DNA of 64,000 nt, taken from positions 248,001 through 312,000 of the forward strand of contig QUOL01000008.1 in the NCBI GenBank assembly GCA_009761415.1. The letters are read 5' to 3'. The notes beneath the pieces are model-generated. The model had not been told where the DNA came from. It was given only the letters and a program-made list of their open reading frames with translations, and ran no database searches. Made by a program: the position numbers and the translations under genes. Below, in pieces: positions 1-64,000 of the stretch (its first letter is position 1; each line of letters begins with the position of its first letter). This DNA is from Sarcomyxa edulis (Eukaryota; Basidiomycota; Agaricomycetes; Agaricales; Mycenaceae).

Positions 1-47
1 ATCATTTGATAGCATAAGACAAGCATCTTTTCGCGCGACGGATCATC

Positions 48-1492
48 TCAATCTGCGTCCACATCTGCCGGTGCTACCAGTTCGTATCCTTCGAGTGGTT
101 GTAACGTCACCGTGAGCGAAGCTCTGATCTTCAGGTGGTCGGCACCAAAATAACGCTGGCTCTCGAAGCTCCACCTATATAGAATTTGACTCAGCCAACG
201 CTTCGCAAGCCATCGAGCAAGACAGATTGGGAGCTTACTCTAAATTGCCTCTGAGCCAATGTCCGATACCTTCTACGTATCGTGCAACATTTTCATCAAC
301 AGCTGGACTCCAGGAGGGTAGCTTGGTCTTAGCCAGCATATATCGGTCGACCATATCCTTAAATAGTACGCCGACATGATCTGATGCTGCTTGCAAGTCC
401 ATGCTCTTGTCATTCATGAGAACTGTCAGGATGTTGTTGCCGCCATGACCCATGGCTCGTTCCCTGAGGAAATTAGACTAAGTCAGACTCGATGAGACAC
501 TGTAAGAGACGGACTAACATCTTGTATGAGTATAGGTCATTGGCCCAGCAGACTCCATCGACGCCTGCCCAATATATCTCCTTGAAAGTAGGGTCTTCTA
601 GCACTTCGTCAGGAAGGTCGATTCCCAGGACAGGTTCAATGAGCCCGAAGCCAAGGCGAACTATACAAAAAACGACCGTCAAGAGTCCTCTCTTATGGAT
701 CATGGAGCACTATATTCACCAGCGCTGTTTTCCCTCCGTAATTTGATGTACGAGTCGAGATCGAGCACTTTACCGTCGTAGCGTAGATCAGCTTCTTTCG
801 ACACAGCCTCAACGTAGCTGTGGAATTCATCTAGAAAGCGCCGTGCTGAATTTGGTCCTGCAAGACGAAGAAAGCGGCCTCGGAATCTTTGATCTGAGCA
901 TCAGCCAGGAATTATCAGGGTACCGTGTGGAAGAGAAGAACTTACTCTTTTGCGATCTTCGAGAAAGGCGAGCCGTCACCCCAGTCAGAAAACATAGCCT
1001 TGGTAAATGATTCTCCAATGACACGTGTCTTATCTCCAGTTTGGACATCGCTGACCTCGTCGATGAGAAAGCTATACAATTTGGAGAAGGTGAGACGAGA
1101 GAAATTATGCCGCACAAAGAGCCGCAAGATAACACTCACAGGATGTTCAGGAAGTCACAGACCTAGGCATAAACGCAAGCAGTTGAGACCCACAAAAAAT
1201 AGAGAGAGGATATGATTTCACATACCGTTCTGAACTGCTCGCAGCCCGCATACGGATAGGTATGGGACGCAAGTAGCTCACTAGAAGTAATGACGAGATG
1301 TGTTCGTTTCCTGTCGGTAAGCACATCATTGTGGCTCGAAGCCCAGGCAGCTGATTCTGACCCTGCGGTCTCGTAGTAGGGGTTGGTAGACCCTTCCCAT
1401 GGACACATGGCGAGGAGATCAGGTAGAGTGAGGTGTAAGGGTTGGAGGCTCATAGCGGAATATGTTACGCTTTGGCTGGTTGGAGGGGACAC
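48..1492 (-). CDS. Sesquiterpene synthase (fungal class I terpene cyclase)
   Basis: Cyclises farnesyl diphosphate to a sesquiterpene, by family knowledge. Seven exons can be read on the minus strand: about 1492-1226, 1162-1140, 1071-946, ~888-720, 660-519, 463-239 and 174-48. The N-terminus carries the PDLL..CPW....NPYY signature of basidiomycete cyclases. The metal-binding aspartate motif appears as DEVSD at the start of exon 3. The NSE triad NDLYSYKME is assembled across the exon 5/6 junction. The C-terminus contains the usual RY-type segment ESQRYF. Length is about 340 residues, normal for the family. An alternative start lies 13 codons downstream (1453). The acceptor before exon 4 is odd: only a non-canonical AAG acceptor (or a small intron change) keeps the frame, so this gene may carry a lesion or an unusual splice. 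No obvious pathway partner sits beside it. Product chemistry cannot be told from sequence alone. Confidence 0.93.
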
Positions 1493-2223
1493 TTGGGTTG
1501 AAGAACCGTTGGAAAAGGCGGCTTATATAGCACGGTGAAGAGTTTAGATTCCTGAAAGCGATGGAGAGGTGTGGCGCGCGTTCAAGGTACTACAATCCCG
1601 ATGGACCTACCTTGCCAATGGAGTCATCCTTAAATATAGGTGTACCCTTCAGGGGAAAAACGGTGCATAGTGTCCCCTCATATGCCAAATACTAGCTCCA
1701 CGCTTTGATCATCATCACTGTACTCACCGCATAATGAAAAGGCAAAAGGAGGACGTCCGGGTTGTACAAGGTGCACCCGACGGCAACGCAATCAATCATC
1801 TCCATATGAGCGCCCGTATGAATTTGTACGCGGAGAACCTATACACTCGGTAAGCAGATGAGGCTTCCCATGAAGATGACAACATTGCAAAACCTAAGTT
1901 CCGATTTGAAAACCGCGCGGGGAAGAATCTGTATATATCATGGTAAACTTAAAGGTCTTTCCGGTGTGATAGGGAGACAAAGACTTTCAAATGGGAAGTG
2001 TCGGGGCAGATGGCGGCAGCAGCTGGCACGTAGATTAGAATATATTAGAGCTAAATTGAGAGCGGGTCGACAACGAGTCGGTCTGGGTGAGTCAAGGGAT
2101 TGATTAGCACAAAGCTGGCATGTGTGAGTTATAGAAGGACTTGATAGAGGCCAGAGTGTAAGTCTTCCCATAAGATATGCAATGATTTCGCGGAAGTTAA
2201 GACCTGTTATAATTAAGCGACTG
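1493..2223. other. Intergenic region, no recognisable gene
   Basis: Upstream of the terpene synthase. It holds only short unsupported open frames, for example an 81-codon frame at 1858-2103 with an arginine-rich composition unlike any family I know. I see no repeat or RNA gene here. The 5' promoter of the terpene synthase should lie just above position 1492. Confidence 0.5.
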
Positions 2224-2724
2224 TTAAGACTCGGAGAACTTTGAGAAAACCGTGACAATGTCGATCAAGAGAGCAGATTTGAAACTCCGAGTCGGAGTAG
2301 GATTTCCGCTAGTGAGATTGTAACATTGCCGCGGCCCTCGTGCTATCAGGCTGAGTGCTACTCTCAATTCTACCATGTCCGTCAGTCTCTTAAAGCTCCT
2401 CTTTTTCTCTCTCCTTTTGCTTGGTCTGTATCGATTACGGTGCCTGTAAAAAGGGGTCTCGACACCAAGGTCATACACATGGGACGCGAGGTAGCGCGCA
2501 CACGGCCTTTCCTTAGTTATTTTGAAAATCCATCTCACATATCCGACATCCTTCACCTCCCCCTCCTCCTCTATCGGGCCGTCAAACAAAATTTCCTTGA
2601 CGCGTACATAACTTACCGTAACCCGGAGACAGCCAAAAATAGCGATCTCGAAGCAGCGACGAGATAAATCACGGTCATCATCTGTCAAACCAACGGCAAG
2701 TGCTAAAGCTTCAGAATGTATCAT
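2224..2724 (-). CDS. Unrecognised open frame, 166 codons
   Basis: A single ATG-initiated frame of 166 codons, long for chance in this gene-poor stretch. It has no motif, signal peptide or membrane segment that I recognise. The middle is rich in Arg/Lys (around residues 95-115). It could be one exon of an unknown gene, a decayed gene, or chance. Nothing in the neighbourhood gives a function. Confidence 0.2.
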   Translation of the reverse strand: MIHSEALALAVGLTDDDRDLSRRCFEIAIFGCLRVTVSYVRVKEILFDGPIEEEGEVKDVGYVRWIFKITKERPCARYLASHVYDLGVETPFYRHRNRYRPSKRREKKRSFKRLTDMVELRVALSLIARGPRQCYNLTSGNPTPTRSFKSALLIDIVTVFSKFSES

Positions 2725-4464
2725 CGTTGCACTGAAACGTCGAGCTCGATATCATGACCATATGTTCGGCAGGTGTCAATCTCAGGCCGTTTTGTCGTGA
2801 ATCAGTCAAAGATACCATACCGCAAGGCCACACGAGGGTTTTCAGAGAACCCTTGGTAAGCATTCCCTGTATACGATACAACAATAACAGCATGCCGCTC
2901 TCGTCGCACTATCTCAACGCTAGATACTCCGAGTTATGGAGGTGTCGTGATGCCGGCCTATAAGTGCGTAGACCCCAGAAAAACAAGGCACGTTCCGACT
3001 TATCCCATTTGCTTGAACCAGGCTTCGTCAATGACCCACCTCATAGATTCAATCGATGCGTTCTACGAGTCATAAGATGTGTCAAAACCTTGATGAGATG
3101 AGGTCGGCCTCTATCGAAGCATCCCCCACCCAATCTATTCTGGTGATATGCTCTCATAATACTGTGACCCCTTGGTCAAAGAACAAGAACATGCAGTAAA
3201 TGTGCTGTTTCGGAATTCTTGACGCACCCGACATGAGGCTCAGGTCCAACAATAGGTACGCGTAGCCCCAAAGCTCCAACATCTCCGATAGATAATGACC
3301 GTGACACCTCCTAAGTGATATATCGTTCGATGGTGTGTGCTCGTCTCGTTTCCATATTTTCCTGAAACTTTTGGACTTTGTTCATCAGATTGAACGCCAC
3401 TTGTTTTTTTTTCATGATTCTCTGGCGCCGAATCGAAACTAAACACACTGGTTCTTCCAGGGGCACTCATCTTGGGTTCTTCGGGTGACGAGGTCCGTAT
3501 ACCATTTAATTTTCATCTTTATGGGGTCACTGCTACATATCTTAGGCAGATGGACTTCTAATTCAATCGTACGGTATATGCCATAGAACTCATGTCTGAC
3601 TTTCGAGTGGCACGAGCTCCACTCTCTTGACATCTGGCTTATATCGTTATCGACATTTGGGGCTAACTGGACTCGGACAGCGTTGGACTTTCAGAGGACA
3701 TCAGGTTACCCGTTGACATGGTTCATACAAGAATTCAGCTTCCTGGGTCCCTCGGTAGATCTAGCCTCATCTAGCAGGAGCTACCACAGGCAACGAAGGG
3801 TGGTAGACATTTCTCTCTTTACACTTGACCGGCTGTGAGTCGTGATTGATTGCGATCCACCTGAATGGTCAAGCTTACCGGCATTCGTTAGCGTTTTGTA
3901 CGCGATCTGAAAATTGTCGACAGCATTGGTAGACCGCGGTAGATCGTCCTCGATTCTCCACATCCTTGCAGTGACAACAGCCTACAGCCTAGACTCAAAG
4001 ATTCAGAACCGCCTTCCGGTGTAGATCGATACGAGGAAACCTTTGAACGTTTGATTTTTTTTAGACGCATACCTGTGCTTGAAACCATCATCATTCAACC
4101 CTCATACCTCTGCCAGACACTCTCTCTTCGTTGGAAACAACGATTCCCGGCTCAGGCTTAAGTACAATCTTATCTCAGGCTTGTGCATGGTAGCCGTTGA
4201 GTGAGTCGGTTGGAACATTGCGGGAATATCACTAGCAGCTTGTGACCAGTACTACTTAGTGCTAGCGATGCAATTATACTTGCAAACGAAGAAGTTATAA
4301 GTCCATGTAAATTGCTTGGCTCTTGCCACGAGGCGCAAAGACGCGTCGGTCACACTCGCGAATCTGTCACACTGTTCCTTTCCTTTCAATCTCTTTCCTC
4401 TTCAAGTCGTCGACACTGGGGTCTGAGACTTGAAGCAGATTCTCGAAGCTCCATCCTATTCAGA
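2725..4464. other. Gene-poor stretch with short open frames
   Basis: About 1.7 kb without a recognisable gene. Several minus-strand frames of 60-76 codons lie near 3240-3633 and 3781-4094 and could be exons of a degenerate or unknown gene. No family signature is visible. The 5' leader of the Rad51-like gene occupies the last hundred bases or so. Confidence 0.4.
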
Positions 4465-5889
4465 ATGGCTTCACGATCTTTATCCTCAATAGCAGAACTG
4501 CAGCCGTCACTTCCCGCACTATTGAGGGCTGGATATGAAACGACGCAGGATCTCTCATCCTCTACTCCGGAAACTCTTGCTCGAGGTATGCTGGTCACTG
4601 GTCGATATGGATTCTTCATCTCTCGCTGAAATTTGTTCAGAGCTAAACATATCCTTACCTGCGTCTCAATCAATTCTATCTCTATCTCAGAAACCTACGA
4701 ACCGTGCCTCTGCAACGAGTGGAACCCGTTCTGTTGCGTCCATGGTGTCAGTATCCAACAAGTTCAGTACACGATGTCCCCCTGTAGACACTCTGCTTTT
4801 AGGTGGTCTCTCTAGAGGACACATTCTCGAGATCTCAGGACCGCCCGGGACACCGAAGGAGAGCCTCGCGATCCAGATTGTACAGTCATTCGTCGAAGCT
4901 AACGAGCAAGTTCTCTTCGTTGGTGCGTGTCTATGATGATTTTATCCTACAGATATTTACACTATTCTTGAGCAGATTCACAGAACATGACTAGCCCTGC
5001 AACCCTAGACAGAATTCTCAGTACGTCCATTGTTATCTGCCTTCGCCGTGGATTTTTGACCAAAACCCACAGAACGTTGGAATCCGGCTTCCAACTACTT
5101 AGAGCTTGTGTCTCATGTACATGTGCATACGATACCGGACCTATTAATGCTCATGAACAATCTTCCTTCCTTCCTCAAATCTCATCCAAAAGTCAGTCAC
5201 TCGTTCAATGATAACAACTCAATCTCAATAACGTCTCTTCAACGTAAAGACAACCCTCTTAGTTTTAAATTCAATATCCTTCCCCTTCCAATCCCCTTCT
5301 TCATTGACCGTATCGGCGAAAAAAGCTCTTTTAGAGAGTGTTAAACAAGCCCTTACCAAAGCATGTGCATCCAGCAATCTTACGGTATCCTTCAACAAAG
5401 CTTTGTAGTCAATCTCTTTCTGAGCTAACTGACACTGTACAAAATGTCACATGCATTGATTGTCAGGTCGTAACAACCTCCCAACTATCTACGAAACTCC
5501 TTAACGCGGATGGCTCTCCGGGCACCTTCGACACTGGATCACAAGCAGTCATGGTTCCACAACTAGGTAAATAGATAGGGCATTGAAATCGGGGCCAATT
5601 GACGACCGATATATGTTAGGATCTGGCTACCTGCCGTCGGGCCGGACACATCGTATTCTTATAGTTCCAGAATCTCGACAAACAGGGTAAGTCTTTCTCC
5701 TTCCCCGTTGTGTCGCTACTGACATTCAAATCAAACCCAATAGCTTTGTGAGGTTGATATCATCCCCAACGCATCAGACAGGCCAACCACTACGTCAAGA
5801 GGCCTATACGATGGTATGTTCACGAGTTTATTTACCTATTTCGCGTCGCTCATAGATCTTTCCTCTAGGACGGAAAGTTCATGTCTTGA
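4465..5889 (+). CDS. Rad51/RecA-family paralogue with degenerate Walker motifs
   Basis: Probable recombinational-repair factor of the Rad51-paralogue group (Rad51C/Rad57/XRCC-like). Reading exons across short introns gives an N-terminal helical region resembling the Rad51C N-terminus (ALLRAGYETTQDL), then DTLLLGGLSRGHILEISGPP, the segment that precedes Walker A in RecA folds. Walker A reads GPPGTPKES instead of GxxxxGK[ST]. The Walker B strand reads LLVLNSIS, with Asn where the Asp should be. Later exons give VVTTSQLSTKLL and a C-terminal RTHRILIVPESRQTGF segment as in Rad51 paralogues. The stop is at 5887-5889. The first exon ends in ...TLAR at about 4585. One acceptor (TTGAG/CAG, near 4974) was chosen because it restores the family sequence. 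Both nucleotide-binding motifs are altered, so I infer a structural, ATP-hydrolysis-defective paralogue. Exact orthology is not certain. Confidence 0.8.
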
Positions 5890-6540
5890 TACCCTTAACT
5901 CTTATCAAATCGTAATTATACTCTCAGCTCGCTAGTCATGAATCATTTTCTGAGATCGAAAACGGTGATAGTGACGGCGATGAACATCTTCACAGGACTG
6001 AATTTCGTCTCTTTCGAATCCTGCGAGGATTCCACGGGCGCTTTCCGAGTTATTAAATCTTTTTTTTGCTGTCCATTGTTCGTGAGAGAGTCCCTACTAG
6101 TCTCTCCGATTTTCCCGTTTCGGACCTCCACAATCGTCCTGAATTTCCCCTTTCATCTTGCCGGTATTATAATCTTGGCTCATGTCCCTCCATGGACCGT
6201 GGGCAATACCAAATCAGTCATTGCGATCACCTCTCTCCGTCTTATGCATGTTCGGCATCAGTTCGGCGCTTTCTCAGTTGATCCTCTGAGTCAAACATGT
6301 ACACACTCATTTGACGCGTGACGCGTGCGCGTGATTAGTGACACCGACTCCCGAGGTATCGAGCAAGCCGTGTCGAATCTTGGTCGAATCTGTCGATTGA
6401 AACATAGCAGGATGCAGATGTCGAAAATTATCCTCGATCTCAAGAGTATCAAGAGTCTCAGCCAAATCCCAGCAGAGCGATAGGTATGCGAAGAAGTAAA
6501 GACACCGGCTTGAATCCTGGTCTCTTCCCCTTGTCTTTCC
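5890..6540. other. Intergenic region
   Basis: Downstream of the Rad51-like gene. Overlapping frames of up to 127 codons on both strands (5938-6321 on +, 6291-6671 on -) show no family signal and no conserved splice pattern. I see no gene I can support. Confidence 0.4.
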
Positions 6541-6921
6541 CTATAGAACGTGTAAGGAGATGAAAATGATTGCATCGACCAAGGGGCTTGTAAGATAGCC
6601 AAGAGGGATACCATTATGTCGAACCCGGACAGTACTGTGCACAGGTCGAGTTTCCGCAAATGCAGCATCACCTGTTTGGCCTATCTCTTCGGTCCAGTCG
6701 ATCGAGATAGCCAGTACTGGGGATTCGGGGTGTATTGAAAGATCTGCATGCACTGATGGTAATGAGTCCACGGAGAGAAACCCCAGCTGATTGTCCAGGG
6801 AGTCGTAGAACAGTCGATGAGGGTAGACGTCCATGTTAAGTGAATCGGGCCCGGGAGAGGTAGTGTGCGGAATAGAACGAAACGATGTCTGGTAATGGTA
6901 CACTTGAAGAAACAATTTCAT
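6541..6921 (-). CDS. Unrecognised open frame, 126 codons
   Basis: ATG-initiated frame rich in Pro, Ser, His and hydrophobic residues, ending in a hydrophobic tail. The central part (VLAISIDW ... RHNGIPLGYL) looks like a beta-rich domain, but I cannot assign it. It lies downstream of the F-box-like fragment on the same strand and could be a later exon of the same decayed gene, or chance. Confidence 0.2.
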   Translation of the reverse strand: MKLFLQVYHYQTSFRSIPHTTSPGPDSLNMDVYPHRLFYDSLDNQLGFLSVDSLPSVHADLSIHPESPVLAISIDWTEEIGQTGDAAFAETRPVHSTVRVRHNGIPLGYLTSPLVDAIIFISLHVL

Positions 6922-7167
6922 GCACGTCGAGGTTCTCGGAAGAAGAAAGAAAGATCTGAGGTGAGCGAAGGAATTGGGCGAGAGATTGACTAGAGCTAGA
7001 AAGGTACCTGGAGCAGTGAGTCGATTTGCTCGAAGTAGGGTGTCAAGCTTTCGACTAATAGCTGTATACTCTGGTTCCCTCGTTTTAAGCTCAGCCGGAC
7101 GAACGAAAGCCGGAACTCCGTTTACACAACGTTTCCAGAAGAAACATTTTCCTGCGTATTGTCCGGA

Positions 7168-7545
7168 TTACAATTTGTTTCGTTCGATAACAGGGGATTG
7201 CGAAGCATGGCATATCCGGAAAAAGGGCAAGGCAGACTCCCATAATTCACGAACAAGAATAAGGACCTCCGCAACGAGTTCGTAAGGCAATCTGTAAACA
7301 GGACAAAGCGCTGCGTGGTACGCGTAGATTTGGTCGAGTTGGCTTTGCTTCTTCGCAACTAGTAGCTTGTCTACCACAGCCCGCGCGATGGAAATCTCTC
7401 TATCAATTTTGGCGATGATGAATAGCGATCGTTTCCAGGATTCATTGCCTCTGAAAAGCTGAAGAACTGGTGTTGGTGTGTATCGCAGACGCGATGTCTG
7501 GATGGATGGTCTAGGTTGAGATATTGTGAGTAATTCTATAGAATA
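7168..7545 (-). pseudogene. F-box protein N-terminal fragment
   Basis: One open frame reads RYTPTPVLQLFRGNE, then a helical Leu/Lys/Glu-rich stretch, then AYHAALCPVYRLPYELVAEV. This is the layout seen at the N-terminus of many Agaricomycete F-box proteins: a coiled N-terminal helix, then LSPIRRLPPELL-type F-box helix 1. The frame stops at 7168, shortly after the first F-box helix, and I cannot find the VCRRWR-type continuation or the long C-terminal region. No in-frame ATG is evident near the start. I read it as a remnant of one of the many F-box paralogues of mushrooms. A spliced short gene is the alternative. Confidence 0.4.
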
Positions 7546-10012
7546 TCATCAGGCCTTGAGGTCACCTCGTCCATGTCCCAAAGCCTCAAGGCCTCAAGCT
7601 GCAGCCCTCAGGGATACAGCTGGATGAGATCGATGAAGAAAAGAGTTGGCAAGGCGCGGCGGGTCGGCTTCGAATCTCGCCGAGTCGCCGAGAAGGCTCT
7701 TGCTTCCCTACCATCTTGTCATTCGCTTTCACTCTCACTGCGGTACCCCAAAAGTGTCTGGGTCCAGAAAGGCCTGAGGAAAGTTGATGTGCGTGGACAA
7801 TCTCGATCACAGGACAGGAGGAGGATCCAAATCCATGCAGGCTTCGGAATGCGTCCCGCATTCGTACTTTGCCCGGAGTGCGGATTCTCTTCCATCCAGG
7901 ACTGTCAGGCTGCCAGGCATTCACCTTTCCAGGTCCAGGCAGGTATGTACAGGTAGCAATTCAGTCGAGGCAGGCAGCAGGGCAGGTACACCGATATTAT
8001 ATAAATATTATATTATAAACAAAAAGCCGTGAATCTGCTCGCACCCAATCGTCTACCCCCTAGAATTAACGGTCAGACGAACCAAAGTGAACTTGCTATC
8101 TGCCAGACGGACAGGAAATCCAAACCAGATCCCTCTATGTACCTAAGCGATGACGCCGATGAGGCGTAAGGCATGAAACTGACACAGGATACATTGGCCG
8201 CAACAAACATGTGGGATCGTGGAACTCGTCTTGCACCTACATATATAATCAACCCGCGAGATAGAGGATGAAAGCCAAGAAGAGAAGTCTACTCACTGAT
8301 AGTCTCGATAAACAATGACTGGCAACTATTGGATCATAATTCACTCGTACTCGTTTTGGACCCCGCCGCAGGCTGTCAACGTAGATAAATGAGTATCTTT
8401 TCAGAAGGAAATACAAATCGAAGACTCACGATAGCATGCAAGTCATCACCCCATCTGTTGGTCCAACAGGATTGCGACAATACGCAAGTCGAGGCTCGGA
8501 GGTGTTATTAAATATGGATAGTGCTAATGCGACCACGATCAAAAGTGAGTTGTAGCTCATGTGTCGTCCGAGACATCCTGATTTTAGAAGCAATATCACC
8601 AGAGTATCTAGGAAACAGCACGAATCACTCACCTCTCATATCCAGATGGAGGGTCTTTGATTGCGGAAATTGGCTTGCTATCCTTCGAAAATTAGTCTGG
8701 GTACAGCTCCGCGTCAGCTTCCTATGTCTATCTCGATGCAGGGCACACAAGCACTTACCCGCTGGCAACGTCTGTCGATGTAATATATGCAGATACAGAG
8801 AGCGAGAAAACTCTGATGCATCGGAACACACCTTTCGCCCTCGAGCAGCTGCCAGCCCAACCACCCCTGCGCATCTTCCTTTCGCAAGGTTTATGTTCGA
8901 AATGTCGCTTGGGTCTGTCGTTCTCCTTCTACGACTCGGATGAACATGGGAAAAGGATCCGGAAATAAGCAGAAAGCCAGAAATAAGGAGGACGCACTCG
9001 AATGAACAACAGTTTCTAGGCAATGATGCAGAGTACTTGAAGTTGTCGTTGACCTTTGCAAAACACGGTGATGGGGATGACCACATCTCACAGAGAAATA
9101 TTGTATGTACTGCTTGGCGGCGGCGCCTGTCGTCGCATCACTGCGTTGCATACTGGTGTATGCGACCCGAGAACATATTGTTTTCGGATACTGACCAGCG
9201 ACTATATGCGCACTTCACGATAAACAACGACGGTATAAGCTGCTCCTAACTATATTCATCAAAACAAGGCGTGAACGCAGTGCACAGCTCACCTTTGAGT
9301 CTCGACAACTTCGGTCCCGGTATCTTGCAGCTTTGGTCGTTGTCTGAACACGACTGATGCTGATGATCCCCTTGTACGAACACGTAAGTTGCGTCAGAGC
9401 ACACTAGCAGGTATCGGTAGACCTAGTCGCGATTAGCGCAGTAGCTCGCAGTAAAAGACGCGTTCTCACAATGAGGTATTTACTTACTTCGATAGGTTCC
9501 GTGGGGGGAACTGACAAGAATTCGAAGGTGGCGAAAGCCGGTGAGCGTGTCTCTGTCGCGGTCAAGAGCAGGAAGGGGTTGGGAAGGGGCGAGCTTTGCA
9601 ATTCGTGTTTTTCCTCTAAGTCATCGTTTGCTTTCTGGAGACAAACCTGTGAGACCGACGAGATTTCCGGAGCTGGAAATTACGAAAGAGAAAGTTCCCG
9701 GAGTATAGGACTGAGTGTGGATTGCTAAGCTACCTAGAGCCAGACATGATGATGATTCTGATTCTGGTTGGAGAATGCCTGGAGAAAGGAAAGCCCCAAG
9801 TTCCTGAGTGTCGAGCTCGAGACAGAGCTAGGAAAAAGTACAGAAATATAGGATTGATCAATTTTCCTGGTCTTTCCGGACACGGACAGTTTTGGGGTAC
9901 CGCAGTGTCTTGTTCTGCTCCTCCAAATCCCACATTCAGTGTTCTAACTATCTTGATTATACACCAGCGATTCCCCAGTCATCTCTCTACAAAAGTTCAG
10001 CCAGTCACTGGC
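7546..10012. other. 2.4-kb gene-poor region
   Basis: No confident gene. Direct repeats of CCTCAAG/AAGGCCTCAAG occur near 7575-7605, and an AT-rich patch lies at 7990-8030. On the minus strand a short frame begins at 8556 with a signal-peptide-like hydrophobic stretch (MSYNSLLIVVALAL) and carries two Cys before a GTGAGT donor. Another minus-strand piece near 9300-9400 has a Cys-containing reading (SCSDNDQSCK) that also ends at a GTGAG. These might be pieces of small secreted-protein genes, but I cannot assemble one. The long minus frame at 8625-9086 has no family signal. Confidence 0.3.
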
Positions 10013-11922
10013 ATGGCCTCAGCAAATTCCAGGTCTCCCATCTTGAAATCTTCACGTGAGGCGCATAGTGTTCGAGTCGAAAACATCGCCGGAACTGGTA
10101 CGTTGACCTGTTCCTCACCGTCTGAAGATGCGCTAAGTCGTGCAGTTACGAAGCGTGAAATCGTAGCGTTATTCGAGACCCTCATCGGTGAGGTATCTAG
10201 TTCGAAAGAGCTTCAGGACGGACACGTCGAGATTACCCTACTCAATCACGCCGCATTCAAGTGGGTTTCTCCTCTCTTTCAAACTGGATTCCATCTCATT
10301 CTTCCAAATCGAACCTCATCGATCTTCAGGAAGGCATTGTGCATGTCTGGATATACAGTCGGTGGAAAGGCTCTGTACGTATTTCAACGTCTAAGGGCGA
10401 TTCACTGACTATATCGTACACAATTTCCATGACCCGTGTCACTACCACTGGATATATGCACTTTCGGAGCGCATATAACTGACACTTACACTTTGAGTTA
10501 TCAGCATCGTCTCGGCATCGACCCAGTCCAGCTCGGATGATACCAGGAAAGAAAACAAGCGCGTCGATGGTCGTCGCAACCTGTATGTTCTTGGTCTTCC
10601 TTTCTCACTTACCAAGTGCGACTTCTCGAGTATATGTATGCGTGTCAGGCGTCTGTGCTGAATTTCACTCCACTTCACATTGTAGATCCGAGTTCACCTC
10701 CTTATTCTCAAGATATGGTACTGTCTCTCACTGCGTCATACTCGCGACTGTCGACAATGCGTCGCGTCGCCGAGGATTCGTGGTCATGTCTTCACACGAT
10801 GAGGCGAGAGCGGCTATGGCAGGACTAGCTCGCACCCAGATCAAGTATGTCTGTCCCCTTCTCGTTGAATACGTAGCGTATAGCCTGACCTTTTCTGTCG
10901 TATGCAAGAGGAAACACTCTGGACATCTCGTGGGCTGTCGTTCAGCGTTCTCAAGGTAGATCCATCATATCTGGTAGTCACTCCCGTCCAACCTACATTA
11001 CTTTCCTAGGTTTCCTCGATGGCGGAGATCGCACGGTCCATCCGGAACCGCATCCTTTCTCTAGAGAGCGCGATAACATGGAGCCAAATTCTGCCAACTC
11101 TTCGGATACTTCGATTGGTTCCAACGACTTCGAACTCTCTGGCCGTCTCTTAACCAGCCGTTCTTCCACGTCGATTCTGCTCATAACAAACCTCCCTGCG
11201 CTTTTGTTCTCCCAGATGGTCGACCTTCATCCCTTGTTATGCCCCTTCGGATCCATCCAGAAACTTGAAATCTTGCCTATGGTGTCTCACGCCCGAGGCA
11301 AAACATCTGTACTCGTGGAATATGCGTCTGTCTCCAACTCCAAGGAAGCCAAAGAGACACTTCAGGGACAAGTTTACGCCGACTGTATGGTCCGTGCTGA
11401 ATATGTCATTTCATCAACTAGTGCAACCGCTCTCAAGGTCTCTTCCTCTGTCGATAATAACCTGTACCACGACAACTCAGATCTCAACCCATTCGCGCGT
11501 CCTTTTCTCGCCGACTTGCAACCCCAATCCCATGTCTTTCTCGAACCTGCTAGCTCGTACTATGGCTACGACACTAGAACTTTCCAAAACTATAACACCT
11601 CTACATCCGATGCCGATGGCGCCTTCTTTCCCATGGAACTTCAACCTCGATACGCGATACCCTCCTCCTCTACGAATATGCCTTACTATGCCCATGCCCA
11701 TGCCCACGTTCAACCTGATATGCGCCACAGACAGGTTTACGCTGCTCCGAGATCTAGGTAGTCTTTTTCAGATATTCAATGACTCAAACTTACCGTCACT
11801 TACATTTACATGCACACTCACTAGCAGATGGCCAACACAAGCTGAGGTCAACCCTCGACAAGAACTATCCAGAGCCAGCGCCGGTCTGTATGCCTACTCG
11901 AGTCAAACACAGTTTGTCGTGA
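10013..11922 (+). CDS. RNA-binding protein with RRM domains
   Basis: Likely a post-transcriptional RNA-binding protein. From ATG 10013 the first exon gives a degenerate RRM-like segment (ALSRAVTKREIVALF ... HAAFKKAL across the first intron). A clear RRM follows, with RNP2 NLYVLGLPF and, after an intron, RNP1-like RRRGFVVM. A third RRM-like unit in the long exon after 11010 starts SILLITNLPALLF. The C-terminal half is low in structure and rich in Ser, Tyr, Asn and Pro, with an AHAHAHVQPD run. It ends after one more intron with VKHSLS at 11922. About six introns of 50-110 nt were inferred from frame continuity. The target RNA is unknown. The stand-alone hydrophobic frame after the stop (11963-12163) is more likely 3' UTR. 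Confidence 0.85.
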
Positions 11923-12987
11923 ACGCGGCTCGGCATCCTTCTCATTCTGCTTTCCGTCATGCTTGACTCAAAACAATGCTTGGGATCGTATTGCTTTGCT
12001 TTGCTCCACCATTCTTTTCTCTTTGCTTCGCCGCCTTTTGCGTATCGATGCTTTTTACGTGTTCATTCTTCTTGCTTTCGTTATGGACACATATCAACTC
12101 TGGACATGGACAGTGATCGCGTTCTTGCTCTACACTACTCTTCTATCGTTTGATAATAAGTGAGTCATCCGTTGGTCTGTTCATGTTTTCCCTCCATCTG
12201 ACCTGACGGGCGATCAGTTTTCCTTAATACATCGTCTTGTGGATCACGGATTAGAGGGCTCGGATAATAATTGCATTGTTTGTTGGATCATATCGCTACC
12301 ATCCAGGAGGCTACTTGAGAGACTGCCACTTTCCAAATCGACTTCAATGCATGTTCTTGAAATTTAGCCACTCATCGTCGTAGTCTGAGCGTTTACTTCA
12401 ACTGTTATCGATTACGCGTCGTGAACTTGAAATCTCTTCAAGAGGTTGACCTCGAGGAACATCGATATCGGTGTCTGACAAGGAACTAAATTGCTACTAA
12501 ATCGGAAAATTCCGAGTCCAAATTAGGCGCCGCCGCTGCGCCTTCAAGAAACTCCAAAATATCATTCCGTGGACCTCTATGCACCTACAATGTTGCTGGT
12601 ACATTCATAGACTGCGAAGTGAGTTTTTTGTATCCTACGCGGCTTGATTTCGTCAGCTATGCTGACAGAAGATTATTCACAAATTATCCGATTTGTTTAT
12701 TCGCAGCCTTATACAAGGGGAACAGCCTCAAGAGTCAACGTTGTTGTTGCGCTGGTGTCCGAAACGACGAGACAAATGAGACATCTGCTTGGCTGAGCGG
12801 GAAAGACAACGAGAGAGTCTGAAAGAGGTCCTTCTTCGGCGAACTTTAGCCATGCCGAAACGAATTGCATGTGCGTGTGACACGGTGACTACGACCTTGA
12901 TTTCAGACTCTCATCACGGCCTTTGCACTGACAACGCTCGTTACCCTCCCCGCTCTTTGCCTCGCTTCAAGGAAGATTCAATCCAAG
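11923..12987. other. Intergenic region between RRM and GH16 genes
   Basis: Contains the 3' UTR of the RRM gene and the promoter/5' leader of the GH16 gene. The frames here (11963-12163, 12619-12822 and the start of 12789-13259) are not supported as proteins. Confidence 0.5.
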
Positions 12988-14936
12988 ATGCACTTTACTA
13001 TTTCCCTGGCGGTTTTACTCCCACTTCTCACCCTAGCCAATGCCCAAGCAGGCCAGACTTGGTGCGTTTTACTTCCGTTTACGCACTACAAGGTGGAATT
13101 ATGGACATTGATGAATATCTGGGAAATGATGTAGCAATGCGACCACCCCATGTCTCGCTGCGGCGCCATGTTGCAGTGCGTAACACATATTCTATGGAAG
13201 AACGACGTGAATTGACAGGCATTCAGGCGAATTCGGGTTCTGCGGCACTGGCGAAGTGAGTTGCTTATTTCGGGGTTAGGTCATAGACGCCCAAGGACTG
13301 GAAGTTCTTGAAGGATGAGATCGACACCATAAACTTGGGCAGATATCGTCATCGGACTTGTACCTTGGCCAACCCTGACAAGCGTCCAATTGACTGACCG
13401 CATTTGTAAAACACAGTTCTGCTTGGGTGGATGCAACCCTCTGGCTTCGAATGCCCTCGATTCTTGCAAACCCAGCCCTCTCTGTCAAGATGCTACTGTC
13501 AGTGTCTATGCTTTTTTACTGAAACCCTCCTGAAACCCTTCGTTACATCCTATACAGCACACCTTCGCAGACAACTCTCGCATTCTCAGTAATGCTACAT
13601 TCTTTGATGGAAACGCTTCTGAATACGGTCCGCAGACCTTTTTCGCTGAAGGTCTATCTGCTTACCCAGAACTTCCAATATATAGACTGGGTCGTTGATA
13701 AAGGCAACATCATGAACACTAACTCCTCCGGTGGCGAACTCGGACTGCTCCTGACTGAAGAGAACGGCGGCACCAGACTCTCTTCCACTCGTTATATCCA
13801 TTACGGAACTATCACTGCCTCACGTGCGTCTCCTCAATACATATGGTCTCTTCCCTAACATCAAGCATCATCATCTTATCATACAGTGAAGACCGGCAAA
13901 TGGTCAGGCGTGGTCACAGCTTTCATTACCATGAGTGATATCAAAGTAAGCGACTGTCCTCATCAGATATATATCTATCGTGTTCAAATGATAGCACAGG
14001 ACGAGATTGATTGGGAGTTCCCTGGTGACACCACATCTGAAGGTCAAACAAATTACTTCTGGCAGGGTCTCGTTAGTAAGTCCTAGTTTTTCGAAGTAGT
14101 ATTGACTCTTCAGGTGCTGAACCTACGGGAATGACTAGCTACTCCAAATCATGGTGCCACTGCGGGTAACCTTACCGACACCTCTGCCAATTATCATGAT
14201 TACACGGTAAGGAATTATTATCGAGCTACAAATAAGATGTCCTCTCAATCTATTGCCCTCCCAGATTGACTGGAAACCTACCGCACTGACGTTCTCGGTC
14301 GATGGACAAGTCGTCCGCACCATCAACCAGGCAGATACTGTCGATCCTGCTACTGGTGTCAGCCAGTTCCCTAACACGCCCTCCAGGATTCAGCTCAGGT
14401 ACGTTTAGTTTCTCTTCTGCTAATCTTCTGCTTTGATTTGATCGAAACTGATTATGTTTCCAGTCTTTGGCCCGCTGGAACTAATTCAAGTGCACCTGGA
14501 ACAGTGCAATGGGCTGGAGGTGCGTGATGCGTCAATGGTTCCGCCTCCGACTCCTGTGTTCATCTTTCATCTTTCATGTTGCCAGGACTGATTGATTGGA
14601 CCGATCCCGACTACGTCGCCGCTGGTGAGAATACATGTTTCCCTTCAAGTTGATTCGATCAGTTTCTCATATGAACTAATTCGTATCGCAGGACACTTCT
14701 ACGCCCTCGTCAAATCTGTTACGGTCAAATGCGCTGACCCGACAGCAGCTAACGCCAGCATCACTTCATACGTCTATGGTGTCAACTCAACGACCGATAC
14801 TCCTAGCGTCGCGTTCAGTAACGAGACTACACTTCTCAATGGTGCCGGTGGTGCTTTTGCCGCCATCAATCTCCAAGCGCAGAGCTTGATCTTTGGAATT
14901 GTTGGAGCTTTGCTTTTGGGTTCGTATGTGTTGTGA
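12988..14936 (+). CDS. GH16 cell-wall transglycosidase, CRH/UTR2-like, GPI-anchored
   Basis: Probable chitin/beta-glucan cross-linking enzyme of the fungal wall (GH16). It starts with a secretion signal (MHFTISLAVLLPLLTLANA). A Cys-rich module assembled over three exons follows (CLAAAPCCS ... GEFGFCGTGE, then FCLGGCNPL). The catalytic domain has the consecutive motif NTNSSGGELGLLLTEENGG and the active-site signature DEIDWEFPGD, whose two Glu are the nucleophile and acid/base in this family. YFWQGLV and a GLIDWTDPDY segment follow. The C-terminus is Ser/Thr/Asn-rich and ends in a hydrophobic tail (IFGIVGALLLGSYVL), as in GPI-anchored proteins. All parts are in frame through about ten short introns. 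The longer upstream frame beginning at 12789 is not used, because the signal peptide defines the start. Confidence 0.93.
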
Positions 14937-15144
14937 ACTATTGGGACCTTTTGGATTTCTCGAAGACGATTTCGGGTGCATCTGGTATGCACCACCGATC
15001 TTGGATACTCGTGTTCTTGATACCTATATCCTACAAGTGAAAAACATCCAAATAATATGACTTGTGGTGGTGAATCTAAGTAAGTACAATATATATGTTC
15101 CTGGTCTCCATGTCCGCGTACATAACACAAGGTAAAAGTGGTGA

Positions 15145-18100
15145 TCAAAAAGACATGGACTGGTCAGGGTCAATGAGGACCATATCATCTTCTACATCCC
15201 GGAAGGTCTCTTCAAATTCGTCGATCAGTTCTCTCGTTTCTTTGATTATTTCATCCAACGCGTGCTTCAATGTCCACGTCCGCATGTGCGCCTCGTCGAT
15301 ACCTTGCTCACCGTGGTAATGATTGGGTATAGGAAGCAGCGCAGTATAACCCATGCAAGTCTGTACGACTCGTATCCTGCGATACGTGGATTGAATGAGA
15401 GCCAGAGACTTCACTTTGGTAGACTTGGCTATGCGACGCATGCCTCCTGCGCTGATTCCGTTACTCGGAGAAAGAGATCGTCGGAATGAGGATGCAGATG
15501 GGCTTGCTACGGGTCCTAGATGGACTATCCGTGCGCCACCCAGTTGATCTTGAGACGTCCCGGGAAACTGTTGGAAACCAGGTTGTCGGCCATACGCATC
15601 CGTGAAAGAGATGGACTGCTGCTCGTGAGTGAAGGATTGCGCCATGCTTACTCGAGGAGACGCATCAGGGGAAGGGAGCCCGGAAAAGCGTCCTCGAGGT
15701 TTTGAGAAGACAGACGAGACGCGACGACCTCGAGGAGTAGCGGAATGGCTTCGTAGTTCCTGATCTAGTGACACGACTTTCTCTCTCATGAACAGTCGCA
15801 TTTGTAACATGAGCGGGTTACGATACAAACACAACAATTCGAGAAGCGACCACAAAGAATAGTCGACAATTCTAGGACTGAGCATGGCTCGAGTGTGAAT
15901 AGAGGGACTGCGAAGGTTTGACAGGTCGAATTGGCCGCTGTTTCTGGGTGATGGAACAGGCGAGGGCGACGGGGAATATTCCGGCTGTTCGAGAGCAAAG
16001 TTTGCGTTCCCTTCTGCAAGGATAGTCTTGAAGAAAGCGCCAACACGGCTCCAGATGCCTGGAAGACAAGAAGAAAGGTCGGCTTCTGCCCGGATAACGA
16101 TAGCTTTGACAATTTGAAGGGCTGTGATGAGAGTCGTTATCTGATCCCTGCTAGAGATTTTGTTCCCTCTGTCCTGAGATTTTGATCGTTCGGGATCAGA
16201 CGAATCTCGACGTGTTTGTCGTTGAGTACATGCTGACATAGCGTAGGCTAGTAGACGAGCCCATGCTCCTGCATGGACAGTTCGATGCCATGACTCCGTT
16301 CGTTCGCCTTCTGACACGATCTCCGCCCCAGTTTTCAAATGCATGATAAAAGGCAGAACAACTCCAGCCAGAAATTCATATGAGGGTGCGCGCTTCTCTA
16401 TCTCTGCAATCACGTCTCCTCCACGTAGGAAAACACTCTGTGCTAGTAGAGAAACAAGACTGGGTCGCAAGGGCAATGTGAGAAGCAACTTTTCGGACCC
16501 AGCTAATTCGCACGCGGCCAATCCTGCAGCACAGATCTGAGTGACGACCAAATGTGAGAATGCTGACTCGTTGCCGTACGTGGGATTCGATACAAGAAGC
16601 GATACCGTCTCGAATACGCCAGAGAAGTCCACAGCAAGGGCGTATGCGCTGATAACTGGTGAGAGGTCATTCAGAAAGGTCACGACTTCCTTCAAGCTCG
16701 GCAAGGGTTCACGAATCAAGGATGTCCTAGTATAATCGGTGAAAAAGACGCTGATCGGCTCACTAATCTCCTTCGAGGAGTCCCGTAGCATGATCTTGAT
16801 GAGCTCGACTATACGATGAGAAGCCCCACTTCCCAATTGACCACCGGCCTGAGTAAATGCGACCACTAGGGAGAGGTAATCCAGTCTCATAGACATGATA
16901 TCACTGGCCGATTTGGACTTGTCCGATAATTGGTTTTCCAGATATGCCTCAGAGGATAATGGCTCTGCTATTGGAGTGGCTAGCGGACGGGGAGTGGACG
17001 CATCCGAAGCTTTGATTTTGACGACAACTCTCGTTAGGATGACTCCAAGAGCATCGATGCCTTCCCGCAAAACAGTCCTTGCAGACGATGAAGCATGATA
17101 AAGATCAGGGGCCAAAAAACGGAAGAACCTCATGAATTGTTCTGCTCGCAAAATCGAAGGATCGTGGGCGATTACTGTCAGGAAGAGTCGTACGAAGTCG
17201 TCCATTGCTAGACGCTTGGTTTCGTATTCCTCTGGTAGGTCGATCATGACATCACCTTTGCCGCGATTGCTTCCTGCTCTCAACGAAGCGAGGAATGTCT
17301 GCGGTTTCTCTTCTGCCGTGGTGACAATGAGAGCTTCGCGCTCTTGAAACTTGTTCGTATCGTGAATTCCAGCTGCATCTGCCGTCGTGGCTTGGACTCC
17401 TCTTCTCAAGGCAGAAAAGAGAGAATAGACGCTCTTTGCCACCCATTCACCTTCCACATCAGGTACCATCATGATATGAGCCATACTGTCGAGACTCTGG
17501 AAGATGAAAGCGTCGTGATGCAACGCATAGAAACGGTTGACAGTGTATTCGATAGCCATTCTGATACCAGAGTGTGACTCTGACTCTGTATAGACCTTCA
17601 GAACAGCTGGCATGAAAAGGGTATAGCCTCCACCGTTGAAAAGACGTCGAAAGCGAGTGCTCGCTACCATCAATGCTGTAGGATGGCTATTAGCTTGTGC
17701 TTGTTGAGAGCCTGACGAAACGTACCTATCATTGCCTGTGTGACTATTCCTATATCATCACCGTGAGCCAACAAAATGCGATTGAGACCGTCTATGAGGA
17801 CGGACAATTCGTTGCGATCGTTTAGGTGCCGAGACATTGAGCGGAACACTTGAGCTACAAGTAATAGATAACTTCGGGCCAAGATCAGAGACAGCCCTCT
17901 CAAGAATCCGTCTCCAGGTCCGGGATTTTCTGCTTGTGTGTGTGGCACGAAATCCTTCAGTTCGAGGGGCATGGGTTCAAACTGGGAGTCTTTCGATGGT
18001 AGGACAAGTCTGGTCATATTCTTACGGATCAGCTGAACGTCCTGGTGGTTCTTCTTCAACATGGCCAGAAATAGCATGTTTTGGGATACACGAATCAAAG

Positions 18101-21100
18101 TCATCGACACCAAGCGTGCTGGCACAGTTTGAAATGGATTCCGGACAGGCCCGAGAGATCTGGGAAACATTTCCCCCGGCGGAGCAGATGGAGGAAACCA
18201 AAGCGAGCCAGAAGGAATGAGGAATTGCTCGATCTTCGCTCTGCGAATATCGCGAATAGACATTTCGCTGACTTGTGTAACGAGCTTGGAGAGAATTGGG
18301 ATTGTATAGGCGAAGTCGTGAAGTGTTTGCGGATTATCGACTTGTCGAGCGCCAAATTTCAGGAATCCTGCAAGATTGTTGAAGACGTGGTGAGTCAGAG
18401 GAGGTGGAAGCACACGTCGCACATGAAGAAGCGCGCGTAAGATCGAGATAGCTGCAGGCATATTCTTTTGGTCATCCACAAAAAGATCCAGGACAGGACG
18501 AGTAAGGAGCCCTGGATCGTTACGCATAACGTCGATGATAGTGGCACGCGCTGCACTTGCAACTAGAAGATTCTGATCGAAAGCCAACGTAGCAAGACGG
18601 GGAAATACGCCTGCAAGGGAGGGAACAAATACAGCTCGTCGTTTCACACCGTGTGACGGACCACCTGTACTTGAATTACGTCTGAGAAGGCCAGCATCTT
18701 CTCTTTCGTTCGGGGACGCCCCCCTTTGAGGAGAAGGCGAAGGGCTCATATTTGGAGAATGAGGGGCGGACGCACTAGCGTCTAGACCAGCATCAAGACG
18801 GTCGAGCTGGTGCACTGGCAGCAGTGACATAGGCGTTCGAATATACTCCATTTTGATGTCGACAGGTCTGTCCTCCTGTGCCCAACCAATTTCGGAGAGC
18901 CGTTTTCGTAATTCCAACGGAAGTGCATCTTTGAGCTCGTTCGGATCGTCCTCTCGAACAAACAGACTGGTTCCTACATCTGTGGCCACGAAGGGGAGTG
19001 GACCACGCGCGAGCTTGAACGCACGATGCATTCGATCCGTAATGATGTGTTGAGACGTTATCTGGAAGCGCCAATTTGTCAACGTACTGATTCGTCGAAC
19101 GGCATTTAGTTTCACAATGGCATCTGAACTAGAAAGCTGTTGAGATAATGCTTTAAATAATTGCATGGCAGTTCGAGGCTTACCTTTGTAATTCGGCTTC
19201 GATAATCGCCAGGAAGTCAACAGGAGTCTTTTCGGCGCATTGCATCGCAAGGAAACATGCCTGGAAAGTTTCAGTCGAGGAGCACTCGTGCGATACTAGT
19301 CAGAGATACTGACAGAGGACGTGATTTTTGGGTCTGAACCGTCAAGATGTTGCTCCCATAACAAAGGGCCAATCCGCCGATAATCAGCTGGCGTTAACAG
19401 TGCTGATAATGCTACCAAGAGCTTGAGGACCTTGGGGACGAAGCCCTTCGAATAAGATTCGAGTAGCTGAGCCTTCGCAGCAAACGCGGCAAATATATCA
19501 GAACCTTTCCCACTAAGACTCGAGGGGAACGTATCGTTCAGAGTAGGAGATAGCAACATAGTGCTGCGATGCTAGCAGAAAGTAAATGTTCCGGACAAAC
19601 TGATAGATCATGACAAATAGATACCTTCGTTGACGAACGCGATCCCTCTCGAGCAGTTGTGTATAAGGCTTGTAGTCGAGTCATTGACTCTGCAAATTCG
19701 AGATCCGAGTCGTCGTCTCTCTCTTCAGTTCCGTGAGTAATGAGCCATGACACTGCGCGAGGAAGCCAAGTTGCGCTACGAAACCAATCATGACATGTTA
19801 CGGCGGACGGAATAAACTTTGGCCACCTACGTCTTGAGCGATCTCGTGAGTAGCCTGATTTCTCGGAACAGGACACAGAACAACAGTCTCTGAGATGGTG
19901 GTACGAGACTTTGTTTTTCCTGTTTGGTTGATCAGACACATATCTCATGCAGCCCTTCTGGTTGATGTCCGGCCCACCTTTGCTTCAAGCAGGATGCCAA
20001 GGCGCGTTTCCAAAGTTAGAACGAATTTGACCGTCTCGACGTCTGTAGTCTATTTTTTCGTGGGAGAGGTGAGGAGTGAGTGAATTCAGTCCGACTTGAC
20101 TGGAAAGTGGAATCACCGGTGACAGATCTTGAGCATGGCGAACCGATTGGATGTACCCAATCAACTCCATCAACAAGACGGATTGGCCAAGACGCGCCTT
20201 ACCCCAAGTTGGTGGCGAAGATGGTTCTACGGATTTGCTTTTCCCAGCACCGACGTCGCGCATCAGTGCAACGGACATCATCTCAGCGTCGCGTATCCAG
20301 AAATCATGGAGAAACTTTGCGATGGCTGTGATTATGCAGAGGTGGTTCACGACAGTGAATTCTTTACCGGAGGCAGCACATGCAAAGAGAGGTTTGTAAA
20401 AGACTTGGGGATCCGATTGAGATATCGCGTCTAATAAAGCCGTCAGAGGCAGACACGGATGGGCGGGTGGATCTGCGACTAGTCGCTATAGGGGGTGTCT
20501 CCTGCGTGAGAAGACGTTTGAGTGAAGGAACGGGTGAACTGACTCACGTCGTACAGGAGTGGCAGAGCGAAAGCTACAACAGACTTCCTGACATCATCTG
20601 GAAGGTCCGTCATTAACGGAGAAACGATCCTGAGAATGACCGGCCAGTCGCTATCCGTCATCTGAGAATATGTTCTGTCTGTGTAATAAGACATCTGGAT
20701 GATGAAGAGACTCACAAGATGTTCAACAGTCTTTTCAAAAGCAGATTTCCATTCTGTCGGCTTACGATACCAATCACAGACAAGCATGAGCCCCCAGCGC
20801 GCTGCTGGTGCCGCTTCTTCCATTCCAATAAGCTCCAAGATGAGTCTGACTACGTTGCCCCTGGTCTCAACGGCAGAACTTCCTTGGACGGCTTCAGCTT
20901 CGGGTATCACGCGTGTTTGGAGAAAGCGGACAATGAAAGAAGTGTCCAAGGCCATTCCTTTCCCTCCAGTATCCACAAGGAGATCAAGACTAGCACGAGT
21001 GAAAGTAGTAAGTTTACGAGCATGAATGGCAGAAAGAAGAGGGGTGAAAGATATTTTGCTGTTCGACAAAGGAAGGGGCCAGTGTTCCTGTTCGCATCAT

Positions 21101-22767
21101 TTACGGGTTAGAAGTGTTACAAGACTACAGAAAAACATGCTCACCTCGACCACGTTCTTCAGAATCCACCTGCGAGTAGCTTCTGCGCCATTTTCGAGAC
21201 ACCCCATGAGTGCTTCTTGGATGACGGCATCACGAACGAGTTGTGTCGTGTCTTTAGCGATGTGTAAAGCGTTATACTCCTCCTCAACGGAGGTTTGTTC
21301 AAGTTCTCCGCAGCAGCCTGATTTGTTCTCGGTGATAAATTTCTTGATTTGCTGTTGGTCTTGAGGATCAGAAGTTACGAAGGCGGGGGCTAACGAGAAG
21401 AGAGCTTGTGTCAGGGCTCGCAGCGACGCCGGAGTCGTCGCAGAACAAGATGATTCAGATGGGAGTACCAGTCCAGACAACAGCTTCATAAGCCGCGATC
21501 GGATGGACGAAGAGACGAGGACCGCTTTACAGCACCATACGCAGCGTTCAACACCTCCTGGCTAAGATGGTATCAATGGAGAAAAATTCAAAAGATGGTC
21601 ATGAATACTAACATCGTCAGAAGGCGGATCCCAGGTCTTGACTAGCACATCAAAAGTCTCTACTGCGAACCATCGTTCCTCGTCTATCCTAGGTCCGGAC
21701 TCGGATACGAGGAATGGACGAAGCAATGTAGAGAGAATTAAACTTTCACAAGGCGGTAGAGGAGGGGGTGGAAGTCCGTCTGTGGAGGGAGAAGAACGCT
21801 GAAGTAATAATTGATATAAATACTTCAACGACGGGACGGAGCGAGAGGAGCCAGGCAAAGACTGCATGGATTGAGGTCTGCGCAGATCGTGTTTTTGCTT
21901 GCTATTCTGTGTGAGGTTGACAACGCTCGTGTTGGTACTACCAGTCAAAGGTATGGAAGCAGTTGACATGAACGGCAGGTACAGAGAAGATCCCATTGTC
22001 CCTGTATACGGCTCGCGTTCTGCTTTTGACGTTTTTGAGGAGTCCATGAATCGTGCAGACCAGCATGCGCGTTGAATCTCGTCAGAGAACTTGCGTGTCT
22101 CGTCAATAGCGACTTCCCGAGCGTGCTCCACAACCTGCCGGAATCCTAACCTCGCGAGACGAGAGGGCTTTGGGGTCTGGGGACGGCTGGATGCTACACT
22201 CAGGGATGATGCAGAGGACGGTTGCTGAGAATGTGTGGGAGGTGTCGAGGGGCGCGGTGGAGGAACTGTGACGTGCTGAGGTAGTACATGTTGTCGTAGA
22301 TGCTCCCAACGAGCTATAGATGGAGAGGGCGATGGTGGTGGGGTAGACTCGGGGGTGGATGGTCTCGTATGCACATTGGTGGATAATCGGGTAGGTCGTC
22401 TAGGAACTGAACGAGTCTTTTCTATGACTGAAGGAAACGAAAATTCGTCCTCTAAATTCTCGTCCCGCGGTGACTCGACAATGTCGTTTTCCGTCCAGTT
22501 TTTCTGCCGAGTTCCATTAGCAGTTTCGCCGTCATGCTCCTCTAACACCAGATTCAATGTAGATGGTTTGGATGGTCCCGCAGCATGCCGCCCAAGCTGA
22601 GATTCGGCTTCATTTGAGGCTTCAGAAGATGATCGTCTGGTTGAAACTTTCACAGAATCAAAAGAAAAGAGACGTCGAGGGGTTTTTCTTGAAATTCCGT
22701 CGCCTTTTGGGGCCATCGAAGCATGCCTAGCCGAACTGGACTGTGGCGTCTCGAGAGGAGCCTTCAC
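15145..22767 (-). CDS. Very long UNC80-like protein
   Basis: A multi-exon gene of roughly 2,300 codons. Large uninterrupted exons lie at 22767-21562 (disordered, Ser/Pro/Arg-rich N-terminus), around 21527-21130, 21050-20480, then a series of small exons, then 19250-17700 and 17673-15145. The last exon contains FRRLFNGGGYTLFMPAVLKV and TVNRFYALHHDAFIFQSLDS. I associate this helical-repeat pattern with the C-terminal domain of UNC80, a scaffold of NALCN-type cation channels in animals that has fungal relatives. It ends in an acidic DVEDDMVLIDPDQS tail. No membrane segments or catalytic motifs are seen. The start is either 22767 or, more likely given that the upstream bases resemble the neighbouring repeat promoter, MAPKGDG at 22716. 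A partnership with a Cch1/Mid1-type channel is inference. Confidence 0.62.
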
Positions 22768-22864
22768 GTGTCAGAAATCACAGTCCGAAGTCACCAGTCA
22801 CGCGTCACCACTTCAAGCACAAACCACCATCATCGAGCATCGACCTATGCCCCGTTGACTCCTC

Positions 22865-24475
22865 GTGCCCTTCACAAACTCACAATCGCACGACTACATG
22901 GCTGGATCGTCCAAAAATTTGCCAAAAATCCTCAATCCACCTCTATCGGAAAGAAACGCAAACGCCAACTCATCTCAGACGTCTTTGACGACAATCATAT
23001 TGAAAATACGGAAGACAGTGGCACCAAGACAACGACGAAGACGACAAAGAATCTCAAGCAAACTGAGGTTCAGAAATGTATAAAGGACGACTCCCAGTTT
23101 AGGTCCTCGGAAAATTCCCGTGCTAAAGGTACGCTCCTGAGCCACTCGCTCCATGATGTACTTACCGATTCCAGCTCTTGCCGAAATGTCTACACCAGTA
23201 GGTCTCTCGAAGCGCTCACAATTTAAACCTACTTTAAAAAAACACAGACAGAAACTCCCTTCTGGCGGTGACGACACGCAAGACAAGAAGGTCCGGAAGA
23301 AAATGAAGATAAATAAGGTTGTGAACGTCGAACAGAAGAAACCCAACCAGTCACCCGAGAAGCCGCGTCGTAGTGCGTCATTGAATCTACGCTCCTAGTG
23401 CTATACTCATACTGGCGTTTAGGTATTCTTCGTAATGCTGCAAAGGTTCGTTTCATCTATAGTGATCATCGCCATGAACTAGACGTTGATCACTCCTGTC
23501 GCCTACACAGCCAGAATTCTCTCAATGCTCACTCTCGACGAGCCTGGCGAAGGCGCATAAGCACCGACTGCTTCCGGATATCTATGGCGGCGATCTCAAA
23601 AAGCACGCTGCACAAGACGCGCAGGTTCTAGACACTTTCAAGAAACACCAATTCCCCGAGAACGCGATGGACGTTGTGCCGCTCCAGATGGATATTTTTG
23701 AGATTACAGTAGCAGTAGTGTTGGTTGCACGATCGGAAGACCCCGATGTACCACTAGGCGCGCGATCTGCATATTTCGTCGCAGCGTTTGCAGACGAAGA
23801 CTTCCGCCAGGTCGCAGACAGCTGCTACCGATCTAAATTCTTCATGGGTGTACGGAACCATCGTATGTCACTAAGTTCCATTATCTATAACGTTGTGTTT
23901 ACTCTGAATTCAGCCGTCCTTCGAAAAACGAACGAGAGTTCGTTGTAAGTATGATATGACAGTCGATTGTGCTTTTCCCGAATAACCTGTTACAGTTGAA
24001 ACTACCGATGAAGAAGCTTGAGCTTTCAGCCAAAGGGGGTTCCAGAAAGTAAGGGCTCTTTCCTTGATGAAATTTTGTGTTCACGGTACATCACAGACCT
24101 GGTCACTCTGTGTTACATTCCAGATCTTTCAAGGATCAGCGCCATCATACTATGTCATCTCCACGGTCAAAATTCATGAATTTACTAACCCTGGAGTTAC
24201 CTATCGCATCAAGCAGACCGAGACGTACAAGACACCCATACGTCCGGTTCTCGCCTCAGCTTCAACTACCTCGACGGTTCTTATCTAGGAGCTACTAGTG
24301 GAGTATTTGCGGGTCCTCTCCGAACGCACAACTATCCAGAGACTTGTGACTGCATTCAAGGAGGGTAGGGCATATTCGAAAAGAATTCTGTGGCCTAACA
24401 CATCATATAGGCCTGTACAAAGCGTATAGGATTGATTTGTTGAAGCCGGGGGAGAAAAGGGAGTAGGCAAAGGTG
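22865..24475 (+). pseudogene. CR-like gene copy A, short, damaged
   Basis: First member of the tandem family. The position homologous to the ATG of the other copies is GTG (22865). Extra bases in the AAAAATTTGCCAAAAAT stretch (22913-22929) shift the frame relative to GKKRKRQLISDVFDDN, so exon 1 is broken. Exon 2 (LSKRSQF ... GGDDTQDKKVRKKM), the microexon encoding ILRNAAK (23423-23445) and the header exon (LLPDIYGGDLKKHAAQD, about 23520-23865) are all open. After the header there is no P-loop exon. Instead, a fragment near 24190-24290 matches the nuclease-proximal segment of the full-length genes (YRIK...ETYKTP...LASASTTSTV). The middle of the gene, about 2 kb in the full-length copies, is therefore missing. 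It lies directly upstream of, and partly overlaps, the 5' end of the UNC80-like gene on the opposite strand. Confidence 0.75.
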
Positions 24476-24654
24476 GTCATGGACGTGATAGGTTCTGGCA
24501 TTTGCATGTCCGATTCCATCATGTATACGCTATGCCGCCATTTTTCTTCTCGTTCCGCAGTATGCTAGACTACGGAATACATTATCTTGAGCCTTGTAGA
24601 GGCCTACAAAACTACAGAGCTGCAATCCTAGTACAAGTGTGGCGTTTGTTGCCA

Positions 24655-24670
24655 TCCGGAAAACTCCGAA
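24655..24670 (+). promoter_or_regulatory. Palindromic promoter element of copy B
   Basis: TCCGGA-AAAC-TCCGAA, 77 bp above ATG 24748. Confidence 0.55.
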
Positions 24671-24747
24671 ATCGTCACTTCAAAACTCGCACGCGCCAAA
24701 TACTTCCGAGTCAAGCACCACCATCTTGCCACCATCACCAACACACC

Positions 24748-26270
24748 ATGCCACTCGTAAACGCACAGTCGCATAATTGTAGAACTAAATCGTCTCATCG
24801 TCGGAAATCCCCCTCTTATGGAAAAAAACGCAAATACCAATCTCTCTCGGACGTCTTTGACAATACCAATATTGAAGATGCGGAAGACCAAGATAGAAAG
24901 ACGACTACAAAATTCAAGAAGTCCAAGACGAACGAGGATCTGTGTACTCGCGGTACGCCACAGACTCATCCACTCCACGAGCCATCCATTAATTCGGGAA
25001 ATGCAACCCCTACGTCGACGGACTCCTCGAAAGGCTCGTGGTTTGTGTCTCCTGCCAAGGAACACACACAACAGAGTCCCCCAACCATCTCTGGCGGGGA
25101 AGACAAGGTCAGAAGGAAAATGAAGAAAATGAAGGTTGCGAAGGTTGAACGGAAGGGCTACCCATCTCAATCATCAAAGGAGCCGCGTCGTGGTACGCCG
25201 CTCGCCTACGATATTGGTGTTACTTATACTGATGTTGGAGTACAGGTATTCTTCGTAACACTGTAAAGGTTCGTCACATATAATCCCATCATCACCATTA
25301 ATTAGTCGTTGAGCATTTTTGTTGTCTACACAGTCAAAATTCTCTCGACGCCCACTATTCACGTGTTCTGCGTTTAAGGACCGACCGCTCCCGGATATCT
25401 ATGGCGACGATCTCGACAGACACACAGTACAAGACAAGAAAGTTTTGGACACTCTCAAATACCACCAATATCCGCTAGACCCAGTCAGTCCTATGCCGGT
25501 GGGTTTGCTTATGTGTGTGATTATTGAGGTAGTGTTGCTTGCAAAGCAAGAAGATCCACATATACCACTGAGGTCGGAATTCTCAGACGTCCGCACCGCG
25601 GTCAGAGACGAAGAGTTTCGAAAGGTCTTAGAGGCTTGTTACCGATCTGGATCTTATAGGGACATGCGCAATCACCGTACGTTACCCACACCATTATCAT
25701 TGATGAATCTAAAAACTCTGTATGTCAGCGATCATGCGAAAGATCAAAGTTCGTTGTAAGTATATCGCTCTCCTCATACAACTGGTGATTGATTACCTTT
25801 TTGTAGTTCTAGACGATTGTTGATGATCACAACATCTACGTGTGTGGGGCGATTGGCTGGGGCTCGTCAGTCACCGTGGAAATGGTAAGTCCTTCTCACC
25901 AGACGAGGTCGCAAAACGATGCTTCCCTCAACTTCGCCACCTGACAATAACTTATCATATTCATCCAGCTGGAGTGTCTTTGATCGGTTCATCACGACTC
26001 TTTCAGTTCAACCGCGATATAGGTGCAAACGACAAATGCTATAACTGCACACCAGACAGCGACCTATCTCACTAAATACATCCGCATCGCATCAAGATCT
26101 TCGAGCAGTCCCAAGCCTACCCCAAAAAGCAGCAGATATCTACGAAGTTTATGCCAGTGACTGCCTCGATAGAGGGTCTGGCATATCAGAAAGCAATCAG
26201 GTGACGCGATACACATGAGCCCATCTCTTCGTAGTGAATCCTCTGATCTGTGAAAATGGTAGGAAGAGAA
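24748..26270 (+). CDS. CR-like gene copy B, short header-type
   Basis: Exon 1 from ATG 24748 encodes a Ser/Lys/Arg-rich start and YGKKRKYQSLSDVFDN. Exon 2 has GGEDKVRRKMKKMKV and SQSSKEPRRG. The microexon encodes ILRNTVK. The header exon reads RPLPDIYGDDLDRHTVQDKK ... EACYRSGSYRDMRNHR, ending at the GTACGT donor near 25677. Downstream, a degenerate P-loop exon still contains RGNGKSFSPDEVAK (about 25875-25915). A further fragment (about 26130-26240) resembles the end of the nuclease domain at DNA level. The NTPase and nuclease cores are absent. Exons 1-4 are open, so a protein of roughly 230-250 residues could be made. It carries the shared palindrome 77 bp above the ATG. Function unknown; the basic clusters suggest nuclear targeting. 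Confidence 0.6.
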
Positions 26271-26499
26271 GGAGGCGATGGTTTTTGAAGGTGACATTTT
26301 TGTGTCTTCCCGTCATGTCCACACTTTGTCGCTGTTTCTTGGCTGTTTCTGTTACTGTTCTGGCTGGTTTTTCGCAGTACGCTACATCACGTACTAGCAG
26401 TTTCTTGACTCTGTAGAATTGTACCTGGACTCCAGCCACGCAACTACCTACATAACTGCAATCCCCAGATAGTGGCGTTTGTCGGGGTAATATCCATCG

Positions 26500-26515
26500 T
26501 TCGGAAAGCTCCGAA
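26500..26515 (+). promoter_or_regulatory. Palindromic promoter element of copy C
   Basis: TTCGGA-AAGC-TCCGAA, 82 bp above ATG 26597. Confidence 0.6.
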
Positions 26516-26596
26516 TTTGTCAGTGTCAGTCATTCGGCGTGCCACTTGAGTTTGACTTCAACTACAAGCGTCGTAAACCACCAACACTGACGTGGT

Positions 26597-27790
26597 ATGC
26601 CATTCACAACCCCCAAAAAGCGGAATTTCATGGCTATATCATCCAAACTTCCGCAATCCACCTCTCATGGAAGGAAACGCAAACGCCAACGTCTCTCGGA
26701 CGCCTTTGACGGTAGTCATATTTCCGAACGCTATACGGACGACAGAGGCAGAAAGATAGCGAAGAAGCTCAAGCTAAACGAGGCTAATACAGATGTAGTG
26801 GACCGTTGCCACTCTCGGTCCTCTGGGGATCTATCTACTTGCGGTACGGGACTGAGCCACCCCTTTGACAATATATTGACTTGTATTGATTTCGGATTTC
26901 AGCTCTGGCTCTGGTCGAAACGTCTACGCAGACAAAGCCCTCATCATATAGGTCCCCTGCAAAGCGATGCAGACCCCGAAGTTCCACGAATGTCACTGAC
27001 GAGGACGACACGCAAGACAAGAAGGTCAAGGCAAAATTGGAGATGACCAGGACACCGAAGACTCACCCATCTCAGTCATCGAAGGAACCGCGTCGTGGTA
27101 CGCTGCTTATCTATGCGACTGCTGCGATACTCATCTCAGATTCTAGGTATCCTTCGTAATGCTCCAAAGGTTCGTTTCATGTCACTCATTAATATCGGCT
27201 AGCTTTTGACCTCTCGTGTCGTCTGCACAGCCAGAATTCTCACTAACCTCCACCACGACAACGTATATACAGCGACCGCTCCCAGATATATACGGCGACG
27301 ATCTCGACAAGCACGCTGCACAGGACAAGATAATCCTGGATTCCCTGGAGAGCGAAGGCATACCTGTAGATGCAATCGACCCTATACCGTTGTCCCTTCT
27401 TTACTGTATTACACTTGATGTGGTGGCGCTTGCAGAAGAGAAAGATCCCGACGTGCCATTGAAGTCGACAGCGAGCGCTATCCTCGGCGCGCTCAAAGAC
27501 GAAAAGTTTAGAGAGGTGGTGCACCGTTGCTATTGCATCAAATCCTTCAAGGATATACGCAACCATCGTACGTTACCCACCGCGTTCACAGTGTTGAGTC
27601 TATTGACTCTTGTGTTTAGCCATCCTTCGCATGTCAAGATTACGTTGTACGTATCTCAGTTCAATGTCGTTTCTCGCTACGATTGACCTTCTTATAGTCC
27701 TAGAACCGGTTGTTGGCAAATATTGAAACCCTTCACTTCGGTTGTGTCATTATGCTCCCGAGTTCTGATTCGGCGGAGGCGCGTTTTTCT
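26597..27790 (+). CDS. CR-like gene copy C, header-only
   Basis: ATG 26597 opens MPFTTPKKRNF and HGRKRKRQRLSDAFDGSH, then KIAKKLKLNEA. Exon 2 reads SSTNVTDEDDTQDKKVKAKL and ends in SKEPRRG. The microexon encodes ILRNAPK. The header exon (27270-27567) reads RPLPDIYGDDLDKHAAQDK ... HRCYCIKSFKDIRNHR. After one more small exon the frame runs into VLEPVVGKY and stops, with no P-loop or nuclease remnant before the next copy begins. The exons are open throughout, so the truncation is clean. It has the shared palindrome 82 bp upstream of the ATG. About 250 residues are predicted. Confidence 0.6.
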
Positions 27791-28071
27791 CGTGTCTTTC
27801 CATGCTTCCAGTTGTGACCTTGCATGTTTATCCGCTGTATTTAATAGATACTACAGTACAGAATACATATCAGTTCCCTGTAGAAACAAACTTGCGTCGG
27901 CCACAGAGATGCACTATTTTGGCACTATTACTTGATATCCCCGATTGTGGCAGTGCCATGCCTTTGTTGCTGTTGATCATCAGTCAATAGGTCCCGGACA
28001 TACGGGCTCACTTCAATCTCAATTTCTCAAACGTTGTAAACTACCAACACCGACACCGACACTGACGCGCT

Positions 28072-29200
28072 ATGCCATGCACAATCCCAAAAACGCGTAA
28101 CTGTATGGCCGGATCGTCTAAACTTTCCCAGGTCACCTCTCATGGGAGAAAACGCAAACACCAGGCCCTCTCGGACGCCTTTGACGACAGTGATACTGTT
28201 GAGCGTTATACGGACGACAAGGGCAGAACGATAGCAAAGAAGGTGAGGCTTAACGAGGCTAAGAAAGGTGTCAACGGTGACTACCAGTCACGGTCCTTAG
28301 AGGATTTGAACACTCGTGGTACGCTACCGAGCCACCCCCTGCATAATGTTCTGAATGAATTCGGATTTCAGCTCTGGTTGGAACGTCTACACAGACAGAA
28401 CCCTCATCATTTCGGTCTCCTACAAAGCGATACAGACTCCGAAGTTCCACGAATATCTCTGACGAGGACGAGACGCAAGACAAGAAGATCCAGACAGAAC
28501 TGCAGATAGAGAAGATTCCGAAGATTCACCCATCTCAATCATTCAAGAAGCCGCATCGTGGTACGATGCTCATCTATGCTACTGATGCTATACTCATGTC
28601 AGATTCCAGGTATTCTTCGTAATGCCGCAAAGGTTCGTCTTATATCAGTAATCATCATCATTGGCTGGTTTCTGACCTCTCGTGTCGTTTACACAGCTAG
28701 AACCTTCCCAGAGTCTACTATTCACGTCCCACGCAATACTGGACACACATCGCATACTCCCAGATCTCTTTTGGGGCGATCTTGAGAAGCACGCCGCACA
28801 AGATAAGGTGCTTCTGGCCTCCTTGAAGAGTCAGGGCTTCCCTGTAGACACAATCGGCCCCATACCGGAGTTCCTACTTCAGTTTCTAACCATCGAAGTG
28901 GTGGTGACTGCAGAAGATGATGACGCCGACGTGCCACTCAAGTCGACAATGACAGAGATACGGGGCGCGCTCAGAGATGAACAGTTCAAACAGGTGGTCT
29001 ACCATGGTTATTGGAAGAGATCTTTCAGGGATCTACGCAATCATCGTACGATTCTTACCGCATTTTCTGTGTCTATCCATTGACTGTCAATTTCAAGCCC
29101 TCCTCCGAATATCAAAAGTACGCTGTACGTATCTCAGTCCAATGTCACTTTTGCCACGATTGACCTTCTTATAGTCCTAGAACCAATTGTTGGGAAATTA
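28072..29200 (+). CDS. CR-like gene copy D, header-only
   Basis: ATG 28072 gives MPCTIPKTRNCMAGSSK and HGRKRKHQALSDAFDDSD, then KKVRLNEAKK. Exon 2 reads RLRSSTNISDEDETQDKKIQ. The microexon encodes ILRNAAK. The header exon (about 28697-29045) reads LEPSQSLLF ... HRILPDLFWGDLEKHAAQDK ... SFRDLRNHR. A short last exon ends in VLEPIVGKLY-like sequence. Very similar to copies C and E in exon 2 and header. The palindromic promoter element of the other short copies is not recognisable here. The hAT element begins in its 3' flank at 29279. Confidence 0.58.
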
Positions 29201-29270
29201 TATTAAGACCCTCCACTTCGTCTGTTACTTTGTATGCCCCCGAGATTCTAATTTGTAGATGATCGCGTGT

Positions 29271-29278
29271 CTTTCCAT
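29271..29278. repeat. Left target-site duplication of hAT element
   Basis: CTTTCCAT, identical to 32946-32953 on the other side of the element. Eight bp is the TSD length expected for hAT transposons. Confidence 0.9.
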
Positions 29279-29311
29279 AGGCCCCGGGAAGCTCCCACCT
29301 ATGTTTGTCGG
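29279..29311 (+). repeat. Left terminal inverted repeat of hAT element
   Basis: Begins AGGCCCCGGGAAGCTCC and ends ATGTTTGTCGG. Pairs with 32913-32945 in inverted orientation with four mismatches in the middle. Confidence 0.9.
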
Positions 29312-29842
29312 AAATTAGCGTTTTTGAGGGCGAAAAATTGGCCTGATCTTCGTCTGTTCTTAGCGTTTTTGAGGCCGAAAATCCGAGATGTTTGTCGGTT
29401 ACTAGCGTTTTTGAGACCATCGTGGGGGCTTTTTTTTTTTTTTTTTGAGAGCGAGCTTCGACGATCTGATGCAGAAATTACTCAAAAGTGTACAATCACG
29501 GTCCTGAAAACGTAGCATGGCCATAATTTGACCTAATTCATGCCGAATATGGAGTTTTTTCGGCGCGTGACACCATGTGACACAACCCGTCATGCGTGAC
29601 ATCTCTGTCCGCGATAGCAGTGTTGGCCTGACCTGGGTCAAAGGGTCAAAGGGGTCAATGACAAACTGGGTTGGTCAACGCTTGACCCGGTTGGTCAAAC
29701 TTTTTGACCCAGGCGATATCACGTGTTTGGGCAGATAAGATTAGATAGGACTTGTAAATTGTAAATTGTGATGCTCGTGAAGACCGTCGAGGGGAACATG
29801 TAGCGCAATGAAAATTTCTCTGTTCTGAACCTTTCCTATATC

Positions 29843-32612
29843 ATGACTCCTAAATCCATTGCCTGGGATCACTTCTTCACAGACAAATCAAAATATAAAA
29901 ACAATAACTACAATGTTTCGGCTTGGTGCAATCATTGCATCGACAACTGGATTGGGATTCAACAAGAATTAGATCAGGACAATGTTGATGATCCCACCCA
30001 TCTTTGCGACGTAGTACGAAGCAGGGCAGATCTTCATAAAGAAGGCAAGAATCAATTATCAAACCATTTTCGTGGCATAGTAATAAAAATCGTAACATCT
30101 TAACAGTGCTGCTCGAAGTACCCGCGGTCTGCGGCCAGAAGGACAAGATGTTGGCACATCTAAAAAAGTGCAATTTTATCCCAGCAGAGACCCTTGCCAA
30201 GGTGAAGCGAGACCTTCAAGAGCAAAAGGAAAACCAGCCTCCCGCTCCGAATGCGAGAAACACATCACTCACCGCTGCCACCAGCTTCTTCGCTTCTTCG
30301 GGAACATCGGGGCCATTTATGTCAGTTGGTGGTTCTCATAGACCCTTGAAAAGGAAGAGAACGAACCAGTTTGACTCCGATGATGCATGGGACGAGGCAG
30401 GACATATCGAGTTCTCCGAGGACTTATGCAGGCTATTTGTAGCATGTGGGATTGCCTGGAATGCAGCAGATAATCCCGAGATGCGAATCTTCCTCGAGAA
30501 ATGGATCCCTGGTGTTCGAGTTCCTGGCCGGCGTTCACTTGCAGGTCGGTTTTTGGACCGTGAGGTGGAAAAGGTAGAAAATCGGACAAAAGATCTAGTG
30601 GCAGGAAAAGATGGTACAATTCAGTGCGATGGATGGAAAAATGTTGCTAAGACTCCAGTTACAACATCAGTGATGACCGTGGAGAAAGAGGTAAGCTTCG
30701 AGAATCGATACAATGAGTGTTACTTACTTTTTTGGCAGCCATATCTTGTGCGAACGCATGATATGTCGGGAGAGCCTAAGACAGGTGATCGGCTCCTTGA
30801 GCTGGTAACGGATGACATGAAATACATGCAAGATAAATTTGGGGTACGCACCATTGCCATCTGTACAGATAACGGACCAGATGGGATGAAAATGCGTCGG
30901 AGAGCGCACGAGATATGGGCATGGTTGATTGTTCTCGTCTGTTGGGCACACCAGATGAATCTCGTTGTCGGAGATTTACTAAAATTGAAGCTTCCCTTTC
31001 TCGAAGCAATCCCTCTCAGCCTAGAAATTGTCAAATGGTTCAATAATCACTCGTTCGCCCTTGATGTCTTCCGAAAAGAGCAAAAACTCACGTACAGTGG
31101 CAAGGTCTACTCGCTCATCTTGCCAGCTTTGACCCGCTGGACCTGCCATTACCTCTCGAGTGTTCGCATCCTCAAGGTCACGAGTTCCCTTCAGACAGTC
31201 TGTATCCGCTATCGAGAGGAGCTGATAATGTGTGTTGGGAAGGAAAAGAGGTTGCAGGAGAAAGCAGCGGAGATTTTGGCAATCGTTAAGGACCAGTCCT
31301 TTTGGGCAAACATGATATTGTAAGTCAAGTTGTGCAGATTTGAATGCAGAGAAGGCTTGGTACTCACCGGAATATAGAGTGAAAATTGTTCTCGAGCCGC
31401 TCGCTATAGCTGCCAACATAACGCAAAGCTCGCACACGCGACTTGACCATGTTCTTCTCACACTCGGGAACCTATATCGCATCTATACAGATCCTACCTT
31501 GGACGATAGGATACGCAACCAGATTTTGGGGAGCCTGGAAAAGCGCTGGAAACAAGCGGATCAAGATGTCTTCATCGTCGCGGTAGTACTCAATCCATAC
31601 CTTCGGGGCCAGTGTTTCAATCGCCAAATCCTTACAGAAAATGCCCTCTACACGATCGTCGAGCGAGTTTTCGAACGAATATTCCGCCAGCAGGCCGATA
31701 TTCATTTCTTACAGGCATTCTCGGATTATTTCAAGAATGACCCGAGATCTGAATATTCGAAGGAGGCCATGTTTCTTGAGAAGATGAAGATGCTGTATGA
31801 GAGCACGGTACGTTATCAGTGATATCTGAGCACTCGCATACCACTCACCACACATATAGGGAGATGACATAGACCTTGTTTTTATCTGGCGCCGATGCGA
31901 CACTTTGGAAACGAGCGGCCGCAATGGCTTGGTCAAATTGGCGATACACGTTCTCAGCATTATCGCAAATTCGGGCGGCTGTGAACGCGTATTCAGTGAG
32001 TTTGGTATCACACACACGAAACGACGCAACAAGCTCTCACCCGAACGTGTTCACAAGACTAGTATTGTCAAAACAGCCATCCGACGAAGTCACACAGCTG
32101 CTGGCCTTCTCAAATCACGGAAAAAGAGGGCTTTCGGTGATGATCGCACAGCTGGTCCTCCAGATTCATCAGCGCCGGCATCTTCAGCTCAGGATAAGAC
32201 GAGCACTGACACGAACACTCTGGAGCTTCCTGACCCCGACGAGCATATCGCCGATTTTCACGATATTCAACGCGACTTGATCGACGACGCGAACTCGAAC
32301 GACGATTATACCGAATACGCCGAATCTATTCCTATTTTACATGCACCAACCTCAGGCTCTCAAGTTCTACGCCGCATCCCTCTCGAAAAATTATTCACAT
32401 ATCCAGAGCACTCTCCTGAAGGCACTGAGATAAACAATGGAGGGCTGGCTTTCTACTGGAAGGGGGGTCTTCGCAACCTGGAGAAAGAGTTGGCAGCGTA
32501 CGAGATGATGTATCAGACGGATGTTGCTGTTGTCGAGGTTCCGCCTTCGAGTCAGGCCTCCGGCCAGCCTGAGGGAGTCAGGAGTGAAGGTGGTGGTACC
32601 TTGGATACATGA
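29843..32612 (+). CDS. hAT transposase with BED zinc finger
   Basis: Cut-and-paste transposase. Exon 1 (from ATG 29843) carries the first half of a BED finger: WDHFFTD, then WCNHC. The next exon supplies GQKDKMLAHLKKC. The best join is a GC-AG intron (donor GCAAGA about 30045, acceptor about 30104). The catalytic region includes IQCDGWKN, then ICTDNGPDGM with a catalytic-type Asp, and CWAHQMNLVVGD, matching the C/DxxH-type block of hAT enzymes. Introns near 30691-30739, 31321-31377 and 31809-31859 keep the frame. The C-terminal hAT dimerisation block is recognisable as IIANSGGCERVFSEFG followed by THTKRRNKLSPE. An acidic Ser/Asp-rich tail follows, ending at 32612. The reading frame appears intact, so the element may be autonomous. 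Roughly 770 residues. Confidence 0.9.
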
Positions 32613-32912
32613 TGTAGTTGATTCATCGTTCTACGGTCTTTTACTACTGTTACAATACATGCTCCTTTACTGTTCAAATATTTTCGATATCTTCTAGCAC
32701 ACTGGCAGCACGTCCACATGCGGCAATACTTGCCTTATAGAGAATTTTCCACGGACCCTTGACCGGGTTGGTCAAGGGTCAACGCGGTTGACCCATTGAC
32801 CCCCCGAATTCTTGACCAACCGGGTCAGACCCCCGGTCAATGCCAGCACTGCGCGATAGCGTTTTTGAGGGCGAAATTCGGACAAATTTTAGCGTTTTTG
32901 AGGCAATTTTGG

Positions 32913-32945
32913 CCGACAAACATCTATAGGAGCTTCCCGGGGCCT
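32913..32945 (-). repeat. Right terminal inverted repeat of hAT element
   Basis: Ends AGCTTCCCGGGGCCT on the plus strand; inverted partner of 29279-29311. Confidence 0.9.
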
Positions 32946-32953
32946 CTTTCCAT
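32946..32953. repeat. Right target-site duplication of hAT element
   Basis: CTTTCCAT, the second copy of the 8-bp target duplication. Confidence 0.9.
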
Positions 32954-33219
32954 CCATCCACTTTGCTGCCGTTTCTGTGACTTTCCATGTTGATCCCCTG
33001 TATACTACACACTACAGACAATGCCATTTCCCTGTAGAGACTTGTGGCGACTCCAGAGCTGCACTATCCCTTGAAGTACCGCAAATTGTGGCAGTGTCAA
33101 GGCCTTTGTCACTGCTTATCGTCGGTCACGCACATCCGGGTCACTGCTTCAAAGTTCCGAATCAAACGTTCAAGACTTCAAGTTGTAACCACCAACACCG
33201 ACACCGACACTGACGCGCC

Positions 33220-34400
33220 ATGCCATTCACGACCCCCAAAACGCGTAACTGCATGCCCGGATCGTCTGAACCTCTCCAGGTCACCTCTCATGGAAAGAAA
33301 CGCAAACACCACCTCCTCTGGAACGTCTTTGACGACAGTAATCTTACTGAGCGCCATCTGGACGACAAAGGCAAAAAGATGGCGAAGAAACTCAAGCCAA
33401 ACGAGGGTCCAAAAGGTGGAAATGGTGACTACCAGTCTCGGTCCTCAAAAGATCCATGTACTCACGGTACGCTACTGAGCCACTCCCTTCACCATATATG
33501 GACTGACTTGGGACTCGAGCTTTTGTAGGCACGTCTGAACAGCTAAAATTCTCGAAAGCCTCACTGTCTACGCCCTTTACAAAGATAAAAAGACCCAGAC
33601 TTTCCTCAAAGGTCTCTGACCAGGACGACACGCAAGAGGTAGACAAAGAGGCCAGGAAGATAAAGAAGATAAAGAAGGCTCCGAAGGGGAAGAGCTACCG
33701 ACCTCAGGAGCATCACGGTACGCCGTTCACCTATGCTACCGACAAGATATTAAACTCTCACCTCAGGTATTCTCCGAAATGTCGCGAAGGTTCGTTTCAT
33801 GCATACTGATCATTGTCATTGACCAATCGTTGACGCCTCGTGTCGTATATACAGCTTAAATCTTCACAGAAACCGCTTTCAGCGTGCCCTGCAATATCGG
33901 ACACGCATCGAATGTTTCCGGATCTCTTTGGCGGCGATCATAAGAAGCACATTGCACAAGACAATGTGGTTTTCGCCTCTTTGAAGAGAAAGGGCTTCCC
34001 TGTAGATATAATCGGCCCTTTCCAGGAGTTCTTCCTCCTATCTATTGTAGTCGAAGTTGGGCTGACTGCAGAGAAAGATGACTCCGACGTGCCACTAAAG
34101 CCGACAGTGACAGAGGTAATGGCTGCGCTCAGAGACGAAGAGTTTGCACAAGTGGTATACCGTTGTTATTGGATGAAGTCCTTTAGGGATATACGCAACC
34201 ATCGTACGTTTCTCATTGCCGCACTTACAATTTGACGTCAAATCGATTGACTCTTGAGCTTGATCTCTAGCTCTCTTCCGAATCTCCAAAGTACGCTGTA
34301 CGTATTTCAGTTGAATCCTTGTTGCCACCATTGAATATGTCCTTATAGTTCTAGAACCAAGTGTTGGAAAACATTAGGACCCTGTCACTTCGTTTGCATG
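33220..34400 (+). CDS. CR-like gene copy E, header-only
   Basis: ATG 33220 gives MPFTTPKTRNCMPGSSE and HGKKRKHHLLWNVFDDSN, then KKMAKKLKPNEG. Exon 2 reads IKRPRLSSKVSDQDDTQE with several KKIKK clusters. The microexon encodes ILRNVAK. The header exon (33855-34203) reads HRMFPDLFGGDHKKHIAQDN ... YRCYWMKSFRDIRNHR. It ends like C and D, without P-loop or nuclease sequence. No palindromic promoter element is recognisable; the hAT right end lies 275 bp above the ATG and may have displaced upstream sequence. The exons are open. Confidence 0.58.
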
Positions 34401-34914
34401 GCATTTCAATTATCGAGAACAGGCTTTTGATAAGTGTGCCTCCTCTTGTTCGGGTTCAACCTACCGTCCTACTTGCCCAAGGTATACTATAGCGGTACCA
34501 GCGGACGGCGCCGCCATCCTTATTCGGACTCTTTCTGCTCCAGTCGACTCCCTAGTCATTCATCGTGTTCCAGGAAGGACTGTTGATCAATCTAGAAGCT
34601 CGAGAGGTGCACATCCGTTACTAGACTAGAACTAGATACTGTGGAGTTTGTTGGAGATCTTTCATGTTGTTTTGCAATACGTCACTCTACAAGATATATT
34701 ATCTAGAAATGGTCGTCGAAGGAATGTCTGAAGCTCGAGACGATTATATTGCTGCACTCAGAAGACGCTTCTGGAAAGCGTCGAAGATTGCACTGCTGGG
34801 TTAGATGCTTTTAGACCCAAGACCTTACTGGCGAGGGGCTGAGAACTCAGACGGTGACGGAGGACTCTTCGCTTACCCGAATTGGACTGTGGCGTTCGGT
34901 AGAGCCTTCGGAAG
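34401..34914. other. Spacer between copies E and F
   Basis: About 500 bp without the conserved intergenic unit that separates the other copies, and without a recognisable gene. Contains several CTAGAA/CTCGAGA-type short repeats near 34590-34635. The open frame running into copy F from 34805 is an upstream extension of its exon 1. Confidence 0.4.
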
Positions 34915-34930
34915 TTCGGAATTCTCCGAA
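34915..34930 (+). promoter_or_regulatory. Palindromic promoter element of copy F
   Basis: TTCGGA-ATTC-TCCGAA, 79 bp above ATG 35009. Same 6-4-6 layout as in five other short copies. Confidence 0.6.
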
Positions 34931-35008
34931 ACAACTCGCCCAGTCACGCGTGCCAGCGCGTGCCACACATCTCGACCACAAACCACCATCACCGACGCAC
35001 TACTCCTC

Positions 35009-36640
35009 ATGCTATCTAGAGACACACTATCGCGCAATTATAGGGCTGGACCATCGACGCATTCGCAGTCTATATCTTTCGGAAAGAAACGCAAACATCA
35101 ACAACTTTTGGACGTCTTCGACGACAGCAATGCTGAAGATACGGAAGACAAAGGCAGAAAGATGACGAAGAAGTTCCAACAATCAAAGTCGACCGGGGAA
35201 TCATGTAATCGTGGTACGATACAGACCCACTACCTGCAAGATGTTCAATTGACTATGGAATGCAGCCCTCACTACGACAGAATTCTCAAAACGCTCACGA
35301 TCTGCGTCTTCTGCGAAAACACACAAACAAGGACTTCCACCAAACGTCTCTGACGGGGATGACACACAAGACAAGAAGGTCAGGAAGAAAATGAAGATAC
35401 AGAAGGTTGTGAAGGTTGAAGAGAAGTATTCCTCTGACAAGTCATCCAAGGAGCCGTGTCGTGGTGCGTCGCTAAACCCATGGCTGATGCTACACTCATG
35501 CTAGCTTCCAGGTATTCTTCGTAATGCTGTTAAGGTTGGTTTCATATATAGTCATCATCGTTATTGACTAGACGTTGACCACGCCTGCGGTCTGCATAGC
35601 CTGAATCTTCTCAACACCCATCATCCACCCCATCATCCACGTGCGCTGCGAAACCAAATCAGCACGGACCGCTCCCGGATATCTATGGCGGCGATCTCGA
35701 CAAGCACGCTTCACAAGATCAGAAGATTATGGACATCTTGGAGATCCAGAAGTACGATCTAAACCGGCCCTCAAAGGCGCTACTGGCTTCAATGTGGCTT
35801 GCCGTCTTTCCTGTCGTAATCACAGTGATAGGGATTGCACAAGGGGATGACCCTCAAGTGCCATTACTCTCGAACGGGCTGAAGATCTACGATCTGCTCA
35901 GAGATGTAGAGCTCCAAAAGGTCGTACAGCGTTGTTACACGGCTAAATCCTTCCAGGAGATGCGCAATCACCGTGGGTCATCCCACACTATTCACGTCGA
36001 TGCCTTCACTAAACCTGGAATGCAGCGGCCTTCCGTGTAAATCACGTTCGTTGTATGTATATCAAAAAAAAATTCACCACGGTGATTGACTATTGACGAT
36101 ATTTTTGTAGTCTTAGACTCGGTTGTCATATATCAAGACACTGCCTCCACGTCTGTGGGGCGATTGACTGGGGCTTGCTAGTCACTGTGTAACGGGTAAG
36201 TGGCCCTCACTAGACGAACGAGGTTGCGAGATGATGTGCGTTCTTCTCTGAGCCTCGCGACCTGATAATGAAGACGGTAAGTCATACAATTGCTTGGTCT
36301 GCTAATCCACTGATCTTGACTTTGGCATAAGTAAAAAGCAACAGAAGCTATAGCGGGACCTCAGACACCTAGCTCGTCGTATGGATCCGTATCGTATCAA
36401 GCAGATCGAGACGTACAAGACACTTTTCGCCTCAGCTTCAACTATCTCGACGGTCCTCACCGGGCGGCAGCCTGCAATAACGCGTCAATCGAGACCACCG
36501 GCTCAATTCACAGCCCACACTATCTGCTATGCTAGGAGCTACTAATGGAGTATTCACGGGTCATCTCCGAACTCGCTCTAATCGCCAGAGACTTGTTACT
36601 GTGCATTCACGGAGGGTGGGGCATACCCAAACAGAAATTC
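35009..36640 (+). CDS. CR-like gene copy F, short, decayed 3' part
   Basis: ATG 35009 gives MLSRDTLSRNYRAG and SFGKKRKHQQLLDVFDDSN; the frame is also open upstream to 34805. Exon 2 reads FSKRSRSASSAKTHKQ and NVSDGDDTQDKKVRKKMK. The microexon encodes ILRNAVK. The header exon (about 35600-35973) reads RPLPDIYGGDLDKHASQDQK ... QRCYTAKSFQEMRNHR, with an unusually divergent middle. The P-loop exon near 36170-36280 is destroyed (in-frame stop where SSGTGKS should be). A nuclease-proximal fragment survives near 36380-36560, matching HRMDPYRIK...ETYKT and SASTISTV. The intervening 2 kb of NTPase/nuclease is missing. N-terminal exons open, C-terminal part pseudogenised. Confidence 0.58.
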
Positions 36641-36938
36641 GCGTCCGCATACATCATATAGGCCTGTTCCATTTGTATGGAATGTGACTGATTTGTTTGG
36701 AGGAGGAAAAATCGCAAGACAAAGGTGGTCCTCATAAAGGTTTTGACGTTGGCATGTCCTAGTATTTCCATCATATCTACGCTATGCTGGCGTTTTTATG
36801 ATTGTTCTCGTCCTACCCTAGTTTTCCAGACGACATAATACATCATCTTGAGCCCGATAGAAACTTATCTCGACTGACAGAAATACAGAGCTGCAATATT
36901 TCTCCAGATTGTGGCGTTTGGCGAAAGAGTTGACTAAT

Positions 36939-36954
36939 CACGGACATCTCCGAA
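36939..36954 (+). promoter_or_regulatory. Palindromic promoter element of copy G
   Basis: CACGGA-CATC-TCCGAA, 95 bp above ATG 37049; the left arm has two substitutions from the consensus. Confidence 0.5.
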
Positions 36955-37048
36955 ATTGTACGAGTCCGAGTTGCTCGGCATCCGGAGCCACTCACTTTAA
37001 CCACAAACGTCGTAGACCACCGTGCACCAACACCAACACCGACGCGCC

Positions 37049-38612
37049 ATGCCATCCACAACCTCCAAAACGCACAAGTGTCTGGCCAGATCGTCTACAC
37101 TTCCGCAATCTACCTCTCTTGGAAGGAAACGCAAACACCAGGTCCTTTCGGACGTCTTTGACGACAATGATACTGCTGAGCGCCATACGGACGACAAAGG
37201 CAAAAAGCTGTTCAAGAAGCTCAAAAAAAACGAGGTTCAGAGAGATGTAGTGGATCATTGTCAATTTACTCGCGGTACGGGACTGAGCCACCCCTTTGCA
37301 GTATATTGACTCGGATCGATTTCGAATTTCAGTTCTGGTCGCAACGTCTACGCAGACAGAACCCTTGAAAAGCTTACAGTCTGCGTCTCGTGTACAGATA
37401 GGCAAACTTCAACTCCACTCAGACATATTTGACGAGCACGATACGCAAGACAAGAAGGCCGGAAAGAAAATGGACACGACAAAGGCTACAAAGGGTCGCG
37501 CATTCCAGCCATCCAATGAGCCGCTTCATGGTACGTCGTCTATAGCCTAAGCTACTGACAATATACTCATTTCGCATCTCAGGTATTCTTCGAAACGTCG
37601 CACAGGTTCGTCTCTTAGATAGTTCTATTATTGACTCATCAATGATCATTCGTGTCATCTACAGATAGACTCCTCCGAACACCCGTGTCCTGCAAAACCA
37701 CTCAAGCATCGGCTACTCCCCGATCTCTTTCACGGCGATCTCGACAAGCACGCTGCACAAGACAAGCTGGTTCTGGAAGGCCTGAAGCGCCAAGAGGTCC
37801 CGCTAGATGTTGTCGGTCATGTGCCAAAGTATATGCTCTGGCCCATCATACTCGAAGTGACGTCGGTGATACGAATGGAAGACCCCCATGTGCCACTAAT
37901 AAGGTCATCTGTGGACATCTCTAATGCGATCCATGACGAAGGGTTCCAAAAAATTGGACGGGACTGCTACCGATCGAAGTCTTTCAAGGATATACGCAAT
38001 TATTGTACGTTCTCTATATAGACCGTTCACAGCGACGTATCTATCGACTGACTCTGGAGCTTAGCCCTCATCCGCATGCCCAAAGTTCGATGTATGTACC
38101 ACAGTCAGAATCTGCTCTTTTCACAGAATTGACTGTTTTTCTGTAGTTCTAGACGATTGTTAGAGATCAAATACTACCTCCTCGTTTGTGAAGCGATTGG
38201 CTGGGGCTCGCTAATCGCCCCGGAACGGGCAAATCTGCCCCTACTAGACGATCTTGCCAAGACGATGCTCGTTATGCTCTCAAATTTGCGAGTCGATAAT
38301 GAAGACGGTATGTCGTATACTTGGTGTGACTCCATCAGTTCTGACCGCGATGTAGCTGTGAACTTAATGCAATCGAAACTCACCACTAGATTTGGAAATC
38401 GGGATGATTTGTTAGATTTGGAGCTGATATGCAGGAGCTACTATACCGAAGTGTCTACGGCCATCCCTTCAACAAGAATATACCCTCAACTACCCCAACT
38501 GGATGTTATTCACTCGAGGTTTACCACTGCATCGATCGAGGCTAGGATATTGGAAGAGAATCATGCACACAATGGACGGGCCTGTCCACTTCGCACAAGA
38601 TTCGACTCATGA
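37049..38612 (+). CDS. CR-like gene copy G, short, internally deleted
   Basis: ATG 37049 gives MPSTTSKTHKCLARSSTL and LGRKRKHQVLSDVFDDND, then KKLFKKLKKNEV. Exon 2 reads GKLQLHSDIFDEHDTQDKKA. The microexon encodes ILRNVAQ. The header exon (37666-38005) reads RLLPDLFHGDLDKHAAQDK ... RDCYRSKSFKDIRNY. The P-loop exon (38157-38308) has one extra base against the full-length genes exactly at the Walker A codons, giving SLIAPERANLPLLDDLAK in place of SSGTGKSRLLDELAK. After it the sequence jumps to a fragment aligning with the nuclease end (TRIYPQLPQLDVIHS). Intact NTPase/nuclease function is therefore excluded, while the header remains. The header part is almost a duplicate of copy H. Confidence 0.58.
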
Positions 38613-39778
38613 GAAGAAGAGCAGGAGGTGATGGACGGTAGTCCTCGGATGTGACGAGGTTCTGACGTTTGCATGTCTTCCCATCCGAGTCATGTATAAA
38701 CTGTGTTACCGTGCTGATGACTGTTCTCGTCATTCCGTAGTACGCTATGCTGACATGTTGTATTGGTCCCTGTACGAACCTACCTGGACCTATAGAATCA
38801 TCGAGCTGCAAGCGAGACCCTTTCTCAAGAGTCAGGTGATCGCATTTTCATTACTGTCAAGTCGTTCGGTACGCTTCTCTACAGAAGAATACCCTACATC
38901 GACCTTCAGAACTACAGGACTGCGATACCGGCCTTGGTCAATCGATATGAAGATAACAAGACAAAATGATCGTCGACAAAATGCCTAGTAACTAGTACTT
39001 AGTACAGACGATTTACCAGTATCGCGCGCGGGATGGCGTCCGAAGCACCGCCACCGCGGAATTCCGGGCCTCCCTCCTCCTCGACGTCGGGTTTCCGCCA
39101 CGGGAAACAATTTTCTCTAAGGTCTGACACCGCGTAGAGCTTATCGTAATATACATGAATGAGATTGTCTATGTAATCTAGCTTAGGAAATCTTGGTTGA
39201 GTCCCAGTCGAGTCTGACACTCTTGACTTTTTAGCACTGGCACTGCCACCCTCCCGCACCCTCCCTCCTCGACGTCGGGCTCCCACCCCGGGAACGGATT
39301 TTCTCTAGGGTCTGACACTGCGTGGCAGGGATCATACCAATATTCCCTGCGCAGGCCAAATTCTCTAAATGACGGCTCTGTTGCCAGAATTCATGCAACG
39401 GTGGGATTCACTGGAGTTCGGTCTTTTCTTCGCCCTCCTTGTTCAGTGTAATCGACGAGGACGCCGGGATACGTCCCTCATCTCATCCCGAATGAAGCTC
39501 ATTGATATACAAAGAATATAGTCCCAAATGAAGCTCTCATGTCAATCGACGTTGATCGTGTACTCTGCCTCATTACAAGTTGGATACATCATGTATTACA
39601 GACAATCACTTGTGATCAACCTAGTAACTTCATATTCATGGCGGGCGTGACGCAATGCAATTCTGTAGTTGCGTTGCTCAAGGTGAAATATTACAGGCTC
39701 AAAGGCAATGATGTAGTATAGCGTACTGCGAAAGCGATAGGAATCTAGAGTAAACATAATTGGAAGACATACGACCAT
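38613..39778. other. Intergenic region between copy G and gene J
   Basis: Starts with the intergenic unit conserved downstream of the family members (GCATGTC...CATGTATA...TTCTCGTC...CAGTACGCTA, 38670-38820). Next come two copies of a ~65-bp repeat (39070-39136, 39261-39326). The rest has no recognisable gene. The 3' end of J on the minus strand lies at its right edge. Confidence 0.5.
39070..39326 (+). repeat. Direct repeat pair, ~65 bp each
   Basis: Units 39070-39136 and 39261-39326 share CTCCCTCCTCGACGTCGGG, then a GGGAAC segment, TTTTCTCTA and GGTCTGACAC, 191 bp apart. They match no coding sequence in the window and may be remnants of a dispersed element. Confidence 0.6.
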
Positions 39779-42700
39779 CTATGAGGACCGTGTAGCTGCT
39801 CCTGCTGCTCCTGCTGCTTTTCCCCCTCGCCCTCGCCCTCGCCCTCGCCCTCTCCCTCTCACCGCCCTCCCTCTCCCCCGTCCCGTCCGTCCCCCCCGTC
39901 CCCCCCGTCCCCCTCTTCCCCCGGCATCCCCCGTCTGCTCATCTTCCTGCTTCTCTTCCTTCTTCTCTTCCTGCTTCTCTTCATCTCCCGACTCCAATAG
40001 ATTAGTAAAACCCCAAGCGAAGTGGACACGCTCAAATGCTGTACCGGGCCGAGTAATTCTTCTCTGGTATCCTTGACCCTCTGTCACCCCAGTGTCATAA
40101 GAATCTGGGTAAATGCGCTCTAATTGGAGTAGTTGCGTGTAGACACGATTGCTCGCTTTTGGGATGACCTTGAACACTTCATCAGTGGCTCCTGCACAGT
40201 AGACATCATAACATGTAAATCTGGCCGGTCGTCCCGCTTGCCGCGTAAGGTGCCGGGGTACGGGAGGCTGCTGCACAGCAACGACTGTCGAGGTAGCTGA
40301 AGCCAATGCAAATACCATACGTATGAGAGGCGTCTTGAATGTCTCTGTCTCCTTGTAGAACTTGATGCGATATGGATCCATACGATGGAACAATTCGTTG
40401 TCTGGTTTGCCGGTATAGCTTTTGTCGTTCTTCACCTATATCGAAGTCAGAATTCATGTATCGGTGGTTCTTGAAGTGAGTACATACCTGGATGAATATG
40501 GCAGACACGCTGTATCGACCGAGAGCTATGTCCCAATAGGAGAAGGGCAGGAGAAGATCTATAGCGTCTTGGTTCATCGCACATATGATACCATGGCCGC
40601 GAATCAGCGCTAGCCACATTAATCCCCTATTGATCGCTTTCGGGTCGTCGAGTGTAACGAAATGGTTGAAGTGCATCCGCGCTTCTGCGAAACTCTCTTT
40701 GAAGGTCCGCATATCCAATGCGCCTGTGTCAGGCGGAGGCATAGGGTCGTTGAGGTCGTCCTTCTCGTCCTCCGGATATTTCCGGTCATCATATGGTTCC
40801 GTAGGTTTGGTTGGTAGCGTCGAAGAGACGGCAGGTCTGGCCTCCATAACCGAGGTGTAATGGGGTTCGCACAACAACTCCTTGAGGAAATCTGTCACTA
40901 AGAACGAATTGTCCTCGTACACCTTCTCGGGCTCTTTGAACACGGCATCACGCGCCAATGTGACGAGAGCTACAGACGCTAACTCTCCGCGGGGCCCTTT
41001 GCTCAAGCCGGGTTCTTGTAGTTCACGAAGCAACTCGAGAGGGACATCGAATGGGTGTGTCCGCATTATATAAGCAGCAGCTTCGGCGAGGAGAGGCTCA
41101 GATGGAGCATCTGACACAATGCGATCGAAGTTCTCGTCGACGGTCATGCACATACGCAGGTGGCTTTCGATTTGTTGCCTTTCACGATCCGTTGCTACCC
41201 GCTCAGGGGTGAACTGGATACCTAAACGGACGGCTAGGCAGGCTGCAGGACAAGCGATTGAATTGTCAAAAGCGGTTTCCCGTCAAAATTGGGCCCCCAC
41301 TTACCCAATATTTGGTTGCGTGTAAGCGTGGTGAGATGTTTCAAACTGGGCACCCCCATAAGTTTGCAAGCCGCAAATTCAAGGAGGTCTGCCAAGGTGA
41401 GTGGTTCTTCCGCGTCTTCCAACCAAGCGGAGAACCTGGTAGAGTAAAGTCAATCACGGTAATGGGAACGATGGCGGGCCACTCACAGCGGACGGCCGAA
41501 TCTAGCCATGAAGAACAGCGACGCAACGTCTGAAAGTCGAAACCGTTCCGAGTCTACCTTCGGAGCCAGCTGATCAAATCCGAGTTCTGTAAAAGGCGGG
41601 AACACTTTCAAAGATAGGTCGACCAATCGGCCCGAACTTTCTTCGCTTGCAGGACGATTGAACTCCTTGATTTTCCCTGTGGTTGTGAGCCATGCGGTGA
41701 AAATAGGCCTATCCACGATAATTCGAAGTGCATTCCGTATCGCAAGGAAAATTATTGACCCCTCTGTGTCCCGAGAGTGCGCTTCATCGAATGATATGAT
41801 GGCCAAAAGTCTCTTGCCATCGGCTTTGGGATCAAGCGATGATGATTCCTCCAAGATTGCCTTCTCCAATTTGATAGCTTCGCCTTGGAGAGTAACCTCT
41901 TTGTCTGAAGTGATGATTATGAGCCGTCTGCATGAAAAAAAAGACGGATCTGTATATCACCTTTCTCTGGATCCGTGACAGTCACTCGTTGTGTTGGTGA
42001 CTTGGTGTGGAGTCCGCCTGGTCCGATGAAGATGAGCCATCTGCACAAAGAAAGGGGATGCGTGTATTACACTCGCCTCGCTCTGTCGTTGTTGATGTTG
42101 CTGTCGCTTTTGCTGTTGTTGTCCGGCTTGTCTCCTGCGTCTTGCCCTTTTCTTCCTTTCCCTCTTTCTTCGACTGGATGAGATATTCCGATAGCTATGA
42201 TGCATGATCAGTTAGGGGCAGTTGTGCAATATTGCACAGAATGAACGAACCTGTTTGGTGCGCGCAATTACTCTGTCATAGAACGCTGTACGAGGGGCTC
42301 CTTGACTCTCATAACCTTGGCCATAAGTCATCAAGAGACGGAACTTCTCGTGAAGCTCCGAGGGTAGGTCGTATGAGGGACCCAAAAAGGCTCTCAAGGT
42401 TTGATCGATGTTCTTCAGAGTATCGGTAGTGATCTCAAATAGTGCAGCGAGGAAAATCTGGATAAGGACCTGAGCCTTATTGATTTTCTCTTGGAGATTT
42501 TCTGTATCCGAAACAAACTTGACGACGACTTTCCTTATCCAGTTTCGAACGTTTCTATCCGGGGCTGGAAATCCTGCAGTCGGGATGGGGATGTGAGCCA
42601 TGGAACACGGGAAACCTGAACTATGCAACCTACCGTCTTCATCATCAGGGCGCAAGTTCAAGGAAATATTGAGAATCATTTTGGCAATCTCGTCTAGTAA

Positions 42701-43448
42701 GCGGGATTTGCCCGTTCCGGATGATTGGAGGATATTAACGGATCGAGTGTATGGTCGCCGGACGAGCTGGTCCTGGCCTTCCAACATATAATTCCGTAAA
42801 AGATCCAGAAATATTTGTGCAGTTTTTCCAACATAGTCGCGAGACCATGACTTCACGGTGGCTAAGGTTGCCAATGAGTTTGTGCCACACAGAAGGGGAA
42901 AAAAAGCTTACCTTTTTGACCAACTACGCTTTGTTTTGGAACTAGTGAGTTAGAAGAGTTGAGTAACTCGCACAAGAGAAAGGGAGGGATCTACTTACAG
43001 ATGATATCTCGATTGACTCGAAAGGCCGCTAAAATTCAGATCAGCTTCATCCATTGTAAAGATGGACATGGTTCAGTAACGTACAGGCATTACGTATTTC
43101 CTTGAAGGACTGAGATCTGTAACAACTCTTTACAAGCTGGCGTAGCGCTGCGTCGTTCTGAAGCATGTGTAGAATCCTTTCGCCACTTATTGGGCTTAGG
43201 CCATTCACTAGAACCTGCAACATTGTCATCACAACGACTTGGCAGATGTACAGCGGAAGAGCGCCGACAACGTCCAGAGGTACTTCCAAAGCTACCAATC
43301 GTGCCACAACCTCCTCGTCCTCTGCTCTGTGCTTATCATCGTCATCGCCAAATATATCAGAGAAGTGTTGTCGTTTATTTGTATTAGCTTCAGGAGACTG
43401 AGAACGTCTGCGTTTGGATGATTCTGCGATAGGGTTTTGAGAAGACAT
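39779..43448 (-). CDS. Full-length CR-like protein J: header, P-loop NTPase, nuclease, RG tail
   Basis: Predicted nuclear effector/toxin-like protein of the Crinkler/RHS-type (CR) class. ATG at 43448. Header exon: SKRRRSQSPEANTNKRQ, FSDIFGDDDDKHRAEDE, ending in KSCYRSQSFKEIRN. Two 30-nt microexons follow (43028-42999 and the next, encoding FPKQSVVGQK). Then comes the NTPase: ATVKSWSRDY and Walker A SSGTGKSRLLDE. After several exons and a basic Gln/Arg linker there is Walker B IISFDEAHS with downstream WLTTTGKIKEFN and FPPFTELGFDQLAPK. The C-terminal domain has GLSKGPRGEL, RGHGIICAMNQDAIDLL and SAIFIQVKNDKS, a PD-(D/E)XK-like arrangement with Asp and QxK. The tail is acidic Lys/Glu, then RGG/GRG repeats. 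About 1,100 residues, no stop or frameshift seen. Closest paralogue is K. Confidence 0.85.
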
Positions 43449-43675
43449 GAAGAAGTTGACGGAGACAATATGGTGGTCAGAGTACAATCAAGATGCAGTC
43501 ACGCGGTCACAATGTTCATCGATGTGACTATACGTGATTTCTTGAACACGTGCCTCAAGCTGGATCATGCTCAGCGATCTTACTGTCTTTGGCATTTGAT
43601 CAGCTCGAGATAGCCAGTGACGAAACATTCAATCTGTATTCCTGTCAAGAAATGGGGCATACACGGATTTACTTT
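43449..43675. promoter_or_regulatory. Upstream region of gene J
   Basis: About 230 bp between the end of copy H and the start of J, both on the minus strand. No TTCGGA-N4-TCCGAA palindrome is present, unlike the short copies. Confidence 0.4.
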
Positions 43676-44840
43676 ATCGTACGTATAGAATAATGACTAT
43701 CGAAGTTTTAATCTTCTCCAACGACCGAGTCGGAAACTATAGAAAACATAGTCAGTTGTCCGAGAAGAACATAAGTCGGACTGATATACATACAATGAAC
43801 TTTAGGGCAGCGGATGAGGGCTGAATCCGAAAGTCAATGAATAGATCTCGATGAACGGTCTAGGGAACGTACAATAATTGCGCACATCCTTGAAAGACTT
43901 CGATCGGTAACAGTCCCGTCCAATCTTTTGGAACCCTTCGTCGTGGATCGCATTGGAGATGTCCACAGATGAACTTATTAGCGGTACATCGGGGTCATCC
44001 ATTCGTGCCACCGACGTCACTTCGAGTATGATGGGCCAGAGCATATACTTTGGCACATGACCGACAACATCTAGCGGGACCTCTTGGCGCTTCAGGCCTT
44101 CCAGAACCAGCTTGTCTTGTGCAGCGTGCTTGTCGAGATCGCCGTGAAAGAGATCGGGGAGTAGCCGAGGCTTGAGTGGTTTTACAGGACATGTAGATTG
44201 CGGGTGTTCGGGGGAGTCTATCTGTAGATGATACGGATGGTCACTGATCGGTCAATGATAAAACTATCTACAAGACGAACTTGGGCGATGTTTCGAAGGA
44301 TACCTGAGACTCGAGGTTAATATATATCATCAGTAGCGTAGGTAAGTAGCGCACCATGAGGGGACTCCGTGGATGACTGGGACGGGTGGTCCTTTGGAGC
44401 CTTATTTGGCGTCATTATCTTCCTGACCTTCTTGTTTTGTGTGTCGTGCTCGTTGAAGCTGCTTGAAGGAAGTAGGCGTCTGTGTTTATTTGCAGGAGAC
44501 GCAGACCGTGAGCGTTTCGAGGAGTCTGTAGACGTGAGAGCTGAAGTCCAAAATTTAACAATACATCGTAGAGTGGACAGGTCTTTAACGTACCGTGAGC
44601 GCACAATTCTTTTGAGGAACGATAGTGATCCTTTACACCTTTCTGAGCCCTTTTTGGCTTAATCTTCCTCGTCGGTTTCGTCGTCGTCTTCCTGCCTTTG
44701 TCTTCTGTATCTCCAATATTACTGTCGTCAAAGACGTCTGAGAGGAGTTGATATTTGCGTTTCTTTCCGAGAGATGTGGATTGCGAGCGTGTGGACGGTC
44801 CGGCTCTGCAGTTGTGCGTTTGTGCGTTGGTGGATGGCAT
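43676..44840 (-). CDS. CR-like gene copy H, header-only
   Basis: ATG 44840 gives MPSTNAQTHNCRAGPST and LGKKRKYQLLSDVFDDSN, then RKTTTKPTRKIKPKRAQK; the frame is open further upstream to 45044. Exon 2 reads SSKRSRSASPANKHRRLL and SFNEHDTQNKKVRK. The microexon encodes ILRNIAQ. The header exon (44220-43870) reads RLLPDLFHGDLDKHAAQDK ... RDCYRSKSFKDVRNY, and is nearly identical to copy G. After a small exon (PSSAALKFI) the last exon runs through FPTRSLEK and stops. There is no P-loop or nuclease. It shares a 556-bp divergent intergenic region with copy I and lies immediately upstream of full-length J on the same strand. Confidence 0.6.
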
Positions 44841-44923
44841 GAGGAGGTAACGTTGATCGTAGTTGAAGCTTGACGTGTGGGGATGCAGCCTGGCCCGGGA
44901 GTGGCGTGAGTGAGTCGTGGCTT

Positions 44924-44939
44924 TTCGGAGATCTCCGAA
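44924..44939 (-). promoter_or_regulatory. Perfect palindromic promoter element of copy H
   Basis: TTCGGAGATCTCCGAA, a perfect 16-bp palindrome, 84 bp above the ATG of copy H. It contains CGG-N6-CCG, the half-site spacing known for Ppr1-type Zn2Cys6 regulators of yeast. Confidence 0.65.
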
Positions 44940-45301
44940 GACTCTTTCCGAACGCCACAGTCCAAATTCGGGTATACATTGGAGTCTACGAGTCCACCGC
45001 CCTCGCCAACAACTCGTCAACATGATGTAGCTCTCTGGGAGCATCTATAGTGACTTGTACAGCTCCGGCACCCGATGACAGTCTCTTGTGCGCCCGCAAG
45101 TGTTTTCTGCATCTTTATCCGACTTACTTACTAAGTTAGGGAGGGAAAAGAGATAGGAAATGTATATATGATGATAAGTAAGGTTTGAGGCGACGCTTGC
45201 GGCGACCCCTAGTCAAGTAAGGTGACCGAGCAATTCCAGAAGGTGAGTGCATGCAGTCACTAGAAAAACTAGGGGCCTGTCACTGCCAGTGTGAAAGAGA
45301 C

Positions 45302-45317
45302 ATCGGAAATCTCCGAA
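45302..45317 (+). promoter_or_regulatory. Palindromic promoter element of copy I
   Basis: ATCGGA-AATC-TCCGAA, 80 bp above ATG 45397. Confidence 0.6.
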
Positions 45318-45396
45318 ACGCCACGCACTCACGCCACAGAACTGCATCGCACAATTCAAGCACAAACCACCATCACCGACGCACCGTTGACTCCTC

Positions 45397-46470
45397 ATGC
45401 CATCTACAATCGCACAATCGCACAACTGTAAAGTCGGACCATCTACGCGTCGTCGATCTATATCCCTCGGAAAGAAACGCAAACACCGACATCTCTCAGA
45501 CGTCTTTGACGACAATGATATTGAAGATACAGAAGACAAAGGCAGAAAGACGACGAAGAAGTCTCAGAAGCTCAACTCGAGCGGGGAATCGCATACTCGT
45601 GGTGCGCTACAGAGTCTCCTACCCCAAGAGTATCAATTGAGTCTGACATGCAGCTCTCACGTCTACAGAATCCTCGAAACGCTCACGATCTGCGTCTTCT
45701 GTGAAGACACACAGACAACAACTCCTTTCAAATGTCTCTGACGGGAAACATCCGCAAGACAAGAACGTCGAGAGGAAACCGAAAGTTGCGAAGGTTGAAA
45801 CAAAGGGCTACCAATCTCAGTCATCCCTGGAGCCATGTCGTGGTATGCCGCATATATATGCTACTGATGCTTTACTAACTCTCAATCTAGGTATTCTTCG
45901 TACGGCTGTAAAGGTTTGTTTCAGATATAACAAATCTCACCATCGACTAGTCATTGACCACTCATATCGTCCACACAGCCAGAATCCTCTCAACGCACGG
46001 CGGAAGCGTATAAACATCGAACGCTTCCAGATCTCTTTGGCGGCGATCTCGAAAAGCACGCTGCACAAGATGCGAAGGTTCTGGACGTACTGACGGATTA
46101 TGGCCTTCCGGAGAACGTGATGGCCATTGTGTCGCCATTGGTGTACTTCCTTCAACTTGCATCTGTAGTGGCGTTGGTTGCACAAACGGAAGACCCCGAT
46201 GTGCCATTACGCATGCAGCCTATCAATATCGCCGCGGCAATAAGAGACGAAGACTTCCGCAACGTCGCAGACAGCTGTTACCGATCTAAATCATTTATGG
46301 GTATACGGAACCATCGTACGTGACTGATTCGCATCATCTACAACAACATGTTAACTCTGAAGTCAGCCATGCTCCGAAAATCAAAAGTTGATTGTGAGTA
46401 TGACAGTCGACTCTGTTTCCCACCAACCATTAATCGTTCTTCTGCAGTCCAAACGACCAGTGGAGAAGCT
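45397..46470 (+). CDS. CR-like gene copy I, header-only
   Basis: ATG 45397 gives MPSTIAQSHNCKVGPST and LGKKRKHRHLSDVFDDND, then EDTEDKGRKTTKKSQK. Exon 2 reads SSKRSRSASSVKTHRQQ and LLSNVSDGKHPQDKNV. The microexon encodes ILRTAVK. The header exon (45980-46317) reads RTLPDLFGGDLEKHAAQDAK ... DSCYRSKSFMGIRNHR, closest to copy A in its middle part. One small exon and a short tail follow. No NTPase or nuclease sequence is found before gene K begins. Exons are open. It is divergent from copy H across a shared promoter region and directly upstream of full-length K, mirroring the H-J pair. Confidence 0.6.
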
Positions 46471-46749
46471 TGAGTTTCTCTTCCTTAGCCACCAGTTTTC
46501 ACAATAAAGTTATTAACTCATGCGATTTTTGTGCGAACCCTTCATCCAAATATATTTTGTTTTTTTTGCAAACGCGCAGCTTAGGCCAAAGTCTCCACCT
46601 CTTGGGACAACGGTCTCTTCTGTTCAGGTGAAATTCCTTATCGATACAGATAGAACGCGCGTATCTTGCTTAAGTAAAGACTGAGAGCCTGAGAGCCTGA
46701 GACGTGTAATATTGGGTGCCTCATTTGGTGGCACACACTGTTGCAGCTG

Positions 46750-46800
46750 TGACAAGTGACTAGTCATGTTGCGATACCGTGACATACTAGTGACTTGTCA
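46750..46800. repeat. Inverted repeat in the promoter of gene K
   Basis: Arms TGACAAGTGACTAG (46750-46763) and CTAGTGACTTGTCA (46787-46800) pair with one mismatch around a 23-nt loop, 55 bp above the ATG of K. Could be an operator-like site or a footprint of a small element. Confidence 0.5.
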
Positions 46801-46854
46801 CTTCTTATCGATATCTTGATTCTTAATCTCAACCACTATCAATATCCCGACTCT

Positions 46855-49800
46855 ATGTCTTCTCAAACTCAAAATACGAACGCAGAGCTCGGACCCAAAT
46901 ATAAACGCAAACGGTCGTCATCTCCTGCAGAAACAAGTAAACGACAACGCTTCTCGGATCTATTCAGCGACGATGAGCACAGGGCACAAGACAAGACAGT
47001 TTTAGAGTGGTTGGAGGTGATGGCCCTACCTATACCTTTGGTCGGCGATCTACCGAGGTTCGCCTCCTACAATATCGTATTCACAGTGGTCCTTGTTGCA
47101 CAAGAGGCGAATCCCTTGGTGCCACTCACGAGAGGACCCAAAGTCCTCAACAGCATGCTCTCAAATGAAGACTCCCTCGAAGTTATCAAAAGATGTTACA
47201 GATCTAAATCCTTTAAGGAGATACGCAATCATCGTACGTTAGTGTTTTACACGATTCATTCCGATAGTCCTAATTATTCCCGATTCCAGCTGACGTTCGA
47301 GATGTTGACAAGGTCATTGACCGTCAAACTATTTGTATGTTATATCACCCTGTTTTTACCCGAGTTACTCATTTTTGCACCTCGACAGTCCCGAAACAGA
47401 GCTTGGATGGGCAAGGAGGTTAGCAAATCTTTCCTCTGTTTGTGTGGCACAACTTAACAGCGAACCTTCAGCCACCGTGAAGTCATGGTCTCGAAAGTAT
47501 ATTGGCAACACTCCAAATATATTTCTGCAGCTGTTGCGACAACACGTGAAGGAAGGTCAGGACCGCATCCCCCGGCCATATTCTCGATCTATCAATATCC
47601 CACAATCGTCCGGAACGGGTAAATCGCGCTTACTAGACGAACTGGCAAAGATGATTCTCGTAATTCCCGTAAACTTGCGCCCTGATGAACAAGACGGTAG
47701 GTTGAATGATTTGTGGCTCCCCGTGCTCTATATCTGATATCTTGGCTACAGGATTTCCAGCCCCGGATAGAAATCTCCGTGATTGCATAAGGAAAGCTGC
47801 CGTCATTGATGGTTCTGGTTCAGAAACACTTCAGGAGAGAATCGACAACGCTCAGGTTTTCATCCAGATTCTACTCGCTGCCCTATTCGAGACGACTAGC
47901 GATACTCTGCTAAACATCGATAAAATCTTGAGGGGCTTTCTAGGCGACTCATGCGACCTACCTTCGGAGATCCATGGGAAGTTTCGTCTCTTGATGACTT
48001 ACGGTCAAGGTTATGAAAGTCAAGGAGCCCCTCGTACAGCGTTTTATGATAGAGTAATTGCGCGCACAAACCAAGTTCATTCGCTCGTATGCACAAGTGT
48101 CTCTGTTATTGATCATTCATCACAGCTCTCGAAATGTGCGACACCGTCGAATGAGACAAAGCAAGGAGAAGAGAAGAAGACGCAGGAGATAGGCAGCTCA
48201 ACGAAAGCAAAATCAAAAGCAACGGCGAACGAGCAAGGTGACACACACATTCCCTTTCCTTGCGCAGACAGCTTAACAAGTCTTCGTCGGACCAGGCGAA
48301 CTGCTCAAGTCACCAACACGACGAGTAACTGTTACAGATTCAGAGAAAGGTGATACATGCATGTTGTCTTTCCTCATGCAGACGGCTCATAATGATAACT
48401 TCAGACAAAGAGATTAGTCTCACAAACGAAGCCATCATACTGGAGAAAACAATTATAGCCAAGTCATCGCGCCTTCTCACTCATAAAGAAAGGAAGCTCT
48501 TGGGGATTCTCTCGTTTGATGAAGCGCACTCTCGTGGCACAGAAGAGTCAATAATATTCCTCGCGGTGCGGAAGGCACTACGAGTTATCGTGGATAGAGC
48601 TTTTTTCACCACATTTCTGACAACCACGGGGAAAATAAAGGAGTTCAATCGTCCTGCAAGCGAAGAAAGTTCGCTCCGATTGGTCGATCGATCTTTCAAG
48701 GTGTTTCCGCCTTTCACAGAGCTCGGATTTGATCAGCTGGCTCCGAAGGTAGACTTGGGACCATTGCGGATTCGAGATGTCGCGCGAATTCTGTTTATGG
48801 CCAGGTTTGGCCGTCCGCTGTGAGTGGCCCCTTATTGTTCCATCCCCGTGATTGGTGCTACTGACACTACTTTACTTCAATAGGTTTGCTACTCGGTTGG
48901 AGGAGGCGCAAGGATCGTACACCTGGATAGACATTCTTGAATTCGCGGCTTGCAAACTGATGGGGGTGCCTAGTTTGAAACACTTCAGGACGTTCACACG
49001 CAACCAAATAATTGGTAAGTGATGGCTCGCACCTGACAAATATTCGATACTGACAATCCCTCTCTTTTCTTCCAGCCTGCATGATCATCCGTTTGGGTAT
49101 CCGGTTCAGCCGTCAGCGTGTGGCTACGGACCTCGAAATGCAACAAATCGAGAGCCACCTGCGTATGTGCATACACATAGACGAGAATCTCGAATCTATA
49201 GTGTCAGATGCTCCATCCGAGCCTCTCCTTGCAGAAGCTGCTTCCTATATGATGCGGCGATACTCATTCGATCTCCCTCTCGAGTTGCTTCGCGAACTAC
49301 AAGAACCTGGTTTGAGCAAAGGGCCCCGCGGAGAGTTGTCATCTGTAGCTATTCTCACATTGGCGCGTGATGCCTTGTTCAAAGCGGGCAAGATGTACGA
49401 AGACACCTCGTTCTTGGTGACGGATTTCTTCAAGGAACTATTGTGCGAACCTCATTATACTTCCGTCATGGAGTCCATACCTGCGGTTTCTTCGACACTA
49501 CCAACAAAGCCTCCGAAGTCATACGAACGGAAATACCCGAACGACGAGAACGACGACCTCGATGGTCATATGCCTCCGCTTGAGGAAGGCGAACCTGATA
49601 TGCGGACCTTCAAAGAGAGCTTCAAGAAGTCGCGGATGCACTTCAACCACTTCATTACAATCGACGACCCAAAAGCAATCACTCGAGATGTAGTATGGCT
49701 GGCGATGGTTCGCGGCCATGCCATCATATGTGCGATGAATCAAGACGCTATAGATCTTCTCATACCCTTCTCCTATTGGAACAGAGCTCTTGGGAGACAT

Positions 49801-50645
49801 GATGTGTCTGCTATATTCATTCAAGTATGTATTCGATTCGTCCGCCGCGAACCCATTTGTTCTGACTTACATATATTCAGGTGAAGAATGACAAAAGCTA
49901 TACCGGCAAACCAGACGACTACCTGTTTCATCGTATGGATCCGTATCGTATCAAGTTCTTCAAGCAGAACGAAACCTATAAGACCCCTCTCATACGCATG
50001 GTTTTCGCGTTGGCATCGACTACCTCGACAGTTGTTGCCGTGCAGCAGCCTCTAGTACCCCATCATGACACGCGGGAATCGAGAAAATTGTCCAGATTTA
50101 CAACTTACGATGTCTGGTGCGCGGGAACGACCAATGAAGTATTCAGGGTCATCCCCAAAGAGAGCAACGGTGTCTACGCGCAACTACTCCAAATAGAGCG
50201 CGTTTATCCAGAGATTTATGACGCTGCATCGACAGAGGGTCAAGCATATAATAGAAGGATCATGCGTCCCAATACAGCACATGAGCCTGTCCATTTCGCA
50301 TGGGCTTTCACTGATCTTTTGAAGGAAGAAGAAGAAGAAGGGACTGAAGAGGCCTCCGGAAGTGCAGGAGGAGAGAAGGACGGAAAGGAGGCGGAGGAGG
50401 CGGAGGAGGCGGAGAAGGGGGAGAAGGGGAAAAGGGGGGAGAAGGAGAAGAAGGCGAAGAAGGCGAAGAAGGCGAAGGAGAGAAAGGAGGGGAAGGAAAG
50501 GAGGGAGGAGGCGGAGGAGGTGGAGGAGGTGGAGGAGGCGGAGAAGGAGAAGAAGGAGAAGAAGGAGAAGAAGGCGAAGAAGGCGAAGGAGAGAAAGGAG
50601 GGGAAGGAGGAGGGGAAGGGAAAGAGGAAAAGTAGGGAGGAGTAA
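46855..50645 (+). CDS. Full-length CR-like protein K: header, P-loop NTPase, nuclease, Lys/Glu tail
   Basis: Same class as J. ATG 46855 gives KRKRSSSPAETSKRQRFSDL and FSDDEHRAQDKTV; the header ends KRCYRSKSFKEIRNHR. Two small exons follow, the second encoding FPKQSLDGQG. NTPase: ATVKSWSRKY, Walker A SSGTGKSRLLDELAK, FPAPDRNLRD and MTYGQGYESQGAPRTAFYDR. After a Lys/Ser/Thr linker comes Walker B GILSFDEAHS, TTTGKIKEFN and FPPFTELGFDQLAPK. C-terminal domain: IVSDAPSEPLLAEA, RGHAIICAMNQDAIDLL, SAIFIQVKNDKS, HRMDPYRIKFF. The tail (50,320-50,645) is an almost pure Glu/Lys/Ala tract encoded by a GA-rich run, different from J's RG tail. I see no lesion. The C-terminal half looks about 80% identical to J while the header is far less similar. 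Frame choice in the GA-rich tail follows the upstream frame. Confidence 0.85.
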
Positions 50646-51573
50646 GGATAGTCGAACCGCCCTCGTAGTCAATCGCATATCTTTACATCATGCATACACT
50701 TACTGTCGTTTTTATGACAGCTCTCAAGATTTTCGCAGTACGCTACACCGCATTATCTATTGTCTTGAGCTTGTCTTGAGCGCTGTAAAAAACCTACCTT
50801 ATTCTACACACAACTACTGAATTGCAACGCCAGTCATAATTGATTGACAGGAAGTCGAGACGAATCGGAAGATTGTACGCGTATGTAGTGCACGTTATAC
50901 AAACATGTAGAAGTAATTGTTGACAAAAGAGCAACAAGAGATCTTATAGAGTCGTGAAAGTTCGAGTCCAGAGACGACAACCGATAAGACTTCCTCTGAG
51001 CGGCTTCGGCACTAAGAGACTACGTTCGTGAGGGTCAGATCAGTGGAAAGCTTGTTTTGATACGTCGATAAGTTACTCACCTGGTCTAGCCATCTTGGTC
51101 ATCGAGACGACGCGCCACCATATGGTATTCAATCCTGGAATTCTATTCGAGATGCAAAAGAATCCTCTATGCGGATACGTATCCCAGTGTCTCGAGTGAC
51201 CTCCTGAGTCAGAGATAAGAAAAAAGTGAGGAAAAGAGCTGATACAGCGGGCGGAAGGCCCAGGGGAGCGTGCCAATGAGTCCTACCATTGCGATGATTG
51301 GCTCTCGTAGCAGAGCAGACTTTCGGAAGCGTTACCTAGACGCTGGAGTTCGTCCTCCCTCCAAAGACCTTTCTAGTACGGGGATGATGCGTAGCGAGAT
51401 GACTGGACTGTTCGCAGCAGTAGACAGATTTTCCCAGTGGGAACCGAGCAATGACCTCGATCTTGGAGCTATGCGTGCATCTGATGTTAGAATGGAACCA
51501 GCCTCAACTAGCAATACAAATAGATATAGAGTCGTTTATGATACACCTTCCAAAGTGAAGGGGGGGAAAGGGC
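50646..51573. other. Intergenic region after gene K, with a possible small minus-strand gene
   Basis: 50,690-50,830 carries the conserved intergenic unit of the family (CAGTACGCTACA... CTTGAGC... GAATTGCAA). From 51514 a minus-strand frame (MLVEAGSILTSDARIAPRS) runs to an AG/GTAACG donor at about 51334. It can be joined to exons near 51280 and 51200 giving a Pro/Arg-rich product. It lies only 60 bp behind the DNAJC17-like gene and I do not recognise it, so I leave it as a possibility only. Confidence 0.3.
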
Positions 51574-52868
51574 TCACTCCTGTGCTTCTTGCTCTCGTAT
51601 CTCCCGTTCCAGTCTTTCTTTCTCCGCCTGCCTCAGCCGCATCAGAGTCAGAGACTCGTAGTCGATGCCTGTAACTGCCGTGGTCTTTGGTTCCAGAGAA
51701 GGTGACGCGAAGGATGGCTTTCGTAACACACTTGAGCTCAACATCTGGTGACATAGATGAAATAGAAAGAACTTACGAACGACTCCGGGAAAGATGAGAA
51801 TGGAGAAGAGCTGGAGCCTGCCGTCTGACTCTGCTGTGGCAAGCCCGCCTTGATACCACCTGGATACGGTGGAGGCGAGGCGGTAGGAGTCCCCAATTTC
51901 CCCATCTTCTTCAGCCATCCTAGAATCGGTGGTTCCTTACCTTCCGCCCATCCAATTTCAATGCCTTCCAATCCTCGTTCTGCTCTACCGCTAGCGCACA
52001 CTGCCGCGAACGCATCCCCGATTTGTTTGAATGGTACCAGCGCAGTGGCATATTTTGGAGGTTTCGTAGGGGCTTTCTTTGGTGGTTTCATAGAAAGAAC
52101 GATCTCTAATGGATCTGTTGGACCGAACGTTGCGAGCAGCGCAGACAAAGATTCGGGAGTAGTGAGTGTCGAATGAGATGATATCAAATACTTTAGACGA
52201 ATGGTAGTGTCGAGTGAGCCTATAAAACCAATGAGCATCACAGCCGATAAGTAGTCAGAAAGAGCACATACCTAGAGACGGAGTATCATCTTCCTTAGCA
52301 TCGGCACTCTCACGAAGCTGCTCTTCTTCGCGTTTCTTGAGCTCCTTCTCCCTATCCTCTCTGAGTTTCCTCCCTTCCTCCTTGATCTTCTCCGTCTCTC
52401 TCCATCGGTCTACCTCTTCCTTCTGCTTTTCCATCCTCGCCTTCTTGAAGACACGTTCCCTCTCCTCGAGCTCTTCTACCAGTACCTTGCGCTTATTATC
52501 ATAACTGGCAAACCTCTGTTTTCGGGCCTCTTTGACGCGCTGTTTGGCATCGAGTGCGAGTCTTCGCAATGGATCGAGGAGAAGCTCATAGGCTTGGTTT
52601 AATTCGTGGAATTTCCGGGCTACGCAAGAAAGACAAGTTAGACAATGATTGGGCTGCTATGGATAGACTTTACCAGCATCAGGATTGTTTCTGTTCTAGA
52701 AAAGCGTATCAGAGAAGAAAATATATACCTAGGAATAATTTCACTGACTCTATCAGGATGGACTTTCAAGGAGCGTTGGCGGTAAGCCGTTCGGATCTCC
52801 TGCTCTGTAGCTTCAAGTTTGACATCGAGGAGTTCGTATGGATTTTGTTCGTCCTCAGCGCTGGACAT
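51574..52868 (-). CDS. DNAJC17-like J-domain protein with RRM-like region
   Basis: Probable spliceosome-associated Hsp40 (DNAJC17/Cwf23 group). ATG 52868 gives MSSAEDEQNPYELLDVK, then a J domain with the HPD tripeptide at SLKVHPDR. Two short introns interrupt the J domain, after which ARKFHELNQAYELLLDPLRR completes it. A long charged coiled coil follows (RKVLVEELEERERVF ... REDREKELKKREEEQ). Next is a beta-alpha region beginning IRLKYLISS and including GPTDPLEIVLSMKP, matching the RRM of this family. The C-terminus ends LRQAEKERLEREIREQEAQE. Three to five introns, all in frame. The upstream in-frame ATG at 53015 is not used, because it lies in Arg/Gln-rich leader sequence and the family starts near the J domain. 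Confidence 0.9.
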
Positions 52869-53067
52869 CGAGAAAATCCAAGGCCCTTGTAGATACTCGG
52901 CACGTTGGTCTCGGTCGTTGGCAAGTCGTTGGCGAGGTCGTCTAGCAGCCGGTAAAGCAGTGCTGTGCTGTTGGCTCAGTGGCCTTTGCACAACACAATT
53001 CCGAATTTCGATCATTTACCGATTTTTCTTCTCGACATCCTACCTCGTTTCTACAGTTTCTCCTCAA

Positions 53068-53641
53068 ATGGCAGATGCGGTCCCAAAGATAAAAATTGCA
53101 AGCGACCAACTTGACGAACTGGATATACAGAACTCATAGTGTGACTTATAGATGAAAGGAGCGGAGCCAGACCTCTCCGCTGCAACTTTCCAAATACACG
53201 ACGAATCACATACCATTGGGAACGCACTACGATGGATGCTAATGAAAAAGTACGCAGTGCCCACCTCTGAAATTTTCCTCACTCGCCTGATAATCTTTTC
53301 TGTAGCCCAAAGGTCGAATTTTGTGGATATAGGTGAGTAAACACGGAATATGGTACTTCACGCACTGACCATAACTCCAAGTGTTCCCCATCCATCCGAA
53401 AACCATATCCAAATTCGAATTCAGATGTATGGTATGTCGATCGAAAAACTCTCAATGATTGAATATACGCTACGCACTGCTTACGTCGCGACTTCCCACT
53501 CGTCTCACAGACAACCTCTCGTCTTTGACTGCCCTTCTGACCGCTCTATCCGACCTGGATACACTCTGCGAAACTATTGGGGACGCGTACAACACAAGTT
53601 TGACACAAGATAAGTATGAGCGCTGGAAGGAGACCAGCTAA
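53068..53641 (+). CDS. RPC19: RNA polymerase I and III subunit AC19 (Rpc19/RPAC2)
   Basis: Shared small subunit of RNA polymerases I and III, homologous to RPB11; it dimerises with AC40. Exon 1 (ATG 53068) encodes MADAVPKIKI. The next exon gives PDLSAATFQIHDE and SHTIGNALRWMLM. Later exons give NPKVEFCGYSVPHPSEN, IQIRIQMYDNLSSL and a C-terminal helix ending KYERWKETS at 53641. About 120 residues, normal for the family. The first junction needs a GC-AG intron at 53098-53151 (donor GCAAGC, 54 nt). A GT intron does not keep the frame, and the family expects KIKI followed closely by xxGAxPDLSA. If unspliced, translation could start at the internal ATG 53152. Divergent from the DNAJC17-like gene with about 200 bp between starts. 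Confidence 0.93.
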
Positions 53642-53961
53642 ATGGCTTGGAAGGAACTAGATTTCTCTACGCTGCGTATTTCTTGTACTTGACCTCCGAG
53701 TCTTGATAGTGCATCAACTTGGTTCTCAGCATTCGATGGCAGGGTCCGTGAGAACCTAATCAATTTCAGGAAAATGATGGTGATGGCTCCCCGCATATTA
53801 CATACGTGGGGTGCACTGCATGTCGTGTCTGATTCACAAAGTGCCCTCCAACGACGACGGCAATGTCAAGGCAACTCTGGCGGTGTTAGACGTTCCTTTT
53901 TTCCACTCTGCACTCCTTCGACTCTCTGCATCTATACATATAAATTGACCGAGTTATCATC

Positions 53962-55308
53962 ATGGTTGGCCTCACTCGCCGACACAAAACACTCCTACTT
54001 CCGGCTATCCTCCTCATCGTGCTCACTGTGTTCGTCGTCGGTCAGGACCGATACCGCTATCAACTCCAAAATACCCTCTCATACGTCACAAGGCCACTCT
54101 GGGACAAGGCAGACGGTCCAACCGAGATTGTGCCGCATTATCACGCTGATGGTCTGCAGATTGACGCGAGCGTGTGTCGTTTACATGACGGTTGGACGCA
54201 GCGAGACCAGGGTGTTGTGGTTCTCGATGCCGTTCTGATGAGCAGTGAATTAGATCTGTTAGAGATCAGGATGAACGAATTGAACGGTGTCGTGGACCAT
54301 TTCTTCATCATCGAGTCCAACGCTACGTTTACGGGTCTGCCCAAAGAGACTTATTTTGCGTCTAATCGAGAGCGCTTTGCGAGGTTTGAGGATAAAATTG
54401 TCTACCGGTAGTAAGTTCGCCCTTTCGTCTTTGTACGTCTAGAGAGTCTGATACTCTTCAGTTTGCCGGGATATCCTTTGCAGGACTACGAGATTGCATT
54501 CGATGTTGAAGGGAAAACACGCGCAGCCATGACAGATCTACTGAACGAGCACATTGCGGGCTACAGCACGAACACCCAAGTGCTCGTTATAATGTCGGAC
54601 ATTGACGAGATTCCTGCGAGTCATACCATTGCTCTGCTAAGAGCTTGTGACTTCGGACAGTCTATGCACCTTCAACTCCGCAATTACCTCTACAGGTACG
54701 TATACTGCTCTGCCATATCTACCCCAACATGAGATTGACAGTAGCCATCTTTTCACCTTTCGCGAATAGCTTCGAGTGGTATATTGGGCTTAACAGCTGG
54801 AGAGCGAGCGTCCACCTGTGGACCGAAACTAGTTATTACCGGCACTCCAAGAGTGGGGAGTGTATGCTTGCGGATGCTGGCTGGCACTGCAGCTATTGCT
54901 TCCGGACCATACCAGAATATGTCATAAAAATGCAGGGATTCTCCCATTCTGATCGCATTGGGGGCCGTTTCGAGCTCTTGGGCGAAAAGAGGATTCAAGA
55001 TACGATTTGTCGAGGGAAAGACATCTTCGGGATGCTCCCAGAAGCCTACAGCGTGAGTCAACGTCGTTAGTTCCCGTTACGCATGATTGATGCTCATGGA
55101 ACATTGAAGTACTTGGATTTGTTCTCACAAATGAGTCTTGAACCGTATGTCGTGCTTTTCTTGCCCTTTCATTGACTGTGGGTCATAAAACTCATATGTG
55201 TGGTTCAGATTGACATCCGCGGTCGGCCTCCCCCTTTATCTGATAAAAAACGCAGACCGATTCAAATTCTTATTACCCGGTGGTTGTCTTCGAGATCCAC
55301 CAGCCTGA
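53962..55308 (+). CDS. GT17 glycosyltransferase (MGAT3-like N-acetylglucosaminyltransferase)
   Basis: Type II Golgi-type glycosyltransferase of family GT17 (beta-1,4-mannosyl-glycoprotein beta-1,4-GlcNAc-transferase homologue). ATG 53962 gives a short cytoplasmic Arg/His patch (RRHK) and one membrane anchor ([16 protein letters not shown]). The catalytic part has the family landmarks [37 protein letters not shown], the acidic motif MSDIDEIPA (a DxD-like metal site), [20 protein letters not shown] and [14 protein letters not shown]. Introns after exons ending YRY, LYS, EAYS and SLEP keep the frame. The stop is at 55306-55308 after [12 protein letters not shown]. Convergent with the P450 gene. 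In fungi the natural acceptor is uncertain. Confidence 0.92.
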
Positions 55309-55492
55309 GGCATACACAGATCCTCGAGCCCAGACTACCCACATACCCTTCTACAATGCTCCATACCCACTAAATCAATGTGTAAATCAGCATACCCGGA
55401 TAGATGTATCATTTTCTATTTGCCATATACACACAACTAATGATAAGGAGGATCCAAGTCTTCCGTGTACATGTATCACTCGAACATCCATA

Positions 55493-57831
55493 TCATTCTC
55501 GCAGTCGCAACCGCACACGCGCGTTCGTGGGTGTAATCGTCACTCCTGGCTTCCAATGTAGAAGGGTCTTTTTCTGCTCTTCCAACGGTTTCGATCTGAG
55601 GTCATCTGGAACGAGGATCTCGTACCGCCTGACTAGAGCGGCTAAGATGCACACGCTTTCAGTGACTGCGAAACGTTGGCCGATGCAGCTCCTTGCGCCT
55701 GCTGAAAAGGCTAAGACTGGGGGTTAAGGATATGTCAAAGGACAAAGAGACATCGATGTTTAGTAGGACGAGCTCACATGCATCACGAGGCCATTTATAC
55801 GAGTCAGTATCGATGAATCGCTCCGGCCTGAAGGTCTCAGGATCATCGCCCCAATACATTGCTAAACGTTCCTCTCATCAAAACGAATAGAGATATATGA
55901 TGGGCAATGCTTACGGTTTCTATGTAGCGCGAGGATGTCCATGATAATGATGCTACCTCTGGGAATACGGACGGTGATTTTTTCCGCATTGCGATGGTCT
56001 CCCGAAACAAATCGCCGCGCTGGAAGGGTCGTATCAGATTGAACACACTTTCCTAGTCTGACTACAGGGGTGAAGAGACGGATGGTCTCGTAAAAGACCG
56101 CAGTTGTATACCCCTACAATTGTCGTAAGTCGAATGTAGAACACACTAGATAATTGAACGCTGACCAGTTTCGGGAAGTTTGCCTTGTACGGCTGTCCAG
56201 GTCCAAGTTATAAACGAGCAACAGAAGGTGAAAAAGCCTATTGCTAACCGTCGTTTCTGATGTGGTGGGGGCTCCTACAGGCCAGAGTTCCGAGACCTCT
56301 CGAAACAACCGGTTCTGTATATCTGGATACAACGCCAAGAGGACGATTGCGAATGTTAACGAATGTGCCGAGGTCTCTAGAGCAAGTAGTAAAGATTAGT
56401 AGACTGCTCATACGCTAAAGCGGGAGACTCACCGTGTCCAGCCAGTAGAAAAGTCTAGCAAAAATGCGAGTGAGAGCAGCATACAAGATATGTATGGAAG
56501 CATTTCTTACAAATGTGTTAGACAATAATTCCTCGTCAGTTAGCCGTTTAAGCTCGCCCTCTTGAGCCATATTGGCTTCAACGAGATTCTTGAGAAGTGC
56601 AGCATCCATCATTCCCGCTTTCCCTCCTCCTACCCAAGCCCTCGCCGAGGAAACAACATCCAGCATATGATGCCGAAGCTCCTCAAACGCTTCTCTCGTA
56701 TGTCTCAGAGCTGGAGACACATAAGGGATCTGGATACATCCTGATAGAGGGTATAACCAATTCGGGGTAAGCATTTTGATGAAGAGGCCATCGATAGTGG
56801 CCATCAGGGCAGGTCGAAACGCAAGTTTGTGACCGGGTGGAGGGTCTGTATCAGAATCCTCCATCCAGGATGCTCGGCGGCCAAAGCCTGCCGAAGAGAT
56901 GACGAGAAGAGTTGCCTGCCATGAGTAGATGTTATCGAAGCAGTACCACTTGGCTTGACGGACATCACCTACTTGAACCATGGCCGAAACGACGTCGATA
57001 GTAGGACCGGCTTTGTCTTCATCTATTGTATGTGTCGAGTCAAGCTGATCGAACCATTCATTGACGATACGAATTGTATCAGACCATACGAGTGCGATGT
57101 TCGCCTGGAACGATCTCCATTCATCAAAAACGGACATGCATAGAGAGTAAAGATGCCATACCTCATTGAAAGCAGGCATCGCAACCGCCCGATGTCTTTT
57201 CCAGTCAAGACCTTCAGTACCCACCATGTTTTCCCCGTATATATTGAGAGCCTCGTACTGTAAAGCATAACATGAGATATGGGTCGCTTGTGAGAGGAGG
57301 GCAGGTAAACCAAAAACACATACAGCTTCCACATCCTTGAGAAAAGTCCTCCGGTCCGTGCAAATAATCTTCACCGCATCTGCATCTGCAACCCAGAACA
57401 CGGGCATGGAGTTCCAGAACACGATAGATGAAAGACATGTAGATCCGTATTTCGCATACACTTTTCGTATCTCGTCAAGAAATAGTGCATGATACGTCGA
57501 AACGCGGTCTTACAGGAAAAATCGGCGAAATAATACCCCATTTGACCTCGCAAAGGAAAGACAGGTCCCGATACAAGAGATAAAGAGCGAAATGGATGCA
57601 ACCATAGGAATTCACCGCCTGGGCAGCGGGAGTCCCTGTAGAGATGCGCTTGAGCGGCAGTACTTATATCAACGACGATATTGATATCCAAACAACTCAC
57701 CGAAGAAGCTTCAGAGCGCGTTTGATGGATACATACATCTCCAGGACGTACTTGACAAACCATACGGTCAATACGACCAGAACTGCTTGCAATGGCACTG
57801 GGGTATTCATAGGAATAGGAAAAGAGGACAT
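55493..57831 (-). CDS. Cytochrome P450 monooxygenase
   Basis: ER-anchored haem monooxygenase. The N-terminal anchor reads VPLQAVLVVLTVWFVKYVLE; starts at 57831 or 57810 are possible, and 57882 is less likely. Family landmarks in order: VVGTEGLDWKRHR-type C-helix (GTEGLDWKRHRAVAMPAF), the I-helix FLLAGHETSAH, ExxR as YETIR, the PERF-type meander (FRPERFID) and the haem loop FAFSAGARSCIGQRFA with the cysteine ligand. The C-terminal strand ends PGVTITPTNARVR. More than ten short introns interrupt it. No stop is forced by the splicing I read. Substrate unknown. It is 54 kb from the terpene synthase, so no pathway link is implied. Confidence 0.92.
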
Positions 57832-58267
57832 CCGAGTCGGAGTCGATAGTTCGCTAGCACCAACTTGAATCTCCCACACCACATAATTTTTCCATTCTTG
57901 AATGACATCTACATAGGATGACGGGCGGCTATTACTGTGCCTTTCCCAGACTTCCTAGAGAGGTGCCAGTGAGTAAAAGGAAAGACGCGCCTAGTGACAC
58001 GTCACGCGTTACAATTTACCTGTCGCGATCGGTGATCTCGGCGGAACCGTGACTTTCTTATCGATTATCGATATCTCCTTGTTGATCTTTTGAATTTTTG
58101 TCATGTTTCCAGATGCTTTCGAATGCTCACGCGCACGGGATGCATATGCATATGGGTATCGGAGCTTTATCAGTATCACAATCAGTATCACAATCAGAGG
58201 TTGTCTTCGTTGACCCCCACTTGAACTGTCGACCAAATCCCCCTCGCCGAGTCTTCACTGGCAAGGA
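57832..58267. other. Divergent promoter region
   Basis: Between the P450 (-) and the coiled-coil gene (+). Contains two direct repeats of CAGTATCACAAT at 58170-58195 and an ATCGATAA-type inverted patch near 58060. No gene supported. Confidence 0.5.
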
Positions 58268-59437
58268 ATGGCATACATCAACAAATCCGGGATCCCACTC
58301 ATCAGCACCAGCATTCAAACCGGCGTAGACCACCTCATCTCATTAATCCAAGCCGAAAAGGACAAAATATTCGAATCCGCCCGGGTGGAGTACCGCCAGT
58401 TAGAAAAAGAATTCAAAACGTTCCGGGATACATCCGCGCGTCGCATAGTCGAATTGTCGAATGCTACCGCAGAACAGCTGTCGAACGCTACTGCAGAAAC
58501 CGAAAAATGTAGGAAAGATCTCAATAGGCTCTCTCGTGCGCTTGCGGCAATCGGGATTGTCTATTCCCCGAATAGCTCTGGGCGACTTGCGTTTCATGGG
58601 GAGTGGGCTGTTGTTATGTCGGAGATGGAGAGACACAGGGATGTGTCAGGCTCGGGCTCGAATCATCAAGATGTTCACCCAAAGAAAATGCCTAGCCCTC
58701 TAGTCGTCCTCGAACGCTTGCGACACAGGCTGGAAGCGAACCAAGTGGAACTTGATGCTCTGCGGAAGAAGTGCCATACTCTCGAGCTGGAGAGGGATGA
58801 ATTGAAACGGATGTTATCCTCGTCACCTCATGTGTCTGTCAAGTCCCCTGGCTCCAAGAGAATACCTGTCTCGCTTAATTCTAGGATCGAGGAACCCAAC
58901 GAACATGACGTCCAGAAAGATGCGCGTCATGCAGGTGGTACGATTCCATATCCCTACTCAATCTCCTAGTATTCACCAACCGTTCAGGACCCTCCGAATC
59001 TGAATCTGCTGAGAACACCACCGTGCCCGTGCCCAAGCCTCCGAGTCGTAATGAACCTTCACTTTATTCACGTCTCAATGCAACATCCACGGAAGAACCG
59101 TCACCGCCATTACCGCCGCCACAGCACACGTTCGAAAGACCCCTTACACTGAACTACATCCGAACGCCGAGCTCTCAGACCCCGTTACCACCCACCGTCG
59201 AACCTCGTAAACTACTGGCACCAGCATCTCCTAAGCCCCAGAATTTGAGCCACCAGTCCAGTCCAGATATATCACCGCTCACGAAAGAGCCTGAGCCTGA
59301 AGATCCAGGTGCGTGAACCCGTTTCGTTCACGCTAGTCGTCTCATGTTCGCTAACTAGTACTCTCCGTGCTCTTCTGATAGACCAGATGATCGTCGACTT
59401 CGAGTTTGAGCTCAAATACCCAGACAGTCCCGTTTGA
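58268..59437 (+). CDS. Coiled-coil and proline-rich protein of unknown function
   Basis: I do not recognise the family. The first exon from ATG 58268 encodes about 220 residues with two coiled-coil stretches (around residues 25-100, including repeated ELSNATAEQLSNATAE, and 145-180, RLRHRLEANQVELDALRKK). A Ser-rich segment comes next. After an intron (donor GTGGTA, acceptor TTCAG) there is a Pro/Ser-rich disordered part (PSPPLPPPQHTFERPLTLNY). After a second intron it ends DQMIVDFEFELKYPDSPV at 59437. The plus-strand frame fits both splice sites. Probably a cytoplasmic or nuclear scaffold. Confidence 0.65.
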
Positions 59438-60030
59438 CGGGTGAGTGGCACGCCAACCGAGGTCAGGATCGTATCGTTAGCCTGCTGATGCTGATGCTTT
59501 GCTCTACTCTCACAGGCCCAAGTCTTCATTCTGAATCAATTTGATTCTTGTTTGTTTAGTCTCTGCCGGTCTATCTTGGAGACTCGAGCAATGGGACACT
59601 GTTTGCGGAACCAATGGTTCCACGATGATGATAAACACAGATACAATGTAAAATAAGTACGCATCCAATGTTCTTTCCTCTTGAACAGACTCGTGAAAGC
59701 AATTCATTATAATGAGGCCTCCATTCATCTTCCTCATCGAAGCCTCCCGCAAACAATCTCCTAGTGACTCTTGATTGCAGCGTACCTCTTGGACGACGTC
59801 CTTTCCGAGCTGTCTGATGCAGATAACATTCCGTTCATTTGGAAGGTGGTTCGAAGCTTGTTCGATGGAGACTCTGACCCGTTAGTTCGTTGTTCGGAGT
59901 GTTTTGAGTACTGCGATTGTACACATGGACATGACTGAGGTTGGAGTCGAGTCGACTCGGAACTGCCTCCCGAGTCCCGTGCCACGTGGATCTGTTTGTC
60001 TACGACCTCAGAATTTTCTCTCCTCACTCA
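59438..60030. other. Intergenic region
   Basis: Between the coiled-coil gene and the formyltransferase. Several overlapping minus-strand frames (59510-59752, 59571-59756, 59761-60027) have no family signature. They might be exons of a small minus-strand gene, but I cannot support one. Confidence 0.35.
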
Positions 60031-61647
60031 ATGCACTTTCCATCCTCGCCTCTCCTCCAAACCACTCTCACCACTTGGAAAGCGCGTTCTTCTTATGCCC
60101 ATGCCCATGCCCTCTGTCAATTCCGGACACGTCGATTCCACAGCCCCGTGATCCCGGATAATCAAAAATTCAACATCCTCTTCCTCGGACGCGATGAATT
60201 CTCTGCGCAAGTTCTTCAAGAGCTTCATTCTGCACGAGGTCGGTAGGATGCATGCTTTTGGGGGTATGAGATACTGACGTGCTGTTTCAGACGTCTGGGA
60301 AGATATAACGATCGCAACCCAGTCGGATCAGAAACGAGGGAAACGGGGGGCTCCACCGATACCGATACTGTGTAAGTACGCGTCTTAACTTCCATACTCA
60401 TCTTCGTGGCATCTTTAGGATCTTTTATCACGAGTTGGAGCTAATACTCATGCCAAGTATACTGACAAAACCCATCCATCAGCACCGCTCGAAAACCTCG
60501 CCCAAACTCTCTCTATCCCAGTACACCACATACCACCCAAAAAACCTGATTTCAAACACTGGCTTGTAAGTCCAGGTCCAAACTCCCCATATCACCACCC
60601 ACCTATCCATCTGCATCACACTAACCCAACCCGCAGCCCCCACCACCCTTCTACCCCCTCCCCTCCCCCTCCTCATTACAATCATCCCCACCATCAAACC
60701 CACCCACCCCACCACCCAACCACCTCCTCCTAACAGCCTCCTTCGGCCGCATCCTAACCCCCACTCACCTCTCCCTCTTCCACCCCCACCGACGCCTCAA
60801 CGTCCACCCCTCCCTCCTCCCCTCATACCGCGGCGCAGCGCCCATCCAACATGCGTTGTTGAGGGGTGAGACGGAGACGGGGGTGTGTGTCATTGAGATG
60901 ATGGAACGTGCGAAGGGGATTGATGCGGGTGGGGTTTGGGGGTGTGTTAGGGTGGTAGGTGGCGTGTTTTTCTCGTCGATTGACTAGAGCTAAATTTAGC
61001 CTGATCCAGCCAATCCCAAAAGAAACCTCATTCGCACCCCTTCGCGACACCCTAGCACGCGAAGGCGGGAAACTCCTCGTTTCCGTTTTACGAGACATGT
61101 TAGCTGGAAAGGTGCGTATTCACACATCACCCTCACCCCCTTCCTCCCCATACCTCTTCCATACTAACATCCACACCTCCACCACTAGGCAACCCTAACC
61201 CCACAACCACAAAATTGTGGTATTGATGTCCCTCGAGCACCCTCGATAACCACCGAAGACTCCATAATCGATTTCAAAACGATGACAGCGGAGGATATCA
61301 TGCGTCGGTATAGGGCTATTGGTCATCAGAGACCCCTCGTAGCCTTCCTACCATCCGGGAAATCAATCCAACTATTCCCTGCCTCCCCTTCCCCCACAAC
61401 ACCAACCCCATCCCCTCCTCCCTCCACAACACCAACCCCCGGCCTCGCACACTACATCCCTTCCCTCCAGATTCTTCAAGTCCGATGTGCAGATGGCACG
61501 ATATTGGATGTATCCCACGTAAAACAAGAGGGCCGAGCGTTGTTAGCGGTGAAGCAGTGGTGGGTTGGTGTGAAACCGCAAGATAAGGTAGATGGGGGGG
61601 TACATTTCAAACCCTCCGCATCCACTGCGCACAAAACACAACACTAG
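60031..61647 (+). CDS. FMT1: Mitochondrial methionyl-tRNA formyltransferase
   Basis: Formylates Met-tRNA(i) for mitochondrial translation initiation using 10-formyl-tetrahydrofolate. ATG 60031 starts an Arg/Ser/Thr-rich presequence without acidic residues (ending TRRFHSPV), as expected for mitochondrial import. Then come [30 protein letters not shown] and the signature [20 protein letters not shown] with the catalytic-type His and its PSLLP loop; the family Asn and Asp positions lie nearby. The C-terminal domain contains [13 protein letters not shown] and WWVGVKPQD. Low-complexity Pro/Thr inserts ([12 protein letters not shown]) interrupt the C-terminal domain. Introns with donors GTCGGT, GTAAGT and GTAAGT keep the frame. 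Confidence 0.92.
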
Positions 61648-61669
61648 AAGCCATAGTCGTAGTCATAGA

Positions 61670-61740
61670 TCTACGAACTCGGGGTATATAAGATCTATGA
61701 ACTCGGGGTATATAAGATCTATAAACTCGGGTATATAAAA
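61670..61740 (+). repeat. 24-bp tandem repeat, three units, TATATAA-containing
   Basis: Three units of GATCTAYRAACTCGGGGTATATAA run from about 61668 to 61740, the last one a base shorter. Each carries a TATATAA box. It lies just downstream of the formyltransferase stop. Confidence 0.85.
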
Positions 61741-61759
61741 AAAGGTCTCTCTCTCACCC

Positions 61760-62300
61760 CACAGAAGGAGCATACTTACTTGTGCACTGGCACTGCACTA
61801 CGATTGATGGTAGAAAGTGCTTTACGACCGTGACGGACGAAGAAGCCTGATCTTCGACGCGTCCTGACGCGTTCATGTCACGTGTATCGTATCTGATATG
61901 TATTCTGCGGCCTTCGCTCAAGGTGGCACCAGGCACTGCTGGACGGTTTTTCGACATGGTTACTGGTACTCATCATACCCATGCCTCAAACTCCATACCC
62001 AAGAAAATTTCAGAGGAGCTACGGCGGATGTACCGACTCGGAAAGAGAAACCTACCAACTTCAACTTTCGCTTTTGATGGATAGCCAAGCTTACCTGACT
62101 TCGTATTCACCGTACGCTCTCAGGTTGGGGGGCTCTGAAATTGGTATGTTTTGTTTGTTGCAACCTAGGACTGGTGTTTCCCTTGCACGGATACACCGCA
62201 CTACCTTCCACAATCCCAATTCTAATATCAGCTCCAAAGACACAACCGTGCCAGCCAGCCTACCTACCCTCTCAATTCAAGACCAAGTTTGAGTAGTTGA
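61760..62300 (+). pseudogene. Decayed tandem copy of the lipase 5' region
   Basis: Matches the region 62380-63030 step by step: GAGCATACTTACTTGT, the MVTGTHHTHASN start at 61956 against MATSTHHASN at 62596, KKISE, RRMY, the ASYSPY-like stretch, EIG with its GGTATG donor. It then jumps to the sequence encoding FPLHGYTALPST at 62176. About 160 bp around the first intron and second exon start are missing and the frame is shifted, so it cannot encode the lipase. Confidence 0.8.
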
Positions 62301-62595
62301 ATCGACAACATTGATATCGAATGTTATAGCTACTCAGTACTTAGGAATGTTCTATGATCTGGTATCTTGTAGGCATCGCACACAATGAGCATACTTACTT
62401 GTAGACCACAGTTGATTTTTTTGTGTGATGTGCTTCACGACCGACCAGGAAGAGCCTGAAGTAAAGAAATCTGATCCGAAGCCAAGTATGTCACATCGAC
62501 GCGTCCTGATCCTGACGCGTTGTATGTCACGTGCATTTGATATTTTGCGGCCTCTTGACTCCGCTCATGCTGCAACCAGTGGACGATTTTCCAAC

Positions 62596-63930
62596 ATGGC
62601 TACTAGTACTCATCATGCCTCAAATCCAAAACCTCTAACCAAGAAAATCTCGGAAAGCCTAACAGCCGACCAACGGCGTATGTACAGCACCGAAAAACTC
62701 AACAACTTTCGATGGATAGCTAAACTCCTAGCGTCGTATTCGCCATACGTTCTCACCTCGAAGGATTTAGCTTCTGATGAACTTTCTGTGGAGGTTTCGG
62801 AGATTGGTATGTTTGTTTTGTTACTTACAACATAGCCTTGGTCTAAAATTTCGTTCACACTGCTCACTCACTTGCTTCGTGCGTTTGAAGGGCAATTCGC
62901 TGAACTGGTATACCCATGGGGATCTTTAACGGTCGAATTCATATTCCAAAACCTCTCGATCTTCATGAAACCCGGGTTTCCCTTGCACGGATACACCGCA
63001 CTACCTTCCACAATCCTAATTTCAGCTTTTAAAGGCACCACAGCTGACCTACCCGCCTACATCGTCTACCGCCCCGTCAAAAAACAACTCATCATCGCCA
63101 TTGCCGGAACAGCCACTCTCTCTCTAGCCCTACGCGACCTCAAATTCCTCAAGCGTCGGCACCCTTCAGGTCGAGGGAAAGTCCACGCGGGATTTTGGAG
63201 CTTATACCAAGGGATCAAACCCGACGTGATATCCGGCATCCGAAAAGGTCTCAAAGAGCATGAGGTTACCGAAATCGTGGTTACAGGACATAGCATGGGT
63301 GGTGCTATGACACACTTGCTGGCTTTTGACCTCCTGGTTGATACTGAACTGCTACCCCCCGCAATAGCGCTCCAGATCACTGTCTTTGGCGCCCCGAGAT
63401 GCGGAGACGCCAAACTCGCGAAATATTGGTCTGAATTGATTGATGCTCGTCGTACTGAATATGGCAATGTGTCCGAATATTCTATAAAAGCATATAATGA
63501 CGGTACGTCAGACATCCCACTGAGATAAGATATCCTATCGAGCTAGCTGACGAGTGTGTCGTACATAGGCGTACCCGCCCTTCCACCGTTCCATATTGGT
63601 TACAGACATCTTGCCCGAACACCATTATATCTCGTCCAAGGACGAATTTACCATATACCAGCAAGCGAAAGCGAGCACACGTTCTTCCATGTCCGAGTCT
63701 CGACGGATCCAGAAGACAAAGACAAAGACAAAGACAAGGAACCACTAGCAGTACCACAATACCCTCGAGGTGGCCATAATTACTATAACGGACGAGACCT
63801 GGAAAAGCTTGTCCGGAAAATGCGATGGCTGAACAAGATCATGTCTGGGGACGAGAAGGACAAGAACTGGGAAGAGCGCTATGAGGCTCACCTGCGAGAA
63901 AAAGAAAAGAAATACGGGGATAAGTATTAG
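62596..63930 (+). CDS. Class 3 lipase (alpha/beta hydrolase)
   Basis: Serine hydrolase of the fungal lipase_3 family. ATG 62596 gives MATSTHHASNPKPL. After one intron the core reads QFAELVYPWGSLTVEF, ILISAFKGTTADLP, LIIAIAGTATL, KVHAGFWSLYQGI, and the nucleophile elbow VVTGHSMGGAMTHLLA (Ser of GHSMG). ITVFGAPRCGD lies around the acid residue. A second intron follows AYND, and then GVPALPPFHIGYRH and PRGGHNYYNGRDLEKL with the putative catalytic His. It ends in a charged helix (RYEAHLREKEKKYGDKY) at 63930. No signal peptide is visible, so it is probably intracellular. An in-frame ATG at 62425 is unlikely to be used. Confidence 0.92.
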
Positions 63931-64000
63931 ATTTTGTTGAGTATATACCAGTTCATCCTTGGACAACCAATTATAACCATCCAATGCGCATAGGAATGAT

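Follow-up and report, generated by a model that had tools for sequence, protein, structure and literature searches.

CR (Crinkler-RHS-type) proteins carry a variable header followed by an NTPase and a restriction-endonuclease-like module, and the passages of PMC5289972 that describe them include an NTPase plus REase class, allow that headers may be alpha-helical and make no mention of header-only paralogues. For the CRN genes of Phytophthora, birth-and-death evolution with exchange of fragments is described in the relevant part of PMC3726527, and according to the section of PMC3426532 cited here CRN8 dimerises and an inactive CRN8 suppresses the active one. In S. pombe the wtf genes, which we use as a works-like comparison only, include toxic full forms and partial paralogues with sequence in common, the antidote-only genes sharing sequence with the poison that they neutralise (PMC7032740, in the portion cited). 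Killing by SPOK1 is reported, in the excerpt of PMC9972908 relied on here, to need a nuclease-like domain and to damage DNA. In the case of NWD2/HET-S, as outlined in part of PMC3321046, a STAND-type ATPase has an N-terminal region in common with the product of a neighbouring gene.

The locus compared here lies in a window of 64,000 nucleotides, the whole stretch of Sarcomyxa edulis DNA that was analysed, and comprises eleven header exons, in agreement with a sequence-only reading that had described an eleven-member cluster. Two of the exons belong to full-length genes.

39779 to 43448, minus strand: J, full-length gene of 11 exons, 1036 aa (spliced model)
46855 to 50645, plus strand: K, full-length gene of 11 exons, 1075 aa (spliced model, conserved residues)

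Both spliced models are intact. Exon 1 of K is the header, and it is followed by a P-loop NTPase with SSGTGKSR at K197-204 and FDEAH at K427-431, a nuclease-like module with motif residues D798 and Q821-K823, and a K/E-rich tail; J has the same architecture, but with an RG-rich tail, and has one GC-AG intron. The dN/dS of J against K is 0.35 by the counting method. The N-termini of both are basic and NLS-like, from which the proteins are probably nuclear, and inspection by eye gave no apparent signal peptide in either.

By sequence comparison J and K belong to an Agaricomycete family with this header-NTPase-nuclease layout. Among 7997 candidates scored, 60 proteins match at E <= 0.001, the best at 5e-120 over 98% of the query, K 140-970; those that are named are nearly all "hypothetical", the best being P0001 of Amanita muscaria at 35%, and 59 of the 60 have no precomputed Pfam domain. 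J and K align with these relatives along almost all of their length and retain the P-loop, Walker B and D...QxK residues. In a residue alignment of 56 rows (J, K and P0001-P0054, with counts over the rows that have a residue at the position) the Walker GK is present in 49/49, the Walker B D in 53/54 and E in 48/54, and in the nuclease motif D798 in 53/56, Q821 in 54/56 and K823 in 53/56, with J and K carrying all of them. The motifs SSGTGKSR, FDEAHS and IFIQVKN to which the sequence-only reading had pointed in two full-length genes are thus borne out, their residues being conserved in the alignment with the 54 homologues. With regard to the folds that it had proposed, the P-loop NTPase and the conserved D...QxK hold, and the predicted fold of one homologue resembles AAA+/STAND ATPases with a Z that is only middling; the nuclease fold is putative, motif and strand order being of a kind that fits PD-(D/E)XK. 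No PDB chain matched the profile at E <= 1.

The Crinkler label given earlier is unsupported, since there is no match to the ubiquitin-like header and the header is modelled as all-helical. A Pfam scan of K residues 1-982 gave no match at E <= 5, and PF20147 gave none at E <= 1 in the nine short proteins of the locus or in 54 homologues; as a positive control, PF20147 has 4 matches elsewhere in the genome, on contigs C34 and C40. The J/K family differs from CR proteins in having no detected ubiquitin-like/LFLAK header.

The remaining header exons belong to nine short genes.

22921 to 23999, plus strand: A, short gene; header exon 23511-23862 (gene model)
24748 to 25823, plus strand: B, short gene, 284 aa; header exon 25334-25676 (gene model)
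26597 to 27726, plus strand: C, short gene, six exons, 285 aa; header exon 27231-27567 (gene model)
28072 to 29206, plus strand: D, short gene, six exons, 288 aa; header exon 28697-29045 (gene model)
33220 to 34377, plus strand: E, short gene, six exons, 290 aa; header exon 33855-34203 (gene model)
35009 to 36181, plus strand: F, short gene, six exons, 298 aa; header exon 35600-35972 (gene model)
37049 to 38163, plus strand: G, short gene, six exons, 276 aa; header exon 37665-38004 (gene model)
43708 to 44840, minus strand: H, short gene, 286 aa; header exon 43873-44221 (gene model)
45397 to 46473, plus strand: I, short gene, 268 aa; header exon 45979-46315 (gene model)

These had been thought to retain mainly the header, and the header is indeed kept, but each fits a six-exon gene of 268-298 aa with two additional modules upstream of the header, which resemble partial copies of it, and four have relics behind them. 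The header-like modules are basic, with a KKRK-type stretch. There are blemishes in A and B: in A an 11-nt insertion shifts the frame of the usual ATG, leaving the exon-1 start uncertain (the model starts within exon 1), and there is a frame shift close to the C end; B has lost the acceptor of intron 1, yet the intron reads through in open frame. J and K sit amid these header-only paralogues, whereas the 14 short header proteins of Amanita (E <= 1) resemble first exons or split gene models, P0066 and P0002 having neighbouring locus numbers, and for that reason were not counted as header-only genes.

H lies upstream of J and I upstream of K, in each case on the same strand, with 259 bp from the end of H to the start of J and 381 bp from the end of I to the start of K. 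A short gene directly upstream of a full-length gene is partly to be expected from tandem duplication alone. This closeness might suggest that the short genes are the 5' parts of longer genes spliced to distant NTPase-nuclease exons, H into J and I into K for example, but all nine short models end at a stop codon in exon 6, and J and K share a start of their own (ATGTCTTCTCAAA), which makes that reading highly improbable.

As far as can be judged from their sequences, A-I look like genuine genes, apparently not mere fragments. The splice dinucleotides, at sites placed by homology, are canonical in 89 of 90 in the nine copies, and the header frame is open in 9/9 at a pairwise dS mostly near 1. 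Gap runs are of length 3n in 203/244 (83%) for exons 1, 2 and 4 against 59/283 (21%) for introns, a count that leaves aside two frame-breaking gaps of A, in exon 5 and in exon 1 before the modelled start. Under a simulation of neutral substitution the product of the per-copy open-frame probabilities for the nine short headers is 3e-7 at 0.2 substitutions per site and 5e-13 at 0.5, but the product overstates the case because the copies are treated as independent though they have a common ancestry, most of all G and H. It is very unlikely, given these frames, splice sites, frame-preserving gaps and simulated probabilities, that we are looking only at decaying pseudogenes with open frames left over from recent duplication, although the disturbed state of A and B, the relic tails and several rates agree with such decay. 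Omega is 0.69 for the header (ML; 2dlnL 11.3 against omega 1) and 0.80 for the N-terminal modules of the short genes (2dlnL 5.6), and header divergence is near that of introns, the mean pairwise values being 0.355 for exons, 0.392 for the header exon and 0.398 for introns. The short genes evolve nearly at intron speed and constraint is thus modest; pN is below pS in 55/55 header pairs, with a median w of 0.49. The header evolves fast while its frame is kept.

Relics of catalytic parts follow four of the nine short genes.

24202 to 24417, plus strand: nuclease-end relic behind A, decayed, internal stop
25829 to 26192, plus strand: relics behind B, first a stretch that also occurs in the P-loop-exon relics behind F and G, after it a nuclease stretch interrupted by a stop
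36140 to 36695, plus strand: P-loop-exon and nuclease relics behind F, decayed, internal stops
38173 to 38323, plus strand: P-loop-exon relic behind G, one frame open, Walker A motif gone

The short gene G stops ahead of its relic. The NTPase and nuclease relics indicate that A, B, F and G descend from full-length genes.

The family extends beyond the eleven members of the window, with a tenth short copy at C39:226-227 kb, about 21 kb ahead of the window and about 44 kb from the array. It includes as well an unlinked locus on contig C3, where a header-only gene (C3_short) is paired with a full-length gene (C3_full). Headers with no intact NTPase behind them make up 11 of the 14 found in the J/K/C3 subfamily and 0 of 10 in the sister C38/C5 subfamily, a count drawn from C39, C3, C38 and C5, further relatives being on C15 and C36. 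Three full-length members of the J/K/C3 subfamily were found, and each is immediately preceded, on its own strand, by a header-only copy (H-J, I-K and the C3 pair). In a tree of 20 headers, which takes in three Amanita short proteins under their own label, the C39 short clade has support of 100/99, with a long branch between it and J and K, C3_short groups with C3_full (98/96), and a single origin of header-only forms is found in 0% of 200 bootstrap trees. The header-only copies are thereby shown, on header sequences, to have arisen at least twice, once in the C39 array (with the 226-kb copy) and once on C3. The short clade also takes in two public proteins: P0061 groups with B (100/99), to which it is identical at 94/116 aligned positions, and P0062 groups with the 226-kb copy, A and I (97/99). 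Either may represent one exon of a longer gene.

It is possible, though we would not call it probable, that the short genes are by-products of birth and death, in which duplication and truncation are frequent and the header exons keep a function of their own, such as nuclear or DNA-binding, unrelated to J and K. The relics behind A, B, F and G, the basic modules with their KKRK-type stretch, the long branch between the short clade and J and K, and the precedent of the Phytophthora CRN genes (PMC3726527, in the part cited) are all in keeping with it; the finding of header-only copies only in the J/K/C3 subfamily, directly upstream of its three full-length genes, is against it.

The most likely reading in our view is that the short proteins would serve the full-length proteins as trans-acting inhibitors or adaptors, by way of the header that both have, and the regulator, decoy or immunity role suggested earlier for header-only copies is the most attractive interpretation. 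In the form that we tentatively favour, at somewhat short of even confidence, the locus is a rapidly evolving array of tandem members of one gene family. J and K are complete proteins with a header, a predicted AAA+/STAND-like NTPase and a predicted PD-(D/E)XK-like nuclease; the nine short genes would have lost NTPase and nuclease and kept the header behind two header-like modules. The header would serve as the contact domain by which short proteins bind the full-length ones, or a ligand common to both, and this binding may restrain the nuclease or adjust how it is activated, the header itself diversifying meanwhile. As precedents for such partners we offer the suppression of active by inactive CRN8 and the antidote-only wtf genes, both as given in the portions of those papers cited above. 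In favour of this reading we count the splice sites and frame-preserving gaps of the short genes, the header and module rates below 1, the two origins, the contrast between the two subfamilies, the place of a header-only copy ahead of each full-length gene and the two public proteins in the short clade. Counted against it are the modest constraint, the blemishes of A and B, an unclear pairing and the state of C3_short. By dN, J and K have the same closest short copy, G, followed at little distance by H and I, and there is no clear short-to-full pairing by sequence. The C3 pair has a dN/dS of 0.39, and of its 38 amino-acid changes 22 are unassignable, 12 of the other 16 being on the C3_short branch and 4 on that of C3_full, so that C3_short looks to be under relaxed constraint.

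A stronger version, in which the header-only paralogues are dedicated and repeatedly evolved inhibitors or antidotes, with the toxin's N-terminal domain multiplied to three modules and diversified in the array, we think unlikely. If true, it would amount to a toxin-suppressor system in a basidiomycete whose antidote derives from the N-terminal domain of the toxin itself. Quite unlikely, too, is a selfish killer-suppressor element, in which the J and K nucleases would kill nuclei or spores without the locus and the short genes would be antidotes, as in wtf and SPOK. A possible poison and short paralogues that share its sequence do occur in one cluster, and the cited parts of PMC9972908 and PMC7032740 give parallels in the nuclease-like domain needed for killing by SPOK1 and in the antidote-only wtf genes. 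SPOK and J/K are alike, going by the description, in a nuclease-like domain that in SPOK is thought to damage DNA, but in SPOK one protein both kills and resists and a kinase takes the place of the NTPase. The sharing of an N-terminal region with a neighbour's product, as in NWD2/HET-S, is found here also; there, however, it is the partner that bears the toxic part and an amyloid motif (PMC3321046, in part), whereas in J/K the full-length protein is the one with the predicted nuclease, and the region in common is modelled as helical. Among open-licence literature we found no title that deals with header-only members of this family.

Many Agaricomycetes carry proteins of the header-NTPase-nuclease family, and a subfamily that keeps header-only beside full-length genes, an arrangement that has arisen twice, is a handle on how a fungus copes with its own predicted nucleases. 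The presence of nine header-only genes beside two genes for predicted ATP-driven nucleases suggests built-in partners or inhibitors, and H-J, I-K and the C3 pair are named pairs on which the idea of an inhibitor or adaptor can be put to a direct test.

The genome is of 35.6 Mb in 40 contigs, and the window lies at C39:248001-312000. Searches for repeats and tblastn found 11 header exons in it, the header being the N-terminal domain common to the family, which is predicted to be helical.

Header exons in the window (repeats and tblastn)
A to G and I (short, header-only genes) and K (full-length gene): + strand
H (short, header-only gene) and J (full-length gene): - strand

J and K, which carry a P-loop NTPase and a nuclease-like module behind the header, belong as ordinary members to a family of Agaricomycete proteins with almost no annotation, and the named homologues of K are in fungi that we take to be Agaricomycetes. 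The two have different low-complexity C-terminal tails, that of K being K/E-rich with a 9-bp repeat (50366-50650) and that of J RG-rich (39779-39990).

Four of the short genes have remains of the missing domains behind them.

Relics behind short genes
Behind A: decayed nuclease end, with stop(s) inside
Behind B: a piece that also occurs in the P-loop-exon relics behind F and behind G, and a nuclease stretch interrupted by a stop
Behind F: decayed stretches of P-loop exon and of nuclease, with stop(s) inside
Behind G: P-loop-exon stretch, one frame still open, Walker A lost

These NTPase and nuclease relics indicate that at least A, B, F and G descend from full-length ancestors. An isolated nuclease-end fragment is also present at C39:454069-454404, 65-67% identical to K, with an open frame of 132 aa and, among the matches listed, no header close by.

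When aligned as DNA, the nine short copies have a common exon-intron layout. Six-exon models of them run to 268-298 aa with the stop in exon 6 in each, the A model being counted from inside exon 1 and the B model having intron 1 unspliced. Splice dinucleotides are canonical at 89/90 sites (the exception being the first acceptor of B), a count partly built in as sites were placed by homology. Less dependent on that placement is the count of gap runs in multiples of three, 203/244 in exons 1, 2 and 4 against 59/283 in introns (pooled over 36 pairs), which excludes exon 5 and, in exon 1, whatever precedes the modelled start of A, the two places where A has frame-breaking insertions.

Under neutral substitution from each header, the open-frame probabilities of the nine copies multiply to 3e-7 for 0.2 substitutions per site and to 5e-13 for 0.5, the true figure being less extreme given the shared ancestry of the copies. 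Maximum likelihood gave the header an omega of 0.69 (2dlnL 11.3 against omega 1) and the N-terminal modules one of 0.80 (2dlnL 5.6 in the same comparison). By counting, pN was below pS in 55/55 pairs of A-K for the header (median w 0.49) and in 36/36 pairs of A-I for the N-terminal part (w 0.62), the pairs being non-independent in both cases. The frame is thus kept in a fast-changing protein: mean divergence is 0.392 for header exons against 0.398 for introns. Windowed over 15 codons, pN/pS ranges from 0.48 to 0.94, peaks mid-header and nowhere exceeds 1.

On contig C3 a second header copy (68% identical), without an NTPase behind it, lies about 0.7 kb upstream of a full-length gene on the same strand. 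In a tree of 20 headers, with 8/17 inner branches unresolved, the C39 short copies form a single clade (support 100/99) and the C3 short copy groups with the C3 full copy (98/96), and by this tree the header-only label has thus changed at least twice. The C3 pair has dN/dS of 0.39, but of the assignable changes 12 fall on the short copy and 4 on the full copy (22 unassigned), which suggests relaxed constraint on the short copy.

Counts from the genome search are lower bounds, and headers were counted in the J/K/C3 and C38/C5 subfamilies but not among the relatives located on C15 and C36. There are 14 header copies and 3 full genes in the J/K/C3 subfamily, and in the C38/C5 subfamily each of 10 headers goes with one of 10 P-loops. 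A tenth short copy at C39:226-227 kb was scored header-only because no NTPase or nuclease match was listed near it. A second array, on C38 at about 823-914 kb, has nine full-length header-NTPase-nuclease relatives, of which those at 833-837 kb and 848-851 kb score alike and face opposite ways, which would fit an inverted duplication. Crinkler-header (PF20147) matches above cut-off lie outside the cluster at C34:842054, C34:1730296, C40:1250615 and C40:1251070.

The short proteins have two modules, M1 and M2, N-terminal of the header. Profile comparison probabilities are 89% (M1-header), 94% (M2-header) and 95% (M1-M2), which their basic composition may inflate, and a GTACG donor follows exon 1 in 8/9, exon 2 in 5/9 and exon 4 in 7/9 copies; we read M1 and M2 as probable partial duplications of the header exon. 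The header is modelled as an all-helical domain (pLDDT 82.4), for which no PDB counterpart was found.

Other features of the cluster
37561-38016 (G header) and 43861-44325 (H header): inverted copies, 95% identical over 331 nt
29279-32945: hAT-type element, between D and E

G and H are mosaic, exons 1-2 being ordinarily divergent (upstream pS 0.37) although the headers are nearly identical (dS 0.08), which points to gene conversion. The hAT-type element has 17-bp terminal inverted repeats, an 8-bp target duplication (CTTTCCAT, at 29271-29278 and 32946-32953), a hAT dimerisation match above cut-off and a DUF659 match below it.

Profile search found only two public proteins matching the short proteins, both falling inside the short clade of the 20-header tree. 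They may be exons of longer genes, as the source assemblies may call genes without splicing. Short header proteins of Amanita resemble split models, and were left out of the count of header-only genes.

Proteins with NTPase and REase domains and varied headers are a known kind, as excerpts of PMC5289972 describe. New here are header-only copies that have been kept and have arisen twice. The data establish conserved motifs, gene models whose frames are kept, and repeated origin of header-only forms. The predicted nuclease would act in the nucleus, and the short proteins may control it in trans through the header. For such control there are analogies in what is excerpted from two reports: CRN8 dimerises and its inactive form is dominant negative (PMC3426532), and wtf genes of the antidote-only type have sequence in common with the corresponding poisons (PMC7032740).
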